In this document: positions 1 through 64,000 of the stretch, piece after piece | How the letters are laid out: every line of letters starts with the position of its first letter | Numbering within the stretch: position 1 is the stretch's first letter | Notes under the pieces: model-generated | Database searches by the model: none | The model's input: only the letters and a program-made list of their open reading frames with translations | What the model was told of the DNA's origin: nothing | From: Streptomyces sp. SUK 48 | GTDB lineage: Bacteria > Actinomycetota > Actinomycetes > Streptomycetales > Streptomycetaceae | Direction: 5' to 3' | Assembly (NCBI RefSeq): GCF_009650765.1 | Contig: NZ_CP045740.1 | Location: 1,302,001-1,366,000, forward strand | DNA: 64,000 nucleotides | Made by a program: the position numbers and the translations under genes

Positions 1-76
1 CTGGACCTGTGAGCGTCGGGTCGACGGAACCGAAATTGGTGGAGGCCCAAAGCCGCTGGTCAGCTACGGTGGCGGC

Positions 77-439
77 ATGACTGACAGCCTGCCCGAGGAC
101 GTAGCCGACGTGCTTGACCTCGTCCTGAACCCGGACGAGCCCGCTCACGTCGCCCTCCGACGGCAGCTGCCCCAGCTCAGGGTGCTATCCCGTTGTCAGT
201 GCGGGTGCGGCACTGCCTACTTCGAGCTCAGCGCCGACGCGGTCGAGCCCGCGCCAACGGGCCCCGGCACGGTCGTGGCTGCCGACGTCCAACTGGTCAC
301 CGAAACCGGCGAATGCCCTGGCGAGGTCCTGGTGTTCGCGCAAGGCGGCTACCTGTCATGGCTGGAGGTCTGCTCCTGGAGCGATGACATCGAGGTGAAT
401 CTCGCCGCGGCGCGGCGCTGGCTACAGCCACCGTCCTGA
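77..439 (+). CDS. Hypothetical protein, small cysteine-containing
   Basis: A 120-residue protein with Streptomyces-like codon use. I do not recognise a named family. The only distinctive feature is a clustered Cys motif near residues 40-44 (CQCGCG), which could bind a metal. No signal peptide or membrane segment is visible. The ribosome site is weak (GGTGGAGG lies too far upstream), so the start is uncertain. The first 12 bases of the window read as the last codons of an upstream gene ending in TGA, but too little is present to name it. It sits in an accessory patch between the window edge and tRNA-Pro. Confidence 0.6.
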   Translation: MTDSLPEDVADVLDLVLNPDEPAHVALRRQLPQLRVLSRCQCGCGTAYFELSADAVEPAPTGPGTVVAADVQLVTETGECPGEVLVFAQGGYLSWLEVCSWSDDIEVNLAAARRWLQPPS

Positions 440-530
440 ACCCGAGCCGGCAACATCCGGCGGTCTCGGACCCTGGCGTCCGCCACCACGAGCTGACCGA
501 CATCACGAGTTCAAGTTCAGTAGCGGCCTG

Positions 531-920
531 GTGCACTCCTACCAGCCGGCGCCCGGCAACTGGGAAGTCATCCAGTTCACGCAGGAATGGGACGACGAAG
601 CCGGAGACCACGCCGCCGACGGCGAGACGTTCGCCGCCGGCGCCGCACGGTTCATCGGCTCCCTGTCGCTCCACTTCGAGGGTCTGCCCGTCGGCGACGT
701 CGTCCAGGTCCGCATGAGCGAGTCGGAAGGCGACGCCCCAAAGGCCGTCCACCCGATCCACGAGGTGATCGGCACTCCCGGCGGCATGTACGGGTTTGTG
801 TCGCTGGTCAAGCGGATCGGCGCAGGCCGCTCCATGCGGGTCCGGCTGCTCGACCAGAGCAAGTTCGACATCGAGGTGGCCAGCACGGTGCTGACGGCGC
901 TGACCTGGAAGGAGTCCTGA
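531..920 (+). CDS. Hypothetical protein, possibly 5'-truncated
   Basis: A 129-residue reading frame with good third-position GC, starting at a GTG that has no convincing ribosome site. The protein is acidic, soluble and without membrane segments. No domain is recognised. The missing start signal and the 91-base gap after the previous gene suggest the true N-terminus may have been lost. Function unknown. Confidence 0.45.
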   Translation: MHSYQPAPGNWEVIQFTQEWDDEAGDHAADGETFAAGAARFIGSLSLHFEGLPVGDVVQVRMSESEGDAPKAVHPIHEVIGTPGGMYGFVSLVKRIGAGRSMRVRLLDQSKFDIEVASTVLTALTWKES

Positions 921-923
921 CCC

Positions 924-1031
924 GTGAGCAGCAGCTCCCAGCTCCCCGAAGGAGGGGCCATTCTGCGCACCGCCGAGATGTACGCCAAGGACCTAGCTAG
1001 AGCCTGTCTCCTTGATGGGGTGATCCACTGA
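924..1031 (+). CDS. Short ORF (35 aa), likely coupled or a truncated gene
   Basis: GTG start 3 nt after the preceding stop, with AAGGAG about 12 nt upstream inside the previous gene, so it looks translationally coupled. It encodes 35 residues with no recognised domain. The frame ends where the sequence changes character (CTAGCTAGAGCCTGTCTCC near 995-1013). It may be the head of a longer gene cut short by an insertion or deletion. Confidence 0.3.
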   Translation: MSSSSQLPEGGAILRTAEMYAKDLARACLLDGVIH

Positions 1032-1079
1032 TCAGCGCCCCTTTGATGCTTGCGGCGTCGCGCATGGAAGCCTGTTCAG

Positions 1080-1332
1080 ATGGATACATTCGCGGACCGG
1101 CTCGACGGTGGGTGGAAGTGGTGGGAGGCCGCCATTGAAGAAGCGCAGGAGGGGCGCTGGGTCCGCGACGCCGTGGAACGGCAAGTCATCAGGGACGTCG
1201 GCGCCGCCACAAACCCTCTCCATGGCGGACGGGCGGCCCTGTTCACCGAGGACTCGTGGCACGTACGCATCGGGAGGATCGCGAACTGGGCCGGGATCCG
1301 TCGAGGACCTTGAGCTCTTCTTCTACGACTGA
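1080..1332 (+). pseudogene. Probable frameshifted hypothetical gene
   Basis: The frame from ATG 1080 reads 77 residues, with Trp-rich MDTFADRLDGGWKWWEAAIE at its start, and stops at 1313. In the next frame the coding-like ending VEDLELFFYD continues to a TGA at 1330-1332. The simplest reading is one gene whose last codons were separated by a one-base shift near 1290-1305. Family not recognised. The strand and spacing match the other accessory ORFs to the left. Confidence 0.35.
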
Positions 1333-1350
1333 ATCACCGTCGCTCGGTCG

Positions 1351-1404
1351 TCACCGCCGTGCCCACATGAGGATGGCGGCGAGGTGGAGTGCGGCCTGTG
1401 TCCC
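1351..1404 (-). mobile_element. Remnant 3' end of an IS5-family-like transposase
   Basis: On the minus strand the frame ending at 1351 reads SGTQAALHLAAILMWARR and stop. A QAALHLA-x-I-L-W-R-R ending is typical, from memory, of Streptomyces IS5-family transposases. Upstream of it nothing transposase-like remains, so only the last ~16 codons survive. No intact inverted repeats are identified, although GAGCCTGTCTCC near 1002 resembles the terminal sequence of such elements. Confidence 0.45.
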
Positions 1405-1443
1405 GGAATAAGGAACGCTGGTCCCCATCTGATCCCCAAAAAC

Positions 1444-1487
1444 GATCAAGGGGCGGTTTCGGATCTCTCCGAAACCGCCCCTTGATC
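1444..1487 (-). terminator. Rho-independent terminator of tRNA-Pro
   Basis: A perfect 19-bp stem (1444-1462 with 1469-1487) around a 6-nt loop. On the minus strand the hairpin is followed by GTTTTTGGGG, a short U-tract. It lies 15 nt beyond the 3' end of the tRNA gene, as expected for its terminator. Confidence 0.85.
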
Positions 1488-1502
1488 TACGACTCTTACG
1501 AG

Positions 1503-1576
<74 letters not shown>

Positions 1577-1664
1577 TTGCCGTTTGACCTGCGGTTTCCC
1601 CGGTCGCAACGTGCAGGGAAACAATACCGCACTCGGCTCGGTGATCGCGCACGACTTCCTGGGG

Positions 1665-1695
1665 TTGACCTCAAGTTTGGTCGAGGTTGCACGCT
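1665..1695 (+). promoter_or_regulatory. MerR-type promoter/operator, probably leaderless
   Basis: TTGACC (1665-1670) is followed by a 19-nt spacer and a weak -10 (CACGCT, 1690-1695). The spacer carries the dyad ACCTCAAGTTTGGTCGAGGT (1668-1687). A long 19-bp spacer filled by such a dyad is the hallmark of MerR/SoxR-family promoters. The -10 lies only 7 nt before the ATG at 1703, so transcription would start at or next to the start codon. No MerR gene is in the window. Confidence 0.6.
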
Positions 1696-1702
1696 GTCGT
1701 CC

Positions 1703-2410
1703 ATGACGATCACAGCGGACGACGACCGCACCCACGAGTACGCCGACCTGCCCGAACTGATGAGCCTGATGACCGGTGACGAGAAGCACGGTCCGGCGGC
1801 CACCTCCACGCTCGATGTGCTGTGGGTGCTCTACGACCGGGTCCTGCGGGTCACGCCGGAGCGGACGCAGGACCCTGGCCGGGACCGGTTCCTGCTGAGC
1901 AAGGGGCACGGGCCGATGGCGTACTACGCGGTGCTGGCCGCCAAGGGGTTCCTGCCGGTCGGGTGGCTGCCCGGGTTCGGCGGGTACGACTCTCCGCTCG
2001 GGCACCATCCGGACCGGGTGCTGGTGCCGGGGGCGGAGATCGGCAGCGGATCGCTCGGGCACGGGCTGCCCCTCGGCGTGGGGACCGCGCTGGGGCTGCG
2101 GGCCCAGGGCCTCGCCGATCCGGCGGTCTGGGTGCTGATCGGGGACGCCGAGCTGGACGAGGGCAGCAATCACGAGGCCATCGCCTTCGCGGGGCCCGCC
2201 GGTCTCGACCGGCTGCACACCGTCGTGGTGGACAACTCCTCCGCCAGCCATGCCCGGCCCGGCGGGATCGCCGCCCGGTTCGAGGCCGCGGGCTGGTCGG
2301 CGGCGACCGTCGACGGGCGGGACCACACGGCCCTGTACGAGGCGTTCACGGCGCCGCATCCGGGGCGGCCGCACGTGGTCGTGGCCCGGGTCGAGCCGAA
2401 GAACGCCTGA
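1703..2410 (+). CDS. Transketolase, N-terminal (TPP-binding) subunit
   Basis: The 235-residue N-terminal half of a split transketolase, which with the next gene transfers two-carbon ketol units between sugar phosphates using thiamine diphosphate. The sequence shows the substrate/TPP loop LSKGHGPMAYYAVLA (near residue 68), the glycine-rich GSGSLGHGLP, and the TPP/metal motif GDAELDEGSNHEA. The usual motif is GDGE, so here Gly is replaced by Ala. The ATG at 1703 is chosen because it lies immediately behind a MerR-type promoter and there is no Shine-Dalgarno, consistent with leaderless translation. Split transketolases often act in specialised or stress metabolism; the specific substrate cannot be read from sequence. 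Confidence 0.88.
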   Translation: MTITADDDRTHEYADLPELMSLMTGDEKHGPAATSTLDVLWVLYDRVLRVTPERTQDPGRDRFLLSKGHGPMAYYAVLAAKGFLPVGWLPGFGGYDSPLGHHPDRVLVPGAEIGSGSLGHGLPLGVGTALGLRAQGLADPAVWVLIGDAELDEGSNHEAIAFAGPAGLDRLHTVVVDNSSASHARPGGIAARFEAAGWSAATVDGRDHTALYEAFTAPHPGRPHVVVARVEPKNA

Positions 2411-2468
2411 GAAAACGCCCTCCCTCTTCCCCGAGAATTCCCTCACGCTCCGAAAGGGCGGCATCTCC

Positions 2469-3380
2469 ATGGACACCATGCGCGACCGTTTCGCTCCCGT
2501 CGTCTCCCGGCTCCTGGACGAGGACCCGCGCCTCGCGGTGGTCCTCGCCGAGATCGGCAAGGACGGCTTCCGCGAGGCCATCGCCCGGCATCCGGACCGG
2601 GTGATCAATGTCGGCATCCGCGAGCAGCTGCTGGTGGGGGCGGCGGCCGGGATGGCGCTGACCGGGCTGCGGCCTGTCGTACACACGTTCGCCAGTTTTC
2701 TGGTGGAGCGGCCGTTCGAGCAGGTCAAGCTGGACTTCGGGCATCAGGGCACGGGGGCGGTGCTGGTGAGCGCCGCCGCCTCCTACGACTGGCCGGCCGG
2801 CGGGTTCACCCATATGGCGCCGGGCGATGTGGCCCTGCTGGACACCCTGGACGGCTGGACCGTGCAGGTGCCGGGCCACCCCGACGAGGCCGAGACCCTG
2901 TTGCGGCACGCGGTCGCGGCGGGCGACGACCGGGTGTACGTACGGCTGTCCGTGCAGTCCAACCGGCAGGCGCTGCCGGTCGACGGCGAGCACTTCGTGA
3001 CCGTACGGGAGGGGCGGGCCGGCGTGGTGATCGCGGTCGGCCCGCTGCTGGACGCGGTGCTCGACGCGACGGAGGGCATGGACGTGACCGTGCTGTACGC
3101 GACGACCGTACGACCCTTCGACGCGGCCGGGCTGCGCCGGGCGGCCGGCACCGCGGGCACGGACGTGGTGATGGTCGAGCCGTATCTGGCGGGCACGTCG
3201 ACCGCCGCGGTGAACGACGCTCTCGCGGACCTCCCGCACCGGGTCCTCGGCCTCGGGGTCGGCCGCCGTGAGCTGCGGCGTTACGGCACCGTCGAGGAGC
3301 ACACCGCCGCGCACGGTTTGGACGCGCGGAGTCTGCGGGAGCGGATCGAGGGGTTCCTGGGGGCGCGCGCCGGGGCGTGA
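2469..3380 (+). CDS. Transketolase, C-terminal subunit
   Basis: A 303-residue protein made of the pyrimidine-binding and C-terminal domains of transketolase/DXS-type enzymes. It contains NVGIREQLLVGAAAGMALTG with the conserved catalytic Glu that activates TPP, then a Rossmann-like C-terminal domain. GAAAGGGCGG precedes the ATG. It follows the N-terminal subunit by 58 nt on the same strand and both halves are needed for one active site. It is probably controlled by the MerR-type promoter ahead of the first gene. It ends at a short GC hairpin and converges with the next gene. Confidence 0.88.
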   Translation: MDTMRDRFAPVVSRLLDEDPRLAVVLAEIGKDGFREAIARHPDRVINVGIREQLLVGAAAGMALTGLRPVVHTFASFLVERPFEQVKLDFGHQGTGAVLVSAAASYDWPAGGFTHMAPGDVALLDTLDGWTVQVPGHPDEAETLLRHAVAAGDDRVYVRLSVQSNRQALPVDGEHFVTVREGRAGVVIAVGPLLDAVLDATEGMDVTVLYATTVRPFDAAGLRRAAGTAGTDVVMVEPYLAGTSTAAVNDALADLPHRVLGLGVGRRELRRYGTVEEHTAAHGLDARSLRERIEGFLGARAGA

Positions 3381-3400
3381 GCCGGGGCGGGGTCCCCGGC
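3381..3400. terminator. GC-rich hairpin between convergent genes
   Basis: GCCGGGG (3381-3387) pairs with CCCCGGC (3394-3400) across a 6-nt loop, directly after the transketolase stop. There is no T-run. It could end transcription from the transketolase side. Confidence 0.4.
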
Positions 3401-3471
3401 CCGCCCGTCCCCGCTCCCTCCCTCGCGGTCGCGCGGGATCATGCCGCGCCCTCCGCCGGGCACCGGGATTC

Positions 3472-3831
3472 TCAGCGGGTGGGCGGGGTGCCCAGCCCCG
3501 GGTGGGATTCGAGGAGTCGGGGCGGGGCGGCCTGGCGCCAGGAGTCGGCGAGGATGTCCCGGAGTTCGGCCTCGTCCTCCAGGGTCGCGAGCCGTGCCCG
3601 GATCCAGGCGAACTGCGCCTCATGACCGGCGATCCAGAACTTCTCCGGCTCGGCCAGCACCAGTTCGTCCCGCTCCTCCTTCGGGCAGCGCACGGCGACG
3701 GACGTCTCGTCCTCGGGCAGGGTCGCGAACATCTTCCCGGCCACCCGGAAGGTGGGCATGTTCCAGGCGGTCTTCTCCGTGGTGTCGGGGAAGGACAGCG
3801 CGATACGTCGTACGGCTTCGGCATCCTGCAT
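3472..3831 (-). CDS. MmcQ/YjbR family DNA-binding-like protein
   Basis: A 119-residue cytosolic protein of the MmcQ/YjbR (CyaY-like fold) family. Family signs are the ALSFPDTTEKTAWNMPTFRV segment and VAVRCPKEERDEL, followed by WIRARL near the middle. The molecular role of the family is not firmly known; DNA binding has been proposed. ATG 3831 is preferred over a start 30 nt upstream because residue 1 then fits the usual family N-terminus. It converges with the transketolase operon. Confidence 0.8.
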   Translation of the reverse strand: MQDAEAVRRIALSFPDTTEKTAWNMPTFRVAGKMFATLPEDETSVAVRCPKEERDELVLAEPEKFWIAGHEAQFAWIRARLATLEDEAELRDILADSWRQAAPPRLLESHPGLGTPPTR

Positions 3832-3870
3832 GCCACGCACCGTAGCGCCGGCCACTGACAATGCCCGGGG

Positions 3871-4773
3871 TCAGCTCCCCGCGGCCCCGTCCAGCGCCGC
3901 CAGCACCGGTCTGATCAGCGGATGCCCCTCCGCGCCCCGGCGCACCGCGGCGAAGACCCGGCGGGTGGGGGCCACGCCGTCCACCGGGCGCACGACCACA
4001 TCACTGAGGTCCATGCCGCGCAGGGCGGAACGCGGGACGAGGGCGACGCCCGCGTCGGCGGACGCGAGGGCGACGACGGCGCGGAAGTCGTCGGAGGAGT
4101 GTTCGAGGCGGGGCTGGAACCCCGCGCTCTCGCAGGCCAGTACGACGACGTCGTGGCACGGGTTGCCGGGGTAGGGCCCGATCCAGGGGTCCTTGGCCAG
4201 CTCGGCGAGCGGAACCTCGGCCGAGTCGGCGAGCCGGTGGCCGACGGGGACCACGGCGTCGAACGGCTCGGCGTACAGCGGGACATGGGTGAGCCGGGGG
4301 TCGTCGGCGGACGGCGCGCCCCGGTACTCGACGGCCACCGCCACGTCCACCTGCCGGTCGAGGACCATCGGCAGGCTGGCGTCGCCCTCCGCGTCCCGCA
4401 CGCGGATGCGTATGCCGGGCGCGGTGGTGGCGAGGCGGGCCACCGCGGGGGCCACGACCTGGGCGATGCCGGTCGCGAAGGCCGCCACGGTGACCGTGCC
4501 GGCCTCGCCCGAGCCGTACGCCGCGAGTTCCGCCTCGGCGCGCTCCAGCTGGGCGAGGACCCTGTTGGTGTGGCCGAGCAGGATCTCGCCGGCCGGGGTG
4601 AGCCGTACGCCCTTGGCACCGCGCTCGACCAGCCGGTGGCCGGTCTCCTGCTCCAGGGCGGTCAGCTGCTGGGAGACGGCGGAGGGGGTGAGATAGAGGG
4701 CGGCGGCCGCCGCGGTGACCGTGCGGTGGTCGGCCACCGCACGGAGGATGTGGAGCCGCCGTGCCTCGATCAT
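3871..4773 (-). CDS. LysR-family transcriptional regulator
   Basis: 300 residues with an N-terminal winged helix (residues 1-65, TVTAAAAALYLTPSAVSQQLTALEQ is the recognition helix region) and a C-terminal periplasmic-binding-like effector domain. It lies upstream in the same direction as nothing else, directly behind the kbl stop (31-nt gap), so it could be expressed from readthrough of the tdh-kbl operon or its own promoter. The gap contains the near-repeat ATTATCCC-AGGTGATATCCCC, a possible binding element. Target genes cannot be assigned; threonine catabolism next door is a reasonable guess. Confidence 0.88.
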   Translation of the reverse strand: MIEARRLHILRAVADHRTVTAAAAALYLTPSAVSQQLTALEQETGHRLVERGAKGVRLTPAGEILLGHTNRVLAQLERAEAELAAYGSGEAGTVTVAAFATGIAQVVAPAVARLATTAPGIRIRVRDAEGDASLPMVLDRQVDVAVAVEYRGAPSADDPRLTHVPLYAEPFDAVVPVGHRLADSAEVPLAELAKDPWIGPYPGNPCHDVVVLACESAGFQPRLEHSSDDFRAVVALASADAGVALVPRSALRGMDLSDVVVRPVDGVAPTRRVFAAVRRGAEGHPLIRPVLAALDGAAGS

Positions 4774-4804
4774 GCCCCCGATTATCCCAGGTGATATCCC
4801 CTGG

Positions 4805-5998
4805 TCAGGCCGCCAGCTCCGCGCGCGCCGCGATGAACGCGTCCACCGCGCGGTTGACGTCCTCGGTGGAGTGCGCCGCGGACAGCTGGACCCGGATGCG
4901 GGCCTTGTCCTGCGGGACGACCGGGTAGGAGAACCCGATCACGTACACGCCCCGCTCCAGGAGCAGCTCGGCCATGCGGCCGGCCCGCGCCGCGTCGCCG
5001 ATCATCACCGGGGCGATGGCATGGTCGCCGGGGAGGACGTCGAAGCCCTCGGCGGTCATCCGGGAGCGGAACAGCTTGGTGTTCTCGGCCAGCCGCACCC
5101 GCAGATCGTCGGCGGACTCCAGCAGGTCGAGGACCTTGAGGGAGGCGGCGGCGATCACCGGGGCGAGGGTGTTGGAGAACAGGTACGGGCGCGAGCGCTG
5201 GCGCAGCAGGGCGACGATCTCGGCGCGGGCGGCGACATAGCCGCCGGAGGCGCCGCCGAGGGCCTTGCCGAGGGTGCCGGTGATGATGTCCACGCGGTCC
5301 ATCACGCCGTGCAGCTCGGGGGTGCCGCGGCCGCTCGGGCCGACGAAGCCGACGGCGTGCGAGTCGTCGACCATGACCATCGCGTCGTAGCGGTCCGCGA
5401 GGTCGCAGATCTCGCTCAGCGGGGCGACGTAGCCGTCCATGGAGAACACGCCGTCGGTGACGATCAGCCGGCGGCGGGCGCCGGACGCCTCCTTGAGCTT
5501 CGCCTCCAGGTCGGCGAGGTCGCGGTTGGCGTAGCGGTAGCGGCGGGCCTTGGAGAGCCGGATGCCGTCGATGATGGAGGCGTGGTTGAGGGCGTCGGAG
5601 ATCACCGCGTCCTCCTCGCCGAGCAGGGTCTCGAAGACACCGCCGTTGGCGTCGAAGCAGGAGGAGTAGAGGATCGTGTCCTCCTGGCCGAGGAACGCGG
5701 ACAGGCGCGCCTCCAGCTCCTTGTGCACCTCCTGGGTGCCGCAGATGAAGCGGACGGAGGCCATGCCGTAGCCCCAGCGGTCCAGTGCCTCGTGGGCGGC
5801 GGCGACCACCTCGGGGTGGTCGGCGAGGCCGAGGTAGTTGTTGGCGCAGAAGTTGAGGACCTCGCCGGGGCGGCCGCCGGCGGTGACGCTGACGGTCGCG
5901 GACTGCGGGCTGCCGATGACCCGTTCGGGCTTGTGCAGGCCGGCGGCGCGGATCTCGTCGAGGGTGGTGCGCAGATCGTCGCGGACGGTCTCGAACAT
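4805..5998 (-). CDS. kbl: Glycine C-acetyltransferase (2-amino-3-ketobutyrate CoA ligase)
   Basis: A 397-residue PLP enzyme of the alpha-oxoamine synthase family. It cleaves 2-amino-3-ketobutyrate with CoA to glycine and acetyl-CoA, the second step of threonine degradation. Visible signs: [16 protein letters not shown] near the N-terminus, [13 protein letters not shown] binding the PLP pyridine, and [16 protein letters not shown] with the Schiff-base Lys (near residue 240). It is on the same strand and just downstream of tdh, which makes its substrate, so the pair forms an operon. Confidence 0.95.
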
Positions 5999-6070
5999 GA
6001 CAGAAGCTCCTAGGTGATGCGGATGACGTACGCCGAGCGGGTGACGTACGGCTTGCGCGGTCCGGTCGGG

Positions 6071-7099
6071 TTACGCGGTCCAGTCGAGGATGACCTTGCC
6101 GCCCTTGCCGCTGGCGGCGTCCGCGAAGGCCGACTCGAAATCGCGGTAGTCGTACCGGCCGGTGATCACGGGGGCGAGGTCGAGGCCGCCCTCCAGCAGC
6201 ACGGACATGGCGTACCAGGTCTCGAACATCTCCCGGCCATAGATGCCCTTGATGGTGATCATCGAGGTGACGATCCGGGCCCAGTCGACGGGGAACTCCT
6301 GGGCGGGCAGGCCGAGCATGGCGATCCGGCCGCCGTGCGTCATGTTGGCGATCATGTCGCGCATGGCCTCGGGGCGGCCGGACATCTCCAGGCCGATGTC
6401 GAAGCCCTCGCGCAGGCCCAGCTCCCGCTGTCCGTCGGCGATGGTGGTCTCGGCGACGTTCAGCGCGAGGCTCACGCCGATCTTGCGGGCCAGCTGGAGG
6501 CGCTCCTCGCTGACGTCGGTCACGACGACGTTGCGGGCGCCCGCGTGCCGGGCGACGGCGGCGGCCATCAGGCCGATCGGTCCCGCGCCGGTGATCAGGA
6601 CGTCCTCGCCGACCAGCGGGAAGGACAGCGCGGTGTGCACGGCGTTGCCGAACGGGTCGAAGATCGCGGCGACATCGAGGTCGACCGGGACGCGGTGCAC
6701 CCAGACGTTGGTCGCGGGCAGGGCGACGTACTCGGCGAACGCGCCGTCGCGGCCGACGCCGAGGCCGACGGTGGCCCGGCACAGGTGGCGGCGTCCGGCC
6801 AGGCAGTTGCGGCACTTGCCGCACACCAGGTGGCCCTCGCCGCTGACCCGGTCGCCGACCTGGACGTCGGTGACGGCCCGGCCGGTCTCCACGACCTCGC
6901 CGACGAACTCGTGCCCGAGCACCAGCGGGGTGCTGATCGCCTGCTGCGCCCAGCCGTCCCAGGCCCGGATGTGCAGGTCGGTACCGCAGATACCGGTCCG
7001 CAGGACCTTGATCAGTACGTCGCCGGCCCCGATCTCGGGCTCGGGTACGTCCGTCAGCCAGAGTCCGGGCTCCGCCTTGTCCTTGACCAGCGCCTTCAC
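6071..7099 (-). CDS. tdh: L-threonine 3-dehydrogenase
   Basis: A 342-residue zinc-dependent medium-chain dehydrogenase oxidising L-threonine to 2-amino-3-ketobutyrate with NAD. Catalytic zinc ligands are seen in ICGTDLHI and GHEFVGEV; the structural zinc loop is CGKCRNC with a fourth Cys at HLC. The Rossmann [10 protein letters not shown] follows. GTG 7099 is chosen because AGGAG lies 8 nt upstream and the protein then begins VKALVKDK as in the family. It is 72 nt ahead of kbl. The ~215-nt region before it must contain the operon promoter. Confidence 0.95.
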
Positions 7100-7315
7100 T
7101 CGTGCGGCTCCTGTGGGTGAGGTCCCGTACGCGGGCATGCCGAAGGGACACGCCCGTACCGGGTCAGAGAAGTGGAATCACCCTGCAATCTGCCGCATGG
7201 GCGCGCCGTAATCCATCGAGCTTTTCTTAACCGCCGCCTCAGCTTTCCTTCACGCCCCTCCTGTCACATGAACCGACCCCCCTGGGATCGACCCCCTTGT
7301 CGCACGAGCCGACGG

Positions 7316-7891
7316 TCAGATGGGCAGGCCGTCCCGTGCGCTGCGTTCGATCCGTACGACGAGATCGGCGGCCAGCGTCTTGATCGTCTCCAGTCCCTCC
7401 CTGCCCCAGGCACGCGGGCCGGTGTCGGCGGCACACACGGTGCCGAGCGCCATGCCGGCGCCGTCGAGGAGCGGGGCGCCGAGGTAGGAGCGGATGCCGT
7501 ACTCGTCCACGACCGGGTTGCCCGCGAACCGGGGGTAGTCGCGGACGTCCTCCAGGACCAGGGCCTTGCGGCGGACCACCACATGGGGGCAGAACCCGTG
7601 GTCGCGGGGCAGCGTACGGCCCCATTCCGCCCTGCCGCCGTCCTCCCGCGGGACGGGGGCGAGCGCCGGGACGCGCAGACCGGCGAAGAACTGCCGGTCC
7701 TCGCCGATGAAGTTGACCATGGCGTAGGGCGCGCCGGTGAGGCGGGCGAGATGGTCCGCGAAGGTGTCCAGCGCGGGGTCGGGCCGCTCCCCGAGGCCGA
7801 GCGCCCGCAGCCGCCGGACGCGGGCGGGGGCCTCCTTGTCCTCGGGGGTGAGCAGCAGACCGCGGACCGGCCGGGGCGGCTCGTAGCTCAT
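7316..7891 (-). CDS. GAF domain protein of the conservon
   Basis: A 191-residue soluble protein with a single GAF domain (about residues 35-180; HFCPHVVVRRKALVLEDVRDYPRF-type core, then SYLGAPL and LGTVCAAD). GAF domains bind small ligands or form dimers. It is the last gene of the conservon, 62 nt after the GTPase, with GGAG 9 nt before the ATG. In other conservons this position may hold a cytochrome P450 or other effector, so the GAF protein is the likely output or sensor partner here. The 180 nt after its stop (to the tdh start side) has no gene. Confidence 0.8.
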   Translation of the reverse strand: MSYEPPRPVRGLLLTPEDKEAPARVRRLRALGLGERPDPALDTFADHLARLTGAPYAMVNFIGEDRQFFAGLRVPALAPVPREDGGRAEWGRTLPRDHGFCPHVVVRRKALVLEDVRDYPRFAGNPVVDEYGIRSYLGAPLLDGAGMALGTVCAADTGPRAWGREGLETIKTLAADLVVRIERSARDGLPI

Positions 7892-7953
7892 GGCCGGGCT
7901 CCGTCGCTGTGCGGGTACCTCATCTGGGGAACTCCGTGGGCGGTCGGTCGGGT

Positions 7954-8556
7954 TCACCGGTGCGCGGCGCCGTGGCTCGGCGCGTGCTCCGGGGTGTGGG
8001 CGAGCAGATGGCGGACGAGGGCCAGCAGGGTGCTCACGCCGGAGGAGGAGATCCGGGCGTCGCAGCGCACGACCGGCACCTCGGGGTCGAGGTCGATGGC
8101 GGCGCGCACCTCCTCGGTGTCGTAGCGGTGGCCCCCGTCGAACTCGTTGACGGCGACGATGAAGCCGAGTCCGCGTTCCTCGAAGAAGTCGACGGCGGCG
8201 AAGCAGTCCTGGAGCCGGCGGGTGTCGGCGAGGATCACCGCGCCGAGCGCGCCCTCGGACAGTTCGTCCCACATGAACCAGAACCGCTCCTGCCCGGGGG
8301 TGCCGAACAGGTAGAGCACATGGTCCGGGTCGAGGGAGATCCGGCCGAAGTCCATGGCGACCGTGGTCTCCATCTTGTTCTCGATGCCTTCGAGGCTGTC
8401 GGTCGCGGCACTGACCGTGGTGAGCAGCTCCTCCGTGCTCAGCGGGGCGATCTCGCTGACCGCGCCCACGAAGGTGGTCTTGCCGACCCCGAACCCGCCC
8501 GCCACGAGGATCTTGAGCGCGGTGGGGAACGGGTCAGAGCTGTCGTCGTAGTCCAT
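7954..8556 (-). CDS. Conservon GTPase (CvnD-type, MglA-like)
   Basis: A 200-residue small Ras-like GTPase. G1 is GGFGVGKTTFVGA (near residue 16), the switch II region is LFGTPGQERFWFMWDEL, and G4 is VAVNEFDGG, with Glu-Phe in place of the canonical Lys-x-Asp spacing. Conservon GTPases act with the roadblock and DUF742 proteins at the membrane around the sensor kinase. The gene overlaps the DUF742 gene by 23 nt, so translation is coupled. Confidence 0.9.
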   Translation of the reverse strand: MDYDDSSDPFPTALKILVAGGFGVGKTTFVGAVSEIAPLSTEELLTTVSAATDSLEGIENKMETTVAMDFGRISLDPDHVLYLFGTPGQERFWFMWDELSEGALGAVILADTRRLQDCFAAVDFFEERGLGFIVAVNEFDGGHRYDTEEVRAAIDLDPEVPVVRCDARISSSGVSTLLALVRHLLAHTPEHAPSHGAAHR

Positions 8557-8905
8557 CGAGCACTGCCTCCAGCAGGGACCGGTCGGTGGGAGTGTGGTGG
8601 AACGCGGGGGGCTTGGTGGTCAGCGCTTCGCAGTCGACCAGGTCCGCGAGCAGGACCTTGGTGACCACGGCGGGCAGTTTCAGGTGGGCGGCGACCTCGG
8701 CGACCGAGACGGGCGCCCGGCACAGGTCGAGCGCCTGGGCGTGCTCGGGCCCGAGGTAGCCGAGCGGGGTGACCCCGGTGGCCATCACCTGGGAGATCAG
8801 GTCGAGTGCGACGCTGGGTTCGGTGCGGCCGTTGCTGACCGTGAACGGGCGTACCAGCCGTCCGGCCGCGTCGTCCAGCCAGGGCCCGTCGCCGGCCGCG
8901 GCCAC
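8534..8905 (-). CDS. DUF742 conservon protein (CvnC-type)
   Basis: About 123 residues with the DUF742 winged-helix-like core: RLVRPFTVSNGRTEP, the LDLISQVMATG segment, and a tail of LPAVVTKVLLADLVD. It follows the roadblock gene with the stop TGA embedded in TTGAGCGTG, so the start is either TTG 8911 or GTG 8905; I take GTG. The reading frame continues upstream without a stop all the way into the kinase gene (see 8534-11380), which is abnormal. Confidence 0.8.
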   Translation of the reverse strand: MAAAGDGPWLDDAAGRLVRPFTVSNGRTEPSVALDLISQVMATGVTPLGYLGPEHAQALDLCRAPVSVAEVAAHLKLPAVVTKVLLADLVDCEALTTKPPAFHHTPTDRSLLEAVLDGLRRQL

Positions 8906-11380
8906 GCTCAATGCCTCGGCGCCGTGGGCCCGACGGCGTGTTGCCTGGGGGCGGTGACGAGATAGGGGCGCACGCTCTTGACCAGCATCGCCATCTCGTA
9001 GCCGAGCACGGCCGCGTCGGCCTCGCGGCCCGCCAGCACGGCGAGGCAGGTGCCGGAGCCCGCGGTGGTGACGAACAGCAGGGTCGAGGCGAGTTCCACG
9101 ACGACCTGCCGTACGTCGCCGCAGTCCCCGAACCGGACGCCCGCGCTGCGGCCGAGCGAGTACAGGCCGGAGGCGAGGGCGGCCATGTGGTCGGCGCTGT
9201 CCGGGTCGAGGCCGTGCACGGCCTTCACCAGCCCGTCGCAGGACAGGAGCACCGCGCTGCTGGTGTGCGGTACGCGTTGCACAAGGCCGCTGAGCAGCCA
9301 GTCGAGGTCGGATGCGTGAGCGGTCGGCGCATCGCTCGCCATGGTGGATCGACTCCTTGGGGTACGAAAAGCGTTGGGGCGCTGTGGGTTGGGGGCGCAA
9401 TGGGTTGGGGCCGGTACGGCTCGTACGGCGCCCTGCGCGGGTCCGGTACGAGGGGTCAGCCGGTCGGTGCGCTTCCCTCGGTCGGGCCGGTGGACAGGGG
9501 GGCGGTTCGGGGTGGAGGTGCGTGAAGTCGCCCTGTATCCGGGACTCTTGGGGCGGGCCCTGATCGGGGTGCAGGACGCGCAGCCGCGCGGGTTCGGCGG
9601 GTGTGCGGGCGGGGCCGGGGTGACCGGCGTGGGTGTGCTCGCCGTCCGTCGCCGGCCGGGCCGCCTCGGCGAGACCGATGCCGCGCTGGAAGGCCGCCAT
9701 CAGTCCGGGGTCGTGGCCGCCGAGTGTGTCGCCGTCCTGCCGGGGCGCGGGGCCGCCGCGGAGCTGGGGGACGAGGTTCTCCTGGGCGCGGCGGCGCGGC
9801 AGTTGGGGCTTGGGCATGGTGCCGCGCACGGTGTCGACGCGCGCGGTGGGCGGCACGCCGTCGTGCTCCTCGACCACCGCGCGGTGCCGGGCCCGGACAC
9901 CGGGTACCGCCTCGGCGGGGGTGGCGCGCTCGCGGTGGGTGCCGCGGACGGGGAGCGGGGGCGGCTCGTCGTGGGTGTGAACTTCTTTGGGCACGATGGG
10001 CGTTGGACTCATCGGTACGGGTGCGGGCACGGTCCGCACCGGCTGCGGCTGCGGCTGCGGCTGCGGCTGCGGCTGCTGCTGCTGCACCGGCTGTGGCTGC
10101 CGCACCGGCGCGGGCGGTTCCACCCGGACCTGTGCGGGCGGCAGGGCGGCGGTCGCCGGCTCGCACACCGCCTGCGGCGTGCCCAACAGCGCCTCGGGTA
10201 CGACGAGTACGGCCTGGACGCCGCCGTAGATGTTGCTCTGGAGCCGGACGCCGATGCCGTGCCGACGGGCGAGCTGGGAGACGACGTAGAGGCCGATGCG
10301 GCCGTCGGCCAGCAGGCTGGCGACGTTGACCTGGTCGGGGTCGGCCAGCAGGGCGTTCATCCGGTTCTGTTCGCCGACGGGCATCCCGAGCCCGCGGTCC
10401 TCGACCTCGACGGCGAGCCCGGAGGTGACCAGGCCCGCGCGCAGCAGCACCTGGGTGCCGGGGGCGGAGAACACCGTGGCGTTCTCGATGAGTTCGGCGA
10501 GCAGGTGGATGACGTCGGCGACGGCGTGGCCGCGCAGTTCGCCGTCGGTCGGGGGCACCAGTTTGACCCGGGAGTACTGCTCGACCTCGGCGATGGCGGA
10601 GCGCAGCACCTCGGTCATGCTCACCGGGTTGCTCCACTGGCGCCGGGAGACGGCGCCGCCGAGGACGGCGAGGTTCTCGGCGTGCCGCCGGATGCGGGTG
10701 GCCAGGTGGTCCACGTGGAAGAGGCCCTTGAGCAGGTCGGGGTCCTCGATCTCGTGTTCCAGGTCGTCCAGGATGGAGATCTCGCGGTGCACGAGGGACT
10801 GGAGCCGGCGCGCGAGGTTGACGAAGACCTCCAGCTTCTGCTCGCTGCCCGCGTGGCTGGAGAGCTGGGCGGCCCGCACGACGGCGGTGACGGCGCCGTC
10901 GTGGGCGCGGGCCAGGTCGGCGGCGAGCAGTTCGAAGTCGTCGGCGTCCGTGGGCGCCCTGCGGCGGGACGGGCGCTGCGGCGGCGCCTCCCCCCGGCGC
11001 AGGGCGTCCACGAGTTCATGCAGGTCGGCCTCGCCGCGGGCGGCGGTGCGGCGCAGCGCGTCGATGCGCTCGGCGACGCCGCGGGCGGCCCGGTCGGCGG
11101 CCACGGCGGCGATCAGGATGCCGGCGACGGCCACGGTGACCGCGCCGCCGAGCACGGCCCACAGGACGGGGCCGGTGCGGGCGCCGGTGGAGCGGATGGT
11201 GAACAGGACGGCGGCGGTGGCGCCGAGGGCGACCGCGAGCGGGGGCAGCACGGCGAGCCGCATCAACTGGGGCCGTATGTGCGTCTCGGGCAGTGCGGGA
11301 GCGGGTCGGGCGACCGGCCGTCCGTGCCGCCCGCCCTCCCGGCGGTCGGCACGGGTGGCCGGTGCGCGAAGGTGAGACAT
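8534..11380 (-). CDS. Conservon sensor histidine kinase (CvnA-type), frame open into DUF742
   Basis: The kinase part covers about residues 1-600: two membrane segments near residues 38-100, a HAMP-like linker, a dimerisation region, and an ATPase domain with ELIENATVFSAPGTQ (N box) and EVEDRGLGMP (G1). A Pro/Gln-rich tail follows, with a tandem PQ repeat encoded near 10041-10086, ending in DPGLMAAFQRGIGLAEAA, typical of CvnA. No stop follows: the frame runs on through the roadblock gene (other frame) to the DUF742 stop, 948 codons in all. A stop exists at 9456 in the neighbouring frame, so an indel in the Pro-rich tail is likely. ATG 11380 has GAGG 8 nt upstream. Confidence 0.8.
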   Translation of the reverse strand: MSHLRAPATRADRREGGRHGRPVARPAPALPETHIRPQLMRLAVLPPLAVALGATAAVLFTIRSTGARTGPVLWAVLGGAVTVAVAGILIAAVAADRAARGVAERIDALRRTAARGEADLHELVDALRRGEAPPQRPSRRRAPTDADDFELLAADLARAHDGAVTAVVRAAQLSSHAGSEQKLEVFVNLARRLQSLVHREISILDDLEHEIEDPDLLKGLFHVDHLATRIRRHAENLAVLGGAVSRRQWSNPVSMTEVLRSAIAEVEQYSRVKLVPPTDGELRGHAVADVIHLLAELIENATVFSAPGTQVLLRAGLVTSGLAVEVEDRGLGMPVGEQNRMNALLADPDQVNVASLLADGRIGLYVVSQLARRHGIGVRLQSNIYGGVQAVLVVPEALLGTPQAVCEPATAALPPAQVRVEPPAPVRQPQPVQQQQPQPQPQPQPQPVRTVPAPVPMSPTPIVPKEVHTHDEPPPLPVRGTHRERATPAEAVPGVRARHRAVVEEHDGVPPTARVDTVRGTMPKPQLPRRRAQENLVPQLRGGPAPRQDGDTLGGHDPGLMAAFQRGIGLAEAARPATDGEHTHAGHPGPARTPAEPARLRVLHPDQGPPQESRIQGDFTHLHPEPPPCPPARPREAHRPADPSYRTRAGRRTSRTGPNPLRPQPTAPQRFSYPKESIHHGERCADRSRIRPRLAAQRPCATRTAHQQRGAPVLRRAGEGRARPRPGQRRPHGRPRLRPVLARPQRGRPVRGLRRRTAGRRGTRLDPAVRHHRGLRHLPRRAGGPRGRRGRARLRDGDAGQERAPLSRHRPQATRRRAHGAEALSVAAAGDGPWLDDAAGRLVRPFTVSNGRTEPSVALDLISQVMATGVTPLGYLGPEHAQALDLCRAPVSVAEVAAHLKLPAVVTKVLLADLVDCEALTTKPPAFHHTPTDRSLLEAVLDGLRRQL
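8908..9342 (-). CDS. Roadblock/LC7 domain protein (CvnB-type)
   Basis: A 144-residue roadblock/LC7 protein (LDWLLSGLVQRVPHTSSAVL opening, then VLLSCDGLVKAVHGLD). This family scaffolds or acts on MglA-like GTPases. AAGGAG lies 11 nt before ATG 9342, an excellent ribosome site, so it is a real gene despite lying wholly inside the open frame of the kinase. It overlaps the DUF742 gene start. Confidence 0.9.
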   Translation of the reverse strand: MASDAPTAHASDLDWLLSGLVQRVPHTSSAVLLSCDGLVKAVHGLDPDSADHMAALASGLYSLGRSAGVRFGDCGDVRQVVVELASTLLFVTTAGSGTCLAVLAGREADAAVLGYEMAMLVKSVRPYLVTAPRQHAVGPTAPRH

Positions 11381-11702
11381 CTGCGTCCTCGTACGGGTCC
11401 GTCGGGCCTGGGGTCGGACACTCACGGTAGTCGCCTCCGCCTCATGTGCGAGGGGCAGTTGCCAAACTCCCCCGCCCAGCGTCCCGCTCTGGTATTAGGC
11501 TCCGTACGAAAGACCGATGACCGGGCCGCGTGTGCTCCGATCGGGTCGAAAAATATCGATAAGGTCTGATCAAAAGCGGTCAGAAAGAGCGGGCGGGTCG
11601 GGAGGTCCGCCCCCTCGGCTCATGCCTCGGATCACGCCCTCTCCACGGCATTCGCCGCCCGCCGAACCGCGCGGGACCTCGCGCCCGACCCACCCGCAAA
11701 TG
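11381..11702. other. Intergenic region, conservon promoter side
   Basis: No gene is seen. GC falls around 11480-11580 (for example AAAAATATCGATAAGGTCTGATC near 11548), the kind of stretch that holds a promoter for the kinase operon on the minus strand. No firm -35/-10 pair can be assigned. Confidence 0.4.
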
Positions 11703-11963
11703 TCACTGAACGTATTCCCCTTGGCCTTCGATGGGCTCGCCTCGTGTGCCCCGGCGGAGGGTGAGCGACATCAGGTCGCTGGGAGCGCCCGGCCGCACGC
11801 GGTGCCAGCAGCCGGGGGGCACGATCCACACGCGGCCCGCCCGCAGCCGTACCGCCCCGTCGGCCTCCGGGCGCATCTCCCCGTGGTCGGCGTGCACCAC
11901 GACCTGGCCGTCCCGGCCGATGTGCAGCGCGGCGGCGCACAGGTCGACGGGGGTGAGGGGTCC
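11703..11963 (-). pseudogene. Cupin-type gene remnant, 5' truncated
   Basis: The frame ending at 11703 reads a cupin-like C-terminal piece of about 86 residues (VDLCAAALHIGRDGQVVVHA ... VWIVPPGCWHRVRPG). The HADHGEM and IVPPGCWHRV strands fit the ligand half of a cupin sensor domain, as in AraC-type regulators. No start codon with a ribosome site lies upstream and the match breaks off near 11960, where a + strand coding fragment begins. It looks like the end of a gene cut by a rearrangement. Confidence 0.4.
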
Positions 11964-11964
11964 G

Positions 11965-12250
11965 CGACAAGGAGGAGTTGCTCGTCCCGCTGCTGGACGA
12001 CCCCTGGATCGTGGAGGTGCTCACCGCGGACGACCTGATGTCCGCCTCGGCGCTGCGGTCCGTACGACGGCGAACCGGCCGCGCGCGGACGACGGCCGCC
12101 CCGCCTGCGGGGAGCGGCTCTTCACCGGTCTCGCCCCGGGAGAACTGCCGCGTCTGGCACAACTCATGGACACGCGGGGCCCGTTGACCGCCGAGGACAC
12201 CTGTCTCGACGGCCCCCGGGCGCTGGTGGAGGGCCTCGCCGGCCAGGGCG
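11965..12250 (+). pseudogene. Degraded + strand coding fragment
   Basis: The + strand reads DKEELLVPLLDDPWIVEVLT then ADDLMSASALRSV. A frame change follows near 12060, with ERLFTGLAPGELPRLAQLMD continuing in another frame. Codon use looks coding in both pieces. I do not recognise the family. There is no start or stop that makes sense, so this is probably the broken end of a gene joined to the cupin fragment at about 11960. Confidence 0.3.
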
Positions 12251-12269
12251 AGGCCCTCGGGCGTCTGCC

Positions 12270-13436
12270 TCAGCCGCGCTTCGGCGGCTCCGCGACCAGG
12301 GCGCCGACCGAGCGCCAGGTGCGGCGCACCTCGCCGGACACGCCGCGCCACCACGCCTCGGCCGGAAGCTTCCCGGCGGGCTCGAAGGGCTCGCCGGGAC
12401 GCGGCAGGGCGACCGCCTGGCCGGCCTCCTCGGCGGCCTCCTTGGTCCACTCCCCCGGCTCGGCCCACGGGTGCGGGGCGAGATTGAAGGTGCCCCAGTG
12501 GATCGGGAGCAGCACGCCGTGCGGCGCGCCGCCCTGGAGGTCCAGATGGGCGCGCAGGCCCTCGTCGGGACGCATGTGGATGTCCGGCCAGAACTCGCTG
12601 TACGCGCCGATCTGCACCATCGTGGCGTCGAACGGGCCGTGGGCGGTGCCGATGTCCTGGAAGCCGTCGAAGTAGCCGGTGTCGCCGCTGTGGTAGATCC
12701 GGTGCTCCTCGCCGGCGACGGCCCAGGAGGCCCACAGGGTGTGCTGGGTGTTGCGCAGGCCGCGGCCGCAGAAGTGGCGGGCCGGGGTCGCGGTGAGGGT
12801 GAGGCCGGCGACCCGGGCCGACTCGTGCCAGTCCAGTTCGCGCAGCCGGTCCGGCGAGACGCCCCAGTGTTCGAGGTGGGCACCCACGCCGAGCGGCACG
12901 GCGAAGACGGTGTCGGTGCCGGCCAGCGCCTTGATGGTGGGCAGGTCGAGATGGTCGTAGTGGTCGTGGGAGATCACCACCACGTCGACGTCCCCGAGCG
13001 CGGCGAGCGGCAGCGGCACGGGGTGCAGCCGCTTGGGCCCGGCGAAGGGGAACGGGGAGCAGCGCTCGCCCCACACCGGGTCGAAGAGCACCCGGTGGCC
13101 GTCGATCTCGGCGAGCACGCTGGAGTGCCCCATCCAGGTCAGCCGCAGGCCCGTGGCGGGCGGCCGGGCGAGGTCGGCGAAGGTCGTGGGGTGCACCGGG
13201 ACGGTGCCCCGGGGGGCGCGCAGCGGCCGGGTCTCCTTGTCGAAGAAGACCTTCGCGAAGTCCAGCGTGGAGCCGGAGGGCCGGGTGCGCGCGGTGCCGC
13301 CGGGGTTCTGGAAGACGCCGTCCTTGAAGTGCGGGGAGCGGCGGATGCGTGCCAGGCGCTCACCGCCCGGGTCCACACCGAAGGCCGCCGGGCGCGGCAC
13401 ACGGGGGCCTGAGGTCGAGGAACGCGGACCGGTCAC
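12270..13436 (-). CDS. Metallo-beta-lactamase-fold hydrolase (UlaG/NAPE-PLD-like)
   Basis: A 388-residue MBL-fold metal hydrolase. Metal ligands are seen in VVISHDHYDHLDLP (HxHxDH-type motif, written HDHYDH), ARHFCGRG, HSGDTGY and PIHWGTFNL. The TWMGHSSVLAEIDGHRVLFDPVW opening is typical of the UlaG/N-acyl-phosphatidylethanolamine phospholipase D-like group. The substrate is unknown. GTG 13436 is preferred over longer starts because GGGAGG lies 6 nt upstream. It is divergent from the dehydrogenase gene, with 162 nt between. Confidence 0.85.
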   Translation of the reverse strand: MTGPRSSTSGPRVPRPAAFGVDPGGERLARIRRSPHFKDGVFQNPGGTARTRPSGSTLDFAKVFFDKETRPLRAPRGTVPVHPTTFADLARPPATGLRLTWMGHSSVLAEIDGHRVLFDPVWGERCSPFPFAGPKRLHPVPLPLAALGDVDVVVISHDHYDHLDLPTIKALAGTDTVFAVPLGVGAHLEHWGVSPDRLRELDWHESARVAGLTLTATPARHFCGRGLRNTQHTLWASWAVAGEEHRIYHSGDTGYFDGFQDIGTAHGPFDATMVQIGAYSEFWPDIHMRPDEGLRAHLDLQGGAPHGVLLPIHWGTFNLAPHPWAEPGEWTKEAAEEAGQAVALPRPGEPFEPAGKLPAEAWWRGVSGEVRRTWRSVGALVAEPPKRG

Positions 13437-13510
13437 GGTACCTCCCGGTTGAGTGGTGGGGCCCTCCATTATGGTCGGCCCATCCGACAACCCGGGAACG
13501 ACCCCTTACT

Positions 13511-13528
13511 ACTGAATCGTCGTTCAGT
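13511..13528. promoter_or_regulatory. TetR-type operator 1
   Basis: ACTGAATCGTCGTTCAGT, an 18-bp dyad with arms ACTGAA/TTCAGT. It lies between the divergent hydrolase and dehydrogenase genes. The same pattern recurs at 13558-13575, so it is a likely binding site for the TetR protein encoded two genes downstream. Confidence 0.6.
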
Positions 13529-13557
13529 ACGTTGACGAGCGCGGGACCGCGCCCGAT

Positions 13558-13575
13558 ACTGACTCGGCATTCAGT
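13558..13575. promoter_or_regulatory. TetR-type operator 2
   Basis: ACTGACTCGGCATTCAGT differs from operator 1 at four positions and keeps the outer arms. It ends 23 nt before the dehydrogenase ATG, so binding here would block transcription or promoter clearance. Confidence 0.55.
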
Positions 13576-13598
13576 GGAACGACTCCGAGGACGCCCCG

Positions 13599-14792
13599 AT
13601 GACCGCCCCCTTGATCTCCCTCACCTGGACCGACCACGTCACCGGCCGGCAGGGGTTCCTCGTCGTGGACCGGCTGGTGCGGGGCGTGTGCAGCGGCGGG
13701 CTGCGGATGCGCCCCGGCTGCACGCTGGAGGAGGTGACGGGCCTGGCCCGGGGCATGACCGTGAAGGAGGCCCTGCACTACGACCCCGAGGGCCGCTACG
13801 TCCCGCTCGGCGGCGCGAAGGGCGGCATCGACTGCGATCCGCGCGACCCGGCGGCGTACGGGCTGCTGGTGCGCTACCTGCGGGCGGTGCGGCCGTACCT
13901 CGAGAGCTGCTGGACGACCGGCGAGGACCTGGGTCTGACCCAGGACCTGGTGGACCGGGCGGCGGCCGAGGCGGGCCTGGTCTCCACCGTGCAGGCGGTG
14001 TATCCGCTGCTGGACGACGAGGCGGCGGCGCGGGCGCGGCTCGCGGACGCCTTCGCGGTCGAGGTGGACGGCATCGGCCTGGACGAGCTGGCGGGCGGCT
14101 GCGGGGTGGCCGAGTCGGTGCTGACCGCGCTGGACCGCGCGGGGCTGCCGTACCGGGGGACGCGGGTCGCCGTGCAGGGCCTCGGCACCATGGGCGGGGC
14201 GACGGCGCGCTTCCTCGCCCGGGCGGGCCTGAGCGTGGTCGCGGTCGCCGACGTCGAGGGGACGATCGCCGACCCGGACGGCCTCGACGTCGAGGCGCTG
14301 CTCGCCGCGCGGGACGGGTACGGCACGGTCGACCGCTCGAAGCTGCGTCCCGCAGACCGGCTGCTGCCGGGTGACGCCTGGCTGGCGGCGGACGCGGAGG
14401 TGCTGGTACCCGCTGCCGTGTCGTACGCGATCACCCCCTCGAACCAGGCGCGGATCAGGGCCCGTTGGATCGCGGAGGCGGCCAACATGCCGGTGCTGCC
14501 GCAGGCGGAGGCGCTGCTGGCCGCGCGCGGGGTGACCGTGCTGCCGGACGTGGTGGTCAACTCGGCGACGAACGCGTGGTGGTGGTGGACCCTGTTCGGC
14601 GACATCGGCGCCGACGCGGAGGGGGCGTTCGCCCATGTCCGCCGCGCGATGCGCGCCCTGCTCACCCTGACCCTCGACCGGGCGGCGGCCGACGGTACGA
14701 CACCCCGCGCGGCGGCGCACGCCGTGGCCGCCGACCGGCTGCCGGTGCTCACGGAACGGTTCGGGTCGTACCGGCACGACACACTAGGGTGA
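13599..14792 (+). CDS. Glu/Leu/Phe/Val dehydrogenase family protein
   Basis: A 397-residue amino-acid dehydrogenase that would interconvert an amino acid and its 2-oxo acid with NAD(P). It shows the catalytic lysine motif PLGGAKGGI (near residue 70), then EDLGLT, and a Rossmann domain with VQGLGTMGG. AANMPVLPQAEALL and VVNSATN are conserved substrate/nicotinamide segments. It resembles the larger actinobacterial branch rather than the classic valine dehydrogenase. The substrate cannot be settled from sequence. It is cotranscribed with the TetR gene 4 nt downstream and has two operator-like dyads upstream. Confidence 0.85.
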   Translation: MTAPLISLTWTDHVTGRQGFLVVDRLVRGVCSGGLRMRPGCTLEEVTGLARGMTVKEALHYDPEGRYVPLGGAKGGIDCDPRDPAAYGLLVRYLRAVRPYLESCWTTGEDLGLTQDLVDRAAAEAGLVSTVQAVYPLLDDEAAARARLADAFAVEVDGIGLDELAGGCGVAESVLTALDRAGLPYRGTRVAVQGLGTMGGATARFLARAGLSVVAVADVEGTIADPDGLDVEALLAARDGYGTVDRSKLRPADRLLPGDAWLAADAEVLVPAAVSYAITPSNQARIRARWIAEAANMPVLPQAEALLAARGVTVLPDVVVNSATNAWWWWTLFGDIGADAEGAFAHVRRAMRALLTLTLDRAAADGTTPRAAAHAVAADRLPVLTERFGSYRHDTLG

Positions 14793-14796
14793 CCGG

Positions 14797-15414
14797 GTGG
14801 CGAGAGTGCGGTTGAGCGTGGCCGAGCGGCAGGGAGAACTGCTGCGGGCCGCCGTCGAGCAGATCGAGGCGCGGGGCGTGGCGGCGGTCAGGATCGCCGA
14901 TGTGGCGGCCGTGCTCGGGGTGAGCAACGCACTGGTGCTGTACCACTTCTCGACCAAGGAGAAGCTGGTCGCCGCCGCGTTCGCGCACGCCGCCGAGGGC
15001 GATCTCGCGCAGCTGCGCAAGCTCCTCGGGCGGCGGACGACCGCGCTGCGCAGGCTGCGGGCCGCGGTGCGCTGGTACGCGCCGACCGGACAGGCCAAGG
15101 GCTGGCGGCTGTGGATCGAGGGGTGGGCCGTCGCCCTGCGCGAACCGGCCCTGCGCGAGGTCACCCGCGATCTGGACCGCCGGTGGAAGGCCGCCCTCGC
15201 CGAGGTCATCGCCGAGGGCGTCGCCGCCGGCGAGTTCGCCTGCCCCGACCCCCAGGCCGCGGCCCTGCGCCTGACCGCCCTCCTCGACGGCCTCGCCGTC
15301 CAGCTGACCTCGTACCCGGGTTCGGTGTCGCGAGCGCGGGCGCGGGAGTGGGTGGACGAGACGCTGGCCCGGGAACTGGGCGTGGGGCGGGAGGAGTTGA
15401 GGGGGCGGGCCTGA
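14797..15414 (+). CDS. TetR-family regulator
   Basis: A 205-residue TetR protein: helix-turn-helix at residues 20-55 (VRIADVAAVLGVSNALVLYHF) and a ligand domain after residue 70. It begins with GTG 4 nt after the dehydrogenase stop, so they are cotranscribed. It probably represses this operon through the paired dyads at 13511 and 13558; this is inference from context. The ligand is unknown but may be the dehydrogenase substrate or product. Confidence 0.88.
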   Translation: MARVRLSVAERQGELLRAAVEQIEARGVAAVRIADVAAVLGVSNALVLYHFSTKEKLVAAAFAHAAEGDLAQLRKLLGRRTTALRRLRAAVRWYAPTGQAKGWRLWIEGWAVALREPALREVTRDLDRRWKAALAEVIAEGVAAGEFACPDPQAAALRLTALLDGLAVQLTSYPGSVSRARAREWVDETLARELGVGREELRGRA

Positions 15415-15764
15415 GGGGTGAGGTCCTGAGCGGGCGGGGTCGACAGGGTGGGTGCGACCGGGCGCCGGGGGGATTGACCGCGTTGGGTGCCAGGCGGCTT
15501 CGGCCGGGTGCCCGGTGGCCGTGACGGGTGCGTGAAGGCTGTGGCCGAGGCGGATGCCCGACAGCTGTGGCCGGGGCGGGTCCGGACTCCGTCCGTTCGC
15601 GGCCGGGACGTCCAGGCGGCGTCCGGTCCTGGCTGGCGGGCCGGGGCGGCGGCGTTCCCCGGGGTGGATGGGCACGGGCCGTCCCGCCCTCCTCGGCTCC
15701 CCCGTGGCCGGGGCGCCGAGCGGCGCCTCGAACCAGCGGCGTCACCCCCGGCGCGTCTCCCCCG
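15415..15764. other. Intergenic region between convergent genes
   Basis: 350 nt between the TetR stop and the M20 amidohydrolase stop. No gene, RNA or clear terminator hairpin is recognised. The sequence is very GC-rich with many short G/C runs. Confidence 0.5.
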
Positions 15765-17075
15765 TCACCCCTCCCCCGCCCCCCGGCCCAGCCTCGCCAG
15801 CGCCCCCGTCACCATCGCCGCGATCCCCGTCTGCAAGGTCAGCCGGACGCTCGGGAGATACCGGGGCGAGTGGTTCGCCGGCAGCGCGCGGAGCTTGGCC
15901 GCGGGGTCGGGGCCGGGGGCGGCGGCCCATTGGGCCGGGCCGGTGGCGCCGAGCATCCAGTAGCAGCCCCGGATGCCGCCGTGGCCGTGCAGATGCGCGC
16001 CCGCACCGGTCAGGAGCGGGAAGTCCTCGGTGGCCGGGGCCGGGGGCCAGGAGGTGACGCGGGCGGTGCCGAACGCGGACCGGTGGGCGGTGCGGACGCC
16101 TGCGGTGACCTCCGGGTCGGTGACGGTGATACCGGAGCGGGAGACGGTGGTGACGGTGACCCGGGGCGCCGGCGCGGCCGTCGCGGCCTCGGCACGGGCC
16201 AGTCGTGCGACGTCCGCGGCGGCGCGGTCGAGGGCGGGATCGGAGAAGCCACGCAGGGAGATCAGCAGGTCGGCGCGGTCGGGGAGCACGTTTCCCGGGT
16301 GTCCGGTGTCTCCGGCCCGCAGCGCGGTGGCGGTGACGGTGGGGCGCCCGCTCGCACCGGCCGCGACCTCGGGCAGCCGCATGACCAGCCCGGCCGCCGC
16401 CCGCAGCGGGTCTGCGGCGAGGTGCGCGGTGGCGGCGTGGCCCCCGTCGCCCTCGAAGACCACCGCCAGGGTGCGACTGCCCGCCAGTACCGGGCCCTCG
16501 GCGTGCGCCACCATCCCCGCCGGGAAGGGCGCGGTGTGCTGGGCGAGCACCTCGTCGGGCGGGGTGACGCGGTCGTAGAGCCCGTCCTCCAGCATGGCCC
16601 GGGCGCCGCCGAGGGTCTCCTCCGCGGGCTGGCCGAGCAGCAGCAGCGTGCCCCGCCACAGGTCCCGCCGGGCCGCGAGCCAGCGTCCGGCGGCCGCCAC
16701 ACAGGCGAGGTGGGCGTCGTGGCCGCAGGCGTGCATCACGGGGACCGGTCGGCCGTCGGGCCCGGTGGCGGTGACGGTGCTGGCATACGGCGCTCCGGTG
16801 GCCTCGGCGACCGGCAGTGCGTCGAGTTCGGCGCGCAGCAGGACGGCGGGGCCCTCGCCGTTGCGCAGTTCGGCCGCGACGCCGTGGCCGCCGATGCCGC
16901 GCAGCACCCGGTAGCCGTCGGCGTCCAGCCGGTCCGCGAACCGGGCGGCGGTGCGCGCTTCGGCGCCGGAGAGTTCCGGATGGCGGTGCAGGTCGAGGTA
17001 GAACTCGGCGGTCGGTGCCAACAGCTCGGCCAGGCCCGGGAGTTCCTGAGTGGTTCGGGTGGGTTTGGTGCTCAT
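15765..17075 (-). CDS. M20-family amidohydrolase
   Basis: A 436-residue zinc peptidase/amidohydrolase of the M20D type (hippurate hydrolase/IAA-amino-acid hydrolase group), removing acyl groups from amino acids or peptides. Motifs: LHRHPELSGAEARTAARF at the start, MHACGHDAHLACV (metal ligands), QPAEETLGGARAML with catalytic Glu-Glu, and HGHGG-type late ligand. ATG 17075 follows GAGGAG at 8 nt. It is divergent from the RiPP precursor gene with 179 nt between. Whether it belongs to the RiPP cluster is unknown; a role in processing or deacylation is possible but unsupported. Confidence 0.88.
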   Translation of the reverse strand: MSTKPTRTTQELPGLAELLAPTAEFYLDLHRHPELSGAEARTAARFADRLDADGYRVLRGIGGHGVAAELRNGEGPAVLLRAELDALPVAEATGAPYASTVTATGPDGRPVPVMHACGHDAHLACVAAAGRWLAARRDLWRGTLLLLGQPAEETLGGARAMLEDGLYDRVTPPDEVLAQHTAPFPAGMVAHAEGPVLAGSRTLAVVFEGDGGHAATAHLAADPLRAAAGLVMRLPEVAAGASGRPTVTATALRAGDTGHPGNVLPDRADLLISLRGFSDPALDRAAADVARLARAEAATAAPAPRVTVTTVSRSGITVTDPEVTAGVRTAHRSAFGTARVTSWPPAPATEDFPLLTGAGAHLHGHGGIRGCYWMLGATGPAQWAAAPGPDPAAKLRALPANHSPRYLPSVRLTLQTGIAAMVTGALARLGRGAGEG

Positions 17076-17254
17076 GTCAGTGGCTCCTCGGGCAGGTGTC
17101 AGCGAGGTGACAGCGAACGGCAAGGGGGGTGCACGCGGACGCGCGTAGAACTGTGAGTGCCGGAAGGACATGACGTTCCCGCGGTCGCGGGGTGTCGCCG
17201 TCCGAACCGCCCGACCGGCCGTCCCGCACCGTCCCCGAAACGCTAGGAGTCGTC

Positions 17255-17428
17255 ATGTCCGACAACGCCCTCGCCTCTCTCGCCCAGGAGATCCTGGACC
17301 TCGAGTCGGAGACCTTCGAGATCACCGACTACTCGGACGCCAGCGAGGTCATGCTCGGTTCGTCCACGAGCTGCTCCTCCACGAGCACCTGTTCCAGCAC
17401 CACGAGCACCACCTCCTGCACCGCCTGA
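17255..17428 (+). CDS. Thiopeptide/azole-type RiPP precursor peptide
   Basis: A 57-residue precursor. The leader (residues 1-35) is acidic, with AQEILDLESETFEITDYSDA resembling thiazolylpeptide-type leaders. After VMLG the last 22 residues (36-57) hold 10 Ser, 8 Thr, 3 Cys and a final Ala, so every residue but one is a substrate for azole formation or dehydration. GGAG lies 8 nt before ATG 17255, which decides this start over an in-frame ATG 63 nt upstream. It is on the + strand, convergent with the biosynthetic operon, and separated from it by a strong terminator. The mature peptide probably starts at or near residue 36; the cleavage site is inferred. Confidence 0.88.
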   Translation: MSDNALASLAQEILDLESETFEITDYSDASEVMLGSSTSCSSTSTCSSTTSTTSCTA

Positions 17429-17444
17429 CGTCCGGCGTCGGTGG

Positions 17445-17473
17445 AAAGGTCCCCGGCCCCGCCGGGGACCTTT
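17445..17473. terminator. Terminator between precursor and YcaO operon
   Basis: A perfect 13-bp stem, AAAGGTCCCCGGC with GCCGGGGACCTTT, around a 3-nt CCC loop. The A/T ends give a short U-run on either strand, so it can terminate both the precursor transcript and the convergent biosynthetic operon. Confidence 0.85.
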
Positions 17474-17489
17474 CGCGTTCCCGCCCCCG

Positions 17490-19454
17490 TCAGGGGAAGG
17501 GGTGCGGCACCAGCCGCAGGTCCGCCTCGCGCAGCGGTGCGGGCACCAGCCCCGCGCGGTACGGCGCGGTCCGCAGCCTCGGCAGGTGCGGCGCCCGCTG
17601 GCGCAGCCAGCCGAAGTCGATCGGCAGCAGCCCTGGGGCGAGCGTGGCGACCGTGCGCAGCCCCATGCGCCGCTGCTCGGGTGTGGTCTGGTCGACGGCG
17701 ATGACATCGCAGTCCGCGCCGGCCAGCAGATCGCGCAGCAGCGTGACGTCGTCGAGCAGATCGGCGGTGCGGGGCCGGCGCTCTTCCCAGTCGGCGAACA
17801 GCTCGGCGAGCGGGGCCACTCGGGGCGGGGCGAGGTAGCCGCGGGCGTGCTCGCGCATGGCGGGCAGCCCGAACAGGGCGGCATGGTCGGGCAGTCGTAC
17901 GACCTTGTCGAAATCCTCTGCCATGGCGGCGAGTTCGGCGGGTCGTTCGGCGACCTGGCCGGGCAGGTGCGGGATGTAGGTGAGGATCTCGGCGAGCGCC
18001 GACTCCACCGCCGTCTCGGGGTCGAAGGAGGCGCCGGCCGCGAACGCCAGGGTGCCGGGGCCGTCGTCACGGCGGACAGCGAGGCCGGTGACGACCGGTA
18101 CCGGCAGGTCCACCCGGTTGTCGAAGACGTGGACGTCGTAGCCCTGGAGTTCGGCGCGGGCCGCCATCGCCCGCACCCGGGCGCCGCCGACCGAGCCCAG
18201 GTCGATCTCCGGCAGCGGCAGGTCGCCGTACCAGCCGAGCAGGAAGGCGTCCCGCTCCAGGAGTTCGAGCAGGCCGAAGAAGACGGCCTCCTCCAGGCTG
18301 GCGCCGGTGGCGCAGCCGTTGGAACACTCGAAGACGAAGTTGTCCTCGCGGGTGCCCGCGCTGTAGTAGACGAGCCGGGCGGGCACCAGTACGGGCCGCT
18401 CGTCGCGCAGCGACCAGCCGGTGACCCAGGGAATCGGCCGGGCCGGGTCGAAGGGCTCGACCATGGGGTCCTCGGCGTAGGTGCGCGGCGCGTACAGCCC
18501 GCAGGTGCGGGGGTCCAGGGCGCGCTCGCCGAGTTCGTCCAAGGACGCGGTGACGACGGGGGCGCGGTGGCGGCGGTGGGTGCCGGCGTAGCGCTCCAGC
18601 CCCTCCAGGAAGGCCAGTTCGCGGCTGCGGGCGAAGGAGTTGGCCTGGCCGCTCCAGGTGACGTCGGTGAGTCCGGCGTAGCCCCGCATGAAGACGCTGC
18701 CCGCGACCGGCGCGGTGGTGGGCGAGGTGACGTCGGTCCAGGTGCCGCCGCCCAGCACCCCGCACACCGGGTTCGCGAGTCCCTTGACGGGCACCGGGAA
18801 GTCGCCGGGACGGCCCGAACGGTAGTCTTCGGGACCGGATTTGGGCCGGGAGGTCAGGGGGCCGGCGGTGCGCTCGGCCGCCGCCTCGGCCACGGCTTCG
18901 CGGGTCGCGGGGCGGCAGTGCGGGCACATCGGGTCGGGCAGCAGCGGGAAGGTGCGGACCTGGAGGGTCTCCTGGTCGAGTTCGGTGACTCGGGGCAACT
19001 CCGCGTCGGGGCCGGGAGGTTCGTGCCGGGCGGCGCCGGTGGTGATCAGGCGGTGCAGGGACCAGACGGCGTCCACCAGATGGTCGGGCAGGGCCGGCCA
19101 GCGACCGGCGGCCGTCGTCTCGGTGCCGGTCTCCAGCGCGTCCCGTTCGGTGCGGGTACGCAGCCGCTGGCGGCGCATCGCGAGGCAGGTGCCACACGCC
19201 CGGCCCGCGCCGCCGGTGCCGCCCCAGGGGCCCAGCAGCACGGCCTGGGCGGTGAGATGGACCTGGGCCGTGTGCGGGGGCACCGGCGCGGCCGGGACGG
19301 CCCGGTCGCCGAGCACGTTGGTGTCGCCGACGCGGGAGACGGCGGGGGCGGGCGCTCCCGCCGCGGCGGCGCGGGCCGCCAGGCGGTCCTGGAGGTCCGC
19401 GCGGGCGGCCTCCAGGGGTGCCGCCGCCGGGGCGGGGGCGGTGAGGGTGGTCAT
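17490..19454 (-). CDS. YcaO cyclodehydratase 1 (TOMM, SagD/docking type)
   Basis: 654 residues. It converts Cys/Ser/Thr of the precursor to azolines using ATP. The N-terminal ~200 residues carry CGTC (near 87) and CPHC (near 177), a likely zinc site joined to a docking domain. The YcaO domain follows, with ELAFLEGLERYAG, ECSNGCATG and ELLERDAFLLGWY, the Glu-rich ATP/Mg motifs. It ends PHPFP, the Pro-rich C-terminus typical of azole-forming YcaO proteins. The start overlaps the permease stop by 4 nt (ATGA). It is the last gene of the operon. A second YcaO is encoded at 28646-30577. Confidence 0.9.
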   Translation of the reverse strand: MTTLTAPAPAAAPLEAARADLQDRLAARAAAAGAPAPAVSRVGDTNVLGDRAVPAAPVPPHTAQVHLTAQAVLLGPWGGTGGAGRACGTCLAMRRQRLRTRTERDALETGTETTAAGRWPALPDHLVDAVWSLHRLITTGAARHEPPGPDAELPRVTELDQETLQVRTFPLLPDPMCPHCRPATREAVAEAAAERTAGPLTSRPKSGPEDYRSGRPGDFPVPVKGLANPVCGVLGGGTWTDVTSPTTAPVAGSVFMRGYAGLTDVTWSGQANSFARSRELAFLEGLERYAGTHRRHRAPVVTASLDELGERALDPRTCGLYAPRTYAEDPMVEPFDPARPIPWVTGWSLRDERPVLVPARLVYYSAGTREDNFVFECSNGCATGASLEEAVFFGLLELLERDAFLLGWYGDLPLPEIDLGSVGGARVRAMAARAELQGYDVHVFDNRVDLPVPVVTGLAVRRDDGPGTLAFAAGASFDPETAVESALAEILTYIPHLPGQVAERPAELAAMAEDFDKVVRLPDHAALFGLPAMREHARGYLAPPRVAPLAELFADWEERRPRTADLLDDVTLLRDLLAGADCDVIAVDQTTPEQRRMGLRTVATLAPGLLPIDFGWLRQRAPHLPRLRTAPYRAGLVPAPLREADLRLVPHPFP

Positions 19455-20203
19455 GTCCGGTTGCTCCAGCGGAAGATCCGGGTGGCGATCAGGCCGAAGA
19501 CCAGGGTGAAGACCACGAGTCCGGCGCAGTCCAGGCCGATGTCCCCGAGGTCGCCGCGGCCGCCCATGGCGTCGGTGAGGCCGTCGTTGAGGTAGTGCAG
19601 GGGCAGCACCTTGGCGACCGTGCGCAGCCAGCCCGGCATCAGGTCGTCGGGGAAGAACGAGCCGGACAGGAAGGCCATCGGCACCATCACCAGGTTGGCG
19701 ATGGCCGCCACGGACTCCGGGGTGTTGGCGAGGCTGCCGACGACCAGCCCCATGGCGAGGAACGCGGTGACACCGAGCACCAGCAGCGGAATGCCCGCCC
19801 ACCAGGGGCCGTTCAGCTTCAGCCCGAAGAACGGCAGCAGCGCCACGGCGGTGAACAGCACCGTCTGGGTGGCGGCGACGCCGAGGGCCAGGGTCCAGCG
19901 AGAGGCGATCAGCGAGCGCAGCGGGGTGGGTGTGCGCCAGATGAGGCGCAGCAGGTCGTCACGGCGCCACTGCATCAGGGCGAACCCGACGGAGAACACG
20001 CACGCGTTGCCGACGCCCCACGAAAGGACGCCGGGTGCCGTGTAGTTGATGGAGGCCATTCCGCCATTGACGTGCTGGCCCTGGAAGATGAGGCCGAACA
20101 GGACGAGGAAGGCGAGCGGGAAGGCGAAGGTGAAGAAGAGGGTCGTACGGTCGCGCACGCTCGCGACGTAACCGGCCCTGGTCAGTGCGGCGTAGGCGGT
20201 CAA
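19451..20203 (-). CDS. ABC-2 type transporter permease
   Basis: 250 residues with six predicted membrane segments (FFTFAFPLAFLVLFGLIF, then several through the C-terminal LVVFTLVFGLIAT). ABC-2 permeases export drugs or peptides with a separate ATPase. TTG 20203 overlaps the ATPase stop (TTGA) and has GGAG 8 nt upstream; the frame begins LTAYAALTRAGYVASVRDR, as usual for the family. It probably exports the mature peptide and may give self-protection. Confidence 0.88.
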   Translation of the reverse strand: MTAYAALTRAGYVASVRDRTTLFFTFAFPLAFLVLFGLIFQGQHVNGGMASINYTAPGVLSWGVGNACVFSVGFALMQWRRDDLLRLIWRTPTPLRSLIASRWTLALGVAATQTVLFTAVALLPFFGLKLNGPWWAGIPLLVLGVTAFLAMGLVVGSLANTPESVAAIANLVMVPMAFLSGSFFPDDLMPGWLRTVAKVLPLHYLNDGLTDAMGGRGDLGDIGLDCAGLVVFTLVFGLIATRIFRWSNRT

Positions 20204-21165
20204 CTGCGGTGCTCCGTTCCATGGCCGGTGAGGCTGAGGTAGGCGTCTTCGAGGGTGGCGGTGCGCACGGTGACCGACTCGATGTCGACCAGGTCGCCCA
20301 ATGCGGTCAGGACGTGGTTGACGGCCGAGGTCTCCAGGACCAGTTCGTCGCCCTCGACGGTGGCCCGGTCCACGCCGGGCAGCGCGAGCGCGGCCTCGGC
20401 CGTCAACTCGGCTGCGGGCAGCAGCAGTCGGGCGGGCGCGGCGAGCGAGCGGATGAGGCCCCGGGGCGTGTCGAGGGCGACGATGCGGCCACCGGCCACG
20501 ATCGCCACCCGGTCGCACAGCGCCTCGGCCTCGTCCAGGTGGTGGGTGGTGCACACGATGGTGCGGCCCTCGGAGCGCAACGACCGCAGCAGCGCCCACA
20601 GTTCGCGCCGCGCCTCGGGGTCGAGCGCGGCGGTGGGCTCGTCCAGGAAGATCAGCTCCGGTTCGTGCAGCAGCGCGGTGGCGATGGCGAGGCGCTGCCG
20701 CTGTCCGCCGGAGAGGTGGTCGACGCGCGCGTTCTCCTTCTCGGTGAGCCCGACCCGCTCCAGCGCGAGGCGCACGGAGCCCGGCTCCATGCCGTAGAGC
20801 GCGGCGACGGTGCGCAGGTGCTCGCCCGCGGTGAGCCGCGCGAAGAACGCGGACGCCTGGGTCTGGACGCCGATCCGGGCGAGCAGCGCGGTGTCCCGGG
20901 GCCAGGGGCTCTGCCCGAGGAGGCGGACGGTGCCGCCGTCCGCCTCGCGCATGCCCTCGACGATCTCCACCAGGGTGGTCTTGCCCGCGCCGTTGGGGCC
21001 GAGGATGCCGAAGAACTCACCGCGCCGCACGGTGAGGGAGACGCCGTCGAGCGCGGTGACCTCCCCGTACCGCTTGATCACGCCGTCGAGGACGACGACC
21101 GGCTCGGTGGCGCTGGCGGGGCCGGGTGCGGGTGCGGTCCCGGTCTGTGCGTGGGGTTCGTTCAT
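20200..21165 (-). CDS. ABC transporter ATPase (internal start or C-terminal domain)
   Basis: The ATPase part, 321 residues if started at ATG 21165. Walker A is GPNGAGKTT, the signature is HLSGGQRQRLAIA, Walker B is LIFLDEPTAALD. It is a DrrA-like multidrug type ATPase with the C-terminal extension. GGAAAGGCGAG precedes the ATG, a plausible ribosome site, so both the fusion and a free ATPase may be made. It pairs with the permease gene that overlaps its stop. Confidence 0.7.
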   Translation of the reverse strand: MNEPHAQTGTAPAPGPASATEPVVVLDGVIKRYGEVTALDGVSLTVRRGEFFGILGPNGAGKTTLVEIVEGMREADGGTVRLLGQSPWPRDTALLARIGVQTQASAFFARLTAGEHLRTVAALYGMEPGSVRLALERVGLTEKENARVDHLSGGQRQRLAIATALLHEPELIFLDEPTAALDPEARRELWALLRSLRSEGRTIVCTTHHLDEAEALCDRVAIVAGGRIVALDTPRGLIRSLAAPARLLLPAAELTAEAALALPGVDRATVEGDELVLETSAVNHVLTALGDLVDIESVTVRTATLEDAYLSLTGHGTEHRS

Positions 21166-22581
21166 CTCGCCTTTCCTTGCGGGGTCCAACGGGGGGCGGA
21201 AACCGTTGACTTGACTGGAATCCGCGGACGAGGAGGTGGGCGCGGCGGACCGCGCGGGGCCGGGCGTCCGGCCTTCGGCGGGGCTCGGGGCGCGTCCTTC
21301 GTTCCGGCTCGCGGTACGGCCCGTACGGCCTTCCGTACGGCTCTCGGTGCCGCCTTCCGTGCGGCGCCCGCGCAGCCGTCGGCCCCAGTCGCCGAGCCCC
21401 CACAGCAGCAGGACGGCGGCGAGCAGGGCGGTCGGCAGCCACCAGGCGAGCAGCGCCACGCGGTCCGGCAGCAGATGGCGCAGCACCAGCCCGGCGAGGG
21501 CGAGCAGCGCTGCCGTCTGTACGGCGGTGAGCAGGGCGAAGCCGCCGTACAGCAGGCGCAGCCGGAGCGGGTAGGCGCCCAGGCCCGGGCCGCGGCGCAG
21601 CAGGGCGCGGGCGGCGAGGGCGGTGAAGGCGCGGCTGCCCTCGGCGAGCCCGGAGACGCCGAGCGCGTGGCCGAGGGCGCGGTAGCCGTCGAGCGGAGCC
21701 AGCGGCAGCAGGTTGGCGAGGCCGGTGACGACGCCGAGCAGCAGCAGCGCGCCGAACGCGGGCCGGGCCTGGGCATCGGCCGGGAGCACCAGCCAGACGA
21801 CGTGGAAGGGCACCAGGAAGAGGAGGTTGGCGAGGACGCCGGCGCAGGCGGTGGCGACCTTGCGGGCCCGGCTGCCGAGGAACTGGACGTCGTCCACCTG
21901 GCAGTAGAGGTAGGTGGCGCCGAGGATCCAGCGCAGCCCGATCTCGCTGACGCGGCCGCCCCAGGTGCGCGCGAACAGGCCGTGGGCCAGCTCGTGCAGG
22001 GCGAGGCTGCACCACAGGACGCAGCCGACGGCGAACAGCAGCACGGGCTGTTCGGCGGTGTGCGCCGTCTGCCGCCACAGGGTTGCGGCACTGGCGGCGA
22101 CGGCGGCGAGCACACCGACGGCGAGCGCGGTGAGCACGGCCAGCAGGGCGGGCCTGCGGTCCAGGGCGGTGAGCCGGTGCAGCCGGTCCATGAGGGCGGG
22201 CGCGTCGGCGACCATCCGGGTGTGCCCCGAGAGGAAGCCGCTCGGACCCTCGGCGGGAGTGGGGACCGGAGCGGGCGCGGTGGGCGCGGGGCCGCCGTCG
22301 AGGAGACCGCGGGCGCCCAGCAGCCGCAGCAGCTGCCCCCACTGGGCCTCGCCGAGCCGGGTGCCGAACTCGTGCGAGTAGGCCCGCCCGATCTCCTCCA
22401 GGGACCGGGTGCCGTCGAGGCGGGTGATGAGGAAGTGCTCCTTGGCGCCGACCTCCAGGCGCCGTCCGGTGCGCGGGTCCTTCAGCAGATGGATGCGGGC
22501 CGGGCCGCGCAGCAGGCTGGGGCCGAGGACGAGGTCGGGGCACACGCGCGGCCGGGCGGCCAGGAAGGCGTCGGTCGTCAT
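20200..22581 (-). CDS. PqqD-like / M50 protease fused to ABC transporter ATPase
   Basis: One uninterrupted frame of 793 residues. Residues 15-95 look like a PqqD/RRE peptide-binding fold (LEVGAKEHFLITRLDGTRSL). A membrane metalloprotease of the M50 type follows: HELAH near residue 196 and NLLPLAPLDGYR near 290, in several membrane helices. A Arg/Thr/Glu linker leads at about residue 473 into an ABC ATPase. There is no stop between protease and ATPase, although an ATG with AAGGAAAGGCGAG ahead of it (21165) could start the ATPase alone. Leader binding, cleavage and export would be joined in one protein. It overlaps the SpaB_C gene stop by 4 nt. Confidence 0.8.
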   Translation of the reverse strand: MTTDAFLAARPRVCPDLVLGPSLLRGPARIHLLKDPRTGRRLEVGAKEHFLITRLDGTRSLEEIGRAYSHEFGTRLGEAQWGQLLRLLGARGLLDGGPAPTAPAPVPTPAEGPSGFLSGHTRMVADAPALMDRLHRLTALDRRPALLAVLTALAVGVLAAVAASAATLWRQTAHTAEQPVLLFAVGCVLWCSLALHELAHGLFARTWGGRVSEIGLRWILGATYLYCQVDDVQFLGSRARKVATACAGVLANLLFLVPFHVVWLVLPADAQARPAFGALLLLGVVTGLANLLPLAPLDGYRALGHALGVSGLAEGSRAFTALAARALLRRGPGLGAYPLRLRLLYGGFALLTAVQTAALLALAGLVLRHLLPDRVALLAWWLPTALLAAVLLLWGLGDWGRRLRGRRTEGGTESRTEGRTGRTASRNEGRAPSPAEGRTPGPARSAAPTSSSADSSQVNGFRPPLDPARKGEMNEPHAQTGTAPAPGPASATEPVVVLDGVIKRYGEVTALDGVSLTVRRGEFFGILGPNGAGKTTLVEIVEGMREADGGTVRLLGQSPWPRDTALLARIGVQTQASAFFARLTAGEHLRTVAALYGMEPGSVRLALERVGLTEKENARVDHLSGGQRQRLAIATALLHEPELIFLDEPTAALDPEARRELWALLRSLRSEGRTIVCTTHHLDEAEALCDRVAIVAGGRIVALDTPRGLIRSLAAPARLLLPAAELTAEAALALPGVDRATVEGDELVLETSAVNHVLTALGDLVDIESVTVRTATLEDAYLSLTGHGTEHRS

Positions 22582-23663
22582 CTGGTGTCCTCCGGGGCGC
22601 CGTCGCGCAGGGCGCGGGCGAGGACGTAGGAGAGGAACGCCTCGTCGCGGACGGTGATACCCAGCCGGTTGTTGGTCATGTGCGTATACGGCGACAGGAG
22701 CATCGGCAGGGCGTGCGCCGGGTCGGTGGCGTGGATGTCGCGGGTGCCGTCGAAGGAGCGGAAGACCAGGTCGCCCTGGGTGGCCAACTGTTCTGCTTTT
22801 TGCCGGAGTTCGGCGCAGTGTCCGGCCCAGCCGCGCAGGAAGGCGGGGAGCCGGTCCGCTTCGCCGCGGGCCACCGTCTCGCGGATGTGCCGGAAGCGTT
22901 CGGGCAGTCGGTCGCCCATGGCGGCGTACGCGCGCTCGTAGCCCTTGTCGGTGGTGTAGTTGGTGGTGCTGAACGCGTTGTTCCAGAAGCCGTGGTAGCG
23001 GTCGAGGAAGGTCAGCAGGCCCTCGTCGGCGGCGAGGAAGGTGCCGGAGACGACCATCATCAGCTGGGCGGACAGTCCGAGGAGCACCGTGCGCAGATGG
23101 AGGTTCATGGTACGGGTGGCCTCGATGACGAGGTCGCTGGAGTGCTGGAAGTGCCATTCGGCGAGCGCGATGCCGGCGGGGCCGCCGTACTTGCCGTACT
23201 CGGGCTCGTAGGGGCGGTCCTCGAAGCTGTTGTTGGGGCGCAGCCTCATCCGCCCGTCCGGGCCGAGGAAGCGGGCGCGCTCCTCCTCGCTGTACTCCAG
23301 GGTGAACAGGGTCTCGTACAGCTCGGCGAAGAAGCCCGCCTTGACCTCGTAGAGGGCGGGGCGTTCGCGCAGGAACGCGTCGAGGGCGGCATGGGTGCGC
23401 TCCCGGACGGTGCCGGCGTCGGCGGCGCGGGCCGGTTTCAGGCGCAGCCGCAGATGGGGGCCCTCCAGCCAGTAGTTGATGAAGAAGTACCCGGTGATCA
23501 GGCCATCCTCGGTGAGCGTGTCCACCAGGGGCTTGACGCATTGAAGGAGCAGCGGGCGGGGGCTGGCCGCGTAGAAGACGTGCACCGCGAGCCAGGTGCC
23601 GGGCGTGTCCTCGGTGGCGGTGTCCACGGCGGGAGCGTCCACGGCGGGGGTGGGTGCGGTCAT
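22578..23663 (-). CDS. SpaB_C-type thiopeptide biosynthesis protein
   Basis: A 361-residue protein of the lantibiotic dehydratase C-terminal family (thiopeptide-type bacteriocin biosynthesis). It shows WLAVHVFYAASPRPLLLQCV at the start, then ITGYFFINYWLEGPHLRLRL and PYEPEYGKYGG. In thiopeptide systems one such protein eliminates glutamate to make dehydroamino acids and a second forms the pyridine ring by [4+2] cycloaddition. Only this one is present, so it most likely does elimination; dual activity cannot be excluded. It overlaps its neighbours on both sides by 4 nt. Confidence 0.88.
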   Translation of the reverse strand: MTAPTPAVDAPAVDTATEDTPGTWLAVHVFYAASPRPLLLQCVKPLVDTLTEDGLITGYFFINYWLEGPHLRLRLKPARAADAGTVRERTHAALDAFLRERPALYEVKAGFFAELYETLFTLEYSEEERARFLGPDGRMRLRPNNSFEDRPYEPEYGKYGGPAGIALAEWHFQHSSDLVIEATRTMNLHLRTVLLGLSAQLMMVVSGTFLAADEGLLTFLDRYHGFWNNAFSTTNYTTDKGYERAYAAMGDRLPERFRHIRETVARGEADRLPAFLRGWAGHCAELRQKAEQLATQGDLVFRSFDGTRDIHATDPAHALPMLLSPYTHMTNNRLGITVRDEAFLSYVLARALRDGAPEDTR

Positions 23664-26600
23664 CGGGCTTCGTCCTTCTTCGGCGGGGCGGCCGGGGCGG
23701 GCAGCATCTCTACGGCGAGTTCGGCGACATGGCGGCCGCGGGGCGAGGTGACGTGCAGCTCGTCCTCGCCGGGGAGCATCTCCTCGAAGACGGTCCGGGC
23801 ACGTCTGCCGGCGAGCAGTCCTTCGAGTCCGGTGAGGGAGATCGGGCTGGCGAAGTCGACGTACTGAGGCTTGGCGCTGCCGAACCAGCCGCCGGCCTCG
23901 TCGCCGTCGCGCACCTCGTGCACGGTGGCGAACGCCCGCTCGGGCAGGCCGTGTCCGACGCGCCAGCGGTGCCAGCCGAGGTACCAGTCGGCGTCGGTGA
24001 CGCCCGGGGCGCGCAGCGGGAGGCGCCCGTCGGCGACGGTCCAGGAGCGGCGCTGCACGACGAGCGAGTGGTGGCGGACGCGGGGGCGCCGGGTGACTCC
24101 GTCGTGCCCGGGGCCCGCGGGCACACCGCGCCAGACGTCCGGCTTGGGGCGGCTGGTCGGGGAGAACAGCAGCAGGGTGCGCGGGATCTCGGGCAGCACC
24201 ATGGGCACCAGGTAGCCGAGGTAGAGGGGGACGACCTCGCGGCCCAGCCGGCGCGAGCGCAGCAGCAGCCGGTCGGTGCTCTCGTCGTGCACGGCGTACA
24301 GGTCGTCCAGGTGGAGCCGGGCTTCCTCGGGCGCCGAGCTGGTCTCGCCGGGGCAGACGATCTCGTGGTCGGTCAGCCGGCCGTGCAGATTCAGGTTGGT
24401 GGTCGCGGAACCCGCGGTGACCTCCGTGAACACGGCTCCGGGCGGCAGCAGTTCCCGCAGTTCGGCGCGGATCGCGGTGGTCAGGCCGGGGCCGTCGGGG
24501 CCGTCGAAGCAGTGGGTGAAGCGGGTGAAGGGGAAGCAGAGGCCGCCGAAGGAGTCGTTGAGGACGACCAGGGGGTCGCCGTCGCGGCGGGCCAGCTGGA
24601 GGAAGTGGCTGTACGGCTGGAACGCCGGGGCGGCGCCGCCGAGGGCCTCGGCGACCTCCTCGGCGAAGGCGTCTTCCAGGACGAACTCATCCGCATCCGA
24701 CGGGAGTTCTGCCCACCGTTCGCGCATCCGGGCGGTGAAGGTGGCGCGGGCCCGGTCCAGCGCGGTCAGTTCGGGCAGGCCGAGCCAGTTCTCCTCCGGG
24801 GCGTGGCTCCCGTCCGGCAGGAAGTCGTCCTTGGCGGAGGTGAACTGGAGGTACTGCCGGAAGATGTCCTCGTGGAAGTCGTGCACCAGGCGCAGCAGAT
24901 CGTCGCAGCGTCCGCCGCGGCCGAAGCGGGCGAGGAAGAAGCCCTTGAGGGTGAGGCGCTGGGGCAGTGCCACGTCGAAGGCGGGCAGCAGCCGCCCGAG
25001 CGAACGCAAGGGGGCCTCGGCGAGCCGCGTCCATTCGGCGAGGCGGGCGGTGGTGGTGCCGGCGGAGACGTCCTCGTAGACGAGGGTCTGCGGGAGGGAC
25101 GGGTTTTCGGCACCCAACTCTTCCTGGAGTGCCAGGAGTTCGGTCCTGAGCACGCCGAGCAGGGTACGGCGGGTGGGGACGTCCGCCGACGGGAAGCGGG
25201 CCAGGAGATCGGCGGGGCCGTCCAGGCGGCCGGCGAGCGCCTCGGCCCACGGCCGGTCCAGGGCGCGCAGCGACCGCTGGAACGCGCGCACCGGGTCGCC
25301 GCTGTGGACGCCGGTGGCGAGGCTCGGGAGCTGGAGCATGCCGAGGTCGCGCAGGGCGGCGAGATAGTGCTCGGCCTCCTCCTCGCCGGACCCGGAGGTG
25401 GTGGCCAGCCAGCGCGTCAACTCGCCGTACCTGAGCGGCCCTTCGTGATCGCGCAGCAGGGTCAGCATGCCGTCGAGGGTGCCCTGGCGGCGCAGGAAGA
25501 ACAGCCGGTCCTGGGCGGCGTCGAAGCTGACGGCGGCACTGTCGTCGCCCGCCGTGACGGCCCGCTGGACATAGCGGATACGGTCCTCGTCCAGCTTCCA
25601 GCCGGAGGCCAGGGCGACCGGGAGGTCGGCGCGGCGCGCGGGATCGGCGGCGACGAGTTCGGCGAGGCGGGCGAGCGCGACGACGTTCAGCCGGGGGTGG
25701 CCCGTCCAGCCGTCGCCGACCCGGGTGGCCGCCGTACCGTCCCCCTCGGCCCTTTCGGCCTCCTCCTCCTCGAACCGGCCGACGGCGACGCCCGTGAGCG
25801 TGCTGAACGGGCTGGTCTTACAGGCGGTGCGGTAGACGTACGAGAGCAGCGAGCGCTCCATCTTGCGGGCGCGCTTGCCCGGTACCGGCGCCGGGTCGGC
25901 CGCGAAGGCGTCCAGCCGCTCCTCCAGCGTGGGCGAGGCCAGCAGCAGGCCCCGGCGCAGCCGGTCGTCCAGGGCCAGCTCGCGCAGTGCGGCGCGGGTG
26001 CGGCCGAACCCGGCGGCGAGCACGGACTCACCCTCGGCCCGCAGCTCCTCCCAGCGGACCCGGGCCTCCAGCCACTCGGCGAGATCGGCCCCGGCGTCCC
26101 CGCCGAGGCTCTCGGCGAGCGCGCGGGCGGCCGAAAGGTCCCCGGGCAGGCGGTTGTTGAACACCTGGCGGCGCAGGGCGAGCAGCCGGCGGCGCGACAC
26201 CGGGTCGTCGGCGGCGCCGACCGCCTCGGAGAGCGGATCGCTGAGCCGGGCGCCGAGCGCGGCGAGCCGGTCCTGCTCGGCGGCGGTCCGCGCGGCCCAG
26301 TCGGCGGCCTCGGGAGCACGCAGGGCGAGGACGGTGTCCACCGGGAGGCCGGACACGCGCAGCATGAAGCGGTGGCGCAGGGCGGCGGGCCCGGCGGAGA
26401 GGTCGTCCACCGAGGCGGGCGCAGTGGCCGAGGTGGCCGAGGTGGCCGAGGTGGCCGAGGTGGCCGAGGTGGCCGAGGTGGCCGAGGCAAGCCTGATGGG
26501 CGCGGCGGATTCGGCGGGCGCGGCGGACTCGGCGGGCGCGGTGGCCCCGGCAAGCCCGGCGGGCACATCAGGGCCAGCGGGCAAGGTGGCCGCCGCAAGC

Positions 26601-26956
26601 CCCGCGAGCGCAGCGGGCGCGGTGGACTCGGCGGACGCGGCGGACTCGGCGGGCGCGGTGGACCCGGCAAGCCCGGCGGGCGAGGTGGCCGCCACAAGCC
26701 CCGCGAGCACAGCGGACTCGACGGAACCGGTGACCGCGCCAGGCCCGGCAGGCGAGGTGGCCGCCGCAAGCCCCGCGAGCGCGGCGGACTCGGCGGACTC
26801 GGTGGGCGTGCCGGACGGTGAGGCCGAGGTGTGCGGGCCCGTGCCGTCCTCCGCGGGGACGTCCTCGGCCGGGGTGGTGGCGGTCGGGCTCACGCCCTCC
26901 CCCTTTCCTGTGGGATGTGCGGCCGCCCCGGGGGCGGGGCGGGGTCCTCGGGTCAT
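23660..26956 (-). CDS. LanB-type dehydratase (tRNA-dependent glutamylation)
   Basis: 1098 residues. From about residue 180 (LRHRFMLRVSGLPVDTVLAL) to the end it matches the lantibiotic dehydratase N-terminal fold, which glutamylates Ser/Thr using glutamyl-tRNA. KTSPFSTLTGVAVG is the core motif; it lacks the elimination domain, which is encoded next door, as in thiopeptide clusters. The first ~175 residues are an unusual Ala/Ser/Thr/Pro-rich low-complexity stretch containing (SAT)7. The SagB stop overlaps ATG 26956 (ATGA); GTG 26893 is an alternative start that would keep most of the extension. Confidence 0.88.
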   Translation of the reverse strand: MTRGPRPAPGAAAHPTGKGEGVSPTATTPAEDVPAEDGTGPHTSASPSGTPTESAESAALAGLAAATSPAGPGAVTGSVESAVLAGLVAATSPAGLAGSTAPAESAASAESTAPAALAGLAAATLPAGPDVPAGLAGATAPAESAAPAESAAPIRLASATSATSATSATSATSATSATAPASVDDLSAGPAALRHRFMLRVSGLPVDTVLALRAPEAADWAARTAAEQDRLAALGARLSDPLSEAVGAADDPVSRRRLLALRRQVFNNRLPGDLSAARALAESLGGDAGADLAEWLEARVRWEELRAEGESVLAAGFGRTRAALRELALDDRLRRGLLLASPTLEERLDAFAADPAPVPGKRARKMERSLLSYVYRTACKTSPFSTLTGVAVGRFEEEEAERAEGDGTAATRVGDGWTGHPRLNVVALARLAELVAADPARRADLPVALASGWKLDEDRIRYVQRAVTAGDDSAAVSFDAAQDRLFFLRRQGTLDGMLTLLRDHEGPLRYGELTRWLATTSGSGEEEAEHYLAALRDLGMLQLPSLATGVHSGDPVRAFQRSLRALDRPWAEALAGRLDGPADLLARFPSADVPTRRTLLGVLRTELLALQEELGAENPSLPQTLVYEDVSAGTTTARLAEWTRLAEAPLRSLGRLLPAFDVALPQRLTLKGFFLARFGRGGRCDDLLRLVHDFHEDIFRQYLQFTSAKDDFLPDGSHAPEENWLGLPELTALDRARATFTARMRERWAELPSDADEFVLEDAFAEEVAEALGGAAPAFQPYSHFLQLARRDGDPLVVLNDSFGGLCFPFTRFTHCFDGPDGPGLTTAIRAELRELLPPGAVFTEVTAGSATTNLNLHGRLTDHEIVCPGETSSAPEEARLHLDDLYAVHDESTDRLLLRSRRLGREVVPLYLGYLVPMVLPEIPRTLLLFSPTSRPKPDVWRGVPAGPGHDGVTRRPRVRHHSLVVQRRSWTVADGRLPLRAPGVTDADWYLGWHRWRVGHGLPERAFATVHEVRDGDEAGGWFGSAKPQYVDFASPISLTGLEGLLAGRRARTVFEEMLPGEDELHVTSPRGRHVAELAVEMLPAPAAPPKKDEAR
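26424..26486. repeat. Seven tandem 9-bp repeats (GTGGCCGAG)
   Basis: GTGGCCGAG repeated seven times without change. It lies inside the dehydratase gene and encodes Ser-Ala-Thr units. Copy number is likely to vary by slippage. Imperfect ~30-bp repeats of GGCGGACTCGGCGGGCGC-type sequence continue to about 26800. Confidence 0.9.
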
Positions 26957-28554
26957 GGGGCCACGATGTCGAAGCGGTAACCGGCCGGGCGGGGAGCCTC
27001 GTTGCCGATCATCATCACGAGCAGCGGGATCTCGCCCCGTTCGGCGAGGCCGAGTTCCTCCGCGAAGGAGACGCAGTCGAAGCCGAGCGCGACACCGCAG
27101 CCCATGCCCGCGGCCGAGGAGGCGGTGTACACGGCCTGCGCGGTGGCGCCGATGACGGCGTTGACCAGCCTGAGGCCCCGGTCGCCGACCGTGTCGAGGA
27201 CGGCGTGGGTGCGGGCCGCGGGCACCAGGACGGCGGCGGCCTGCTCCAGGTTGTAGTTGGCGAGGAAGTAGTTCTCCTGGAGGAAGCCCCCGAAGTCGCC
27301 CGGCTTCATCAGAACCAACTCGCCGCTCTCCCAGTCGTGTTCGTAGACGCCGGGCGCGATGCCCCGGACGTGGTTGACGAAGACGTACTGCCGGGTGAGC
27401 GGCGCCGCGCCGGGCGTCTCCGCGTCGGTGTCCAGGGTGCCGGCGGCGACGGCCGCGGCCAGTGCGGCGGCGAGCCGGGCCGGGTCCAGCGGGTCGGCGG
27501 CGCTGAACCGGCCGAAGCTGCTGCGGCGTTCGCGCAGCGCCCGGCGTACGGTCGTGTCGAGTGCGACCGGCGCGGGCAGCGCGACCCGCTCACCGGGACC
27601 GGGCGGGGTGGCCGACGCGGAGTCCAGCACACCGGGCGCGGGACGGTCGGCGGCGCCTTCCAGGGTGGCCGCGTGGATCGCGCGCACGGTCGGGAAGGTC
27701 AGCACCCGGCGGGAGCGTTCGTCGGGGACACGGCGGACCCGGGCACCCGGGGTGGCCGGGGCGTCCACCGTCCCCGCGTCGTCCTCGTCCGCCGTCGCCC
27801 ACTTCAGCGGCACCACCGCGAACACCCCGTCCTCCTCGGGGTCGAGCCCGAGCACCCGGCCGAGGCGGGGCTCGTCGAACCACAGCGCGGCACCGATGTG
27901 CAGCCCGTGCGCGCGGGCCCACATCCGCCAGGTCTGGAGGAGGGCGCCGATGTCCATCGTGACGACGTGGTAGGAGAAGCTGTTGTACTTGAAGGCGTTC
28001 TGCCAGAACGTCACCCCGAGCACCAGGAACTGGTCCGTCCCCGCCGCCTCTTGGAGCTCGCCGACGGCGCCCCGCACCTCGCCGGTGACATCGCCGGCCA
28101 GCGTCCTGACGAAGGCGTTGCGCGGGGTGTCGTAGTAGTGGACGCCGGGGGCGAGGGGGCCGCTCGCGCCGCTGATCCAGTGGATGCCGACGGGGTAGAG
28201 GCCACCGCCGGAGGAGGTGCCGCGCGACCAGTTGGCGTGGGTGTGGAACGGCAGCGAGCCGAGGTCGCTGTTGGCCTGGACGGCGAGGCGGCGACCGGTC
28301 AGCCCGTAGGAGTCGCGGAGCATCGCGCCGAGCAGCGGCAGGGTGAACGCGCCGGTGCCGCGGGGCCCGGACAGGCCCCGGCCGAGGGTGGCGTCGTCCG
28401 CGCAGCCGCCGTCGGGCAGCGGCAGGACGGGTGCGCCGGGGAAGAACTTGCCCTTGCGGGGGCGGTCGGCCCAGTCGGGCACGAAGTCGGCGGGTTCCAT
28501 GGGGATTCTGCCCCGCCGCATCACCGCGGTCGCGTACTCATGGGCGTATCCCAT
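26953..28554 (-). CDS. SagB/ThcOx-type azoline dehydrogenase
   Basis: A 533-residue FMN nitroreductase-fold protein that oxidises azolines to azoles. It contains two related nitroreductase-like halves: residues ~70-250 (SSGGGLYPVGIHW, then YHVVTMDIGALLQ) and ~330-530 (ALRERRSSFGRFS, TRQYVFVNHVRGIAPGVYEH, VYTASSAAGMGCGVALGFD). SGGGLYP is the SagB signature. ATG 28554 follows AAAGGGAAG and the next gene's ATG overlaps its stop. The 91-nt gap upstream to the YcaO stop is the widest inside the operon. Confidence 0.9.
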   Translation of the reverse strand: MGYAHEYATAVMRRGRIPMEPADFVPDWADRPRKGKFFPGAPVLPLPDGGCADDATLGRGLSGPRGTGAFTLPLLGAMLRDSYGLTGRRLAVQANSDLGSLPFHTHANWSRGTSSGGGLYPVGIHWISGASGPLAPGVHYYDTPRNAFVRTLAGDVTGEVRGAVGELQEAAGTDQFLVLGVTFWQNAFKYNSFSYHVVTMDIGALLQTWRMWARAHGLHIGAALWFDEPRLGRVLGLDPEEDGVFAVVPLKWATADEDDAGTVDAPATPGARVRRVPDERSRRVLTFPTVRAIHAATLEGAADRPAPGVLDSASATPPGPGERVALPAPVALDTTVRRALRERRSSFGRFSAADPLDPARLAAALAAAVAAGTLDTDAETPGAAPLTRQYVFVNHVRGIAPGVYEHDWESGELVLMKPGDFGGFLQENYFLANYNLEQAAAVLVPAARTHAVLDTVGDRGLRLVNAVIGATAQAVYTASSAAGMGCGVALGFDCVSFAEELGLAERGEIPLLVMMIGNEAPRPAGYRFDIVAP

Positions 28555-28645
28555 GGTCACTTCCCTTTCTGCTGTCTGTGGTCGGGGTCGGCCGCCCGCG
28601 CCGCGCACAGGGGCACAGGGGCAAGGGGGCGGTGGGCGGGGCAGG

Positions 28646-30577
28646 TCAAGGGAAGGGATGCGGTGCCGGATTGAGGTCGGCGGGCGTCAAGTCGTCGTCC
28701 CGCAGGCCCGCTTCGCGCAGGGCGGTGCGCGTCCGGGGCAGCAGCGGGGCGCGTTGCCGGCTGGTGCCGAAGTCGATCGGCAGCAGACCGGGCACCAGGA
28801 CCTTGACAGTGTGCAGGCCCAACTCCCGTTGTTCCGGGGAGGTCTGGTCGATCACGACGACGTCGAAGCCGTGCGCGGTGACGGCGCTGACACACGCCTG
28901 GACGTCGGTGCGCAGCTCGGCGGCCGGCGTCAGGGCGCCCTGCCCGGTGGCGAGGGAGGCGAGCGGCACCCGTTCGGCGTCGTCGCGGCCGCGCAGCAGG
29001 AAGTCGGTGTACCGGCCCATCTCGGGCAGCCCGTACAACAGGGGGTGGTCGTGCAGCACCTGGACCGCGCCGAAGTCGCCCGCCATGCGGCGCAGCCGGG
29101 ATTCGTCGCGGGCGGTGCGGCGGCGCAGGTTGACCGCGTCGGTGGCGATCTCGCAGAGCCCGCCTTCGAGCGCGGACTCGGGGTCGAGGGAGGCGCCCGC
29201 GCCGAAGCAGAGCAGTCCGGGGCCACCGTCCACGCGTTCGGCGACGGCGGTCACCACCGGCACCGGGAAGGTGACGCGGGTGTCGAAGAACCGGGCCCGG
29301 TAGCCGTACATCGCCAGCCGGTCGACCATGGCGCGGGTCGCGGTCCGGGTGCTGCTCGCCGGGTCGATCTCGGGCAGCCGGAGCCGGCCGAACCAGGCCA
29401 GCAGGAAGGCGTCGCGTTCGACGGTCTCCATCAGCCCGTGGTAGACGGCCTCGGCCAGACTGCCGCCGGAGGCACAGCCGTTGGAGCTCTCCTGCACGAA
29501 ACGCCGCCGGATGCCGCCGGGCGCGTGGTAGTAGGCGACGACCTCGGGCACGAGGACCGGCCGGTCGTCGCGCAGCGACCAGCCCCACACCCAGTCCACC
29601 GGCCGGTCCGGCGCGAAGCGCGGCACCTCGGGGGCGGCGGCGTGGAAGGCGTCGGAGTACAGGCCGGTGACGCGCGGGTCGACGGCGAGGTCCCCGAGGT
29701 CGTCGAGGGCCGCGCGGACCACCGTCCGCTTGGCGCGGGCCCGCATACCGGCGAACCGCTCCAGGCCCTCCAGCACCCCGACGCGGACGCTGGTGCCGTA
29801 GGAGCCGGTGTGGCCGCCCCAGTAGCACTCCCGCAGGTAGTCGCCCGAGCGGGTGGTGAAGGCGCCGATCACCGAGGAGGTCGACGCGGACGCCAGGTCG
29901 GGGGCGAAGGAGGGGCCGAGGGCGCCGGTGACCGGGTTCACGAACGCCTCCGGCACCAGGTCGTAGGCGGCGAGCGGTCGGGCGCGGAAGTCGTCCGCGT
30001 CGTGTTTGGCGCCGGGGTCCAGGGTGATCCGGGCGCCCTCGGCGGTGTCGTCCGGGCGGGCCGCGCAGGACGGGCACTCGCCGTCGGGCACCAGCGCGAC
30101 CCGGCTGACCCGCAGGGTCTCCAGATCCAGCAGCCACACCCAGGGGTGCCGGCCACCTCGGTCCCGGCGGGCCGCCGCCGCGACCAGCGTGGCGAGGGCG
30201 TCCACCGTGAAGCCGGCCAGCCAGGGCGGGGTGCCGGTGGCCCGCGGTCCGTCGCCGCGCTCCAGCGCGTCCCGCAGATATCCGGCCCGCACCGCCTGCC
30301 AGCGGCGCGCGAGGCACCGGGGGCAGCCGGGGGCGCCCTCGTCCGGTACGGGACCGACCAGGGCGTGGTGCCCGTACAGGCCCACCGGTATCGCGTCCCG
30401 CGTTAACTCGTCCGCACCGAGAGCGAGTTCGTCGCGGACACCGAGCGGGGTCACCGCCGCGGGCGGGGTGCCGGGGCGCCCGGCGAGTGCGGTGGTGAGC
30501 GCGGCGCACACCGCGTCCCACGGCCCGGCGGCCGCGGACGGGGCGGGGTGCGGCACGGTCACGGTCTCAGCGGGCAC
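28646..30577 (-). CDS. YcaO cyclodehydratase 2 (TOMM, SagD/docking type)
   Basis: 643 residues with the same layout as the YcaO at 17490: N-terminal region with CPRC (near 85) and CPSC (near 168), then a YcaO domain (GVLEGLERFAGMR, ESSNGCASGGS, ETVERDAFLLAWFG) ending PHPFP. The ATP/Mg Glu residues are present, so it looks active. GTG 30577 overlaps the previous gene by 11 nt. With its partner ThiF-like protein directly upstream it is the more obvious cyclodehydratase; the two copies may have split Cys and Ser/Thr substrates. Confidence 0.9.
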   Translation of the reverse strand: MPAETVTVPHPAPSAAAGPWDAVCAALTTALAGRPGTPPAAVTPLGVRDELALGADELTRDAIPVGLYGHHALVGPVPDEGAPGCPRCLARRWQAVRAGYLRDALERGDGPRATGTPPWLAGFTVDALATLVAAAARRDRGGRHPWVWLLDLETLRVSRVALVPDGECPSCAARPDDTAEGARITLDPGAKHDADDFRARPLAAYDLVPEAFVNPVTGALGPSFAPDLASASTSSVIGAFTTRSGDYLRECYWGGHTGSYGTSVRVGVLEGLERFAGMRARAKRTVVRAALDDLGDLAVDPRVTGLYSDAFHAAAPEVPRFAPDRPVDWVWGWSLRDDRPVLVPEVVAYYHAPGGIRRRFVQESSNGCASGGSLAEAVYHGLMETVERDAFLLAWFGRLRLPEIDPASSTRTATRAMVDRLAMYGYRARFFDTRVTFPVPVVTAVAERVDGGPGLLCFGAGASLDPESALEGGLCEIATDAVNLRRRTARDESRLRRMAGDFGAVQVLHDHPLLYGLPEMGRYTDFLLRGRDDAERVPLASLATGQGALTPAAELRTDVQACVSAVTAHGFDVVVIDQTSPEQRELGLHTVKVLVPGLLPIDFGTSRQRAPLLPRTRTALREAGLRDDDLTPADLNPAPHPFP

Positions 30578-32855
30578 GGCGCGTCCCGCGGGTCAGGACG
30601 ACACGCGAGGCGAACACGGCGCCCTCGGCGAGGTCGGGCGCGGTGACCGGCACCGCGAAGGCGTCCCGCCCGGCCGCGGCGAGGCCGTCGAGGACGGCGG
30701 CCCAGGTGGTCTCCGCGACAGGGGCCGCTACGACGCCGTCGGGGACGAGGGTCGCCGCGTCCAGGTCGGCCCACAGTGGGTCGCCTGTGTCGGACTCGTC
30801 CCCGGCGCTTCGCAGTTGCTCGGCGCCGAGGAGATCGCGCAGCGCCTCCAGGACGGCCTCGCGGTGCCGGAGCCCGCTGCCGACGGCCCAACGCGCCTGG
30901 CCGCTCCGCGCGTCGGTGAACCGGGCGAGCACGACCGGCAGCAACGGCTGGCCCAGATCCAGGACTTCGGCGGTGACACCGAGGTTCTCCGCCGAGCGCA
31001 GCAGGAACCGCAGCTCCGGGTCACCGGCGAGGGTCGCGGGGTCCACGGTGCGCACCGGGTTCACCCGGCGGACGGCGGCGCCGAGCGCGTCCTGGGCGAG
31101 GGCGGTGCGCAGGGCGCGGGCGAGCGCGGCCCGGGGGCTGCCCGCGGCGCCGGTGCCGGCGGAGGTCCGCTCGAACAGGCCCGCGTCGTTCCAGCCGCCG
31201 AACGTGCGCACGGCGCCCGCGGGCACCAGCACGGTCCGGCCGTCGAGCAGCGAGGTGGCCTCGCCGAAGTGGGCGATCCGGTCGGCGGGCACGTCCAGGC
31301 CGCTGGAGACGGCGAGTTCGGCGGGGGCGAGGCGGGTCCACTTGCCCGCGGCGGCCTCCAGCGCGGCGGCCTTCAGCACCTGGGGCGGGACGACGTGTTC
31401 GACGTACACCTCGGCGGCGCGGAACAGCGCGGTCAGGCGGGCTCCGGCGACATGATGCACATCGGCGGCGGACACCTCGCGGGTGCGTCCGGGCGCGAGT
31501 CCCAGGCGTACGGTGCCGATCTTGAGCGGGGTCTGCTCCCACGCGTCGTCGGCGTACGCGGTGAAGACCCCGGCCGCCTCCCGGACCAGGACGTCGCGCC
31601 GCTCAAGGGCGGCGAGTGCGGTGCGGGCGGCGTCCTCGTCGGCGGCGCCGTCGGCGGGCGCGGTGGCGGACTCGTCCTCGGGACGGGGGGTGCGCAGGGC
31701 GTCGCCACTCGCCGCGGCCTCTGCGCCCGCCGCGGCCTCCGCGCCCGGAGCGGCGGAGCAGTAGGGACATCGGGGGTGCGGCAGCAGCGGCTCCGTCAGC
31801 ACATCGAGGGAGTCGAGGTGCTGGACGACGAGCTGTCCGCGGGTCTCGGCGGGCAGTGCCCCGGTGACCAGGCGGAACACCTCGAAGGCGAGCAGATTGC
31901 CGAGCATCCCGGCGAGCGGGCCGCCGATGAGGGGCGCGGGCGCGCCGAGCGGTGCGGCGGGTCCGACGGACGCCCACAGGTCGGCGCTGTCGGCCGCGTC
32001 GCTGCCCGCGCCGAGCCGCAGCGCGGCGCAGCACCAGCAGCCGGTGCGCCCGGCGGTCATCTCGGGGCCGATGACGGCGCGGTCGCCGAAGGTCCACGCG
32101 CCGAGCAGCCGGCGCCCGGCCGGGACGCCCTCGGTGAGCAGCCGGAGCAGCTGCCGGGGCCCGGCGGCGGGGGTCACCAGGACCGTGTCCCAGCCCTCCA
32201 GTTCGGCCCAGCCGTACGTGCCGTCGACGGCCGCCTCGAGACGGGCGAGCCGGGGGGCGCAGCCCGCCTCGGCAAGGGCGGCGGCCTCGGCCTCGATCTC
32301 CGCGCTGCCCTCCACCCCGTGCCGCTCGGCCCGCAACTCGCTGTAGGGCGAGGCCGGTTCGGTTATGGCCACGGCGGCGCTGCCGTTGCGCAGCAGGCCG
32401 AGCGCGGCCCAGCGGGCCAGGGCGTCGTCACCGAGGACGGCGACCGGGGTGTCACGGAAGCGCGTGAAGCGTCCGGTCGCGTCGTCGGCGTAGTGGTCGA
32501 GATAGTCGAGCTGATGCGCGAAACGCTCGCCGACCTGCGGCGCGAGCGCGTCGGCCGGGGGCCTCGGGCCGGCGTCCCGGGCGAAGCCACGCGCGTAGAG
32601 CGCGCGCACGAGTTGGACCACCATGTCGCGCTGCTTGTCCCCCAGCCCGGCGCACAGCTCCTCGACCCGCCGCTCGCCGTCGAAGTGCGGCACGATCAGC
32701 GTGGCGAAGCGGTACGCGTTGCGGGTACGGACGTTGAACCCGCCGTGGGCGTTGTGGAAGAGCACTCCGTCCGGGGTGCGGGTGTAGAGCACGTCCCGGC
32801 GGATGCGGGGCCGCGACTGCGCGATCTCCTCGAGGGAGGCGGGGGCGTGGGGCAT
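30567..32855 (-). CDS. Ocin-ThiF-like leader-binding cyclodehydratase partner
   Basis: 762 residues. In thiopeptide and other azole systems this partner (TOMM leader-binding, ThiF/E1-like) holds the precursor leader and presents it to YcaO. The N-terminal 90 residues (VLYTRTPDGVLFHNAHGGFN ... RVEELCAGLG) form a peptide-binding winged helix. An E1-like domain follows with VAVLGDDALARWAALGLLRN. The zinc tetracysteine is GCWCC and CPYC. The second half (after ~430) resembles the nitroreductase-like or docking extension of the family. ATG 32855 lies 22 nt after the SARP stop. Confidence 0.88.
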   Translation of the reverse strand: MPHAPASLEEIAQSRPRIRRDVLYTRTPDGVLFHNAHGGFNVRTRNAYRFATLIVPHFDGERRVEELCAGLGDKQRDMVVQLVRALYARGFARDAGPRPPADALAPQVGERFAHQLDYLDHYADDATGRFTRFRDTPVAVLGDDALARWAALGLLRNGSAAVAITEPASPYSELRAERHGVEGSAEIEAEAAALAEAGCAPRLARLEAAVDGTYGWAELEGWDTVLVTPAAGPRQLLRLLTEGVPAGRRLLGAWTFGDRAVIGPEMTAGRTGCWCCAALRLGAGSDAADSADLWASVGPAAPLGAPAPLIGGPLAGMLGNLLAFEVFRLVTGALPAETRGQLVVQHLDSLDVLTEPLLPHPRCPYCSAAPGAEAAAGAEAAASGDALRTPRPEDESATAPADGAADEDAARTALAALERRDVLVREAAGVFTAYADDAWEQTPLKIGTVRLGLAPGRTREVSAADVHHVAGARLTALFRAAEVYVEHVVPPQVLKAAALEAAAGKWTRLAPAELAVSSGLDVPADRIAHFGEATSLLDGRTVLVPAGAVRTFGGWNDAGLFERTSAGTGAAGSPRAALARALRTALAQDALGAAVRRVNPVRTVDPATLAGDPELRFLLRSAENLGVTAEVLDLGQPLLPVVLARFTDARSGQARWAVGSGLRHREAVLEALRDLLGAEQLRSAGDESDTGDPLWADLDAATLVPDGVVAAPVAETTWAAVLDGLAAAGRDAFAVPVTAPDLAEGAVFASRVVLTRGTRRAR

Positions 32856-32877
32856 GGGCGGGGAGACCTTTCGAAGC

Positions 32878-34002
32878 TCACGGGGAGGGTCGGCCTGCGG
32901 CCGGGGGAGGCAGGTCCGTCGGGTCGTGCGGGACGGCGTCGGCGCACGGGAGGCTGGCACCGGCCGCCTGGACGAAGAGCCGCAGCAGGTCGTGGACGCG
33001 ATAGCGGCCGGAGGGGTCCTCCTGGAGCAGCCCGGCGTCCACGAGCGAGCTGAGCACCAGGGCTCCGGGGGCGCTGGGCGAGCCCCGGCCGAGCCCCGGC
33101 GGCGGCTGCCCGGGACCGGCGCTCTGGACCGGCAGCGGCAGCGGCCGGCCACCCGGCGGGAGGGCCCCGGCCGGCGCGCCGGGGGCGATCGCACCGCTCT
33201 GCCCGTCCGGTGACTCGCCGCGCAGTACGGCGAGTTGGAGTTCCCGCAGGACCGGTCCCGGCTCCACCCCGAGTTCCTCGGTGAGGTGGGCGTGGATCCT
33301 GCGGTACTCGGCGAGTGCCTCGGCGCGCCGGCCGGAACGGTAGAACGCCTCGACCAGCAGCGCGGACAGCCCCTCGTGCCCGGGGTGGGCGCGCACGGCC
33401 TCGCGGGCCTCGGGGATCAGCTCGCGGTGCCGGCCGAGGCGCAGCTCGCCGTCGAACACCCGCTCCACCGCGAGGAGTCGCTCCTCGGCCAGGCGGGGCA
33501 CGAGGTCTCGGTGGATCTCGTCGGAGTGCACATTCGTCAGCAGGGGCGCGCTCCACAGCGCGAGCGCGGCGCGGGCCAGGCGCAGCGCGGACTCCGGGTC
33601 GTCGGTGGCGTACGAGCGGGCGAGCACCTCGCGGAAGCGCAGCAGATCGAGGGTGCCGGCGTCGGCGCGCAGTCGGTAGCCGCCGGGTACGGCCTCGATG
33701 GCGTGATCGGCGACGCCGTACTTGGCGAAGAGCCGGCGCAGCCGCAGGACGCAGGTGTGCAGCGCCGATCTGCCGCCCGCGGGCGGCCGGTTGCCCCAGA
33801 CCACCCGCTGGAGCAGCTCCGAGCCGACGACCGCGCCGGGGTGGAGCAGCAGGGCCGCGAGGAGCGAGGCGGGGCGGGAGGGCTGGAGTACGACCGTTTC
33901 CCGGCCGTCGGTGATGGCGAGCAGGCCGAGCACGAGGAACCGCGGCTGATGGGTCCCGGGTGCGGGGAAAGCGCTGTCCGGCGCGGAGGTGCCTGTCTTC
34001 AC
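32878..34002 (-). CDS. SARP-family activator with NB-ARC remnant
   Basis: 374 residues. An OmpR-like winged helix (residues 20-110) is followed by a bacterial transcriptional activator domain (120-260), giving a SARP, an activator of antibiotic clusters. A Gly/Pro-rich stretch follows, then LVDAGLLQEDPSGRYRVHDL (near 308-328), which is the winged-helix end of an AfsR-type NB-ARC ATPase. The ATPase core itself is missing. GTG start with AAAGG 7 nt upstream. First gene of the operon, so it probably activates it, the precursor, or both. Confidence 0.9.
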   Translation of the reverse strand: MKTGTSAPDSAFPAPGTHQPRFLVLGLLAITDGRETVVLQPSRPASLLAALLLHPGAVVGSELLQRVVWGNRPPAGGRSALHTCVLRLRRLFAKYGVADHAIEAVPGGYRLRADAGTLDLLRFREVLARSYATDDPESALRLARAALALWSAPLLTNVHSDEIHRDLVPRLAEERLLAVERVFDGELRLGRHRELIPEAREAVRAHPGHEGLSALLVEAFYRSGRRAEALAEYRRIHAHLTEELGVEPGPVLRELQLAVLRGESPDGQSGAIAPGAPAGALPPGGRPLPLPVQSAGPGQPPPGLGRGSPSAPGALVLSSLVDAGLLQEDPSGRYRVHDLLRLFVQAAGASLPCADAVPHDPTDLPPPAAGRPSP

Positions 34003-34294
34003 CGTGGCCTTTCAGCGTCGGGGTGGGGGTGCGGTGGGGAAGCACAACGGTGGTACGACGGCGCGATGTTGGGCACACCGGAGATCGTCGGTGCGTCCAA
34101 ATCCACTACCGAGACGGGAACTTAGATTCGAAGTCGCGGTGCCGTCCAGTGCTCGGAAGAAAACGTCCGGTGACACGCGAGAGGCTCAAAGGCCGCCGGG
34201 AGACGGGGCGTTGGCGATCCGATCGCAAGGGCATACGCTGCGACCAGGTGGGCCGGGTCGTACGCCGGGGCACCACGCACCCAAGGGAGGATCC

Positions 34295-34489
34295 ATGCCG
34301 TGGTGGGCGCTGATCCCGGTCGTCTCGATGATCACCGGGCCGCTCGCGCTCTATGTCATGACCCGGCGTAAACGCGACGGGGACAGGGCCGACGAGCGGT
34401 ACGAGGAGCTCTCGCGGAAGTACACGGCGCTGCTGGAGGAGAACGCCTCGGGCGAGCTCCCGAAGGGCCGCGACCGCCGCCCCGAGTAA
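34295..34489 (+). CDS. Small single-pass membrane protein
   Basis: 64 residues: one membrane helix (residues 4-22, WALIPVVSMITGPLALYVM), then a charged coil-like tail (RADERYEELSRKYTALLEEN). AAGGGAGG lies 4 nt before the ATG. Small tailed membrane proteins of this kind are common in Streptomyces; function unknown. It diverges from the SARP gene; the 292 nt between contains both promoters. The following 195 nt has no gene. Confidence 0.8.
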   Translation: MPWWALIPVVSMITGPLALYVMTRRKRDGDRADERYEELSRKYTALLEENASGELPKGRDRRPE

Positions 34490-34684
34490 CCGGCGCGCGG
34501 CGTCACCGATTTCCATGCGGGAACGGGATAACGCGAACCGGCATTCCGAAAGCGGGTTGCATAATTTTTCGCCGGCGGACGCGGGACGACGCGCGGGCGG
34601 CGAGCGGCATGTACGGCGAGACACGCGCGCCCCGCGCCGCACCGGGTGGGGTGCGGGGCGGGGCGGCGGGTGTTCCGGGCCCGG

Positions 34685-35503
34685 TCAGGCCACGGAGGCG
34701 ATGCGCAGCCGGATGTCCTCGGGGGACAGCACGCCCTTCGCGGTGATGTGGTCACCGGAGGACTCGCCGCGCAGCCGGCGGCCGATCCACGGGACGAGGT
34801 GCTCACGGGCCCAGTGCACGTCGTCGCGGCGGACGTCCAGGGCGCCCCGGGGCGGCAGCGCGGGCCACGGCTGCTCCGGGTCGGCCGGGATCTCCAGGCC
34901 GAGCGCCTGCCCGGCGCGCAGCGCGACGCGGGTGTGCCCCTCGGGCGAGAGGTGCAGCCGGTCGCTGTCCCAGGCCCGGCGGTCCTGCACGGACCTCAGC
35001 GACCACAGGTCGAGCACCGGGCAGCCGTACCGGTCGGCGATGGCCCGCACATGCCCGTTGTACGTGGCGATCTTGCCGCGCAGGTGCTTGAGCAGGGGCA
35101 CGCCCCGGGTGTCGAAGCCGGTGGTCACCAGGACGGTGCCGGCCGCCGCGGCGAGCCGGGCCACGGCCGCCTCGAACCGCTCGGCCACCTCGTCCGGGTC
35201 GGTGCCGGGACGGATGATGTCGTTGCCGCCCGCACACAGGGAGACCAGATCCGGGGCGAGTTCGGCCGCCTGCGGGACCTGGTCGGCCACGACCTGGTCC
35301 AGCAGCTTCCCGCGCACGGCGAGATTGGTGTACTGGAAGTCGCCCTCGGGCCGCCGATCGGCGAGCAGGACCGCCAACCGGTCGGCCCAGCCCACGAACG
35401 CCCCGTCGGGGCCGAGATCGCCGACGCCCTCGGTGAAGCTGTCCCCCACCGCCACGTACGACCCGATCACTGATCTGCTGTCATTCTTCGAATCGTCTGC
35501 CAC
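34685..35503 (-). CDS. SGNH/GDSL hydrolase
   Basis: A 272-residue esterase of the SGNH family. Block I is YVAVGDSFTEGVGD with the nucleophile Ser, block III is LCAGGNDI, and block V is SDRLHLSPEGHTR with the catalytic His. There is no signal peptide, so it is probably cytosolic. GTG 35503 is used. Substrate unknown. It diverges from the phosphatase gene across a 371-nt gap. Confidence 0.88.
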   Translation of the reverse strand: MADDSKNDSRSVIGSYVAVGDSFTEGVGDLGPDGAFVGWADRLAVLLADRRPEGDFQYTNLAVRGKLLDQVVADQVPQAAELAPDLVSLCAGGNDIIRPGTDPDEVAERFEAAVARLAAAAGTVLVTTGFDTRGVPLLKHLRGKIATYNGHVRAIADRYGCPVLDLWSLRSVQDRRAWDSDRLHLSPEGHTRVALRAGQALGLEIPADPEQPWPALPPRGALDVRRDDVHWAREHLVPWIGRRLRGESSGDHITAKGVLSPEDIRLRIASVA

Positions 35504-35874
35504 GTCGGACCATGATTCACCTTGGGTTGTGACCTACGCGACCGTAGGAAGGGGTTGACGAACGGTGAGATGGACCACTCCGAAAGATTCTCCGTGACAG
35601 GAATACACCCACGGCCGGGGCTGTTGGCCCGCAGGCACCGCGTCCGCGCGCGGTAACTCCAGCGGCGCGCCCCGCTCTTGCGCGGGCGCACCCGGCGCTC
35701 CTCAGGTCCGCACCGTCGCAGGCCAAAGGCCCTCGGCGGCACGCGCCGGCGGCCTTGGGCACCCCCGTCGATCATGCCTGTGGACAACTCATTGCCCCAC
35801 GAAACCAATGCCGTATGGTCGACGCAGCGCCCGCCGCGAGCCGTGACGGCGGGGACCGATCGGGAGGAGCCCCC
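35504..35874. other. Divergent promoter region
   Basis: 371 nt between the SGNH hydrolase (minus) and the phosphatase (plus). No gene is seen. Near the left end TTGACGAACGGTGAGATGG (35555-35573) could supply a -35; no -10 is clear. The rest is GC-rich without strong hairpins. Confidence 0.4.
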
Positions 35875-36672
35875 GTGACGCAGCAGGTCCCGTCGACCGA
35901 GCCGGAGCTGGCCGGTGTGCGCAATTTCCGTGACGTCGGCGGACTGCCGACCGTGGACGGACGCCGGCTGCGCCAGGGCGTGCTGTTCCGCAGCGGGCAC
36001 CTCGCGCACGCGACCGCGCGGGACGCGGTCTTCCTCTCCTCCCTGGGCCTGCACACGATCTTCGACTTCCGCAACGCCGCGGACCAGAAGCTGGAGGGCC
36101 CGGACGTCGCGCTGCCCGGCGTGCGCAATGTGAACCTGCCGCTGAGCGACCCGGCGGACGGCGCCGAGTTCTGGAAGATGGTCCGCGACGGCGACCTCGA
36201 CCAGCTGCGCGCGATCCTGGACGACGGCAAGGGCGCGGCCCGGATGGTGGCCTCGTACCGCTCGATGGTGCGCACCCGCACGGCCGAGCACTCCCGGGTG
36301 CTGCACGCGATCGCCGAGGACAGCGTCCCTGCGCTGATGCACTGCGCGGCCGGCAAGGACCGCGCGGGCATCTCCATAGCCGTCACCCTGCTCGCCGTCG
36401 GGGTCGAGCGGGACGCGATCGTGGCCGACTACCTGGAGTCCAACGCCAAGCACCGCCGCTACAAGGTGCAGCGCAGCAGCAGTGCGCAGAGCGCGTACAC
36501 CCCCGAGGTGATGGAGCTGCTCAGCCCGCTCTTCGACGCGCGCGCCGAGTATCTGGCGGCCGCCTTCGACAGCATCGAGGAGAACTGGGGCGGCGTGGAC
36601 GGCTATCTGGAGCGGGGTCTGGGGCTGGCTCCCGAGACGCGGGAGCGGCTGCGGGCGCGGCTGGTGGACTGA
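35875..36672 (+). CDS. Tyrosine/dual-specificity phosphatase (PtpB-like)
   Basis: 265 residues. The signature is HCAAGKDRAG (CX5R, near residue 159) with the extra Lys and Asp found in lipid-like PtpB phosphatases. VRNFRDVGGLPTVDGRRLR, the usual family start, follows the N-terminus. GTG 35875 has GGGAGGAG 6-8 nt upstream. It removes phosphate from proteins or phosphoinositides; the substrate here is unknown. It converges with the small membrane protein gene at a hairpin terminator. Confidence 0.88.
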   Translation: MTQQVPSTEPELAGVRNFRDVGGLPTVDGRRLRQGVLFRSGHLAHATARDAVFLSSLGLHTIFDFRNAADQKLEGPDVALPGVRNVNLPLSDPADGAEFWKMVRDGDLDQLRAILDDGKGAARMVASYRSMVRTRTAEHSRVLHAIAEDSVPALMHCAAGKDRAGISIAVTLLAVGVERDAIVADYLESNAKHRRYKVQRSSSAQSAYTPEVMELLSPLFDARAEYLAAAFDSIEENWGGVDGYLERGLGLAPETRERLRARLVD

Positions 36673-36686
36673 CCCGTCCGTCCGGT

Positions 36687-36713
36687 CCGCGCCCGCCGTA
36701 CGCGCGGGCGCGG
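36687..36713. terminator. Bidirectional hairpin terminator
   Basis: CCGCGCCCGC (36687-36696) pairs with GCGGGCGCGG (36704-36713) across a 7-nt loop, between the stops of two convergent genes. There is no T-run, so this is based on structure and position. Confidence 0.55.
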
Positions 36714-36715
36714 TC

Positions 36716-36838
36716 TCAGCCCTTGCCGCCGAGCGCGAACAGCAGATAGAGGAACGCGGCCAGCAGGTGGCCGAAGGCGATGTAGATGATCAGCCGGACC
36801 CACAGGGAACGGGGGAACTTGGTCTCGAGGTCGCTCAT
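36716..36838 (-). CDS. Small membrane protein (DUF6126-like, 40 aa)
   Basis: 40 residues: a short charged head, LWVRLIIYIAFGHLLAAFLY as the membrane helix, and a Gly-rich end. Its ATG overlaps the stop of the XRE-cupin regulator (ATGA), so it is translationally coupled. I recall small proteins of this kind paired with helix-turn-helix-cupin regulators in Streptomyces. A membrane effector or sensor of the regulator is possible. Confidence 0.75.
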   Translation of the reverse strand: MSDLETKFPRSLWVRLIIYIAFGHLLAAFLYLLFALGGKG

Positions 36839-37461
36839 GTCAGCTCTCCGTTCAGGTGCCCCAGGCACAGTGCGGACGTGGGGCTCTGGAGCAGGGTGTG
36901 GACGAACAGCAGTTCCACGCCGTCCGGGTCCGCGGCGGCGAGGCGGTGCGGGGTGAGCGAGTCGAAGTGGGCGCTGTCCCCGGGGGCGAGCAGATGCGTG
37001 GCGTCACCGAGGCGCAGCCGCAGCCGGCCCTTGAGGACGTAGAGCCACTCCTCGCCGGGGTGGACGCGCACGATGTCGCCCTGTGCGCCGTAGGGCGCGT
37101 ACACCCGCAGGGCCTGCATCCCCCGGCCGGGGGCCCCGGCCTGGAAGTAGGTCCACCCGGCGGCCCGGGTCGGGTCCATGTCGGCGGCGCGGACGATCGC
37201 GTTCTGGTCGGCGACCCGCTCCCCGAGGAGTTCGGAGACCGTCGTACCGTAGATACGGGCGAGCGCGAGCAGCATCGGCAGCGAGGGCTGTCGCTGCCCG
37301 GTCTCCAGCCGGGACAGATGGGCCGGTGAGAGTCCGGCGTCCCGGGCCGCGGCCTCCAGGGTGAGACCGGCCCGGCGGCGCAGTGCCCGCAGTTGCGGCG
37401 CGACGGCGGGCAGTTCCTCGCCCGGGCCCGCCGCGGGCGATGCGGCATCTGAGGCGTTCAT
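36835..37461 (-). CDS. XRE-family regulator with C-terminal cupin
   Basis: 208 residues. The XRE helix-turn-helix is at residues 26-85 (LTLEAAARDAGLSPAHLSRL, ETGQRQPSLPMLLALARIYG). A cupin sensor domain follows (GEEWLYVLKGRLRLRLGD, LLAPGDSAHFDS). Such proteins sense a small molecule through the cupin. ATG 37461 is preferred; an ATG 18 nt upstream also fits. Upstream lie two TTGCC-N5-GGCAA dyads, typical of autoregulation. Confidence 0.88.
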   Translation of the reverse strand: MNASDAASPAAGPGEELPAVAPQLRALRRRAGLTLEAAARDAGLSPAHLSRLETGQRQPSLPMLLALARIYGTTVSELLGERVADQNAIVRAADMDPTRAAGWTYFQAGAPGRGMQALRVYAPYGAQGDIVRVHPGEEWLYVLKGRLRLRLGDATHLLAPGDSAHFDSLTPHRLAAADPDGVELLFVHTLLQSPTSALCLGHLNGELT

Positions 37462-37481
37462 GCCTCTATTCAGCGCCATTT

Positions 37482-37516
37482 TTGCCCGTCGGGCAATTTT
37501 CTTGCCTCTCAGGCAA
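37482..37516. promoter_or_regulatory. Paired palindromic operators of the XRE-cupin regulator
   Basis: TTGCCCGTCGGGCAA (37482-37496) and TTGCCTCTCAGGCAA (37502-37516), each a dyad with arms TTGCC/GGCAA. Their centres are 20 bp apart, about two helical turns, so two dimers would bind on one face. They sit just upstream of the regulator start, over its probable promoter. Confidence 0.7.
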
Positions 37517-37574
37517 AATCAGCGCCGGGCCTCGCGGGCGGCGGGCGCCCGGGAGGCCCGGCCTGTACTGAAGG

Positions 37575-38960
37575 TCAGCGGTTGGCCACCGCCTGTTTGA
37601 TCAGTGTCTTGCCGAAGTCCCACATCAGGCCGCCGCCGCTGTGCGCGTCGTCCATCACCGCGGCGAAGCCCTCGACGAACCGGTCCACGTCCGCCTCGCC
37701 GAAGACGAGCGGCGGGATCAGCTTGATCACTTCGAGGTGGTCGCCGGAGACCTGGGTGAGAATCCGGTGCCGCTGGAGCAGCGGTACGACGACCATCTGG
37801 GCGAACAGTCCCTTGCGGGCGGCCTGGAGCATGGCCCAGCGGCTGCGCAGCTTCAGCGAGGACGGCCTGCCGAACTCGATGCCGATCATCAGGCCCCGGC
37901 CGCGCACGTCGGACAGCAGCTCGTACGTGTCGATCAATGCGGTGAGCCGGGATTTCAGCAGCTCACCCGTGGTGCGCACGCCCGCGACGATCTGCTCGTT
38001 CTCCATGACCGACAGCACGGCGAGCCCGCACGCCATCGCCTGCGCGTTGGCGCCGAAGCTCGCCGAGTGGACCAGGACGCGGTCCATGGACGAGTAGACC
38101 TTCCTGAAGATCCAGTCCTTGCCGAGGGTCGCGCCGACCGGGACATAGCCGCCGGACAGGGCCTTGGCGACGCACACCAGGTCCGGTTCCACGCCGTCCT
38201 CGTGCTGGTAGGCGTAGAAGTCGCCGGTACGGCCGAGGCCGGTCTGCACCTCGTCCGCGATCAGCAGGGCCTTGTGCCGGTGCAACAGCTCCTGGGCGGC
38301 GCGCAGATAGCCGGGCGGCGCCTCGTGCACGCCCTTGCCCTGGATCGGCTCCACGATCAGGGCGGCCACATCCCCCTTCTTCAACTCCCGTGCCAGGGCG
38401 TCGAGATCACCGAGGGGCAAAGCGGTGTCGGGCAGCAGCGGGGCGAAGCCGTCGCGGAAGCCGTTCTCCCCGTTGACGGACAGCGAGCCGGTGGTCAGCC
38501 CGTGGAAGGCGTGCTCGCAGTACAGGACGCGGGGCCGGCCGGTGGCGTAGCGGGCGAACTTCAGGGCCGTCTCGACCGCCTCGGTGCCGCTGTTGCCGAA
38601 GAACACCCGGTCCAGGTGCGGGCTGTGGACGAGCAGCCGCTCGGCGAGCAGCCCGGGCAGCGGCTGGCAGTCGAACCGGGTGAGGTCGGCGAGGTCCAGG
38701 TCGAGGACGTCGTGCAGCGCCTTGCGGACGACCGGGTGATGGCGGCCGAGGCCCATCACGCCGAACCCGGCGAGCATGTCCAGGTAGTCGTTGCCGTCGG
38801 CGTCGAAGAAGTGGGCACCCTCGGCACGCTCGTAGACCTTGTCGAAGCCGATGGTGTGCAACATGCGCGGGAGCTGCGGGTTGAGGTACTTCGTGTGCAG
38901 CTCGTAGCGCTCGGCTCCGCGCTCGGCGAGCAGGGCGCCGAGGTCGAACTCGCTGGTCAT
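37575..38960 (-). CDS. hpnO: Class III aminotransferase, hopanoid type (HpnO-like)
   Basis: 461 residues. A PLP class III aminotransferase with [20 protein letters not shown], the Asp of [21 protein letters not shown], and Lys in [14 protein letters not shown]. In the hopanoid pathway HpnO converts ribosyl-/bacteriohopanetetrol intermediates to aminobacteriohopanetriol. It ends the operon and overlaps the dxs stop by 4 nt. The symbol is given by family and position. Confidence 0.85.
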
Positions 38961-40858
38961 TCACTCTCCTTGACGGTGCCGCCGCAACCCTTGGCGGCCA
39001 GGCTCGCTGAAATGCGTCCGGCGATCTCCACCGGTGTGAGACCGAGGTCGGCCAGTACTTCGCTGCGCTTGGCGTGCGCCAGGAACTGGTCCGGGATGCC
39101 GAACTGCCGTACCGGCACGTCCACCCCGGCGTCCCTGAGGGCCTGTGCGACGGCCGAACCGACGCCGGAGGCTCGGCTGTTGTCCTCCACGACGGCCACC
39201 AGCCGGTGCGCCGAGGCCAGTTCCGGCAGGGCGGGGTCGACCGGCTTGACCCACCGGGGGTCCACCACCGTGCACCCGGTGCCGCCCTCCGCGAGGAGTT
39301 CCGCCGCGCCGAGGCACACCGGCGCCATCACCCCGACGGCGACCAGCAGCACCTTCGCCCGCTCCGCGCGGTGCAGTACGTCCATGCCGCCCACCCGGTC
39401 GAGGGCGGGGATGTCCGGGCCGACGTTCTCCTTCGGGAACCGCAGCACGGTCGGCGCGTCGTCCACGGCGACCGCCTCGCGCAACTGGCCGCGCAGCCGC
39501 GTGGCGTCGCGCGGGGCGGCGATCCGCAGGCCCGGCACCACCTGGAGGAGGGACATGTCCCACATGCCGTTGTGGGAGGCGCCGTCGGGACCGGTGACGC
39601 CGGCCCGGTCGAGGACGAAGGTGACCCCGCAGCGGTGCAGGGCGACATCCATCAGCACCTGGTCGAAGGCCCGGTTGAGGAAGGTGGCGTAGAGGGCGAC
39701 GACCGGATGCAGCCCGGCGGTGGCGAGCCCGGCGGCCGAGGTGACCGCGTGCTGCTCGGCGATGCCCACGTCCCACACCCGCTCCGGGAAGCGCTCGGCG
39801 AAGGGGCCGAGGCCGACCGGGTGCAGCATCGCGGCGGTGAGCGCGACGACGTCCTCGCGCTCCTCCCCGATCCGCGTGATCTCCTCGCCGAACACCGAGG
39901 TCCAGGACCGCCCGCCGGTGGCGACGGGTGCGCGGGTCGCCGGGTCCATCACGCCGATGGCGTGGAAGCGGTCCAGCTCGTCGGCGAGCGCGGGCTCGTG
40001 GCCGCGGCCCTTCTCGGTCAGGCAGTGCACCAGGACGGGCCCGCGGAAGCGTTTGGCGCGGCGCAGCGCGGACTCGACGGCCCCGATGTCGTGCCCGTCG
40101 ACCGGACCGACGTACTTCAGGCCCAGGTCCTCGAAGAGCCCCTGCGGGGCGAAGGCGTCCTTGAAGCCCTTCTTGGCGCCGTGCAGGGACTCGTAGAGGG
40201 GCGCGCCGACGACGGGGGTCCGCTGGAGGGCCTCCTTGCCCCAGGCGAGCACCTTCTCGTAGCCGTTCGTGGTGCGCAGGGTGGCCAAGTGGTCGGCGAG
40301 TCCGCCGATGGTCGGGGCATAGGAGCGCGCGTTGTCGTTGACGACGATGATCAGCGGCCGGTCGGGGGCGTCCGCGATGTTGTTCAGCGCCTCCCAGGCC
40401 ATGCCGCCGGTCAGCGCGCCGTCCCCGACGACGGCGACCACATGGCCGCGCTCCCCCTTCACCTCGCGCGCCTTGGCGAGGCCGTCGGCCCAGCCGAGCG
40501 CGGTGGAGGCGTGGCTGTTCTCGATGACGTCGTGCTCGGACTCCTCGCGCGCCGGGTAGCCGGAGAGGCCGCCCTTGCCGCGCAGCTTGGAGAAGTCCTG
40601 ACGTCCGGTCAGAAGCTTGTGTACGTAGGACTGATGGCCGGTGTCCCAGAGGATCCGGTCGACCGGCGACTCGAAGACCCGGTGCAGGGCGATGGTCAGT
40701 TCCACCACGCCCAGGTTGGGCCCGAGATGACCGCCGGTGCGCGAGACCGCCTGCACCAGGAACTCGCGTATCTCCCCGGCCAGTTCGCCGAGTTCCGCCC
40801 CGGACAAGCCCTTCAGGTCACGCGGTTGCCGGATCGTCTCCAGAATCGTCACGTTCAT
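38957..40858 (-). CDS. dxs: 1-deoxy-D-xylulose-5-phosphate synthase
   Basis: 633 residues. It condenses pyruvate and glyceraldehyde 3-phosphate with TPP, the first step of the MEP pathway. [20 protein letters not shown] is near residue 40, the TPP motif [16 protein letters not shown] near 150, and [17 protein letters not shown] supplies the catalytic Glu. ATG 40858 is chosen by the MNVTILETI start. As it lies inside the hopanoid operon it is probably a dedicated precursor supply beyond the housekeeping copy; the other copy is not visible here. Confidence 0.93.
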
Positions 40859-40890
40859 GGCCCCCTCTCGCTCCGTGCAGTTACGTGGAC

Positions 40891-42006
40891 TCAACTCATC
40901 CGCTCGGCGAGCCGCTGCGCCTCCTCGATCAGGGTCTCGACGATCCGGGACTCCGGGACGGTCCGCACGACCTCCCCCTTGACGAAGATCTGCCCCTTTC
41001 CGTTGCCCGAGGCAACTCCCAGATCGGCCTCACGGGCCTCTCCGGGGCCGTTGACCACACAGCCCATCACCGCCACCCGCAGCGGCACTTCGAGGCCGTC
41101 GAGCCCGGCGGTGACCTCGTCCGCGAGCCGGTAGACGTCCACCTGGGCGCGACCGCAGGAGGGACACGAGACGATCTCCAGGCGGCGCCGGCGCAGGCCC
41201 AGGGACTCCAGGATCTGGATGCCGACCTTGACCTCCTCCACCGGCGGCGCGGACAGCGACACGCGGATGGTGTCGCCGATGCCGCTCGACAGCAGCGCCC
41301 CGAACGCGACGGCCGACTTGATGGTGCCCTGGAACGCGGGGCCGGCCTCCGTGACGCCCAGGTGCAGCGGATAGTCGCACCGCTCGGCCAGCTGGCGGTA
41401 CGCCTCGATCATCACGACCGGGTCGTTGTGCTTGACCGAGATCTTGATGTCCCGGAAGTCGTGCTCCTCGAAGAGCGACGCCTCCCACAGCGCCGACTCG
41501 ACCAGCGCCTCCGGGGTGGCCCTGCCGTACCTCCGCAGCAGCCGCCGGTCCAGGGACCCGGCGTTGACCCCGATCCGGACCGGTGTGCCGCGGTCCTTCG
41601 CGGCGCGCGCGATCTGCGCGATCTGGTCGTCGAACTTCTTGATGTTGCCCGGGTTGACCCGGACCGCCGCGCAGCCCGCCTCGATGGCCGCGAAGACGTA
41701 CTTGGGCTGGAAGTGGATGTCCGCGATCACCGGGATCTGCGACTTGCGCGCGATGACCGCAAGCGCGTCCGCGTCGTCCTGCGTGGGGCAGGCGACGCGG
41801 ACGATCTGGCAGCCGGACGCGGTGAGTTCGGCGATCTGCTGGAGGGTGGCGCCGATGTCCGACGTACGGGTCGTCGTCATCGACTGCACCGAGACCGGGG
41901 CCCCGCCCCCGACCGCCACCGGCCCGACATGGATCTCCCGCGACCGCCGCCGCGGGGCCGCCTGCCGGGCCGGTACCTCGGGAACGCCCAAGGGTACGGC
42001 GGTCAT
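40891..42006 (-). CDS. ispG: 4-hydroxy-3-methylbut-2-enyl-diphosphate synthase
   Basis: 371 residues. A [4Fe-4S] MEP-pathway enzyme (formerly GcpE). [19 protein letters not shown] opens the TIM barrel; the cluster Cys are in SCPSCGR and [14 protein letters not shown] with [10 protein letters not shown]. It is 32 nt ahead of dxs and 4 nt after hpnH, so in the same operon. Same comment as dxs on a likely second copy. Confidence 0.93.
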
Positions 42007-42010
42007 CGCG

Positions 42011-43033
42011 CTACGCCCGGTTTCCCGAGACCGTCTCGCGCAGGGCCCGCAGCGACTCCGTCAGGGAGCCCATGGTGGCGAGCACGGAGGTGGGCTCGTA
42101 GCCGCAGTGCGCCATGCAGTTGGCGCAGCGCGGGTCCTTGCCGCGGCCGTACTTGTCCCAGTCGGTGTCCTCCACCAGCTCCCGGTACGTCGGCACGTAC
42201 CCGTCGCTCATCAGGTAGCAGGGCCGCTGCCAGCCGAAGAGCGAGTAGTTCGGGATCGCCCAGGCGGTGCACGGGAAGTCGACCTTGCCCTCCAGGAAGT
42301 CCAGGAAGAGCGGGGAGTGGTTGAGCCGCCACTTCTTGCGGTTGCCGCCCGCGAACGCCTTCCGGAACAGCTCGCGGGTCTGCTCCACGCCGAGGAAGTG
42401 CTCCTGGTCCGGGGCCTTCTCGTAGGCGTAGGCGGGCGAGATCATCATCTCGTCCACCTTGAGGTCGTCGTTGAGGAAGTTGAGCACCTCGACGACGGTC
42501 TGCGGGGTGTCGGTGTTGAAGAAGGTGGAGTTGGTGGTCACCCGGAAGCCGCGCCGCTTGGCCTCCTTGATGGCCGCCACCGCCTCGTCGAACACGCCCT
42601 CCTTGGCGACGGACTCGTCGTGCCGCTCGCGCAGCCCGTCGATGTGTACCGCGAAGGCGAAGTACGGCGAGGGGGTGAACTTCTCCATCTTCTTGCGCAG
42701 CAGCATCGCGTTGGTGCACAGGAAGACGTACTTCCTCTTGGCCACCAACTGCCGCACGATCTCGTCGATCTGAGGATGCATCAGGGGCTCACCGCCCGCG
42801 ATGGAGACCATCGGCGCACCCGATTCGAGCACCGCGCCCACCGCCTGGGCGACCGGCATGCGCTGCTTGAGCACCCCGGCCGGATGCTGGATCTTGCCGC
42901 AGCCCTCGCACTTGAGGTTGCACGCGAAGAGCGGTTCGAGCTCCACGATGAGCGGGAACTTGTCCCGCTTGCGGAGCTTCTGTTCGGCCAGGTATGTAGC
43001 GACCTTGATGGACTGACGCAACGGCATGGCCAT
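42011..43033 (-). CDS. hpnH: Adenosyl-hopene transferase (radical SAM)
   Basis: 340 residues. The radical SAM motif is [15 protein letters not shown] (CX3CX2C, near residue 37). HpnH adds a 5'-deoxyadenosyl group to diploptene, giving adenosylhopane. [15 protein letters not shown] near the C-terminus is the conserved auxiliary Cys cluster. It follows HpnG, which works on its product, in the operon. Confidence 0.93.
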
Positions 43034-43039
43034 CTGGGC

Positions 43040-43681
43040 TCACCTCCGGGGGAGCAGCAAAGAACGGTGCCATTCGAAATATGCGGGAAGTACGGAACGA
43101 AGAACGCGGAAGGCTGATATTCCACCGCGCACCGTGCCGATCCGGACGAGTTCGTGTTCGGGAGTGTCGACGACCACCCGGACGGCGGCGACCGGGCGTT
43201 CGCCCGCGGTCACGGCGCTGAGCAGGGTGGCCGCGGACTCCATGTCGACGGCGATCGCGCCCATCGCGCGCAGGGCGGACCGTTCGGGACCGCGGACGAC
43301 ATGATCGGATCCGGTGAGCGGGCCGGTGTGGACCGTGCGGCCGGGCAGCAGCCGCGCGAGTTCCCTCACCAGCAGTTCGGTGCCCGCGCACGGGACGGTC
43401 CCGTGCGGGTCCCGGGTCTCCTCGGCGACCACCAGGTCGCCGGGGTGCATACCGGGGGCGAGGCCCGCGCAGAAGCCGGTGGCCACCACGGCGGCGTCGG
43501 TGAGCGCGGGCCGGGCCAGGTGCCGGGCGAGGGAGCGCCGCGCCGCCCGCGGCCCCATCCCGGTACGGACGAACGTGACCGGCCCGCCGGCCCCGCCGCG
43601 GTCGCCCGAGCGCAGGGCGAGGTGCTCGATGCCGAGCGCGCAGGCGATCAGCAGCGGGGCCGGAGCGGGCTGGACGGTCAC
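43040..43681 (-). CDS. hpnG: Phosphorylase family, adenosylhopane nucleosidase
   Basis: 213 residues of the purine nucleoside phosphorylase/MTA nucleosidase fold. IACALGIEHLALRSG opens it, VVATGFCAGL follows, and AIAVDMESAAT is the catalytic/substrate motif. HpnG removes adenine from adenosylhopane to give ribosylhopane. GTG 43681 begins 2 nt after the shc stop and has GGGGAG at -8. Short for the family, with no internal loss visible. Confidence 0.88.
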   Translation of the reverse strand: MTVQPAPAPLLIACALGIEHLALRSGDRGGAGGPVTFVRTGMGPRAARRSLARHLARPALTDAAVVATGFCAGLAPGMHPGDLVVAEETRDPHGTVPCAGTELLVRELARLLPGRTVHTGPLTGSDHVVRGPERSALRAMGAIAVDMESAATLLSAVTAGERPVAAVRVVVDTPEHELVRIGTVRGGISAFRVLRSVLPAYFEWHRSLLLPRR

Positions 43682-43683
43682 GG

Positions 43684-45747
43684 TCAGCTCCCCTTGGCCT
43701 CGGCGAGCGGTGACCCGGCGGGCTTGGCCGCGGCGGTCCGCGGCCGGGGGGTCCTGGCGAGCAGCTGCCGCTCGAAGGGGTCGCCGTGCAGATACCGGCC
43801 GAGCGCGGTGAGCGGGAACACCTGCCGGTACAGGTGGTAGTTGATGGAGAAGTCCCAGGGGAAGCCGGTACCGGTGAAGTACGGCTCGTCCCAGGTGCCG
43901 TCCTCGCGCTGGGTGGCCGCGAGCCACTGGACGCCCCGCTCGACGGCCTGGGAGTCCTTCTCCCCCGCCGCGAGCAGCGCCATCAGCGCCCACGCGGTCT
44001 GCGAGGGGGTGGAGGCGCCCCGGCCGGCCCATTCCCTGACGTGCTTGTAGGAGCGCAGGTCCTCGCCCCAGCCGCCGTCGTCGTTCTGGACCGACTCCAG
44101 CCAGGTCACCGCCCGGCGGATCGCCGGGTGGGCGACCGGCATCCCGGCCGCGGTCAGCGCCGGGACCACCGACCCTGTGCCGTAGATGTAGTTGACGCCC
44201 CAGCGGCCGAACCACGCGCCGTTCTGCTCCTGTTCGGCGAGCAGCCAGGCGATTCCGCGCCGGGTGCGCGGGTCGTGGGCGAGACCCTCGGCGGCGAGCA
44301 TCTCCACCACGTGCGCGGTGACGTCCGCGGAGGGCGGGTCGATGACCTCGCCGAAGTCGCAGAACGGCAGCCGGTTGGGGAACGGGCTGGTGTTGTCGAC
44401 GTCGAAGGCGCCCCACGCGCCGTTCTTCGACTGCATGCCGAGGTTCCAGCGCACCGCGCGCCCGATCGCCCGGTCCGTGCGCTCCGGGTCGTGGTGCCGG
44501 ATCCGGCGCAGTGCGAGGGAGACCTCGGCGGTGTCGTCGATATCGGGGTAGTTGTCGTTGTGAAACTCGAACGCCCAGCCGCCCGGCGGCAGTTGGGGAC
44601 GCTTGACGGCCCAGTCACCGGGCCGGACGATCTCCTCGCCCAGCAACCAGTCGGCGGCCTTGACCAGTTGGGGGTGGTCGGCGGGCAGTCCGGCGTCGAC
44701 CAGCGCGATGGCGGCGAGACAGGTGTCCCACACCGGGGACTGGCACGCCTCGATCATCCGGGCGCCGTCCTCACGCCAGACGGCGAACCGGTCCAGGGAG
44801 GCCAACCCCTCGCGCAGCACGGGGTGTTCGAGGTCGTAGCCGAGCAGATGCAGGGCGATGACCGAGTACACGGCCGGGGGCTGGATGCCGCCCCAGCAGC
44901 CGTCGTTCTCCTGCCGCTCGATGATCCAGCGGGCGGCGGCGTTCATCGCGGCCCTTCGCAGCCGGCGCGGGACGACCTTGCGCAGCTGCTGGAGCGCCCT
45001 GTCCAGGCGCTGGAAGGCCCCGTCCCAGGTGTTCGCCGGGGCGAGGGGCTTGGGCGGGTTGGGGTTCGCCGGGTCGGTGTGCAGTTCGTCCAGCGCGAAG
45101 GGCGCGGGGCGCACCGGGCGCTTGGCCGAGACGATGGTGAGCGGCACGATCGTCTGCCGGGCCCAGCACCCGAAGTCGTAGATGTTCAGCGGCATCCAGC
45201 CGGGGAACCAGATCAGCTCCGGAGGCATCTCCGGCAGGTCTTCCCATTTCCACCAGCCGAACAGGGCGAGCCAGATGCGGGTGAAGACCCGGGCGGAGGC
45301 GATGCCGCCGCGCTCGCGGATCCAGGCGGCGGCCCGCGCCATGTGCGGGTCGTCGGGCGCGTCGCCGGCCAGCCGCAGGGCGACGTACGCCTCGATGGTG
45401 GTGGACAGTTCGCCGGGCCCGCCCCAGAAGGTGGCCCAGGTGCCGTCCTCGCGCTGCTCGCCGCGGATGAACTTCGCGGCGGCCTGTGTGGTGCGTTCCT
45501 CCTGGATGCCCAGGAACTGGCGGAGCAGCAGGTCCTCGGCGTCCATGGTGACGTTGGTCTCCAGGTCGCCCTTCCACCAGCCCTCGGCGTCCTGCCGGGC
45601 GAGCAGGAAGTCGGTGGCGCGGCGGGCGGCCCGTGCGGCGGCTTCCGGTACCCCGGCCGCCTCGGGCGTGGTGAGGGTGGTGTCGCTGGCCGCGGCAGCG
45701 CGGGACGGCAAGGTGGCCCCGGTGCTTCCGTCGGTCGTCGCTGTCAT
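43684..45747 (-). CDS. shc: Squalene-hopene cyclase
   Basis: 687 residues. It cyclises squalene to hopene and hopanol. The acid motif is DIDDTAEV near residue 400. QW repeats are seen throughout (for example QKNGAWGAFDVD, QNDDGGWGED, QREDGTWDEPY). It starts 117 nt after the prenyl synthase stop and is tightly followed by hpnG. Membrane monotopic protein. Confidence 0.95.
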   Translation of the reverse strand: MTATTDGSTGATLPSRAAAASDTTLTTPEAAGVPEAAARAARRATDFLLARQDAEGWWKGDLETNVTMDAEDLLLRQFLGIQEERTTQAAAKFIRGEQREDGTWATFWGGPGELSTTIEAYVALRLAGDAPDDPHMARAAAWIRERGGIASARVFTRIWLALFGWWKWEDLPEMPPELIWFPGWMPLNIYDFGCWARQTIVPLTIVSAKRPVRPAPFALDELHTDPANPNPPKPLAPANTWDGAFQRLDRALQQLRKVVPRRLRRAAMNAAARWIIERQENDGCWGGIQPPAVYSVIALHLLGYDLEHPVLREGLASLDRFAVWREDGARMIEACQSPVWDTCLAAIALVDAGLPADHPQLVKAADWLLGEEIVRPGDWAVKRPQLPPGGWAFEFHNDNYPDIDDTAEVSLALRRIRHHDPERTDRAIGRAVRWNLGMQSKNGAWGAFDVDNTSPFPNRLPFCDFGEVIDPPSADVTAHVVEMLAAEGLAHDPRTRRGIAWLLAEQEQNGAWFGRWGVNYIYGTGSVVPALTAAGMPVAHPAIRRAVTWLESVQNDDGGWGEDLRSYKHVREWAGRGASTPSQTAWALMALLAAGEKDSQAVERGVQWLAATQREDGTWDEPYFTGTGFPWDFSINYHLYRQVFPLTALGRYLHGDPFERQLLARTPRPRTAAAKPAGSPLAEAKGS

Positions 45748-45863
45748 GGCTTCCCCTTCGTACAGTCGTGCGAGACGTGCTGCTGTGGGTCCGCCGTCGG
45801 CCGGTGTGCGTCCTGTCGCGCCACCGGCCGGCGACTACGCGAGGCTTGTTCGACCGATAGTGA

Positions 45864-46928
45864 TCATCTCTTCCGTACGACGACGAAGTCGGCGAGAGCC
45901 GTGAAGGCGGCCCGTACCCGGTCGGGCATGGTGACCGCGTCCAGGGCGCTGACGGCGATGGTGTGCTGGCGGCGCGCCTCCTCGGCGGTCCACTCGCGGC
46001 CCCCGGCCTCCTCGATGAGGGCGGCGCGGGCCGCGAACTCCTCCTCGGAGAAGTTCTCGAAGTCGCTGCTCTTGGCGTCGGCGGCGAGGATCTCGCCGAG
46101 CCGCTCGGAGGCGGGTCCGCCGGCCGCGAGCGCGGCGACCACCGGCAGCGACTTCTTGCGCTGGCGCAGGTCGCTCCAGGTCTGCTTGCCGGTGGCCTCC
46201 GGGTCGCCCCAGATGCCGAGCAGGTCGTCCACGGCCTGGAAGGCGAGGCCGAGGTGGTAGCCGTAGCGCTCCAGCGCGTCGGCGGTGGCGTCGTCGGCGC
46301 CGCCGAGGACCGCGCCGATGGAGGAGGCACAGGCGAGCAGCGCGCCGGTCTTGTTGCCCTCCATCTCCAGGCACTCCTCGACGCTGACCCGGTCGCGGTG
46401 CTCGTAGGAGATGTCCTGGGCCTGGCCGTCGATCAGGGCGCGGGTGGCGGTGGTGAGCCGGCGGGTGGCGCGGCCGGCCTCGACCGAACCGAGCTCCAGC
46501 AGCACCTCGTTGGCCAGCGCGAACAGGGCGTCGCCGACCAGGATCGCCTGGGCGGGGCCGTGCACCTTCCAGACGGTGTCGCGGTGGCGGCGCTGCTCGT
46601 CGCCGTCCATCAGGTCGTCGTGCAGCAGCGAGAAGTTGTGGACCAGTTCGACGGCGACGGCGCCCGGGACGCCGGTCTCCGGCGCGCTGCCGGTGACCTC
46701 GGCGGAGAGCACCGCGAGTGCGGGGCGTACGGCCTTGCCGCCGTCGCCGTCGGCCGGGTTGCCGGCCGCGTCGATCCAGCCGAAGTGGTAGGCGGCGACG
46801 GTGTCCATGGGAGGAGCGAGGCGGTCGACGGCCGCACGCAGGACCGGCGTGGCCAGGGTCCGTCCGCGCTCCAGCAGCGCGGTGACGTCCACCGCGGTCT
46901 CCGTCGAGGCCGGGGGCACAGTGGGCAC
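45864..46928 (-). CDS. Polyprenyl synthetase (farnesyl diphosphate synthase-like)
   Basis: 354 residues of the trans-prenyltransferase family. The first Asp-rich motif is LLHDDLMDGDEQRRHRDTVW and the second is FQAVDDLLGIWGD; GGKAVRPAL is the substrate Lys motif. In this operon it would supply farnesyl diphosphate for squalene made by HpnC/D/E. GTG 46928 has GAGGAG at about -8. Product length cannot be proved from sequence. Confidence 0.88.
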   Translation of the reverse strand: MPTVPPASTETAVDVTALLERGRTLATPVLRAAVDRLAPPMDTVAAYHFGWIDAAGNPADGDGGKAVRPALAVLSAEVTGSAPETGVPGAVAVELVHNFSLLHDDLMDGDEQRRHRDTVWKVHGPAQAILVGDALFALANEVLLELGSVEAGRATRRLTTATRALIDGQAQDISYEHRDRVSVEECLEMEGNKTGALLACASSIGAVLGGADDATADALERYGYHLGLAFQAVDDLLGIWGDPEATGKQTWSDLRQRKKSLPVVAALAAGGPASERLGEILAADAKSSDFENFSEEEFAARAALIEEAGGREWTAEEARRQHTIAVSALDAVTMPDRVRAAFTALADFVVVRKR

Positions 46929-46990
46929 AGTCTCTCCTCTTGTTGCGGTACCGAAGGTGCGGGGGCCCGCCGCCGGCTGCCGGTGCGGCA

Positions 46991-48415
46991 TCAGGCCGCC
47001 TCCTCGAAGGCGAAGAGACGGCTGGGGCGGGGCCGGCCGAGGGCGCGGAGCGCGGCATCGGCCGCGCTCACTCCGCTGCGGACCGCACTCTCCATGGTCG
47101 CGGGCCACCCGGTGGCGGTCCACGCTCCGGCCAGGTACAGGCCGGATGCCTTGGTGCGGGCGCCGGGGCGCAGCCGCCCGACGCCGGGGGCGGGCGCGAA
47201 CGTCGCCGTGCGCTCCCGGGTCACGAAGAAGTCCTCGATCACGGCGCCGCGCGTGCCCGGGATGAGCTTCTCCAGCTCCGGGACGTAGCGCTCGCGCAGT
47301 TCCGCGACGGGGAGGTCGATGTCGTCCCGCGCGGCCGACTGGGACAGCGCGAGGTACTGGCCCGAGCGCAGCCCGGAGGCGTGGGTGCGGTCGAAGACCC
47401 ATTGCACGGGGGTGCCGAGGGCGGCGAAGAAGGGGCGCGCGAGCACCTCGCGGTCGTACACCACATGCACGTTGAGGATGGGGGCGGTGCCGATCTCCAG
47501 CAGCCGCTCGGGCTCGTCGAGGGCGCCGGGCGGCAGCAGTTCGTACGCCTCGCGCTGGGGTACGGCGAGGACGACGGCGTCGGTTTCGAGGCGCTCGCCG
47601 GGAACCTCGACGCGCCAGCCGCCGTTCTCCATGGCAGAGACGGAGGTGACGCGTGAACGGACCTCGGTACGCACGCCCGCGGAGTCGAGCGCCTTGCGGG
47701 CCAGCCGGTCGTGCAGTTCGCCCAGCGGGACGTGGGCCCAGCCGATGTCGGCCGCTCCCGGGTCGGACAGCAGACCGGTCTTGAACACCATCGCGGCGAG
47801 CCCCAGCGAGGAGTCGCCCGCGACCGCGTTGAGGGTGGCGACCCCGACCAGGTCCCACAGGGCCTCGATGGCACGCGCGGACTGGCCGTGGGCGGCCAGC
47901 CAGCTGCCGAAGTCCTGGGTGTCCAGGGTCGGATCGGCGAGGTCGAGACCCTTGAGCGCGAGCGCGGCACGCCCGACGGAGGCGCGCTCGGCGAGCGAGA
48001 GGTGCGGATAGGCGGCCAGGCTGCGCCCCAGGTGCAGGGGGACGGGCAGCGGGTCGCGCCGCAGCCTGCCGAGTCGCCGGCCCTCGGGCTTGGCGAGGTC
48101 CACGACGGGCACGTCCAGGCGGTCCTGAAGCGGTGCCAGCGCCGCGCCCTCGATCCGGTCGAGGAACCAGCGGTAGGCGGTGCAGCAGCGCAGGTACACG
48201 TGCTGGCCGTTGTCGACGGTCAGTCCGCCGCGCTGGAAGGAGAAGGCGAGGCCGCCCAGTCGGGGCCTGCCTTCGAGCAGGGTGACGCGCACCCCCGCGT
48301 CGGCGAGGGCGAGCGCCGCGGTGACGCCGGCGAGGCCACCGCCGATCACGACGGCGCCGCGGGCCGCGCTGTCGGGGGTGCGCTGTCCCGGTGCGGGGCG
48401 TGCGCCGTCGCTCAT
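46991..48415 (-). CDS. hpnE: Squalene synthase FAD-dependent oxidase
   Basis: 474 residues. FAD-binding GAVVIGGGLAGVTAALALA near residue 20 and a C-terminal FAD motif YLAGAWTATGWPATMESAVR. HpnE reduces hydroxysqualene to squalene after HpnC and HpnD; it belongs to the amine-oxidase/desaturase fold. It is preceded by HpnD by 124 nt and followed by the prenyl synthase. Confidence 0.9.
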   Translation of the reverse strand: MSDGARPAPGQRTPDSAARGAVVIGGGLAGVTAALALADAGVRVTLLEGRPRLGGLAFSFQRGGLTVDNGQHVYLRCCTAYRWFLDRIEGAALAPLQDRLDVPVVDLAKPEGRRLGRLRRDPLPVPLHLGRSLAAYPHLSLAERASVGRAALALKGLDLADPTLDTQDFGSWLAAHGQSARAIEALWDLVGVATLNAVAGDSSLGLAAMVFKTGLLSDPGAADIGWAHVPLGELHDRLARKALDSAGVRTEVRSRVTSVSAMENGGWRVEVPGERLETDAVVLAVPQREAYELLPPGALDEPERLLEIGTAPILNVHVVYDREVLARPFFAALGTPVQWVFDRTHASGLRSGQYLALSQSAARDDIDLPVAELRERYVPELEKLIPGTRGAVIEDFFVTRERTATFAPAPGVGRLRPGARTKASGLYLAGAWTATGWPATMESAVRSGVSAADAALRALGRPRPSRLFAFEEAA

Positions 48416-48539
48416 GGTGCGTCCTTCCGTGCGTGCCGGCCGTGCTGGTTGAACGGTGCACGTACGGTCGTCGCAGTCAGGGACGCCACGCCGGGGCGCG
48501 GGGTTGCCCGGCGGAAGTCCCCTGGTGCGGTGCGGTGCA

Positions 48540-49502
48540 TCAGGCGCGCCTCCCGACGGTCCGCCCGGCGCCGTGACGGGTGACCTGCCGGGTGTCGAGT
48601 CCGGACAGGCCGCGCACGGCGACGTACGCCTTCTCGTGGCCGGGCAGCGAGACCCGGCCGCGCAGCACGGCCTCGGGCTCGCGCGCGATGCGGTCGAGGA
48701 GGCGGCGGTAGATGCCGGCCATGGCGGCCACGCAGGCGCCGCTGCGCCGGTCGAGCATGGGCAGCAGCTGGTAGCCCTCGGCGAAAAGGGCGCGGGCGCG
48801 GCGGACCTCGAAGTGCACGAGGCCCGCGAAGTCGGAGCCCTCCGGGGGCGTGGGCCGCTCGAACCCGGCCGCGCAGCCGAACTTGGCCAGGTCGTCGGCG
48901 GGCAGATAGGTACGGCCGCCCAGGGCGTCCTCGCGGACGTCCCGGAGGATGTTGGTGAGCTGGAGCGCGAGGCCGAGCGTGTCGGCGTACTCGGCGGCGC
49001 GCTCGGCGCCGCGGGCGCCGGGCTCGGTGCCGAACACGCCGAGCGAGAGACGGCCGATGGCACCGGCGACACACCGGCAGTAGACCTTCAGGTCGTCCCA
49101 GGTCTCGTAGGTCTCCCCGCGCGCGTCCATCTCCACGCCGTCGATCAGCTCGTCCAGCCCGCCGAGCGGGATCGGGAAGGCCGCGGCGGCATGGGTGAGG
49201 GCGACGGCCACCGGGTCGGTGTCGTCCTCCTCGACGCCGCCCTCCCGGATGCGGGCGAGCAGGGCCCGGGTCTCCTGGAGCCGCACCACCTTCACGTCGT
49301 CGGCCAGATCACCGTCGCCGATGTCGTCGACACGCCGTGAGAACGCGTACAGCGCCGACATGGCGCGCCGCTTCGGTGTGGGCAGCAGCCGGATGCCGTA
49401 CGCGAAGTTACGGGCCTGCTGTCCGGTCACCGTCTCGCAGTAGCGGTAGGCGGCGAGCACCGGTGCGGACACGTGCGACGCAGACTCCACGGTCCGGATC
49501 AC
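48540..49502 (-). CDS. hpnD: Presqualene diphosphate synthase
   Basis: 320 residues of the squalene/phytoene synthase fold. The first Asp motif is SRRVDDIGDGD and the second is LTNILRDVREDA. HpnD condenses two farnesyl diphosphates to presqualene diphosphate. ATG overlaps the hpnC stop (ATGA). Confidence 0.92.
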   Translation of the reverse strand: MIRTVESASHVSAPVLAAYRYCETVTGQQARNFAYGIRLLPTPKRRAMSALYAFSRRVDDIGDGDLADDVKVVRLQETRALLARIREGGVEEDDTDPVAVALTHAAAAFPIPLGGLDELIDGVEMDARGETYETWDDLKVYCRCVAGAIGRLSLGVFGTEPGARGAERAAEYADTLGLALQLTNILRDVREDALGGRTYLPADDLAKFGCAAGFERPTPPEGSDFAGLVHFEVRRARALFAEGYQLLPMLDRRSGACVAAMAGIYRRLLDRIAREPEAVLRGRVSLPGHEKAYVAVRGLSGLDTRQVTRHGAGRTVGRRA

Positions 49503-50395
49503 CCCTCTCCTCGCAGAATCACGCCCGCCTCACGCAGCAACTGGACCTTGCCTGGTTTGGGCGGGCCGGGAAGAACGTCGTATTCGGCGGCGGCGATCGC
49601 GCGGACCGCCGCCCTTCCCCCCGCCACGAACCCTGCGAGCAGCAGCTTCAACCTGCCGTGGACGCTACCCACCAGGGGGGCGCCTTCATTCAGCAGATCG
49701 CGGGCGCGTTGCGCTTCGTATGCAACCAGGGCGCGCATCGATGCGCCCGCGGTTTTCGCGGACAGATCCGTTTCCGTGACGTGGAAGCGCTTCATGTCCG
49801 CGGCCGGAAGATAGATCCGGTCGCGGCGGAAGTCCTCGGCGACGTCCTGGAGGTGTTCCACGATCTGGAGCGCGGTGCAGATCGCGTCGGACAGACGGAT
49901 CCGCTCGGGGGTCGAGGTGCCGGTGACGGCGAGGACGAGGCGGCCGACGGGGTTGGCGGACAGCTCGCAGTAGGCGAGGAGGTCGTCGTACGTCTCGTAC
50001 CGGGTGACGAGCTGGTCCTGGCGGTTGGCCGCGATCAGGCCGAGGAACGGCTCGGGGGTGAGCGCCCGGCGCCGTACGACGGGCTGGAGCCGGCGCAGCA
50101 GGGGATGGCTCGGGGTGGCGTCGAAGACCCGGCGCAGATCGGCCTCGAAGGCGTCGAGCAGGAGCAGCCGGTCCCCGGCCTCGGTGGCCGACACGCCGAG
50201 CAGTTCGGCGTCGGCTCCGCCGGGGGCGAGGTCGCCGTCGCCGATGTCGTCGACCAGACGGGCGAAGCCGTAGACCGCCATGAGGTCGTGGCGCCAGTCG
50301 CGGGGCAGGAAGAAGGGGGCCACGGGGAAGTTCTCGTTCGCAGCCTTGTCGAGGGTGGCGCGTTCCAGGTCCGGCGCCGGTCTGGTGGCCGTCAT
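49499..50395 (-). CDS. hpnC: Hydroxysqualene synthase
   Basis: 298 residues, squalene/phytoene synthase fold: ARLVDDIGDGDL and VEHLQDVAEDFRRDRIYLP. HpnC converts presqualene diphosphate to hydroxysqualene. No Shine-Dalgarno stands before ATG 50395; instead a 21-codon ORF ends in the overlapping ATGA, so its translation is probably coupled to that leader. First enzyme gene of the operon. Confidence 0.92.
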   Translation of the reverse strand: MTATRPAPDLERATLDKAANENFPVAPFFLPRDWRHDLMAVYGFARLVDDIGDGDLAPGGADAELLGVSATEAGDRLLLLDAFEADLRRVFDATPSHPLLRRLQPVVRRRALTPEPFLGLIAANRQDQLVTRYETYDDLLAYCELSANPVGRLVLAVTGTSTPERIRLSDAICTALQIVEHLQDVAEDFRRDRIYLPAADMKRFHVTETDLSAKTAGASMRALVAYEAQRARDLLNEGAPLVGSVHGRLKLLLAGFVAGGRAAVRAIAAAEYDVLPGPPKPGKVQLLREAGVILRGEG

Positions 50396-50457
50396 CGGGC
50401 GACGCCCGGGGCGGCAACGGCACATGCTGCGTTGAGCTGGGGAGTTTCCGTAGCCAT
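50392..50457 (-). CDS. Leader ORF (21 aa) coupled to hpnC
   Basis: ATG 50457 with GGGAG 11 nt upstream reads MATETPQLNAACAVAAPGVA then Arg and TGA, in a different frame from hpnC. Its TGA overlaps the hpnC ATG (ATGA). The peptide has no known motif. It could couple translation to hpnC or sense something during its own translation. Not a database-known gene as far as I can tell. Confidence 0.5.
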   Translation of the reverse strand: MATETPQLNAACAVAAPGVAR

Positions 50458-50712
50458 TGCCGTCACATCTCCCGTTCTACACTGCCGACCCAATACACAC
50501 TATTTCGGACACGCCGCCCGGCAATTCGCGGGGCGTGACCTGGCGCAGGGTGTCGCGCATTATCGCCCCACTTGCCGCTTTCCGGCACCGGTACAGCTTA
50601 CGTTGTACAACACATCAAGATTCGAGGGGGTGTCCCGCACATCACAACAACACACCGATTGGCGTCAAGATTCCTGGCAGCCTTGGGAGTTGACGCTTCC
50701 TTTGCAGACGCG
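50458..50712. other. Promoter region of the hopanoid operon
   Basis: 255 nt between the hpnC leader ORF and the ABC operon terminator; both flanking operons point left. GC drops (for example ATAGTGTGTATTGGG on the minus strand near 50490-50505, and TACAGCTTACGTTGTACAAC near 50591), consistent with the hopanoid promoter. No factor-binding site is assigned. Confidence 0.4.
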
Positions 50713-50743
50713 GGGCCCCGCCGGAAGGTTGCCGGCGGGGCCC
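50713..50743 (-). terminator. Terminator after the TagGH operon
   Basis: GGGCCCCGCCGG (50713-50724) pairs with CCGGCGGGGCCC (50732-50743) across a 7-nt loop. It lies 14 nt beyond the ABC ATPase stop, so it ends the envelope operon. Confidence 0.75.
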
Positions 50744-50756
50744 TGGCCGAAACAGT

Positions 50757-51566
50757 TCACTTGCCCGTGAACTTCTCGTACTCCTTGAGCACCTCTTCGG
50801 TCGGCCCGTCCATGCGCAGCTCACCGCGTTCCAGCCACAGCACGCGGTCGCAGGTGTCCCGGATGGACTTGTTGTTGTGGCTGACCAGAAAGACCGTGCC
50901 GGCCTCCTTGCGCAGTTCACGGATGCGTTCCTCGGAACGCTTCTGGAACTTGCGGTCACCGGTGGCGAGGGCCTCGTCGATCATGAGGACGTCGTGGTCC
51001 TTGGCGGCCGCGATCGAGAAGCGCAGCCGCGCGGCCATGCCGGAGGAGTAGGTGCGCATCGGCAGGGTGATGAAGTCGCCCTTCTCGTTGATCCCGGAGA
51101 AGTCGACGATGTCCTGATAGCGCTCCTTGATCTGCTCGCGCGACATGCCCATGGCGAGACCGCCCAGGATGACGTTGCGCTCGCCGGTCAGGTCGTTCAT
51201 CAGGGCCGCGTTCACCCCCAGCAGGGAGGGCTGGCCGTCGGTGTAGACCTTGCCCTGCTCCGCCGGCAGCAGACCGGCGATGGCGCGCAGCAGGGTGGAC
51301 TTGCCGGAGCCGTTGGAGCCGATCAGGCCGATGGCCTCGCCGCGGTAGGAGACGAAGGAGACCCCGCGCACGGCGTGCACCTTGCGCACGCCCCGCTCCT
51401 CGCCGCGCTTGACGATCCGGCTGAGGGCGGCCGTCGCGCTGCCCTTGCCGGTCTTGGCGCCGTTGACCCGGTAGACGATGTGCAGATCGTCCGCGATGAC
51501 CGTCGGGCGGCGCGCGCCGGTGTCCGTGGTGCTCTGCTGGTGCTGCTCGGCGTTCTGCTCAGCCAC
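50757..51566 (-). CDS. ABC transporter ATPase, TagH/Wzt-like
   Basis: 269 residues. Walker A is LIGSNGSGKST, signature YSSGMAARLRFSIA, Walker B DVLMIDEALATGD, the A-L-A-x-G-D form typical of polysaccharide/teichoic-acid exporters (TagH, Wzt). With the upstream permease it exports a lipid-linked glycan or polyol phosphate. GTG start overlaps the permease stop by 8 nt. The terminator follows at 50713. Confidence 0.9.
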   Translation of the reverse strand: MAEQNAEQHQQSTTDTGARRPTVIADDLHIVYRVNGAKTGKGSATAALSRIVKRGEERGVRKVHAVRGVSFVSYRGEAIGLIGSNGSGKSTLLRAIAGLLPAEQGKVYTDGQPSLLGVNAALMNDLTGERNVILGGLAMGMSREQIKERYQDIVDFSGINEKGDFITLPMRTYSSGMAARLRFSIAAAKDHDVLMIDEALATGDRKFQKRSEERIRELRKEAGTVFLVSHNNKSIRDTCDRVLWLERGELRMDGPTEEVLKEYEKFTGK

Positions 51567-52488
51567 GGCCGTACCGCTCCTCCGCCTTCCAGAAGTACAC
51601 GAAGCCGCCGGCGAAGACCGCCACGGCCCAGAACACCGCGATCGCCCACACGTGCGGGGGCAGGTTCGCGGCGCCGTAGCCGTCGATCAGCGCGAAGCGC
51701 ATCAGGTCCATGTAGATCGCGGCCGGGTTGACCTGGAGCAGCCGCACCGCCCACTCCGGGCGGTCCGCCATCATCGTGCTGATGGAGAACATCACGCCGG
51801 AGGTGTACATCCAGGTGCGCAGCACGAACGGCATCAGCTGCGCCATGTCCGGCGTCTTGGCGCCCATGCGGGCGACGATCAGCGCGAGGCCGGTGTTGAA
51901 CAGGAACTGCAGCGCCAGGATCGGCACGATCAGCAGCCAGGACATGCCGGGGTAGCTGCCGAAGCCGATCGCCACGATGAACAGCACGATCATCGAGAAC
52001 ATCAGCTGCTGGAGCTGCTGGAGCGAGAAGGAGACGGGCAGCGAGGCGCGCGGGAAGTGCAGGGCGCGCACCAGGCCGAGGTTCCCGGAGATGGCGCGCA
52101 CGCCCGACATGACCGAGCTCTGCGTGAAGGTGAACACGAAGACGCCGGTGACCAGGAACGGGATGTACACGTCATGGGACATGCCGCGGCTGGCGTGCAG
52201 GATGACGCCGAAGATGAAGTAGTACACGGCCGCGTTCAGCAGCGGCGTGGCGACCTGCCACAGCTGGCCGAGCTTGGCCTGGCTGTACTGCGCCGTCAGC
52301 TTCGCCTGCGAGAAGGCGAGGATGAAGTGGCGCCGGCTCCACAGCTGACGGACGTACTCCACCAGCGAGGGACGGGCGCCGCTGACGGCGAGCCCGTACC
52401 TGGCGGCCAGCTCGGCCGGCGTCAGCCCCTCGTCGGGCGACGGTATCGCGCTCACCGCGACACCGGCGTCATGCGTTGTGTGACTCAC
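51559..52488 (-). CDS. ABC-2 permease, TagG/Wzm-like
   Basis: 309 residues with an N-terminal cytosolic part (residues 1-65) and six membrane helices, matching TagG/Wzm polysaccharide exporters (SRRHFILAFSQAKLTAQYSQ, then LGQLWQVATPLLNAAVYYFIF). GTG 52488 has no Shine-Dalgarno; a GTG further in is possible. Just upstream are phased GTAAGAA repeats. Confidence 0.88.
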   Translation of the reverse strand: MSHTTHDAGVAVSAIPSPDEGLTPAELAARYGLAVSGARPSLVEYVRQLWSRRHFILAFSQAKLTAQYSQAKLGQLWQVATPLLNAAVYYFIFGVILHASRGMSHDVYIPFLVTGVFVFTFTQSSVMSGVRAISGNLGLVRALHFPRASLPVSFSLQQLQQLMFSMIVLFIVAIGFGSYPGMSWLLIVPILALQFLFNTGLALIVARMGAKTPDMAQLMPFVLRTWMYTSGVMFSISTMMADRPEWAVRLLQVNPAAIYMDLMRFALIDGYGAANLPPHVWAIAVFWAVAVFAGGFVYFWKAEERYGRG

Positions 52489-52490
52489 GA

Positions 52491-52542
52491 GTAAGAACCC
52501 GGACTCTCTCGGTAAGAAGCTTGCTGTTCAGGTAAGAAGCTT
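52491..52542. repeat. Phased GTAAGAA direct repeats
   Basis: GTAAGAA occurs at 52491, 52512 and 52532, 20-21 bp apart. The last two extend to identical GGTAAGAAGCTT. They lie between the glycosyltransferase stop and the permease start, so may be operators for the export genes. Confidence 0.5.
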
Positions 52543-52543
52543 C

Positions 52544-53428
52544 TCAGATGACCGGGGGACGGCCCAGCCGGGTGAGCCGCCAGACCGTGCGCCAGCGCAT
52601 CGGACGGCGTGGACCGCAGGGCGTGGTCCAGCCCTCCTTGAAGCCGCCGAACCAGGCCGCGAGGGCCGGCCGCGAGGGGCGGCGGGCCAGCGTGAGCAGC
52701 AGCCAGACGCCCAGGTAGACGGGGACGAGCGGGGCGGGGAGGTTGCGCCGGGCGAGCCAGACGCGGTTGCGGGCCACCATGCGGTGATAGACGGCGTGCC
52801 GGGAGGGCGCGGTCGTCGGGTGGAACAGCACCATGTCGGAGCGGTAGTCGATCAGCCAGCCGGCGTCCAGCGCCCGCCAGGCCAGATCGGTCTCCTCATG
52901 GGCGTAGAAGAACTCGGCGGGCAGCCCGCCGACCTCGCCGAGCACCTTGGTGCGCACCGCGTTGGCGCCGCCCAGGAAGGTGGTCACCCGCGAGGAGCGC
53001 ATCGGGTCCGAGGCGCGCAGCCGGGGCACATGGCGGCGCTGGGTCTCACCGGTCTCGGGATCGGCGATGCGGAAGCTGATGATGCCCAGCTCCGGATCGG
53101 CGGCGAACGCCTCGCGGCACAGCTCGGCGGTGTCGTGCCGGGCGAGCAGGCCGTCGTCGTCCAGGAAGAGCAGGATGTCGACGTCCTGGCCGCCGGGGCC
53201 GAACGCCTCGATGCCGACGTTGCGGCCGCCCGGGATGCCCAGGTTCTCGGGCAGCTCGACGGTGCGCACGCCCTCGGGGACGTCGGGCACCGGGGAGCCG
53301 TTGCCGACGACGACCACCTCGACGCGGTCGCCGTCCTGCTTGGCGACCGAGTCGAGCAGGGCGCGCAGCTCCTCGGGCCGGTTGCCCATGGTGATGATGA
53401 CGGCGCCGACGCGCGGGGCCGCGTTCAC
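52544..53428 (-). CDS. Family 2 glycosyltransferase
   Basis: 294 residues of the GT-A fold: VGAVIITMGNRPEELRALLD, then LLFLDDDGLL (DxD) and LGGANAVRTKVL. The late HEETDLAWRALDAGW is the GT2 acceptor/base segment. GTG 53428 overlaps the CDP-alcohol transferase stop (GTGA). Likely adds sugars to the polymer or lipid exported by the TagGH pair. Confidence 0.88.
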   Translation of the reverse strand: MNAAPRVGAVIITMGNRPEELRALLDSVAKQDGDRVEVVVVGNGSPVPDVPEGVRTVELPENLGIPGGRNVGIEAFGPGGQDVDILLFLDDDGLLARHDTAELCREAFAADPELGIISFRIADPETGETQRRHVPRLRASDPMRSSRVTTFLGGANAVRTKVLGEVGGLPAEFFYAHEETDLAWRALDAGWLIDYRSDMVLFHPTTAPSRHAVYHRMVARNRVWLARRNLPAPLVPVYLGVWLLLTLARRPSRPALAAWFGGFKEGWTTPCGPRRPMRWRTVWRLTRLGRPPVI

Positions 53429-54204
53429 TTCAGCCTGCTGGAGGCGAGGATGGACACCAGGTGCAGCAGCGTCTGGAGCAGGGCGATGCCGGCGAGGACG
53501 GCGGTGCCGAGCCGGGTGAAGAACAGGTCGCCGTGGATGTGGTCGGCGATGGCGAGGAGCACGATCAGCAGCGATGCCTCGATGCCGAGGATGAGCCGGT
53601 GGAACTTCAGCGCCGAGGCGGCCCGGCGGGCCAGCGCCATCCCGGAGGAGCGCGGCTCGGCGGCGGCCTCCTGCACCGGCGGCTTGCCGGTCTGGTGCCG
53701 GGCGACGCCGACCAGGTCGGTCTCCGCCTTGATCAGGATCGCGCCGAGCGCGGCCAGGGTGCCGAGGAAGGCCCACAGCCAGTCGATACGGCCGGAGCCC
53801 CACAGGTCGGCCGCGCGCAGCCCGAGGCCGACCAGGACGGCCGCGTCGGTGAGGTAGGCGCCGACGCGGTCCAGGTAGACACCGGCAAGGGAGTACTGCT
53901 TGCGCCAGCGGGCGATCTCGCCGTCGACGCAGTCCAGCAGCAGGTACAGCTGGGTGGCGACCACGCCGAGGATCGCGCCCCAGATCCCCGGCACCAGCAG
54001 GGCCGGGGCCGCGAGCACACCGCACAGGGTCATCAGGTACGTGAGCTGGTTGGGCGTGACCCTGGTGTTCACCAGGTAGCGGTCGATGCGCAGGGAGACC
54101 TCACGCATGTAGAGGCGTCCCGCCCAGTGCTCACCGCTGCGCCGGTCCTTCACCCCGGCGGGGTGGACGACCGGACGGAGTTCAGCTACCGATGGCCTTG
54201 ACAT
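53425..54204 (-). CDS. CDP-alcohol phosphatidyltransferase family enzyme
   Basis: 259 residues. The CDP-alcohol motif is DCVDGEIARWRKQ with GVYLDRVGAYLTD (D-x2-D-G-x2-A-R-x8-G-x3-D-x3-D), near residue 90-115. Six membrane helices. Such enzymes join a CDP-activated alcohol with a second alcohol or phosphate. It overlaps the dehydrogenase gene by 23 nt. Its substrate is probably the CDP-polyol made by neighbouring genes. Confidence 0.88.
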   Translation of the reverse strand: MSRPSVAELRPVVHPAGVKDRRSGEHWAGRLYMREVSLRIDRYLVNTRVTPNQLTYLMTLCGVLAAPALLVPGIWGAILGVVATQLYLLLDCVDGEIARWRKQYSLAGVYLDRVGAYLTDAAVLVGLGLRAADLWGSGRIDWLWAFLGTLAALGAILIKAETDLVGVARHQTGKPPVQEAAAEPRSSGMALARRAASALKFHRLILGIEASLLIVLLAIADHIHGDLFFTRLGTAVLAGIALLQTLLHLVSILASSRLK

Positions 54205-55243
54205 AGTCGGCGTAGATGTCCTTGATCTGGTTCGGCTTGAGGTCGAGGTGTTCGAGGATGGTGTAGCGGCCCGGCCGGGTCTCCGGCGCGAACTCCACGG
54301 CGCGGACGAACTCGTCCACGGTGAAGCCGATCTCCTCCGGCAGCACCGGAAGCCCGTGCCGGCGCAGCACCTGGGCGGTGTGCCCGGCCTCCTCGTGGGC
54401 CCCGCGCAGATACATCGCGAAGGCCGCGCCGAGCCCGCACTGCTCGCCATGGGCGGCCGCGCGCTTCGGGAACAGCAGGTCGAACGCGTGGTTGATCTCG
54501 TGACAGGAGCCGGAGGAGGGCCGGGAGTCGCCGGAGATCGACATCGAGATGCCGCTGAGGACCAGCGCCTCGGCGAGCACCTGGAGGAAGCCGTTGTCGC
54601 CGATGCCGCCCGGGTGCCGCAGCACCGCCTCGCCCGCCTGGCGGGCCATGGCCGCGGCGAGACCGTCGATCTTCTCGCCGTTGACCCGGTGGGACAGCTC
54701 CCAGTCCGCGATCGCGTTGATGTTGGAGATGGCGTCGCCGATACCGGCCCGGACGAAGCGGGCCGGGGCCGCGCGGATCACGTCCAGGTCGATGACGACC
54801 GCGATCGGGTTGGGCACGCCGTAGGAGCCGCGCCCCGCGTCGTTGTCGAGCGTGGCGACCGGCGAGCACAGGCCGTCGTGCGCGAGGTTCGTGGGCACGG
54901 CGACCAGGGGCAGGCCGATGCGGGCCGCGGCGAACTTGGCACAGTCGATGATCTTGCCGCCGCCGAGCCCGACCACCGCGTCGTAGTGGCCGGACTTCAT
55001 CTCGCCGGCCAGCCGGATCGCGTCGTCCAGGGTGCCGCCGCCCACCTCGTACCAGGACGCGCCGGGCAGCGAGGGGGCGAGGCGCTCGCGCAGCTGGGCG
55101 CCGGAGCCGCCGCTGACGGCGACGGCGAGGCGGCCCGACTGGGAGATGCGCTCGTCGGCGAGGACACCGGCCAGGTCGTCCAGGGCACCCGGGCGGATGT
55201 CCACGACGACCGGCGAGGGGATCAGCCGGGTCAGTAGCGGCAC
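54182..55243 (-). CDS. Glycerol-1-phosphate dehydrogenase-like enzyme
   Basis: 353 residues of the iron/zinc alcohol dehydrogenase fold (EgsA/AraM group). VVGLGGGKIIDCAKFAAA is the NAD motif; PTNLAHDGLCSPVA with SSGSCHEINHAF and AAAHGEQCGLG bears the metal-binding Asp and His residues. The group makes sn-glycerol 1-phosphate or related polyol phosphates. GTG overlaps the nucleotidyltransferase stop by 13 nt. The substrate is inferred only from family. Confidence 0.82.
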   Translation of the reverse strand: MPLLTRLIPSPVVVDIRPGALDDLAGVLADERISQSGRLAVAVSGGSGAQLRERLAPSLPGASWYEVGGGTLDDAIRLAGEMKSGHYDAVVGLGGGKIIDCAKFAAARIGLPLVAVPTNLAHDGLCSPVATLDNDAGRGSYGVPNPIAVVIDLDVIRAAPARFVRAGIGDAISNINAIADWELSHRVNGEKIDGLAAAMARQAGEAVLRHPGGIGDNGFLQVLAEALVLSGISMSISGDSRPSSGSCHEINHAFDLLFPKRAAAHGEQCGLGAAFAMYLRGAHEEAGHTAQVLRRHGLPVLPEEIGFTVDEFVRAVEFAPETRPGRYTILEHLDLKPNQIKDIYADYVKAIGS

Positions 55244-55983
55244 GCGATCTCCCGCCCCTTGGCCAGGTCGTCGTGATTGTCGATCTCGACCCAGGAGACG
55301 TCGCCGATGGGCGCCACGTCGATCCGGAAGCCGCGGTCCACCAGCTCCTGGTAGCCGTGCTCGTAGAACTGCTGCGGGTCCTTCTCCCAGACCGTCTTCA
55401 GCGCGTCGCCCAGTTCCTCGGCGGCGTCGCCCTCGATCAGGGTCACGCCGATGTACTCGCCGGTCGCCTCGGCCGGGTCCATCAGCTTGGTGATCTTCGT
55501 CATGCCGTTGGCGGGGTCGACGACGACCTTCATCTCCTCGTCCGCCAGGGACTTCACGGTGTCCAGCGCGAGGATGATCTTCTTGCCGTCACCGCGCGCG
55601 GCCAGCAGCGTCTCCTCGACGGAGACCGGGTGCACGGTGTCGCCGTTGGCGAGGATCACACCGTCCTTGAGCGCGTCGCGCCCGCACCACAGGGAGTAGG
55701 CGTTGTTCCACTCCTCGGCCTTGTCGTTGTCGATCAGCGTCAGCTTGAGGCCGTACTTCTCCTCCAGGGCGGCCTGGCGGGCGTAGACGGCCTCCTTGCG
55801 GTAGCCGACGATGATCGCGACCTCGGTGAGGCCGATCCGGGCGAAGTTGCCGAGGGTGAGGTCGAGAACCGTGGGCTCGCCCTCTATGCCCGCGGGCCCC
55901 ACCGGCACCAGCGCCTTGGGCAGGGTGTCCGTGTAGGGGCGCAGACGCCGTCCGGCGCCGGCCGCCAGCACGAGGCCGATCAT
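55231..55983 (-). CDS. Sugar-/polyol-phosphate nucleotidyltransferase
   Basis: 250 residues of the nucleotidyltransferase fold: GLVLAAGAGRRLRPYTDTLP then PKAL near residue 25; ILANGDTVHP is the metal/NTP motif. It resembles inositol-phosphate or phosphocholine cytidylyltransferases more than glucose-1-phosphate types. Next to two CDP-alcohol transferases it probably makes a CDP-polyol. The ATG overlaps the next gene's stop (ATGA). Confidence 0.85.
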   Translation of the reverse strand: MIGLVLAAGAGRRLRPYTDTLPKALVPVGPAGIEGEPTVLDLTLGNFARIGLTEVAIIVGYRKEAVYARQAALEEKYGLKLTLIDNDKAEEWNNAYSLWCGRDALKDGVILANGDTVHPVSVEETLLAARGDGKKIILALDTVKSLADEEMKVVVDPANGMTKITKLMDPAEATGEYIGVTLIEGDAAEELGDALKTVWEKDPQQFYEHGYQELVDRGFRIDVAPIGDVSWVEIDNHDDLAKGREIACRY

Positions 55984-57782
55984 GCGGTTTCTCCTTCATC
56001 GTGTACGGCGGGTGCCCCTGCGGACACCCAGAACCGGATGCTCTCCGCGAGCACCACCAGGGCGACGATCACGGCGAGTACCGTGAGCGCGGTCGTGAAC
56101 TGCGCGGCGGTGAGTGCCGCGGCCAGCACGGTGACGAGCAGGGTGCGCCCGTCGTGCCCCCCTATGGAGCGCACCAGCCAGGCCGGCGGCGCTCCGGCGT
56201 TGCCGCGGATGCGGTACACCGTGTCGTAGTGATGGTAGGCGACCGCCGCCACCAGCCCGAAAGCCGCGGGAAGGGCTCCGTTCACGTCCGCCGTGCAGGC
56301 GAGGGCGAGGACGGTGCCGTACTCGGCGGCCCGGAAGAACGGCGGGACCAGCCAGTCCAGGGCGCCCTTGAGCGGGCGGGCGACGGCGAGCGCCGAGGTG
56401 AGGACGTAGACCAGGGCGCCGATCACCGGCACCACCGAGCCGTAGCCGGAGAGGGCCGAGCAGGCGACGACCGCGGCGCCGCCGAGCAGCGCGACGGCCG
56501 GGACGGCGAGACCGGGCAGACCGCGCCGGGCGGCGCGCGCCACCGCCTCGGCGAGCGGGCCGGAGTCGGCGAGGTCGGCCAGCGCCCGCGCGGCGCGGTC
56601 GGTGCGGTGCGCCGCGCGGGTCAGCGAGCGCAGCACCCGCCCCGCGGTGGTGTACGTGGCGGCGAAGGCACAGCCGACGAGCAGCGCGTAGAAGGTGATC
56701 CGCGGGGTGGTGACGGCGGTGAGGACCGCGATCATCGCCCAGCGCTCACCGATCGGCAGCACTATCATCCGGCGCACCCAGACCGTCCAGCCGACGCTGT
56801 CCAGCTTGTCGGAGAGCGCGGCGGTGGGGCTGGTGTTGGCCGTGGCGTCGTGGTTGGCCTCGTTGAAGGAGAAGTCGACCACGTGCCGGCAGGTCTGGAG
56901 GACCATCGCGCCGAGCGCGAGCGCCCAGACGTCGTCGTGCCCGCCGCGGGCCGCGCCCAGGGCGAGACCGGCGTAGTAGGCGTACTCCTTGGCCCGGTCG
57001 AAGGTGGCGTCGAGCCAGGCACCGAGCGTGGAGTACTTCAGGGCGTAGCGGGCGAGCTGGCCGTCGGTGCAGTCCAGCACGAAGGAGGCGATCAGCAGCA
57101 CGCCGGCGGCTATGAAACCGCCGCGGGTGCCGGTGGCCGCGCAGCCGGCCGCGATCAGCGCGGTGAGCAGCGAGGCGGTGGTGACCTGGTTCGGGGTCAG
57201 ACCGCGGCGCGCGCACCAGCGGGCGATGTAGCGCGAGTACGGGCTGATGCAGTACGTGGTGAAGAAGCCGTCGCGGGACTTCACGGCCGACTTCAGGCGT
57301 ACGGCCTCGTCGTCCACGGCGGCGACGGCCTGCCGCGCCTCGTTGCGGGCCTGCGGGTCGGCGGGCACGACGGCGACGAGGCTGCCCAGCTCGGGGCGGT
57401 GGACCTCGCTGCCGTCGGCGTCCAGCTCGGTGACGATCCGGTCGGCGAGGCTGCCGACGGCGACCGCGGTGCCGCCGCCCGAGGAGGTCTCGCGGGCCAC
57501 GGCGCGGGTCAGCGCCTGCCGGGCGGCCGGCTGCGCGGTGACGGCGCCGGGGACGGCGGCGAGCGGGAAGCGGGGGTCGGTCAGGCCGAGCCGCAGGGCG
57601 TGTACATGGCCGACGAAACCGGCGTCGACCACGGCCACGCGGTCACCGGCGGGGGCGGCCGCGAGCAGGGCCTCGGTCTCGGCGGTGCTCTCCGCCATCC
57701 GGACGTCGAAGCCGAGGGACCGCAGATCGCTCTCGAGCGACGATCCGGGGACCGGCTGACCGGTGACGATGGCGGTCGGCAA
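55980..57782 (-). CDS. Large CDP-alcohol phosphotransferase with extra domains
   Basis: 600 residues. N-terminal ~180 residues form a nucleotidyltransferase-like or Rossmann domain (VAVVDAGFVGHVHALRLGLT) without a clear catalytic motif. The CDP-alcohol motif DCTDGQLARYALKYSTLGAW with DATFDRAKEYAYYA is near residue 240-270. The last ~300 residues hold more membrane helices (DUF5941-like). TTG 57782 has GGGAG 11 nt upstream. First gene of the operon. Possible bifunctional cytidylyltransferase/phosphotransferase by analogy with inositol phosphate enzymes. Confidence 0.8.
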   Translation of the reverse strand: MPTAIVTGQPVPGSSLESDLRSLGFDVRMAESTAETEALLAAAPAGDRVAVVDAGFVGHVHALRLGLTDPRFPLAAVPGAVTAQPAARQALTRAVARETSSGGGTAVAVGSLADRIVTELDADGSEVHRPELGSLVAVVPADPQARNEARQAVAAVDDEAVRLKSAVKSRDGFFTTYCISPYSRYIARWCARRGLTPNQVTTASLLTALIAAGCAATGTRGGFIAAGVLLIASFVLDCTDGQLARYALKYSTLGAWLDATFDRAKEYAYYAGLALGAARGGHDDVWALALGAMVLQTCRHVVDFSFNEANHDATANTSPTAALSDKLDSVGWTVWVRRMIVLPIGERWAMIAVLTAVTTPRITFYALLVGCAFAATYTTAGRVLRSLTRAAHRTDRAARALADLADSGPLAEAVARAARRGLPGLAVPAVALLGGAAVVACSALSGYGSVVPVIGALVYVLTSALAVARPLKGALDWLVPPFFRAAEYGTVLALACTADVNGALPAAFGLVAAVAYHHYDTVYRIRGNAGAPPAWLVRSIGGHDGRTLLVTVLAAALTAAQFTTALTVLAVIVALVVLAESIRFWVSAGAPAVHDEGETA

Positions 57783-58152
57783 CCGAACTCACTCCCTGGG
57801 TGCCGGCGCGTCGGCGCCGGTCTTCTGCATGGTGGGGCGCGCTGTGCCTGCGGCGCCCGGGCGGCATGTCGGCAGAGGGTATCGGATGAAGCGAAGCCCG
57901 TGTTCACCGGCCGTTCACGACCCGTCCCGCGGCCGGGGCCCCGCCCTTTGCCGCGATCATCATGAGCGAAACCGCCCCCACCCCACAAACCGCGACCGCA
58001 GACCCGGGCATCCGGGACAGGTGCCGTGCCGCGCGGACGACAGGCGGTGTCCGGCCGGTCGCCGTCGGCTACAGCCGCCCGCCGTCCCGTGCCGGGCACG
58101 GCACACGCGCCGACCGGAACCGCCGATCCCGCGGAGCATAGGGTGGGCGACC
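57783..58152. other. Divergent promoter region
   Basis: 370 nt between the envelope operon (minus) and the epimerase gene (plus). No gene is seen. TGTTCACCGGCCGTTCAC (57900-57917) holds a short GTTCAC direct repeat. GC is high, and no other element is called. Confidence 0.4.
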
Positions 58153-59124
58153 ATGACGTGGCTGATCACCGGCGGTGCCGGATACATCGGGGCGCATGTG
58201 GCACGCGCCATGACCGGCGCCGGCGAGAGGGCCGTCGTACTGGACGACCTCTCCGCCGCCGTACCCGCACGCCTCCCCTCCGACGTCCCGCTCGTCACCG
58301 GTTCCACCCTCGACGGCCCCCGCCTGCGCGAGGTCCTCAGCGAGCACGGCGTCACCGGCGTCGTCCACCTCGCCGCCCGCAAGCAGGTCGCCGAGTCCGT
58401 CGCCGAGCCCACCCGCTACTACCGGGAGAACGTCGGCGGTCTCGCCACCCTCCTGGACGCCATGGCCGCGGCGGACGTCCGCCGGCTGCTGTTCTCCTCC
58501 TCCGCCGCGGTGTACGGCAACCCGGACGTGGACCTGATCACCGAGGACACCCCCTGCGCCCCGGTCAACCCCTACGGGGAGACCAAGCTGGCGGGCGAGT
58601 GGCTGGTCCGGGCGGCCGGACGGGCGTACGGGATCTCCACCGTGTGCCTGCGCTACTTCAACGTGGCGGGCGCCGCGGCGCCGGAGCTCGCGGACACCGG
58701 CGTGTTCAACATCGTGCCGATGGTCTTCGACCGGCTCACCCGCGGCGAGGCGCCCCGGATCTTCGGCGCCGACTACCCGACGCCGGACGGCACCTGCGTA
58801 CGCGACTACATCCATGTCGCCGATCTCGCCGAGGCCCACCTCGCCGCGGCGCGCCGCCTCGCCGGGGACGCCCCGGCGGGCGATCTCACGCTGAACATCG
58901 GCCGCGGCGAGGGCGTCTCGGTCCGGGAGCTGATCACGGTCATCGGCGAGGTCTCCGGCGACCGCCGGGAACCGGTCGTCAAGCCCCGCAGGCCCGGCGA
59001 CGCCCCCCGCGCGGTCGCCTCGGCCGAACGCGCCGCCCGGGAGCTGGGCTGGCGCGCCCGCCGCGACGTCCACGAGATGGTCGCCTCCGCCTGGGAGGGT
59101 TGGCGGCTGCACCACGGGGAGTAG
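58153..59124 (+). CDS. UDP-glucose 4-epimerase-like (GalE) enzyme
   Basis: 323 residues of the extended short-chain dehydrogenase family. NAD motif TGGAGYIGAH at the N-terminus, then catalytic SSSAAVYG and YGETKLAGE (Tyr-x3-Lys). FGADYPTPDGTCVRDYIHVA near residue 205 is a GalE signature. It interconverts UDP-glucose and UDP-galactose or their N-acetyl forms. Beside an envelope locus, it may supply a sugar for that glycan. Confidence 0.88.
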   Translation: MTWLITGGAGYIGAHVARAMTGAGERAVVLDDLSAAVPARLPSDVPLVTGSTLDGPRLREVLSEHGVTGVVHLAARKQVAESVAEPTRYYRENVGGLATLLDAMAAADVRRLLFSSSAAVYGNPDVDLITEDTPCAPVNPYGETKLAGEWLVRAAGRAYGISTVCLRYFNVAGAAAPELADTGVFNIVPMVFDRLTRGEAPRIFGADYPTPDGTCVRDYIHVADLAEAHLAAARRLAGDAPAGDLTLNIGRGEGVSVRELITVIGEVSGDRREPVVKPRRPGDAPRAVASAERAARELGWRARRDVHEMVASAWEGWRLHHGE

Positions 59125-59279
59125 CCCGGGCGGGTGCGCGAGACGCCCGCAGCGCCCTGACCAGCGGATCGTTTCCGCAGGTCAGGGCACATGACAACGG
59201 TGTTCAGTACCGCGTTGCCCGATACCCCCCGCCCGTAGTTCACTGGGCCTCCGGACGACCACGGAAGGACGGTTCCGCC

Positions 59280-60221
59280 ATGGGGGCTGGGCACGATCAC
59301 GGGCACGCGCACACCCACGCGCCCCCTACGGGTACGGCCGCGGCCGCCTACCGCGGCAGGCTGCGGATCGCCCTCTGCATCACGCTGACGATCATGGTGG
59401 TGGAGATCGCCGGCGGACTCCTCTCGGACTCCCTCGCGCTGATCGCGGACGCCGCGCACATGGCCACCGACGCGGTGGGCCTCGGCATGGCGCTGCTGGC
59501 GATCCACTTCGCCAACCGCCCGGCGAGCGCCAACCGCACCTTCGGCTACGCCCGCGCCGAGATCCTCGCCGCCCTGGCCAACTGCGTGCTGCTGCTCGGC
59601 GTCGGCGGCTACGTCCTGTACGAGGCGGTGCAGCGGTTCGTCACCCCCGCGGACACCCACGGCGGTCTGATGATCGTGTTCGGCGCGATCGGCCTGGTGG
59701 CGAACTCCATCTCGCTGACCCTGCTGATGCGCGGCCAGCAGGAGAGCCTGAACGTGCGCGGCGCCTTCCTGGAGGTCGCCGCCGACGCGCTGGGCTCGGT
59801 CGCGGTGATGATCTCGGCCGCCGTGATCCTGCTCACCGGCTTCAAGGCGGCCGACCCGATCGCCTCGATCGCCATCGGTCTGATGATCGTGCCGCGCACC
59901 TTGAAGCTGCTGCGGGAGACGCTGGACGTGCTCCTGGAGGCGGCGCCCAAGAACGTGGACATGGCGGAGGTCCGGGCGCACATCCTGGCGCTGGACGGCG
60001 TGGAGGACGTCCACGATCTGCACGCCTGGACGATCACCTCGGGCATGCCGGTGCTCTCCGCGCACGTGGTGGTCAGCTCGGAGGTGCTCAACGCCATCGG
60101 GCACGAGAAGATGCTGCACGAACTCCAGGGCTGCATCGGCACGCACTTCGACGTCGAGCACTGCACCTTCCAGCTGGAGCCGGGCGGGCACGCGGAGCAC
60201 GAGGCGCGGCTCTGCCACTGA
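59280..60221 (+). CDS. Cation diffusion facilitator (CDF) efflux transporter
   Basis: 313 residues with six membrane helices and a His-rich N-terminus (HDHGHAHTH). The metal site is DSLALIADAAHMATDAVGLG (helix II) with ALGSVAVMISAA. A C-terminal cytosolic domain (VDMAEVRAHILALDGVEDVH) follows. It exports Zn2+, Co2+ or Cd2+ in exchange for protons. Own transcript likely; its stop is followed by tandem repeats. Confidence 0.9.
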   Translation: MGAGHDHGHAHTHAPPTGTAAAAYRGRLRIALCITLTIMVVEIAGGLLSDSLALIADAAHMATDAVGLGMALLAIHFANRPASANRTFGYARAEILAALANCVLLLGVGGYVLYEAVQRFVTPADTHGGLMIVFGAIGLVANSISLTLLMRGQQESLNVRGAFLEVAADALGSVAVMISAAVILLTGFKAADPIASIAIGLMIVPRTLKLLRETLDVLLEAAPKNVDMAEVRAHILALDGVEDVHDLHAWTITSGMPVLSAHVVVSSEVLNAIGHEKMLHELQGCIGTHFDVEHCTFQLEPGGHAEHEARLCH

Positions 60222-60230
60222 GCCACCCGA

Positions 60231-60310
60231 CGGACCACCGTCCTGGTACCCCGCACGGACCACCGTCGTGGTACCACGCGCGGACCGCCGCCCCAGTACC
60301 ACCGGCGGTC
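60231..60310. repeat. Tandem 25-bp repeats
   Basis: CGGACCACCGTCCTGGTACC-type units begin at 60231, 60256 and 60281, an exact 25-bp period, with a partial fourth near 60306. Units 1 and 2 are nearly identical; unit 3 has drifted. They start 10 nt after the CDF stop. No protein or RNA role is visible. Confidence 0.75.
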
Positions 60311-60513
60311 CGCCGCCGTGCCCGACACGGAAGCCATTCATCCGTTCGATGGCACCCGGGCGGTTCCCTGTCGTGGCCTGAGGGCACGATGATCTACCGG
60401 GTCCCCCTACCGGCGCCGTCGCCCGCTCTGACATGCGGGTGTGCCGGGAAGTGCCGGGAGTGCCGGATTCGTACGGCAGACTTGGGGGGCGAAGACCGAG
60501 GCGAAGGATAGGT

Positions 60514-61107
60514 ATGCCGATCACACCTGCCACCGAGACGCACAGCTCGACGAACGGCGCCGCACAGGCGATCTTGCTGGAACTCGTCGACGAGAAGGGC
60601 GTGACCATCGGCACCGCGGAGAAGCTCGCGGCCCATCAGGCGCCGGGGCAGCTGCACCGCGCGTTCTCGGTGTTCCTCTTCGACGAGCAGGGCCGGCTGC
60701 TGCTCCAGCAGCGGGCGCTCGGCAAGTACCACTCTCCCGGCGTGTGGTCCAACACCTGCTGCGGCCACCCCTACCCCGGTGAGGCGCCGTTCGCGGCCGC
60801 CGCCCGGCGTACGTACGAGGAGCTGGGCGTGTCCCCCTCGCTGCTGGCCGAGGCGGGCACCGTGCGCTACAACCACCCGGACCCGGCCTCGGGCCTGGTG
60901 GAGCAGGAGTTCAACCACCTGTTCGTCGGCCTGGTGCAGACGCCGCTCGCGGCGGACCCGGAGGAGGTCGCCGCGACCGCCTTCGTGACCGCGCAGGAGC
61001 TGGCCGAGCGCCACGCCCGGGACCCCTTCTCGGCCTGGTTCATGACGGTGCTGGACGCGGCCCGCCCCGCGGTCCGGGAGCTGACGGGTCCGGCCGCGGG
61101 CTGGTGA
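60514..61107 (+). CDS. idi: Isopentenyl-diphosphate delta-isomerase (type 1)
   Basis: 197 residues with a Nudix fold. The Cys in NTCCGHPYPGE and the EEL(G) segment RRTYEELGVSPS are active-site features. It interconverts IPP and DMAPP, needed by the prenyl synthase and other isoprenoid steps of the hopanoid operon. The 292-nt region before it holds the tandem repeats and its promoter; GGCGAAGGATAGGT precedes the ATG. Confidence 0.93.
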   Translation: MPITPATETHSSTNGAAQAILLELVDEKGVTIGTAEKLAAHQAPGQLHRAFSVFLFDEQGRLLLQQRALGKYHSPGVWSNTCCGHPYPGEAPFAAAARRTYEELGVSPSLLAEAGTVRYNHPDPASGLVEQEFNHLFVGLVQTPLAADPEEVAATAFVTAQELAERHARDPFSAWFMTVLDAARPAVRELTGPAAGW

Positions 61108-61128
61108 GGCCCCTGCGCGCCGCGGACC

Positions 61129-61620
61129 TCAGGGGTACGCGGGCTTGAGCGGCAGGGCGGCCCAGATCACCTTGCCGCCGCTCGCGGTGTGCTCCACGTC
61201 GACCACTCCGCCCGCCTCCCGGGCCACCTCGCGCACCAGGAGCAGGCCCCGCCCGCCGGTCCGGCCGTGATCGGCCTCCAGGGCCGTCGGGCGGTAGGGG
61301 TGGTTGTCCTCCACGGACACCCGCACCCACTCGGCGCCGACCGCGACCTCCACGGCCACCACGGGCGAGAGCAGCGCCGCGTGCTTCACGGCGTTCGTGA
61401 CCAGCTCGGAGACGATCAGCAGCAGGCCCTGCACCAGTTCCTCGGAGACCGGTACGCCCTGGCGCAGCAGCAGGTCCCGCACCGCGTGCCGGGCCTGCGG
61501 GACCGAGGCGTCCACCGCGGCCGCGGTGAACCGCCAGACGCCCTCGTAGGGCAGTGGATGGGGCGCCCGCTCGGCGCCCCCTGCCGGGCCCGGACCGTCC
61601 CCGCGCCCGTGGTTGTCCAT
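61129..61620 (-). CDS. ATP-binding anti-sigma-type protein (HATPase_c)
   Basis: 163 residues of the small GHKL ATPase type common in Streptomyces (RsbW/SpoIIAB-like). The N box is IVSELVTNAVKHA and the G box GGRGLLLVREVA. It probably binds a sigma factor or regulates by phosphorylation. ATG 61620 has GAGGGTGG upstream; a start 75 nt further up is possible. Sits alone between convergent and divergent neighbours. Partner unknown. Confidence 0.8.
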   Translation of the reverse strand: MDNHGRGDGPGPAGGAERAPHPLPYEGVWRFTAAAVDASVPQARHAVRDLLLRQGVPVSEELVQGLLLIVSELVTNAVKHAALLSPVVAVEVAVGAEWVRVSVEDNHPYRPTALEADHGRTGGRGLLLVREVAREAGGVVDVEHTASGGKVIWAALPLKPAYP

Positions 61621-61810
61621 CGTCCGGTCGCCACCCTCGCGCTCGATTGTCACCACGCGTCGAGTGTTGGTAACGACCGGCTCCGGCCCGGACATCTGAC
61701 CAGAAGTCGCCGGATATCGAGCGCTTTCCGACCGACTGCTTATGACGCCGATCGCTAGCGACTGCTTATGGCGCCGACTGCTGATGACAGCGTCACGCGT
61801 CGGACCGTTC

Positions 61811-62392
61811 TCACGCCTGCGGCTGCTCGCCGACGAGGCCGATGATCCGGCGGCCGCCGTAGCCGGTGGCGAGCAGACCGAGGCCGTCGAAGAGCAGGGC
61901 GAGCGAGAAGAAGGCGCCGATGACGTACTGGCTGCTGCCGGGCCAGTGGGCGAGGACCAGGATGCCGAGCAGCAGGTCGAAGACGCCGAGCAGCAGGGTC
62001 CAGCCGAACTGGGGGCCGCGCACGACGATGCTGCCGACCAGCCGGAAGAGGCCGGCGGACAGGAACAGCAGCGCGGCGAACATGGTCAGCGCGGCGGCGG
62101 CCGCGTGCGGCAGCCGGATGACGACGACGCCGGCCGCGATGTTCAGGGCGGCCACGATCACGCCGAGCCAGAAGAAGTTGGTGCCGCGGGCCTGGATCGC
62201 GTGCAGCAGTCCGACGATCCCGCCGATCAGCAGCAGCCAGCCGAACAGCAGCATCGAGGTGAGCGTGGCGACCCCGGTGTAGACGAGCCCGACGAGTCCG
62301 GCGAGCACGAGGATCACGCCGAGCACCGCGAGCAGGCCGAACCCCTGGCGCATCGATGCCGCCCTGTCCTTGGGCTTTCGCGCCCTGGCCAT
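61811..62392 (-). CDS. HdeD-family membrane protein
   Basis: 193 residues with about six membrane helices (GFGLLAVLGVILVLAGLVGL first). HdeD-like proteins relate to acid or other stress; role here not known. ATG with GAGGAGG 6-12 nt upstream. The 190 nt between this gene's stop and the previous gene holds short direct repeats of GACTGCT-TATG (near 61735-61770), with no clear function. Confidence 0.85.
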   Translation of the reverse strand: MARARKPKDRAASMRQGFGLLAVLGVILVLAGLVGLVYTGVATLTSMLLFGWLLLIGGIVGLLHAIQARGTNFFWLGVIVAALNIAAGVVVIRLPHAAAAALTMFAALLFLSAGLFRLVGSIVVRGPQFGWTLLLGVFDLLLGILVLAHWPGSSQYVIGAFFSLALLFDGLGLLATGYGGRRIIGLVGEQPQA

Positions 62393-62516
62393 CGCCGCCT
62401 CCTCGGGAGTCCGTCGGTTCCGTTGATTCCCCTGGATCCCCTTGACAAGTATTCTCCCTTTTTCCCGCGCGGGGGCGGTGTCGTGGGCGCGGATGCGGGT
62501 GGATAGCATCCGGCGC

Positions 62517-63266
62517 ATGGAGCCCCAGCTGTCCCACCAGGTCAACGACTCCGTCGCCACGGTCGTGATCGGCAACCCGGCCAAGCGCAACGCCATGACG
62601 GCCGGCATGTGGCGGGCCCTGCCACCGCTGCTGGCGGACCTCGCGCGCGACCACGGGGTACGGGCACTGGTGCTGACCGGCGAGGGCGCGACCTTCTGCG
62701 CGGGCGCGGACATCTCCACGCTGCGCGGGTCGGCCCATCCGGCGCAGGGGCTCGCGGTGGCGGCGGAGGAGGCGCTGGCCGCGTTCCCGAAGCCGACCGT
62801 GGCCGCGGTGCGCGGGTACTGCGTGGGCGGCGGGGTGCAGCTCGCGGCGGCCTGCGATCTCCGACTGGCCGAGGAGGGCGCCCTGTTCGGGGTGACCCCG
62901 GCACGGCTCGGCATCGTCTACCCCTCCTCCTCGACCCGCCGGCTGGTGTCCCTGGTGGGCCCGGCGACCGCCAAGTACCTGTTGTTCACGGCCGAGTTGA
63001 TCGACACCGGGCGCGCGTTGCGCACCGGCCTGGTGGACGAGGTGCTGCCCGAGGGCGAACTCGGCAAGCGGGTGGCCGAGTTGACGCGGACACTGGTCTC
63101 CCGCTCGGGGCTCACCCAGGCCGCCGCCAAGGAGTTCGCGAACGGCCGCGAGGACCGGGACGCCCACTGGACGGAGCAGGCCCGCACCGCCGGGGACACC
63201 GAGGAGGGCGTGGCCGCCTTCCTGGAACGCCGCTCCCCGCGCTTCACCTGGACCCCGCCCGCGTGA
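62517..63266 (+). CDS. Enoyl-CoA hydratase/isomerase family protein
   Basis: 249 residues of the crotonase fold. LTGEGATFCAGADISTLRGS bears the oxyanion hole and VRGYCVGGGVQLAAACDLRL the CoA site. It hydrates or isomerises an acyl-CoA in fatty acid or amino acid degradation. Catalytic residues beyond the fold cannot be assigned with confidence. ATG 62517 was chosen as the N-terminal family start. Confidence 0.88.
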   Translation: MEPQLSHQVNDSVATVVIGNPAKRNAMTAGMWRALPPLLADLARDHGVRALVLTGEGATFCAGADISTLRGSAHPAQGLAVAAEEALAAFPKPTVAAVRGYCVGGGVQLAAACDLRLAEEGALFGVTPARLGIVYPSSSTRRLVSLVGPATAKYLLFTAELIDTGRALRTGLVDEVLPEGELGKRVAELTRTLVSRSGLTQAAAKEFANGREDRDAHWTEQARTAGDTEEGVAAFLERRSPRFTWTPPA

Positions 63267-63324
63267 GGCGCCCGCGTCACCTGGACCCGCCCGCGTGCGG
63301 CGCCCGCGCCGATAGCCTGCGGGC

Positions 63325-63861
63325 ATGCGGGTGGGTGACGAGCGGACGCGGCTGATCACGCTGCGCGGCAACAGCGCCTCGGGCAAGTCGTCGGTGGCGG
63401 CGGGCGTACGGGAGCGATTCGGGCGGGGGCTCGCACTGGTCGGGCAGGACAATCTGCGCCGGATCGTGCTGCGCGAGCGGGACCGGCCGGGGGCGGCGAA
63501 CATCGGGCTGATCGAGCTGACCGCCCGGTACGCCCTGGACGCCGGCTACCACGTCGTCGTGGAGGGCATCCTGGACGCCGGCCGCTACGGCGCGATGCTC
63601 GCCCGGCTGCGCGCCGACCACCGCGGGCCGACGTACGGCTACTACCTGGACGTGCCCCTCGCCGAGACCCTGGCACGCCACGCGACCAAGCCGATCGCCG
63701 ACGAGGTCGACGAGGCGATGCTGCGCGACTGGTACCGGCCGCGCGATCTGCTGCCCGGCGAGGTGGAGACCGTCATCGGGGCCGGCAGCGGACTGGCCGA
63801 GACCGTCGAGCGAATCCTCGCCGAGACCGGGCTCGCGGACCTCCCGGCGCACGATCGCTGA
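63325..63861 (+). CDS. P-loop kinase of unknown substrate
   Basis: 178 residues. Walker A is RGNSASGKSSVAAG near residue 14; GQDNLRRI and EGILDAGRYGAML follow, as in small kinases of the AAA/uridine-kinase-like group. It follows the enoyl-CoA hydratase by 58 nt on the same strand. Substrate unknown. The remaining 139 nt of the window holds no recognised feature. Confidence 0.8.
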   Translation: MRVGDERTRLITLRGNSASGKSSVAAGVRERFGRGLALVGQDNLRRIVLRERDRPGAANIGLIELTARYALDAGYHVVVEGILDAGRYGAMLARLRADHRGPTYGYYLDVPLAETLARHATKPIADEVDEAMLRDWYRPRDLLPGEVETVIGAGSGLAETVERILAETGLADLPAHDR

Positions 63862-64000
63862 GGAACGCCGGGGAGACCCGCGCCGGGCGCGTGGCGGGCG
63901 GAGGCATCCGACCGGCCACGACCGGGCGCACGCCCTGTTACTCACTTTCGGGTGAGCGCGGGGGCGCGCGGCGGCGCGAAACCGCAGGAAGAGGGCGCAT

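Follow-up and report, generated by a model that had tools for sequence, protein, structure and literature searches.

A conserved Streptomyces gene cluster with two YcaO proteins that probably makes a linear, goadsporin-like peptide

Goadsporin, as described in parts of PMC5303826 and PMC4603692, acquires azoles and Dha through a YcaO protein, a dehydrogenase and a split LanB, and spongiicolazolicins are named as goadsporin-related in a passage of PMC10676384. For the coryneazolisins of Corynebacterium, which are predicted only, an excerpt of PMC4603692 gives a pair of D proteins together with LanB-like dehydratases and a Ser/Thr/Cys-rich core, and no [4+2] enzyme; for thiopeptides such as thiomuracin and lactazole it gives YcaO, dehydrogenase, LanB and SpaB_C proteins, frequently accompanied by an F protein. 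Dehydrazoles are made with a DUF4135 dehydratase, and the precursor of one of them, carnazolamide, has a nitrile-hydratase-like leader, according to a portion of PMC10676384.

In this study, we analysed a window of 64,000 nucleotides from Streptomyces sp. SUK 48, which probably carries a RiPP cluster directing the synthesis of a linear peptide that resembles goadsporin and contains both azoles and dehydroamino acids. PMC7873656 very probably deals with this genome and reports an antiSMASH 'thiopeptide-LAP-terpene' region with no product. A preliminary description had left open whether the compound is known; the precursor family is indeed named in NCBIfam and the region has very probably been printed as an antiSMASH prediction, but no characterised product of the cluster was found in the literature searched, among the matches listed, and two core strings do not occur there. 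The 'thiopeptide-like' mention for S. rimosus was set aside, the relevant part of PMC13098539 referring to tyrobetaines.

The gene set of that description (Ser/Thr/Cys precursor, two YcaOs, ThiF-like protein, SagB, LanB, SpaB_C, ABC export, M50 and SARP) was recovered in full at 17255-34002. The operon occupies 34002-17490 on the minus strand, and the precursor gene is convergent on the plus strand; its strand, opposite to the operon, is corrected here. The overlaps of 4-11 nt claimed for most of the operon were found at six of eight junctions (five of 4 nt, one of 11 nt), with gaps of 22 and 91 nt at the other two, all lengths depending on the chosen start codons. The SARP-type activator (32878-34002) has DNA-binding and BTAD domains, passes the Pfam models BTAD and Trans_reg_C, and is shorter than most SARPs of the relatives. 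The ocin-ThiF-like F protein (30567-32855), a probable leader-binding partner of the YcaOs, scored 58.1 bits against TIGR03882 in the NCBIfam scan (cut-off 36.9) and, over residues 12-362, 52.4 bits against TIGR03693, far under the cut-off of 561.9; it had no Pfam match. The SagB-type dehydrogenase (26953-28554; azoline to azole) passes TIGR03605 and is supported by Pfam. The LanB N-terminal (glutamylation) protein (23660-26956) matched PF04738 and no NCBIfam model, and its PDB relatives are 6ec7 (7.2e-35), which is TbtB and bears the title of a lantibiotic dehydratase domain protein, and 9jhq (1.7e-11), a 'Goadsporin biosynthetic protein'. The M50 metalloprotease (HELAH) and the ABC ATPase are corrected to one open frame (22581-20200), in which they are fused and a possible internal start of the ATPase lies at 21165; the assignment rests on NCBIfam, Pfam and relatives, and HExxH is kept in 42 of 42 cases. 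An ABC-2 type permease (19451-20203) follows, with NCBIfam and Pfam matches. Divergent from the precursor, an M20 amidohydrolase (15765-17075, minus strand; NCBIfam match) is a frequent neighbour in relatives and possibly belongs to the cluster.

With goadsporin the cluster shares a split LanB beside YcaO and dehydrogenase, without a pyridine synthase. In goadsporin biosynthesis the cyclodehydratase is a single fused protein, GodH is a GNAT acetyltransferase, and the ABC transporter GodB includes a peptidase domain, whereas the window's cluster combines two YcaOs with an F protein and M50 with ABC-2 proteins, and a Pfam scan of the nine operon proteins gave no GNAT match. The likeness to coryneazolisins comprises the four features given above, as far as their excerpted gene-content description goes; one of their D proteins is discrete and one fused, whereas both YcaOs of the window carry the TIGR03882 domain. 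Thiopeptide clusters often include an F protein beside YcaO, dehydrogenase, LanB and SpaB_C, all of which the window's cluster has too, but the dedicated [4+2] pyridine synthase that stands beside their elimination protein was not found in this genome by PF14028. Dehydrazoles, as partially described, are similar in joining azoles and Dha on one peptide; their DUF4135-type dehydratase is replaced here by dehydratase matches to Lant_dehydr_N and Lant_dehydr_C (Pfam). The genes that define TOMM/LAP clusters, an azoline-forming YcaO, a leader-binding domain or partner and a S/T/C-rich precursor, are all present, and neither the precursor nor any of the nine operon proteins gave a match to the LanC-type cyclase of lanthipeptides.

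All enzymes needed for azoles and glutamyl-tRNA-type dehydration are present and conserved, in support of the earlier reading; the chemistry, the step order, the cleavage site and the activity are inferred. The F protein would hold the leader while the two paralogous YcaOs convert chosen Cys, Ser and Thr residues of the core to azolines, which SagB would oxidise to azoles. LanB would use Glu-tRNA to glutamylate the Ser/Thr that remain, and elimination of this glutamate by the single SpaB_C would give Dha/Dhb. The M50 protein, which in this lineage is fused to the ABC ATPase, would cleave off the leader while the ABC pair exports the peptide, and the SARP would turn the operon on.

The precursor (17255-17428, plus strand) is a peptide of 57 aa with the core sequence GSSTSCSSTSTCSSTTSTTSCTA; the border between leader MSDNALASLAQEILDLESETFEITDYSDASEVML and core (G)SSTSCSSTSTCSSTTSTTSCTA is a guess. 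Ser, Thr and Cys make up 21 of the 23 core residues and form a run of 21 consecutive residues; no other such run in the six reading frames of the window exceeds 9. Before any modification, the calculated monoisotopic mass of the core is 2076.777 as a 22-mer and 2133.798 as a 23-mer. In the NCBIfam scan the precursor, which is conserved in relatives, scored 45.8 bits against NF033400 (cut-off 30) and 42.5 bits against TIGR03892 (cut-off 25), both 'thiazolylpeptide-type bacteriocin' models, and among the matches listed most named homologues are so called and many carry PF19409. The window's precursor is therefore of the same kind as these peptides, a family defined by sequence and with no characterised product found in the literature searched, but it gave no match in a Pfam scan at E 0.001. 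The motif scan found no sigma-70 promoter and no T-run terminator near the gene. In the gap that separates the precursor gene from the convergent YcaO2 gene, a strong hairpin at 17443-17476 is a possible shared terminator; the region 17429-17490 folds with an MFE of -36.4 kcal/mol (z -3.03), the T-run terminator scan being negative here.

The precursor is present in 47 of 295 sampled genomes of the same genus, or about one in six, and related loci occur also in Kitasatospora, Actinacidiphila, Micromonospora and Catellatospora. A weak match in a 1.5-Mb genome (L117) was taken as chance, because the 3.1 kb covered there contain neither a further gene of the cluster nor a stretch of Ser/Thr/Cys. 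When the core positions of 88 precursor genes are numbered from the C-terminus without allowing gaps, 13 of the 23 are invariant, including 12 occupied by Ser, Thr or Cys, and at six of the ten variable positions (3, 4, 6, 12, 16 and 22) only Cys, Ser and Thr are exchanged. A nucleotide-level pN/pS comparison was set aside, because switches between AGC and TCN serine codons inflate pN. The near-constant core suggests a conserved target. Gene content, conserved motifs, synteny and conservation are direct observations, and since gene order is conserved across many genomes, chance is ruled out.

One alternative, though unlikely, is a true thiopeptide, for which the one SpaB_C protein (22578-23663; passing TIGR03891 and PF14028) would have to close a pyridine macrocycle, either as a bifunctional enzyme or chiefly as a [4+2] cyclase. 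In fold it lies nearer to pyridine synthases, but a top rank of TbtD/PbtD was also obtained with a control elimination-type model. The motifs PE[YF]xKYGG and HMTNNR are intact in all 38 loci with a long frame found, and in a weak HMMER alignment with the elimination domain of MibB they lie opposite its YDPEYERYGG and HMTCNR. Two clusters encode a LazF-type protein, which carries HMLFNR and ETDRYGG, whereas both motifs are missing from its pyridine-synthase-like partner. The two control synthases, putatively named by their best model NF045556 (137-141 bits, under the 325 cut-off) and a LazF-type neighbour, lack the elimination-type motifs and are not matched by TIGR03891; they reach profile positions 347-348 of NF045556, whereas SpaB_C covers only positions 1-276 of 354. 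Among elimination-type controls, L109 being putatively so classed by motif and TIGR03891, exact motifs vary: L108 has HTTNNR, L114 KFGG and HLMNNR, and L106, L107 and L111 HHYYGS where the YGG stretch is expected. In the MAFFT alignment A2 the synthases also have one His and one Arg in the H328 and R333 columns, so single columns do not discriminate, and the complete motifs HMxxNR and YGG were used instead. PF14028 matched twice in the genome, in SpaB_C and in a 1050-codon open frame elsewhere, and no separate pyridine synthase was found by this search, which weak synthases could escape, although it did detect those that act as partners in L104 and L105, with scores of 29-31 bits; in 5 of 24 relative genomes the cluster SpaB_C is the only match. 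The motif test, the own-genome count and the control model demoted the pyridine-synthase reading to a rival. Glutamate elimination is most likely the function of SpaB_C, and its elimination motifs, together with the lack of a separate pyridine synthase, favour a linear goadsporin-like product over a thiopeptide.

YcaO2 (17490-19454) and YcaO1 (28646-30577) are paralogues ending in PHPFP, as do 75 of 76 YcaO copies, and are the only two YcaO matches in the genome. Both are assigned as azoline-forming cyclodehydratases by NCBIfam, Pfam and motifs. YcaO systems are known for thioamidation and in bottromycin, and two YcaOs with one F protein are unusual; it is nevertheless quite unlikely that the second introduces a different backbone modification (thioamide or amidine) or acts as a structural partner. 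Both proteins exceed the cut-off of the SagD-type model TIGR03604 (YcaO2 339 bits, YcaO1 302.8 bits, cut-off 219) and pass the TIGR03882 leader-binding domain, and a Pfam scan of the precursor and all nine operon proteins gave no TfuA match. The strict SNGxAxG...ExxERD pattern occurs in 37/38 loci for YcaO1 and 30/38 for YcaO2; the nine failing copies keep the motif with Ala replacing one Gly, so each has it in 38/38 loci. In the tree the two form sister clades, which speaks against a different chemistry and suggests an old duplication within the cluster. That they divide the work, each taking its own residue type or its own half of the core, is a guess from the apparent old duplication and joint retention.

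A broader reading, which we regard as highly doubtful, is that a near-invariant, all-Ser/Thr/Cys core is split between two specialised paralogous YcaOs while one SpaB_C both eliminates glutamate and closes a ring; the core would then be constant because it has a signalling role or a conserved target, and is not an antibiotic shaped by an arms race. That two unrelated modules lie side by side, or that the cluster has decayed, is extremely improbable: frames are broken or missing in the relatives L070 and L090, but those in the window are intact, in one operon with 4-nt overlaps and with gene set and order the same in nearly all relatives examined.

The cluster type is already listed in databases, and its core hardly varies between species. 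What is new here is the frequency of the precursor, the invariance of its core, the YcaO sister clades, and the single SpaB_C with elimination-type motifs and no separate pyridine synthase. How order and selectivity are set in such systems is not yet known, according to part of PMC10676384. Almost every residue of the core could be modified in more than one way, and the cluster is a natural system in which to study how a single substrate is shared between a LanB and two YcaOs.

Genes of the predicted RiPP cluster were called from a codon-position scan and translations, and their parts were named by family scans. On the minus strand lie a SARP activator (34002-32878), the ocin-ThiF-like F protein (32855-30567, named by family scans), YcaO1 (30577-28646), the SagB dehydrogenase (28554-26953), the putative glutamylation protein LanB (26956-23660), SpaB_C, most likely the glutamate elimination protein (23663-22578), an M50 protease and ABC ATPase in a single open frame with no intervening stop (22581-20200), a permease (20203-19451) and YcaO2 (19454-17490), on which the plus-strand precursor gene (17255-17428) converges, with a strong hairpin between these two genes. 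The preliminary description of an operon of mostly overlapping genes, by 4-11 nt, was borne out, six of the eight minus-strand junctions overlapping (4 nt in five, 11 nt in one). The F protein scored above the TIGR03882 cut-off, reached 52.4 bits against a cut-off of 561.9 for TIGR03693 and gave no match in the Pfam scan, and it is the least secure identification among the cluster parts. The SARP frame encodes 374 aa in the window, while the frames of relatives span 587-872 codons in 33 of 36, 392 and 407 in two close relatives and 451 in one, and a P-loop ATPase-like middle was seen in one longer relative SARP that was read; the window SARP looks like a protein whose middle portion was deleted, with a C-terminal stub remaining.

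Scanning contigs from one genome per species for YcaO2 yielded 47 loci; the precursor is convergent on YcaO2 in 46 of them, none being found in L046. The precursor is present in 47 of 295 genomes of the genus, SUK 48 counted in, and matches in 5 of 396 genomes of a phylum sample, one of the five at chance level; the YcaO2-scan and genus precursor sets overlap, and pooled counts are not independent. Gene content was compared in 41 loci, the window and 40 of the 46 other genus precursor loci, and YcaO1, YcaO2, SpaB_C, LanB, SagB and the F protein were all long frames in 35. Of the remaining six, L088 and L103 come from short contigs, L079 breaks off within YcaO2, and the region retrieved for L081 misses the cluster, which stands in L113; YcaO2 and F-protein frames are absent from L070, and SagB and F-protein frames from L090, tblastn still finding pieces of these genes. 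The permease count of 29 in this comparison is low, since frames below 300 codons were unlisted. SpaB_C of L070 (genome G171) matched as two overlapping pieces, apparently a frameshift, which sequencing error or decay may explain. L113 (G036) holds a divergent sister cluster with a similar enzyme set and two tandem precursors with different cores, and other clusters, in L109, L110 and L112, combine LanB, YcaO and ABC genes with just one stand-alone SpaB_C of the elimination type.

YcaO1 and YcaO2 are the only YcaOs in the SUK 48 genome, and the complete relatives inspected retain both. A tree of 34 sequences places all YcaO1 in one clade and all YcaO2 in another (supports 99/98 and 97/99). The two clades are sisters with support of 94/99, slightly short of the value that the tool marks with a star, relative to an outgroup of nine other YcaOs of the same genomes rather than the whole superfamily, with a long-branch warning among the nine. 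This sister relationship suggests that the pair derives from an old duplication within the cluster.

HExxH is present in all 42 loci with a called M50 frame; no such frame was called in the remaining five of 47, three of which are cut contigs. M50 and ABC ATPase share one frame in 15 of these 42 relatives and are separate in 27, and the sharing suggests that cleavage is coupled to export. Epipeptide and pearlin pathways also employ M50 proteases (PMC10885120). The M20 gene is a frequent neighbour of the cluster in relatives, and was not found in L023, L027, L028 (Micromonospora) and L046, nor in the available region of L079, L080, L082, L101 and L102, the five loci in which the precursor precedes SARP and shares its strand; M20 is therefore not essential.

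We collected 90 precursor genes from 87 sources and excluded two from L081, unlike the others, leaving 88 genes with 12 distinct cores for the position count, which was made gap-free from the C-terminal end. Thirteen positions are invariant (5, 9, 10, 11, 13, 14, 15, 17, 18, 19, 20, 21 and 23), exchange at positions 3, 4, 6, 12, 16 and 22 is limited to Cys, Ser and Thr, position 8 is either Ser or Thr, two genes have Ala at position 7, and positions 1 and 2 carry Gly, Ala or Ser. The exchanging positions are putative azole sites, at which thiazole, oxazole and methyloxazole would be interchangeable, and many of the fixed positions are putatively dehydrated residues. The window core is common to 25 genes, encoded by 19 different DNA sequences. 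Among identical cores, AGC and TCN serine codons occur at the same positions (core codons, 17357-17425), and a switch between them requires an intermediate residue or a double change. In L072 (G155), two tandem precursors have cores differing only at position 6 (Cys to Thr). Among 142 more or less distant homologues, of which 120 were listed, 28 were read, and 13 of these carry SSTTSTTSC near the C-terminus, with differing N-terminal halves.

The window is part of a single 8,341,671-base contig. In the accessible text of PMC7873656, antiSMASH region 11 of Streptomyces sp. SUK 48 is given as 'Thiopeptide-lap-terpene' with hopene at 92%, and a squalene-hopene cyclase (43684-45747) also lies inside the window; the cluster region has thus very probably been published already, as a prediction to which no product is assigned. 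An adjoining hopanoid cluster (37575-45747, minus strand) comprises genes for a class-III aminotransferase, a DXP synthase and the squalene-hopene cyclase. Thiopeptide-LAP hybrids were reported in 35 genomes, and LAP-thiopeptide in 15, of bat-associated Streptomyces (PMC11092124). The precursor, by which the preliminary description had proposed a database search, belongs to a family already named in NCBIfam. The biosynthetic logic resembles that of goadsporin (PMC5303826, PMC4603692), the spongiicolazolicins (PMC10676384) and the coryneazolisins, themselves predicted (PMC4603692). Among the matches listed from the open-access literature, we found no description of a product or of this two-YcaO family; an additional fused cyclodehydratase is described in some thiopeptide-type clusters (PMC4603692), which means that the presence of two YcaOs in a cluster is not in itself new. 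The cluster is noteworthy for its conservation and spread, its kind being already known.
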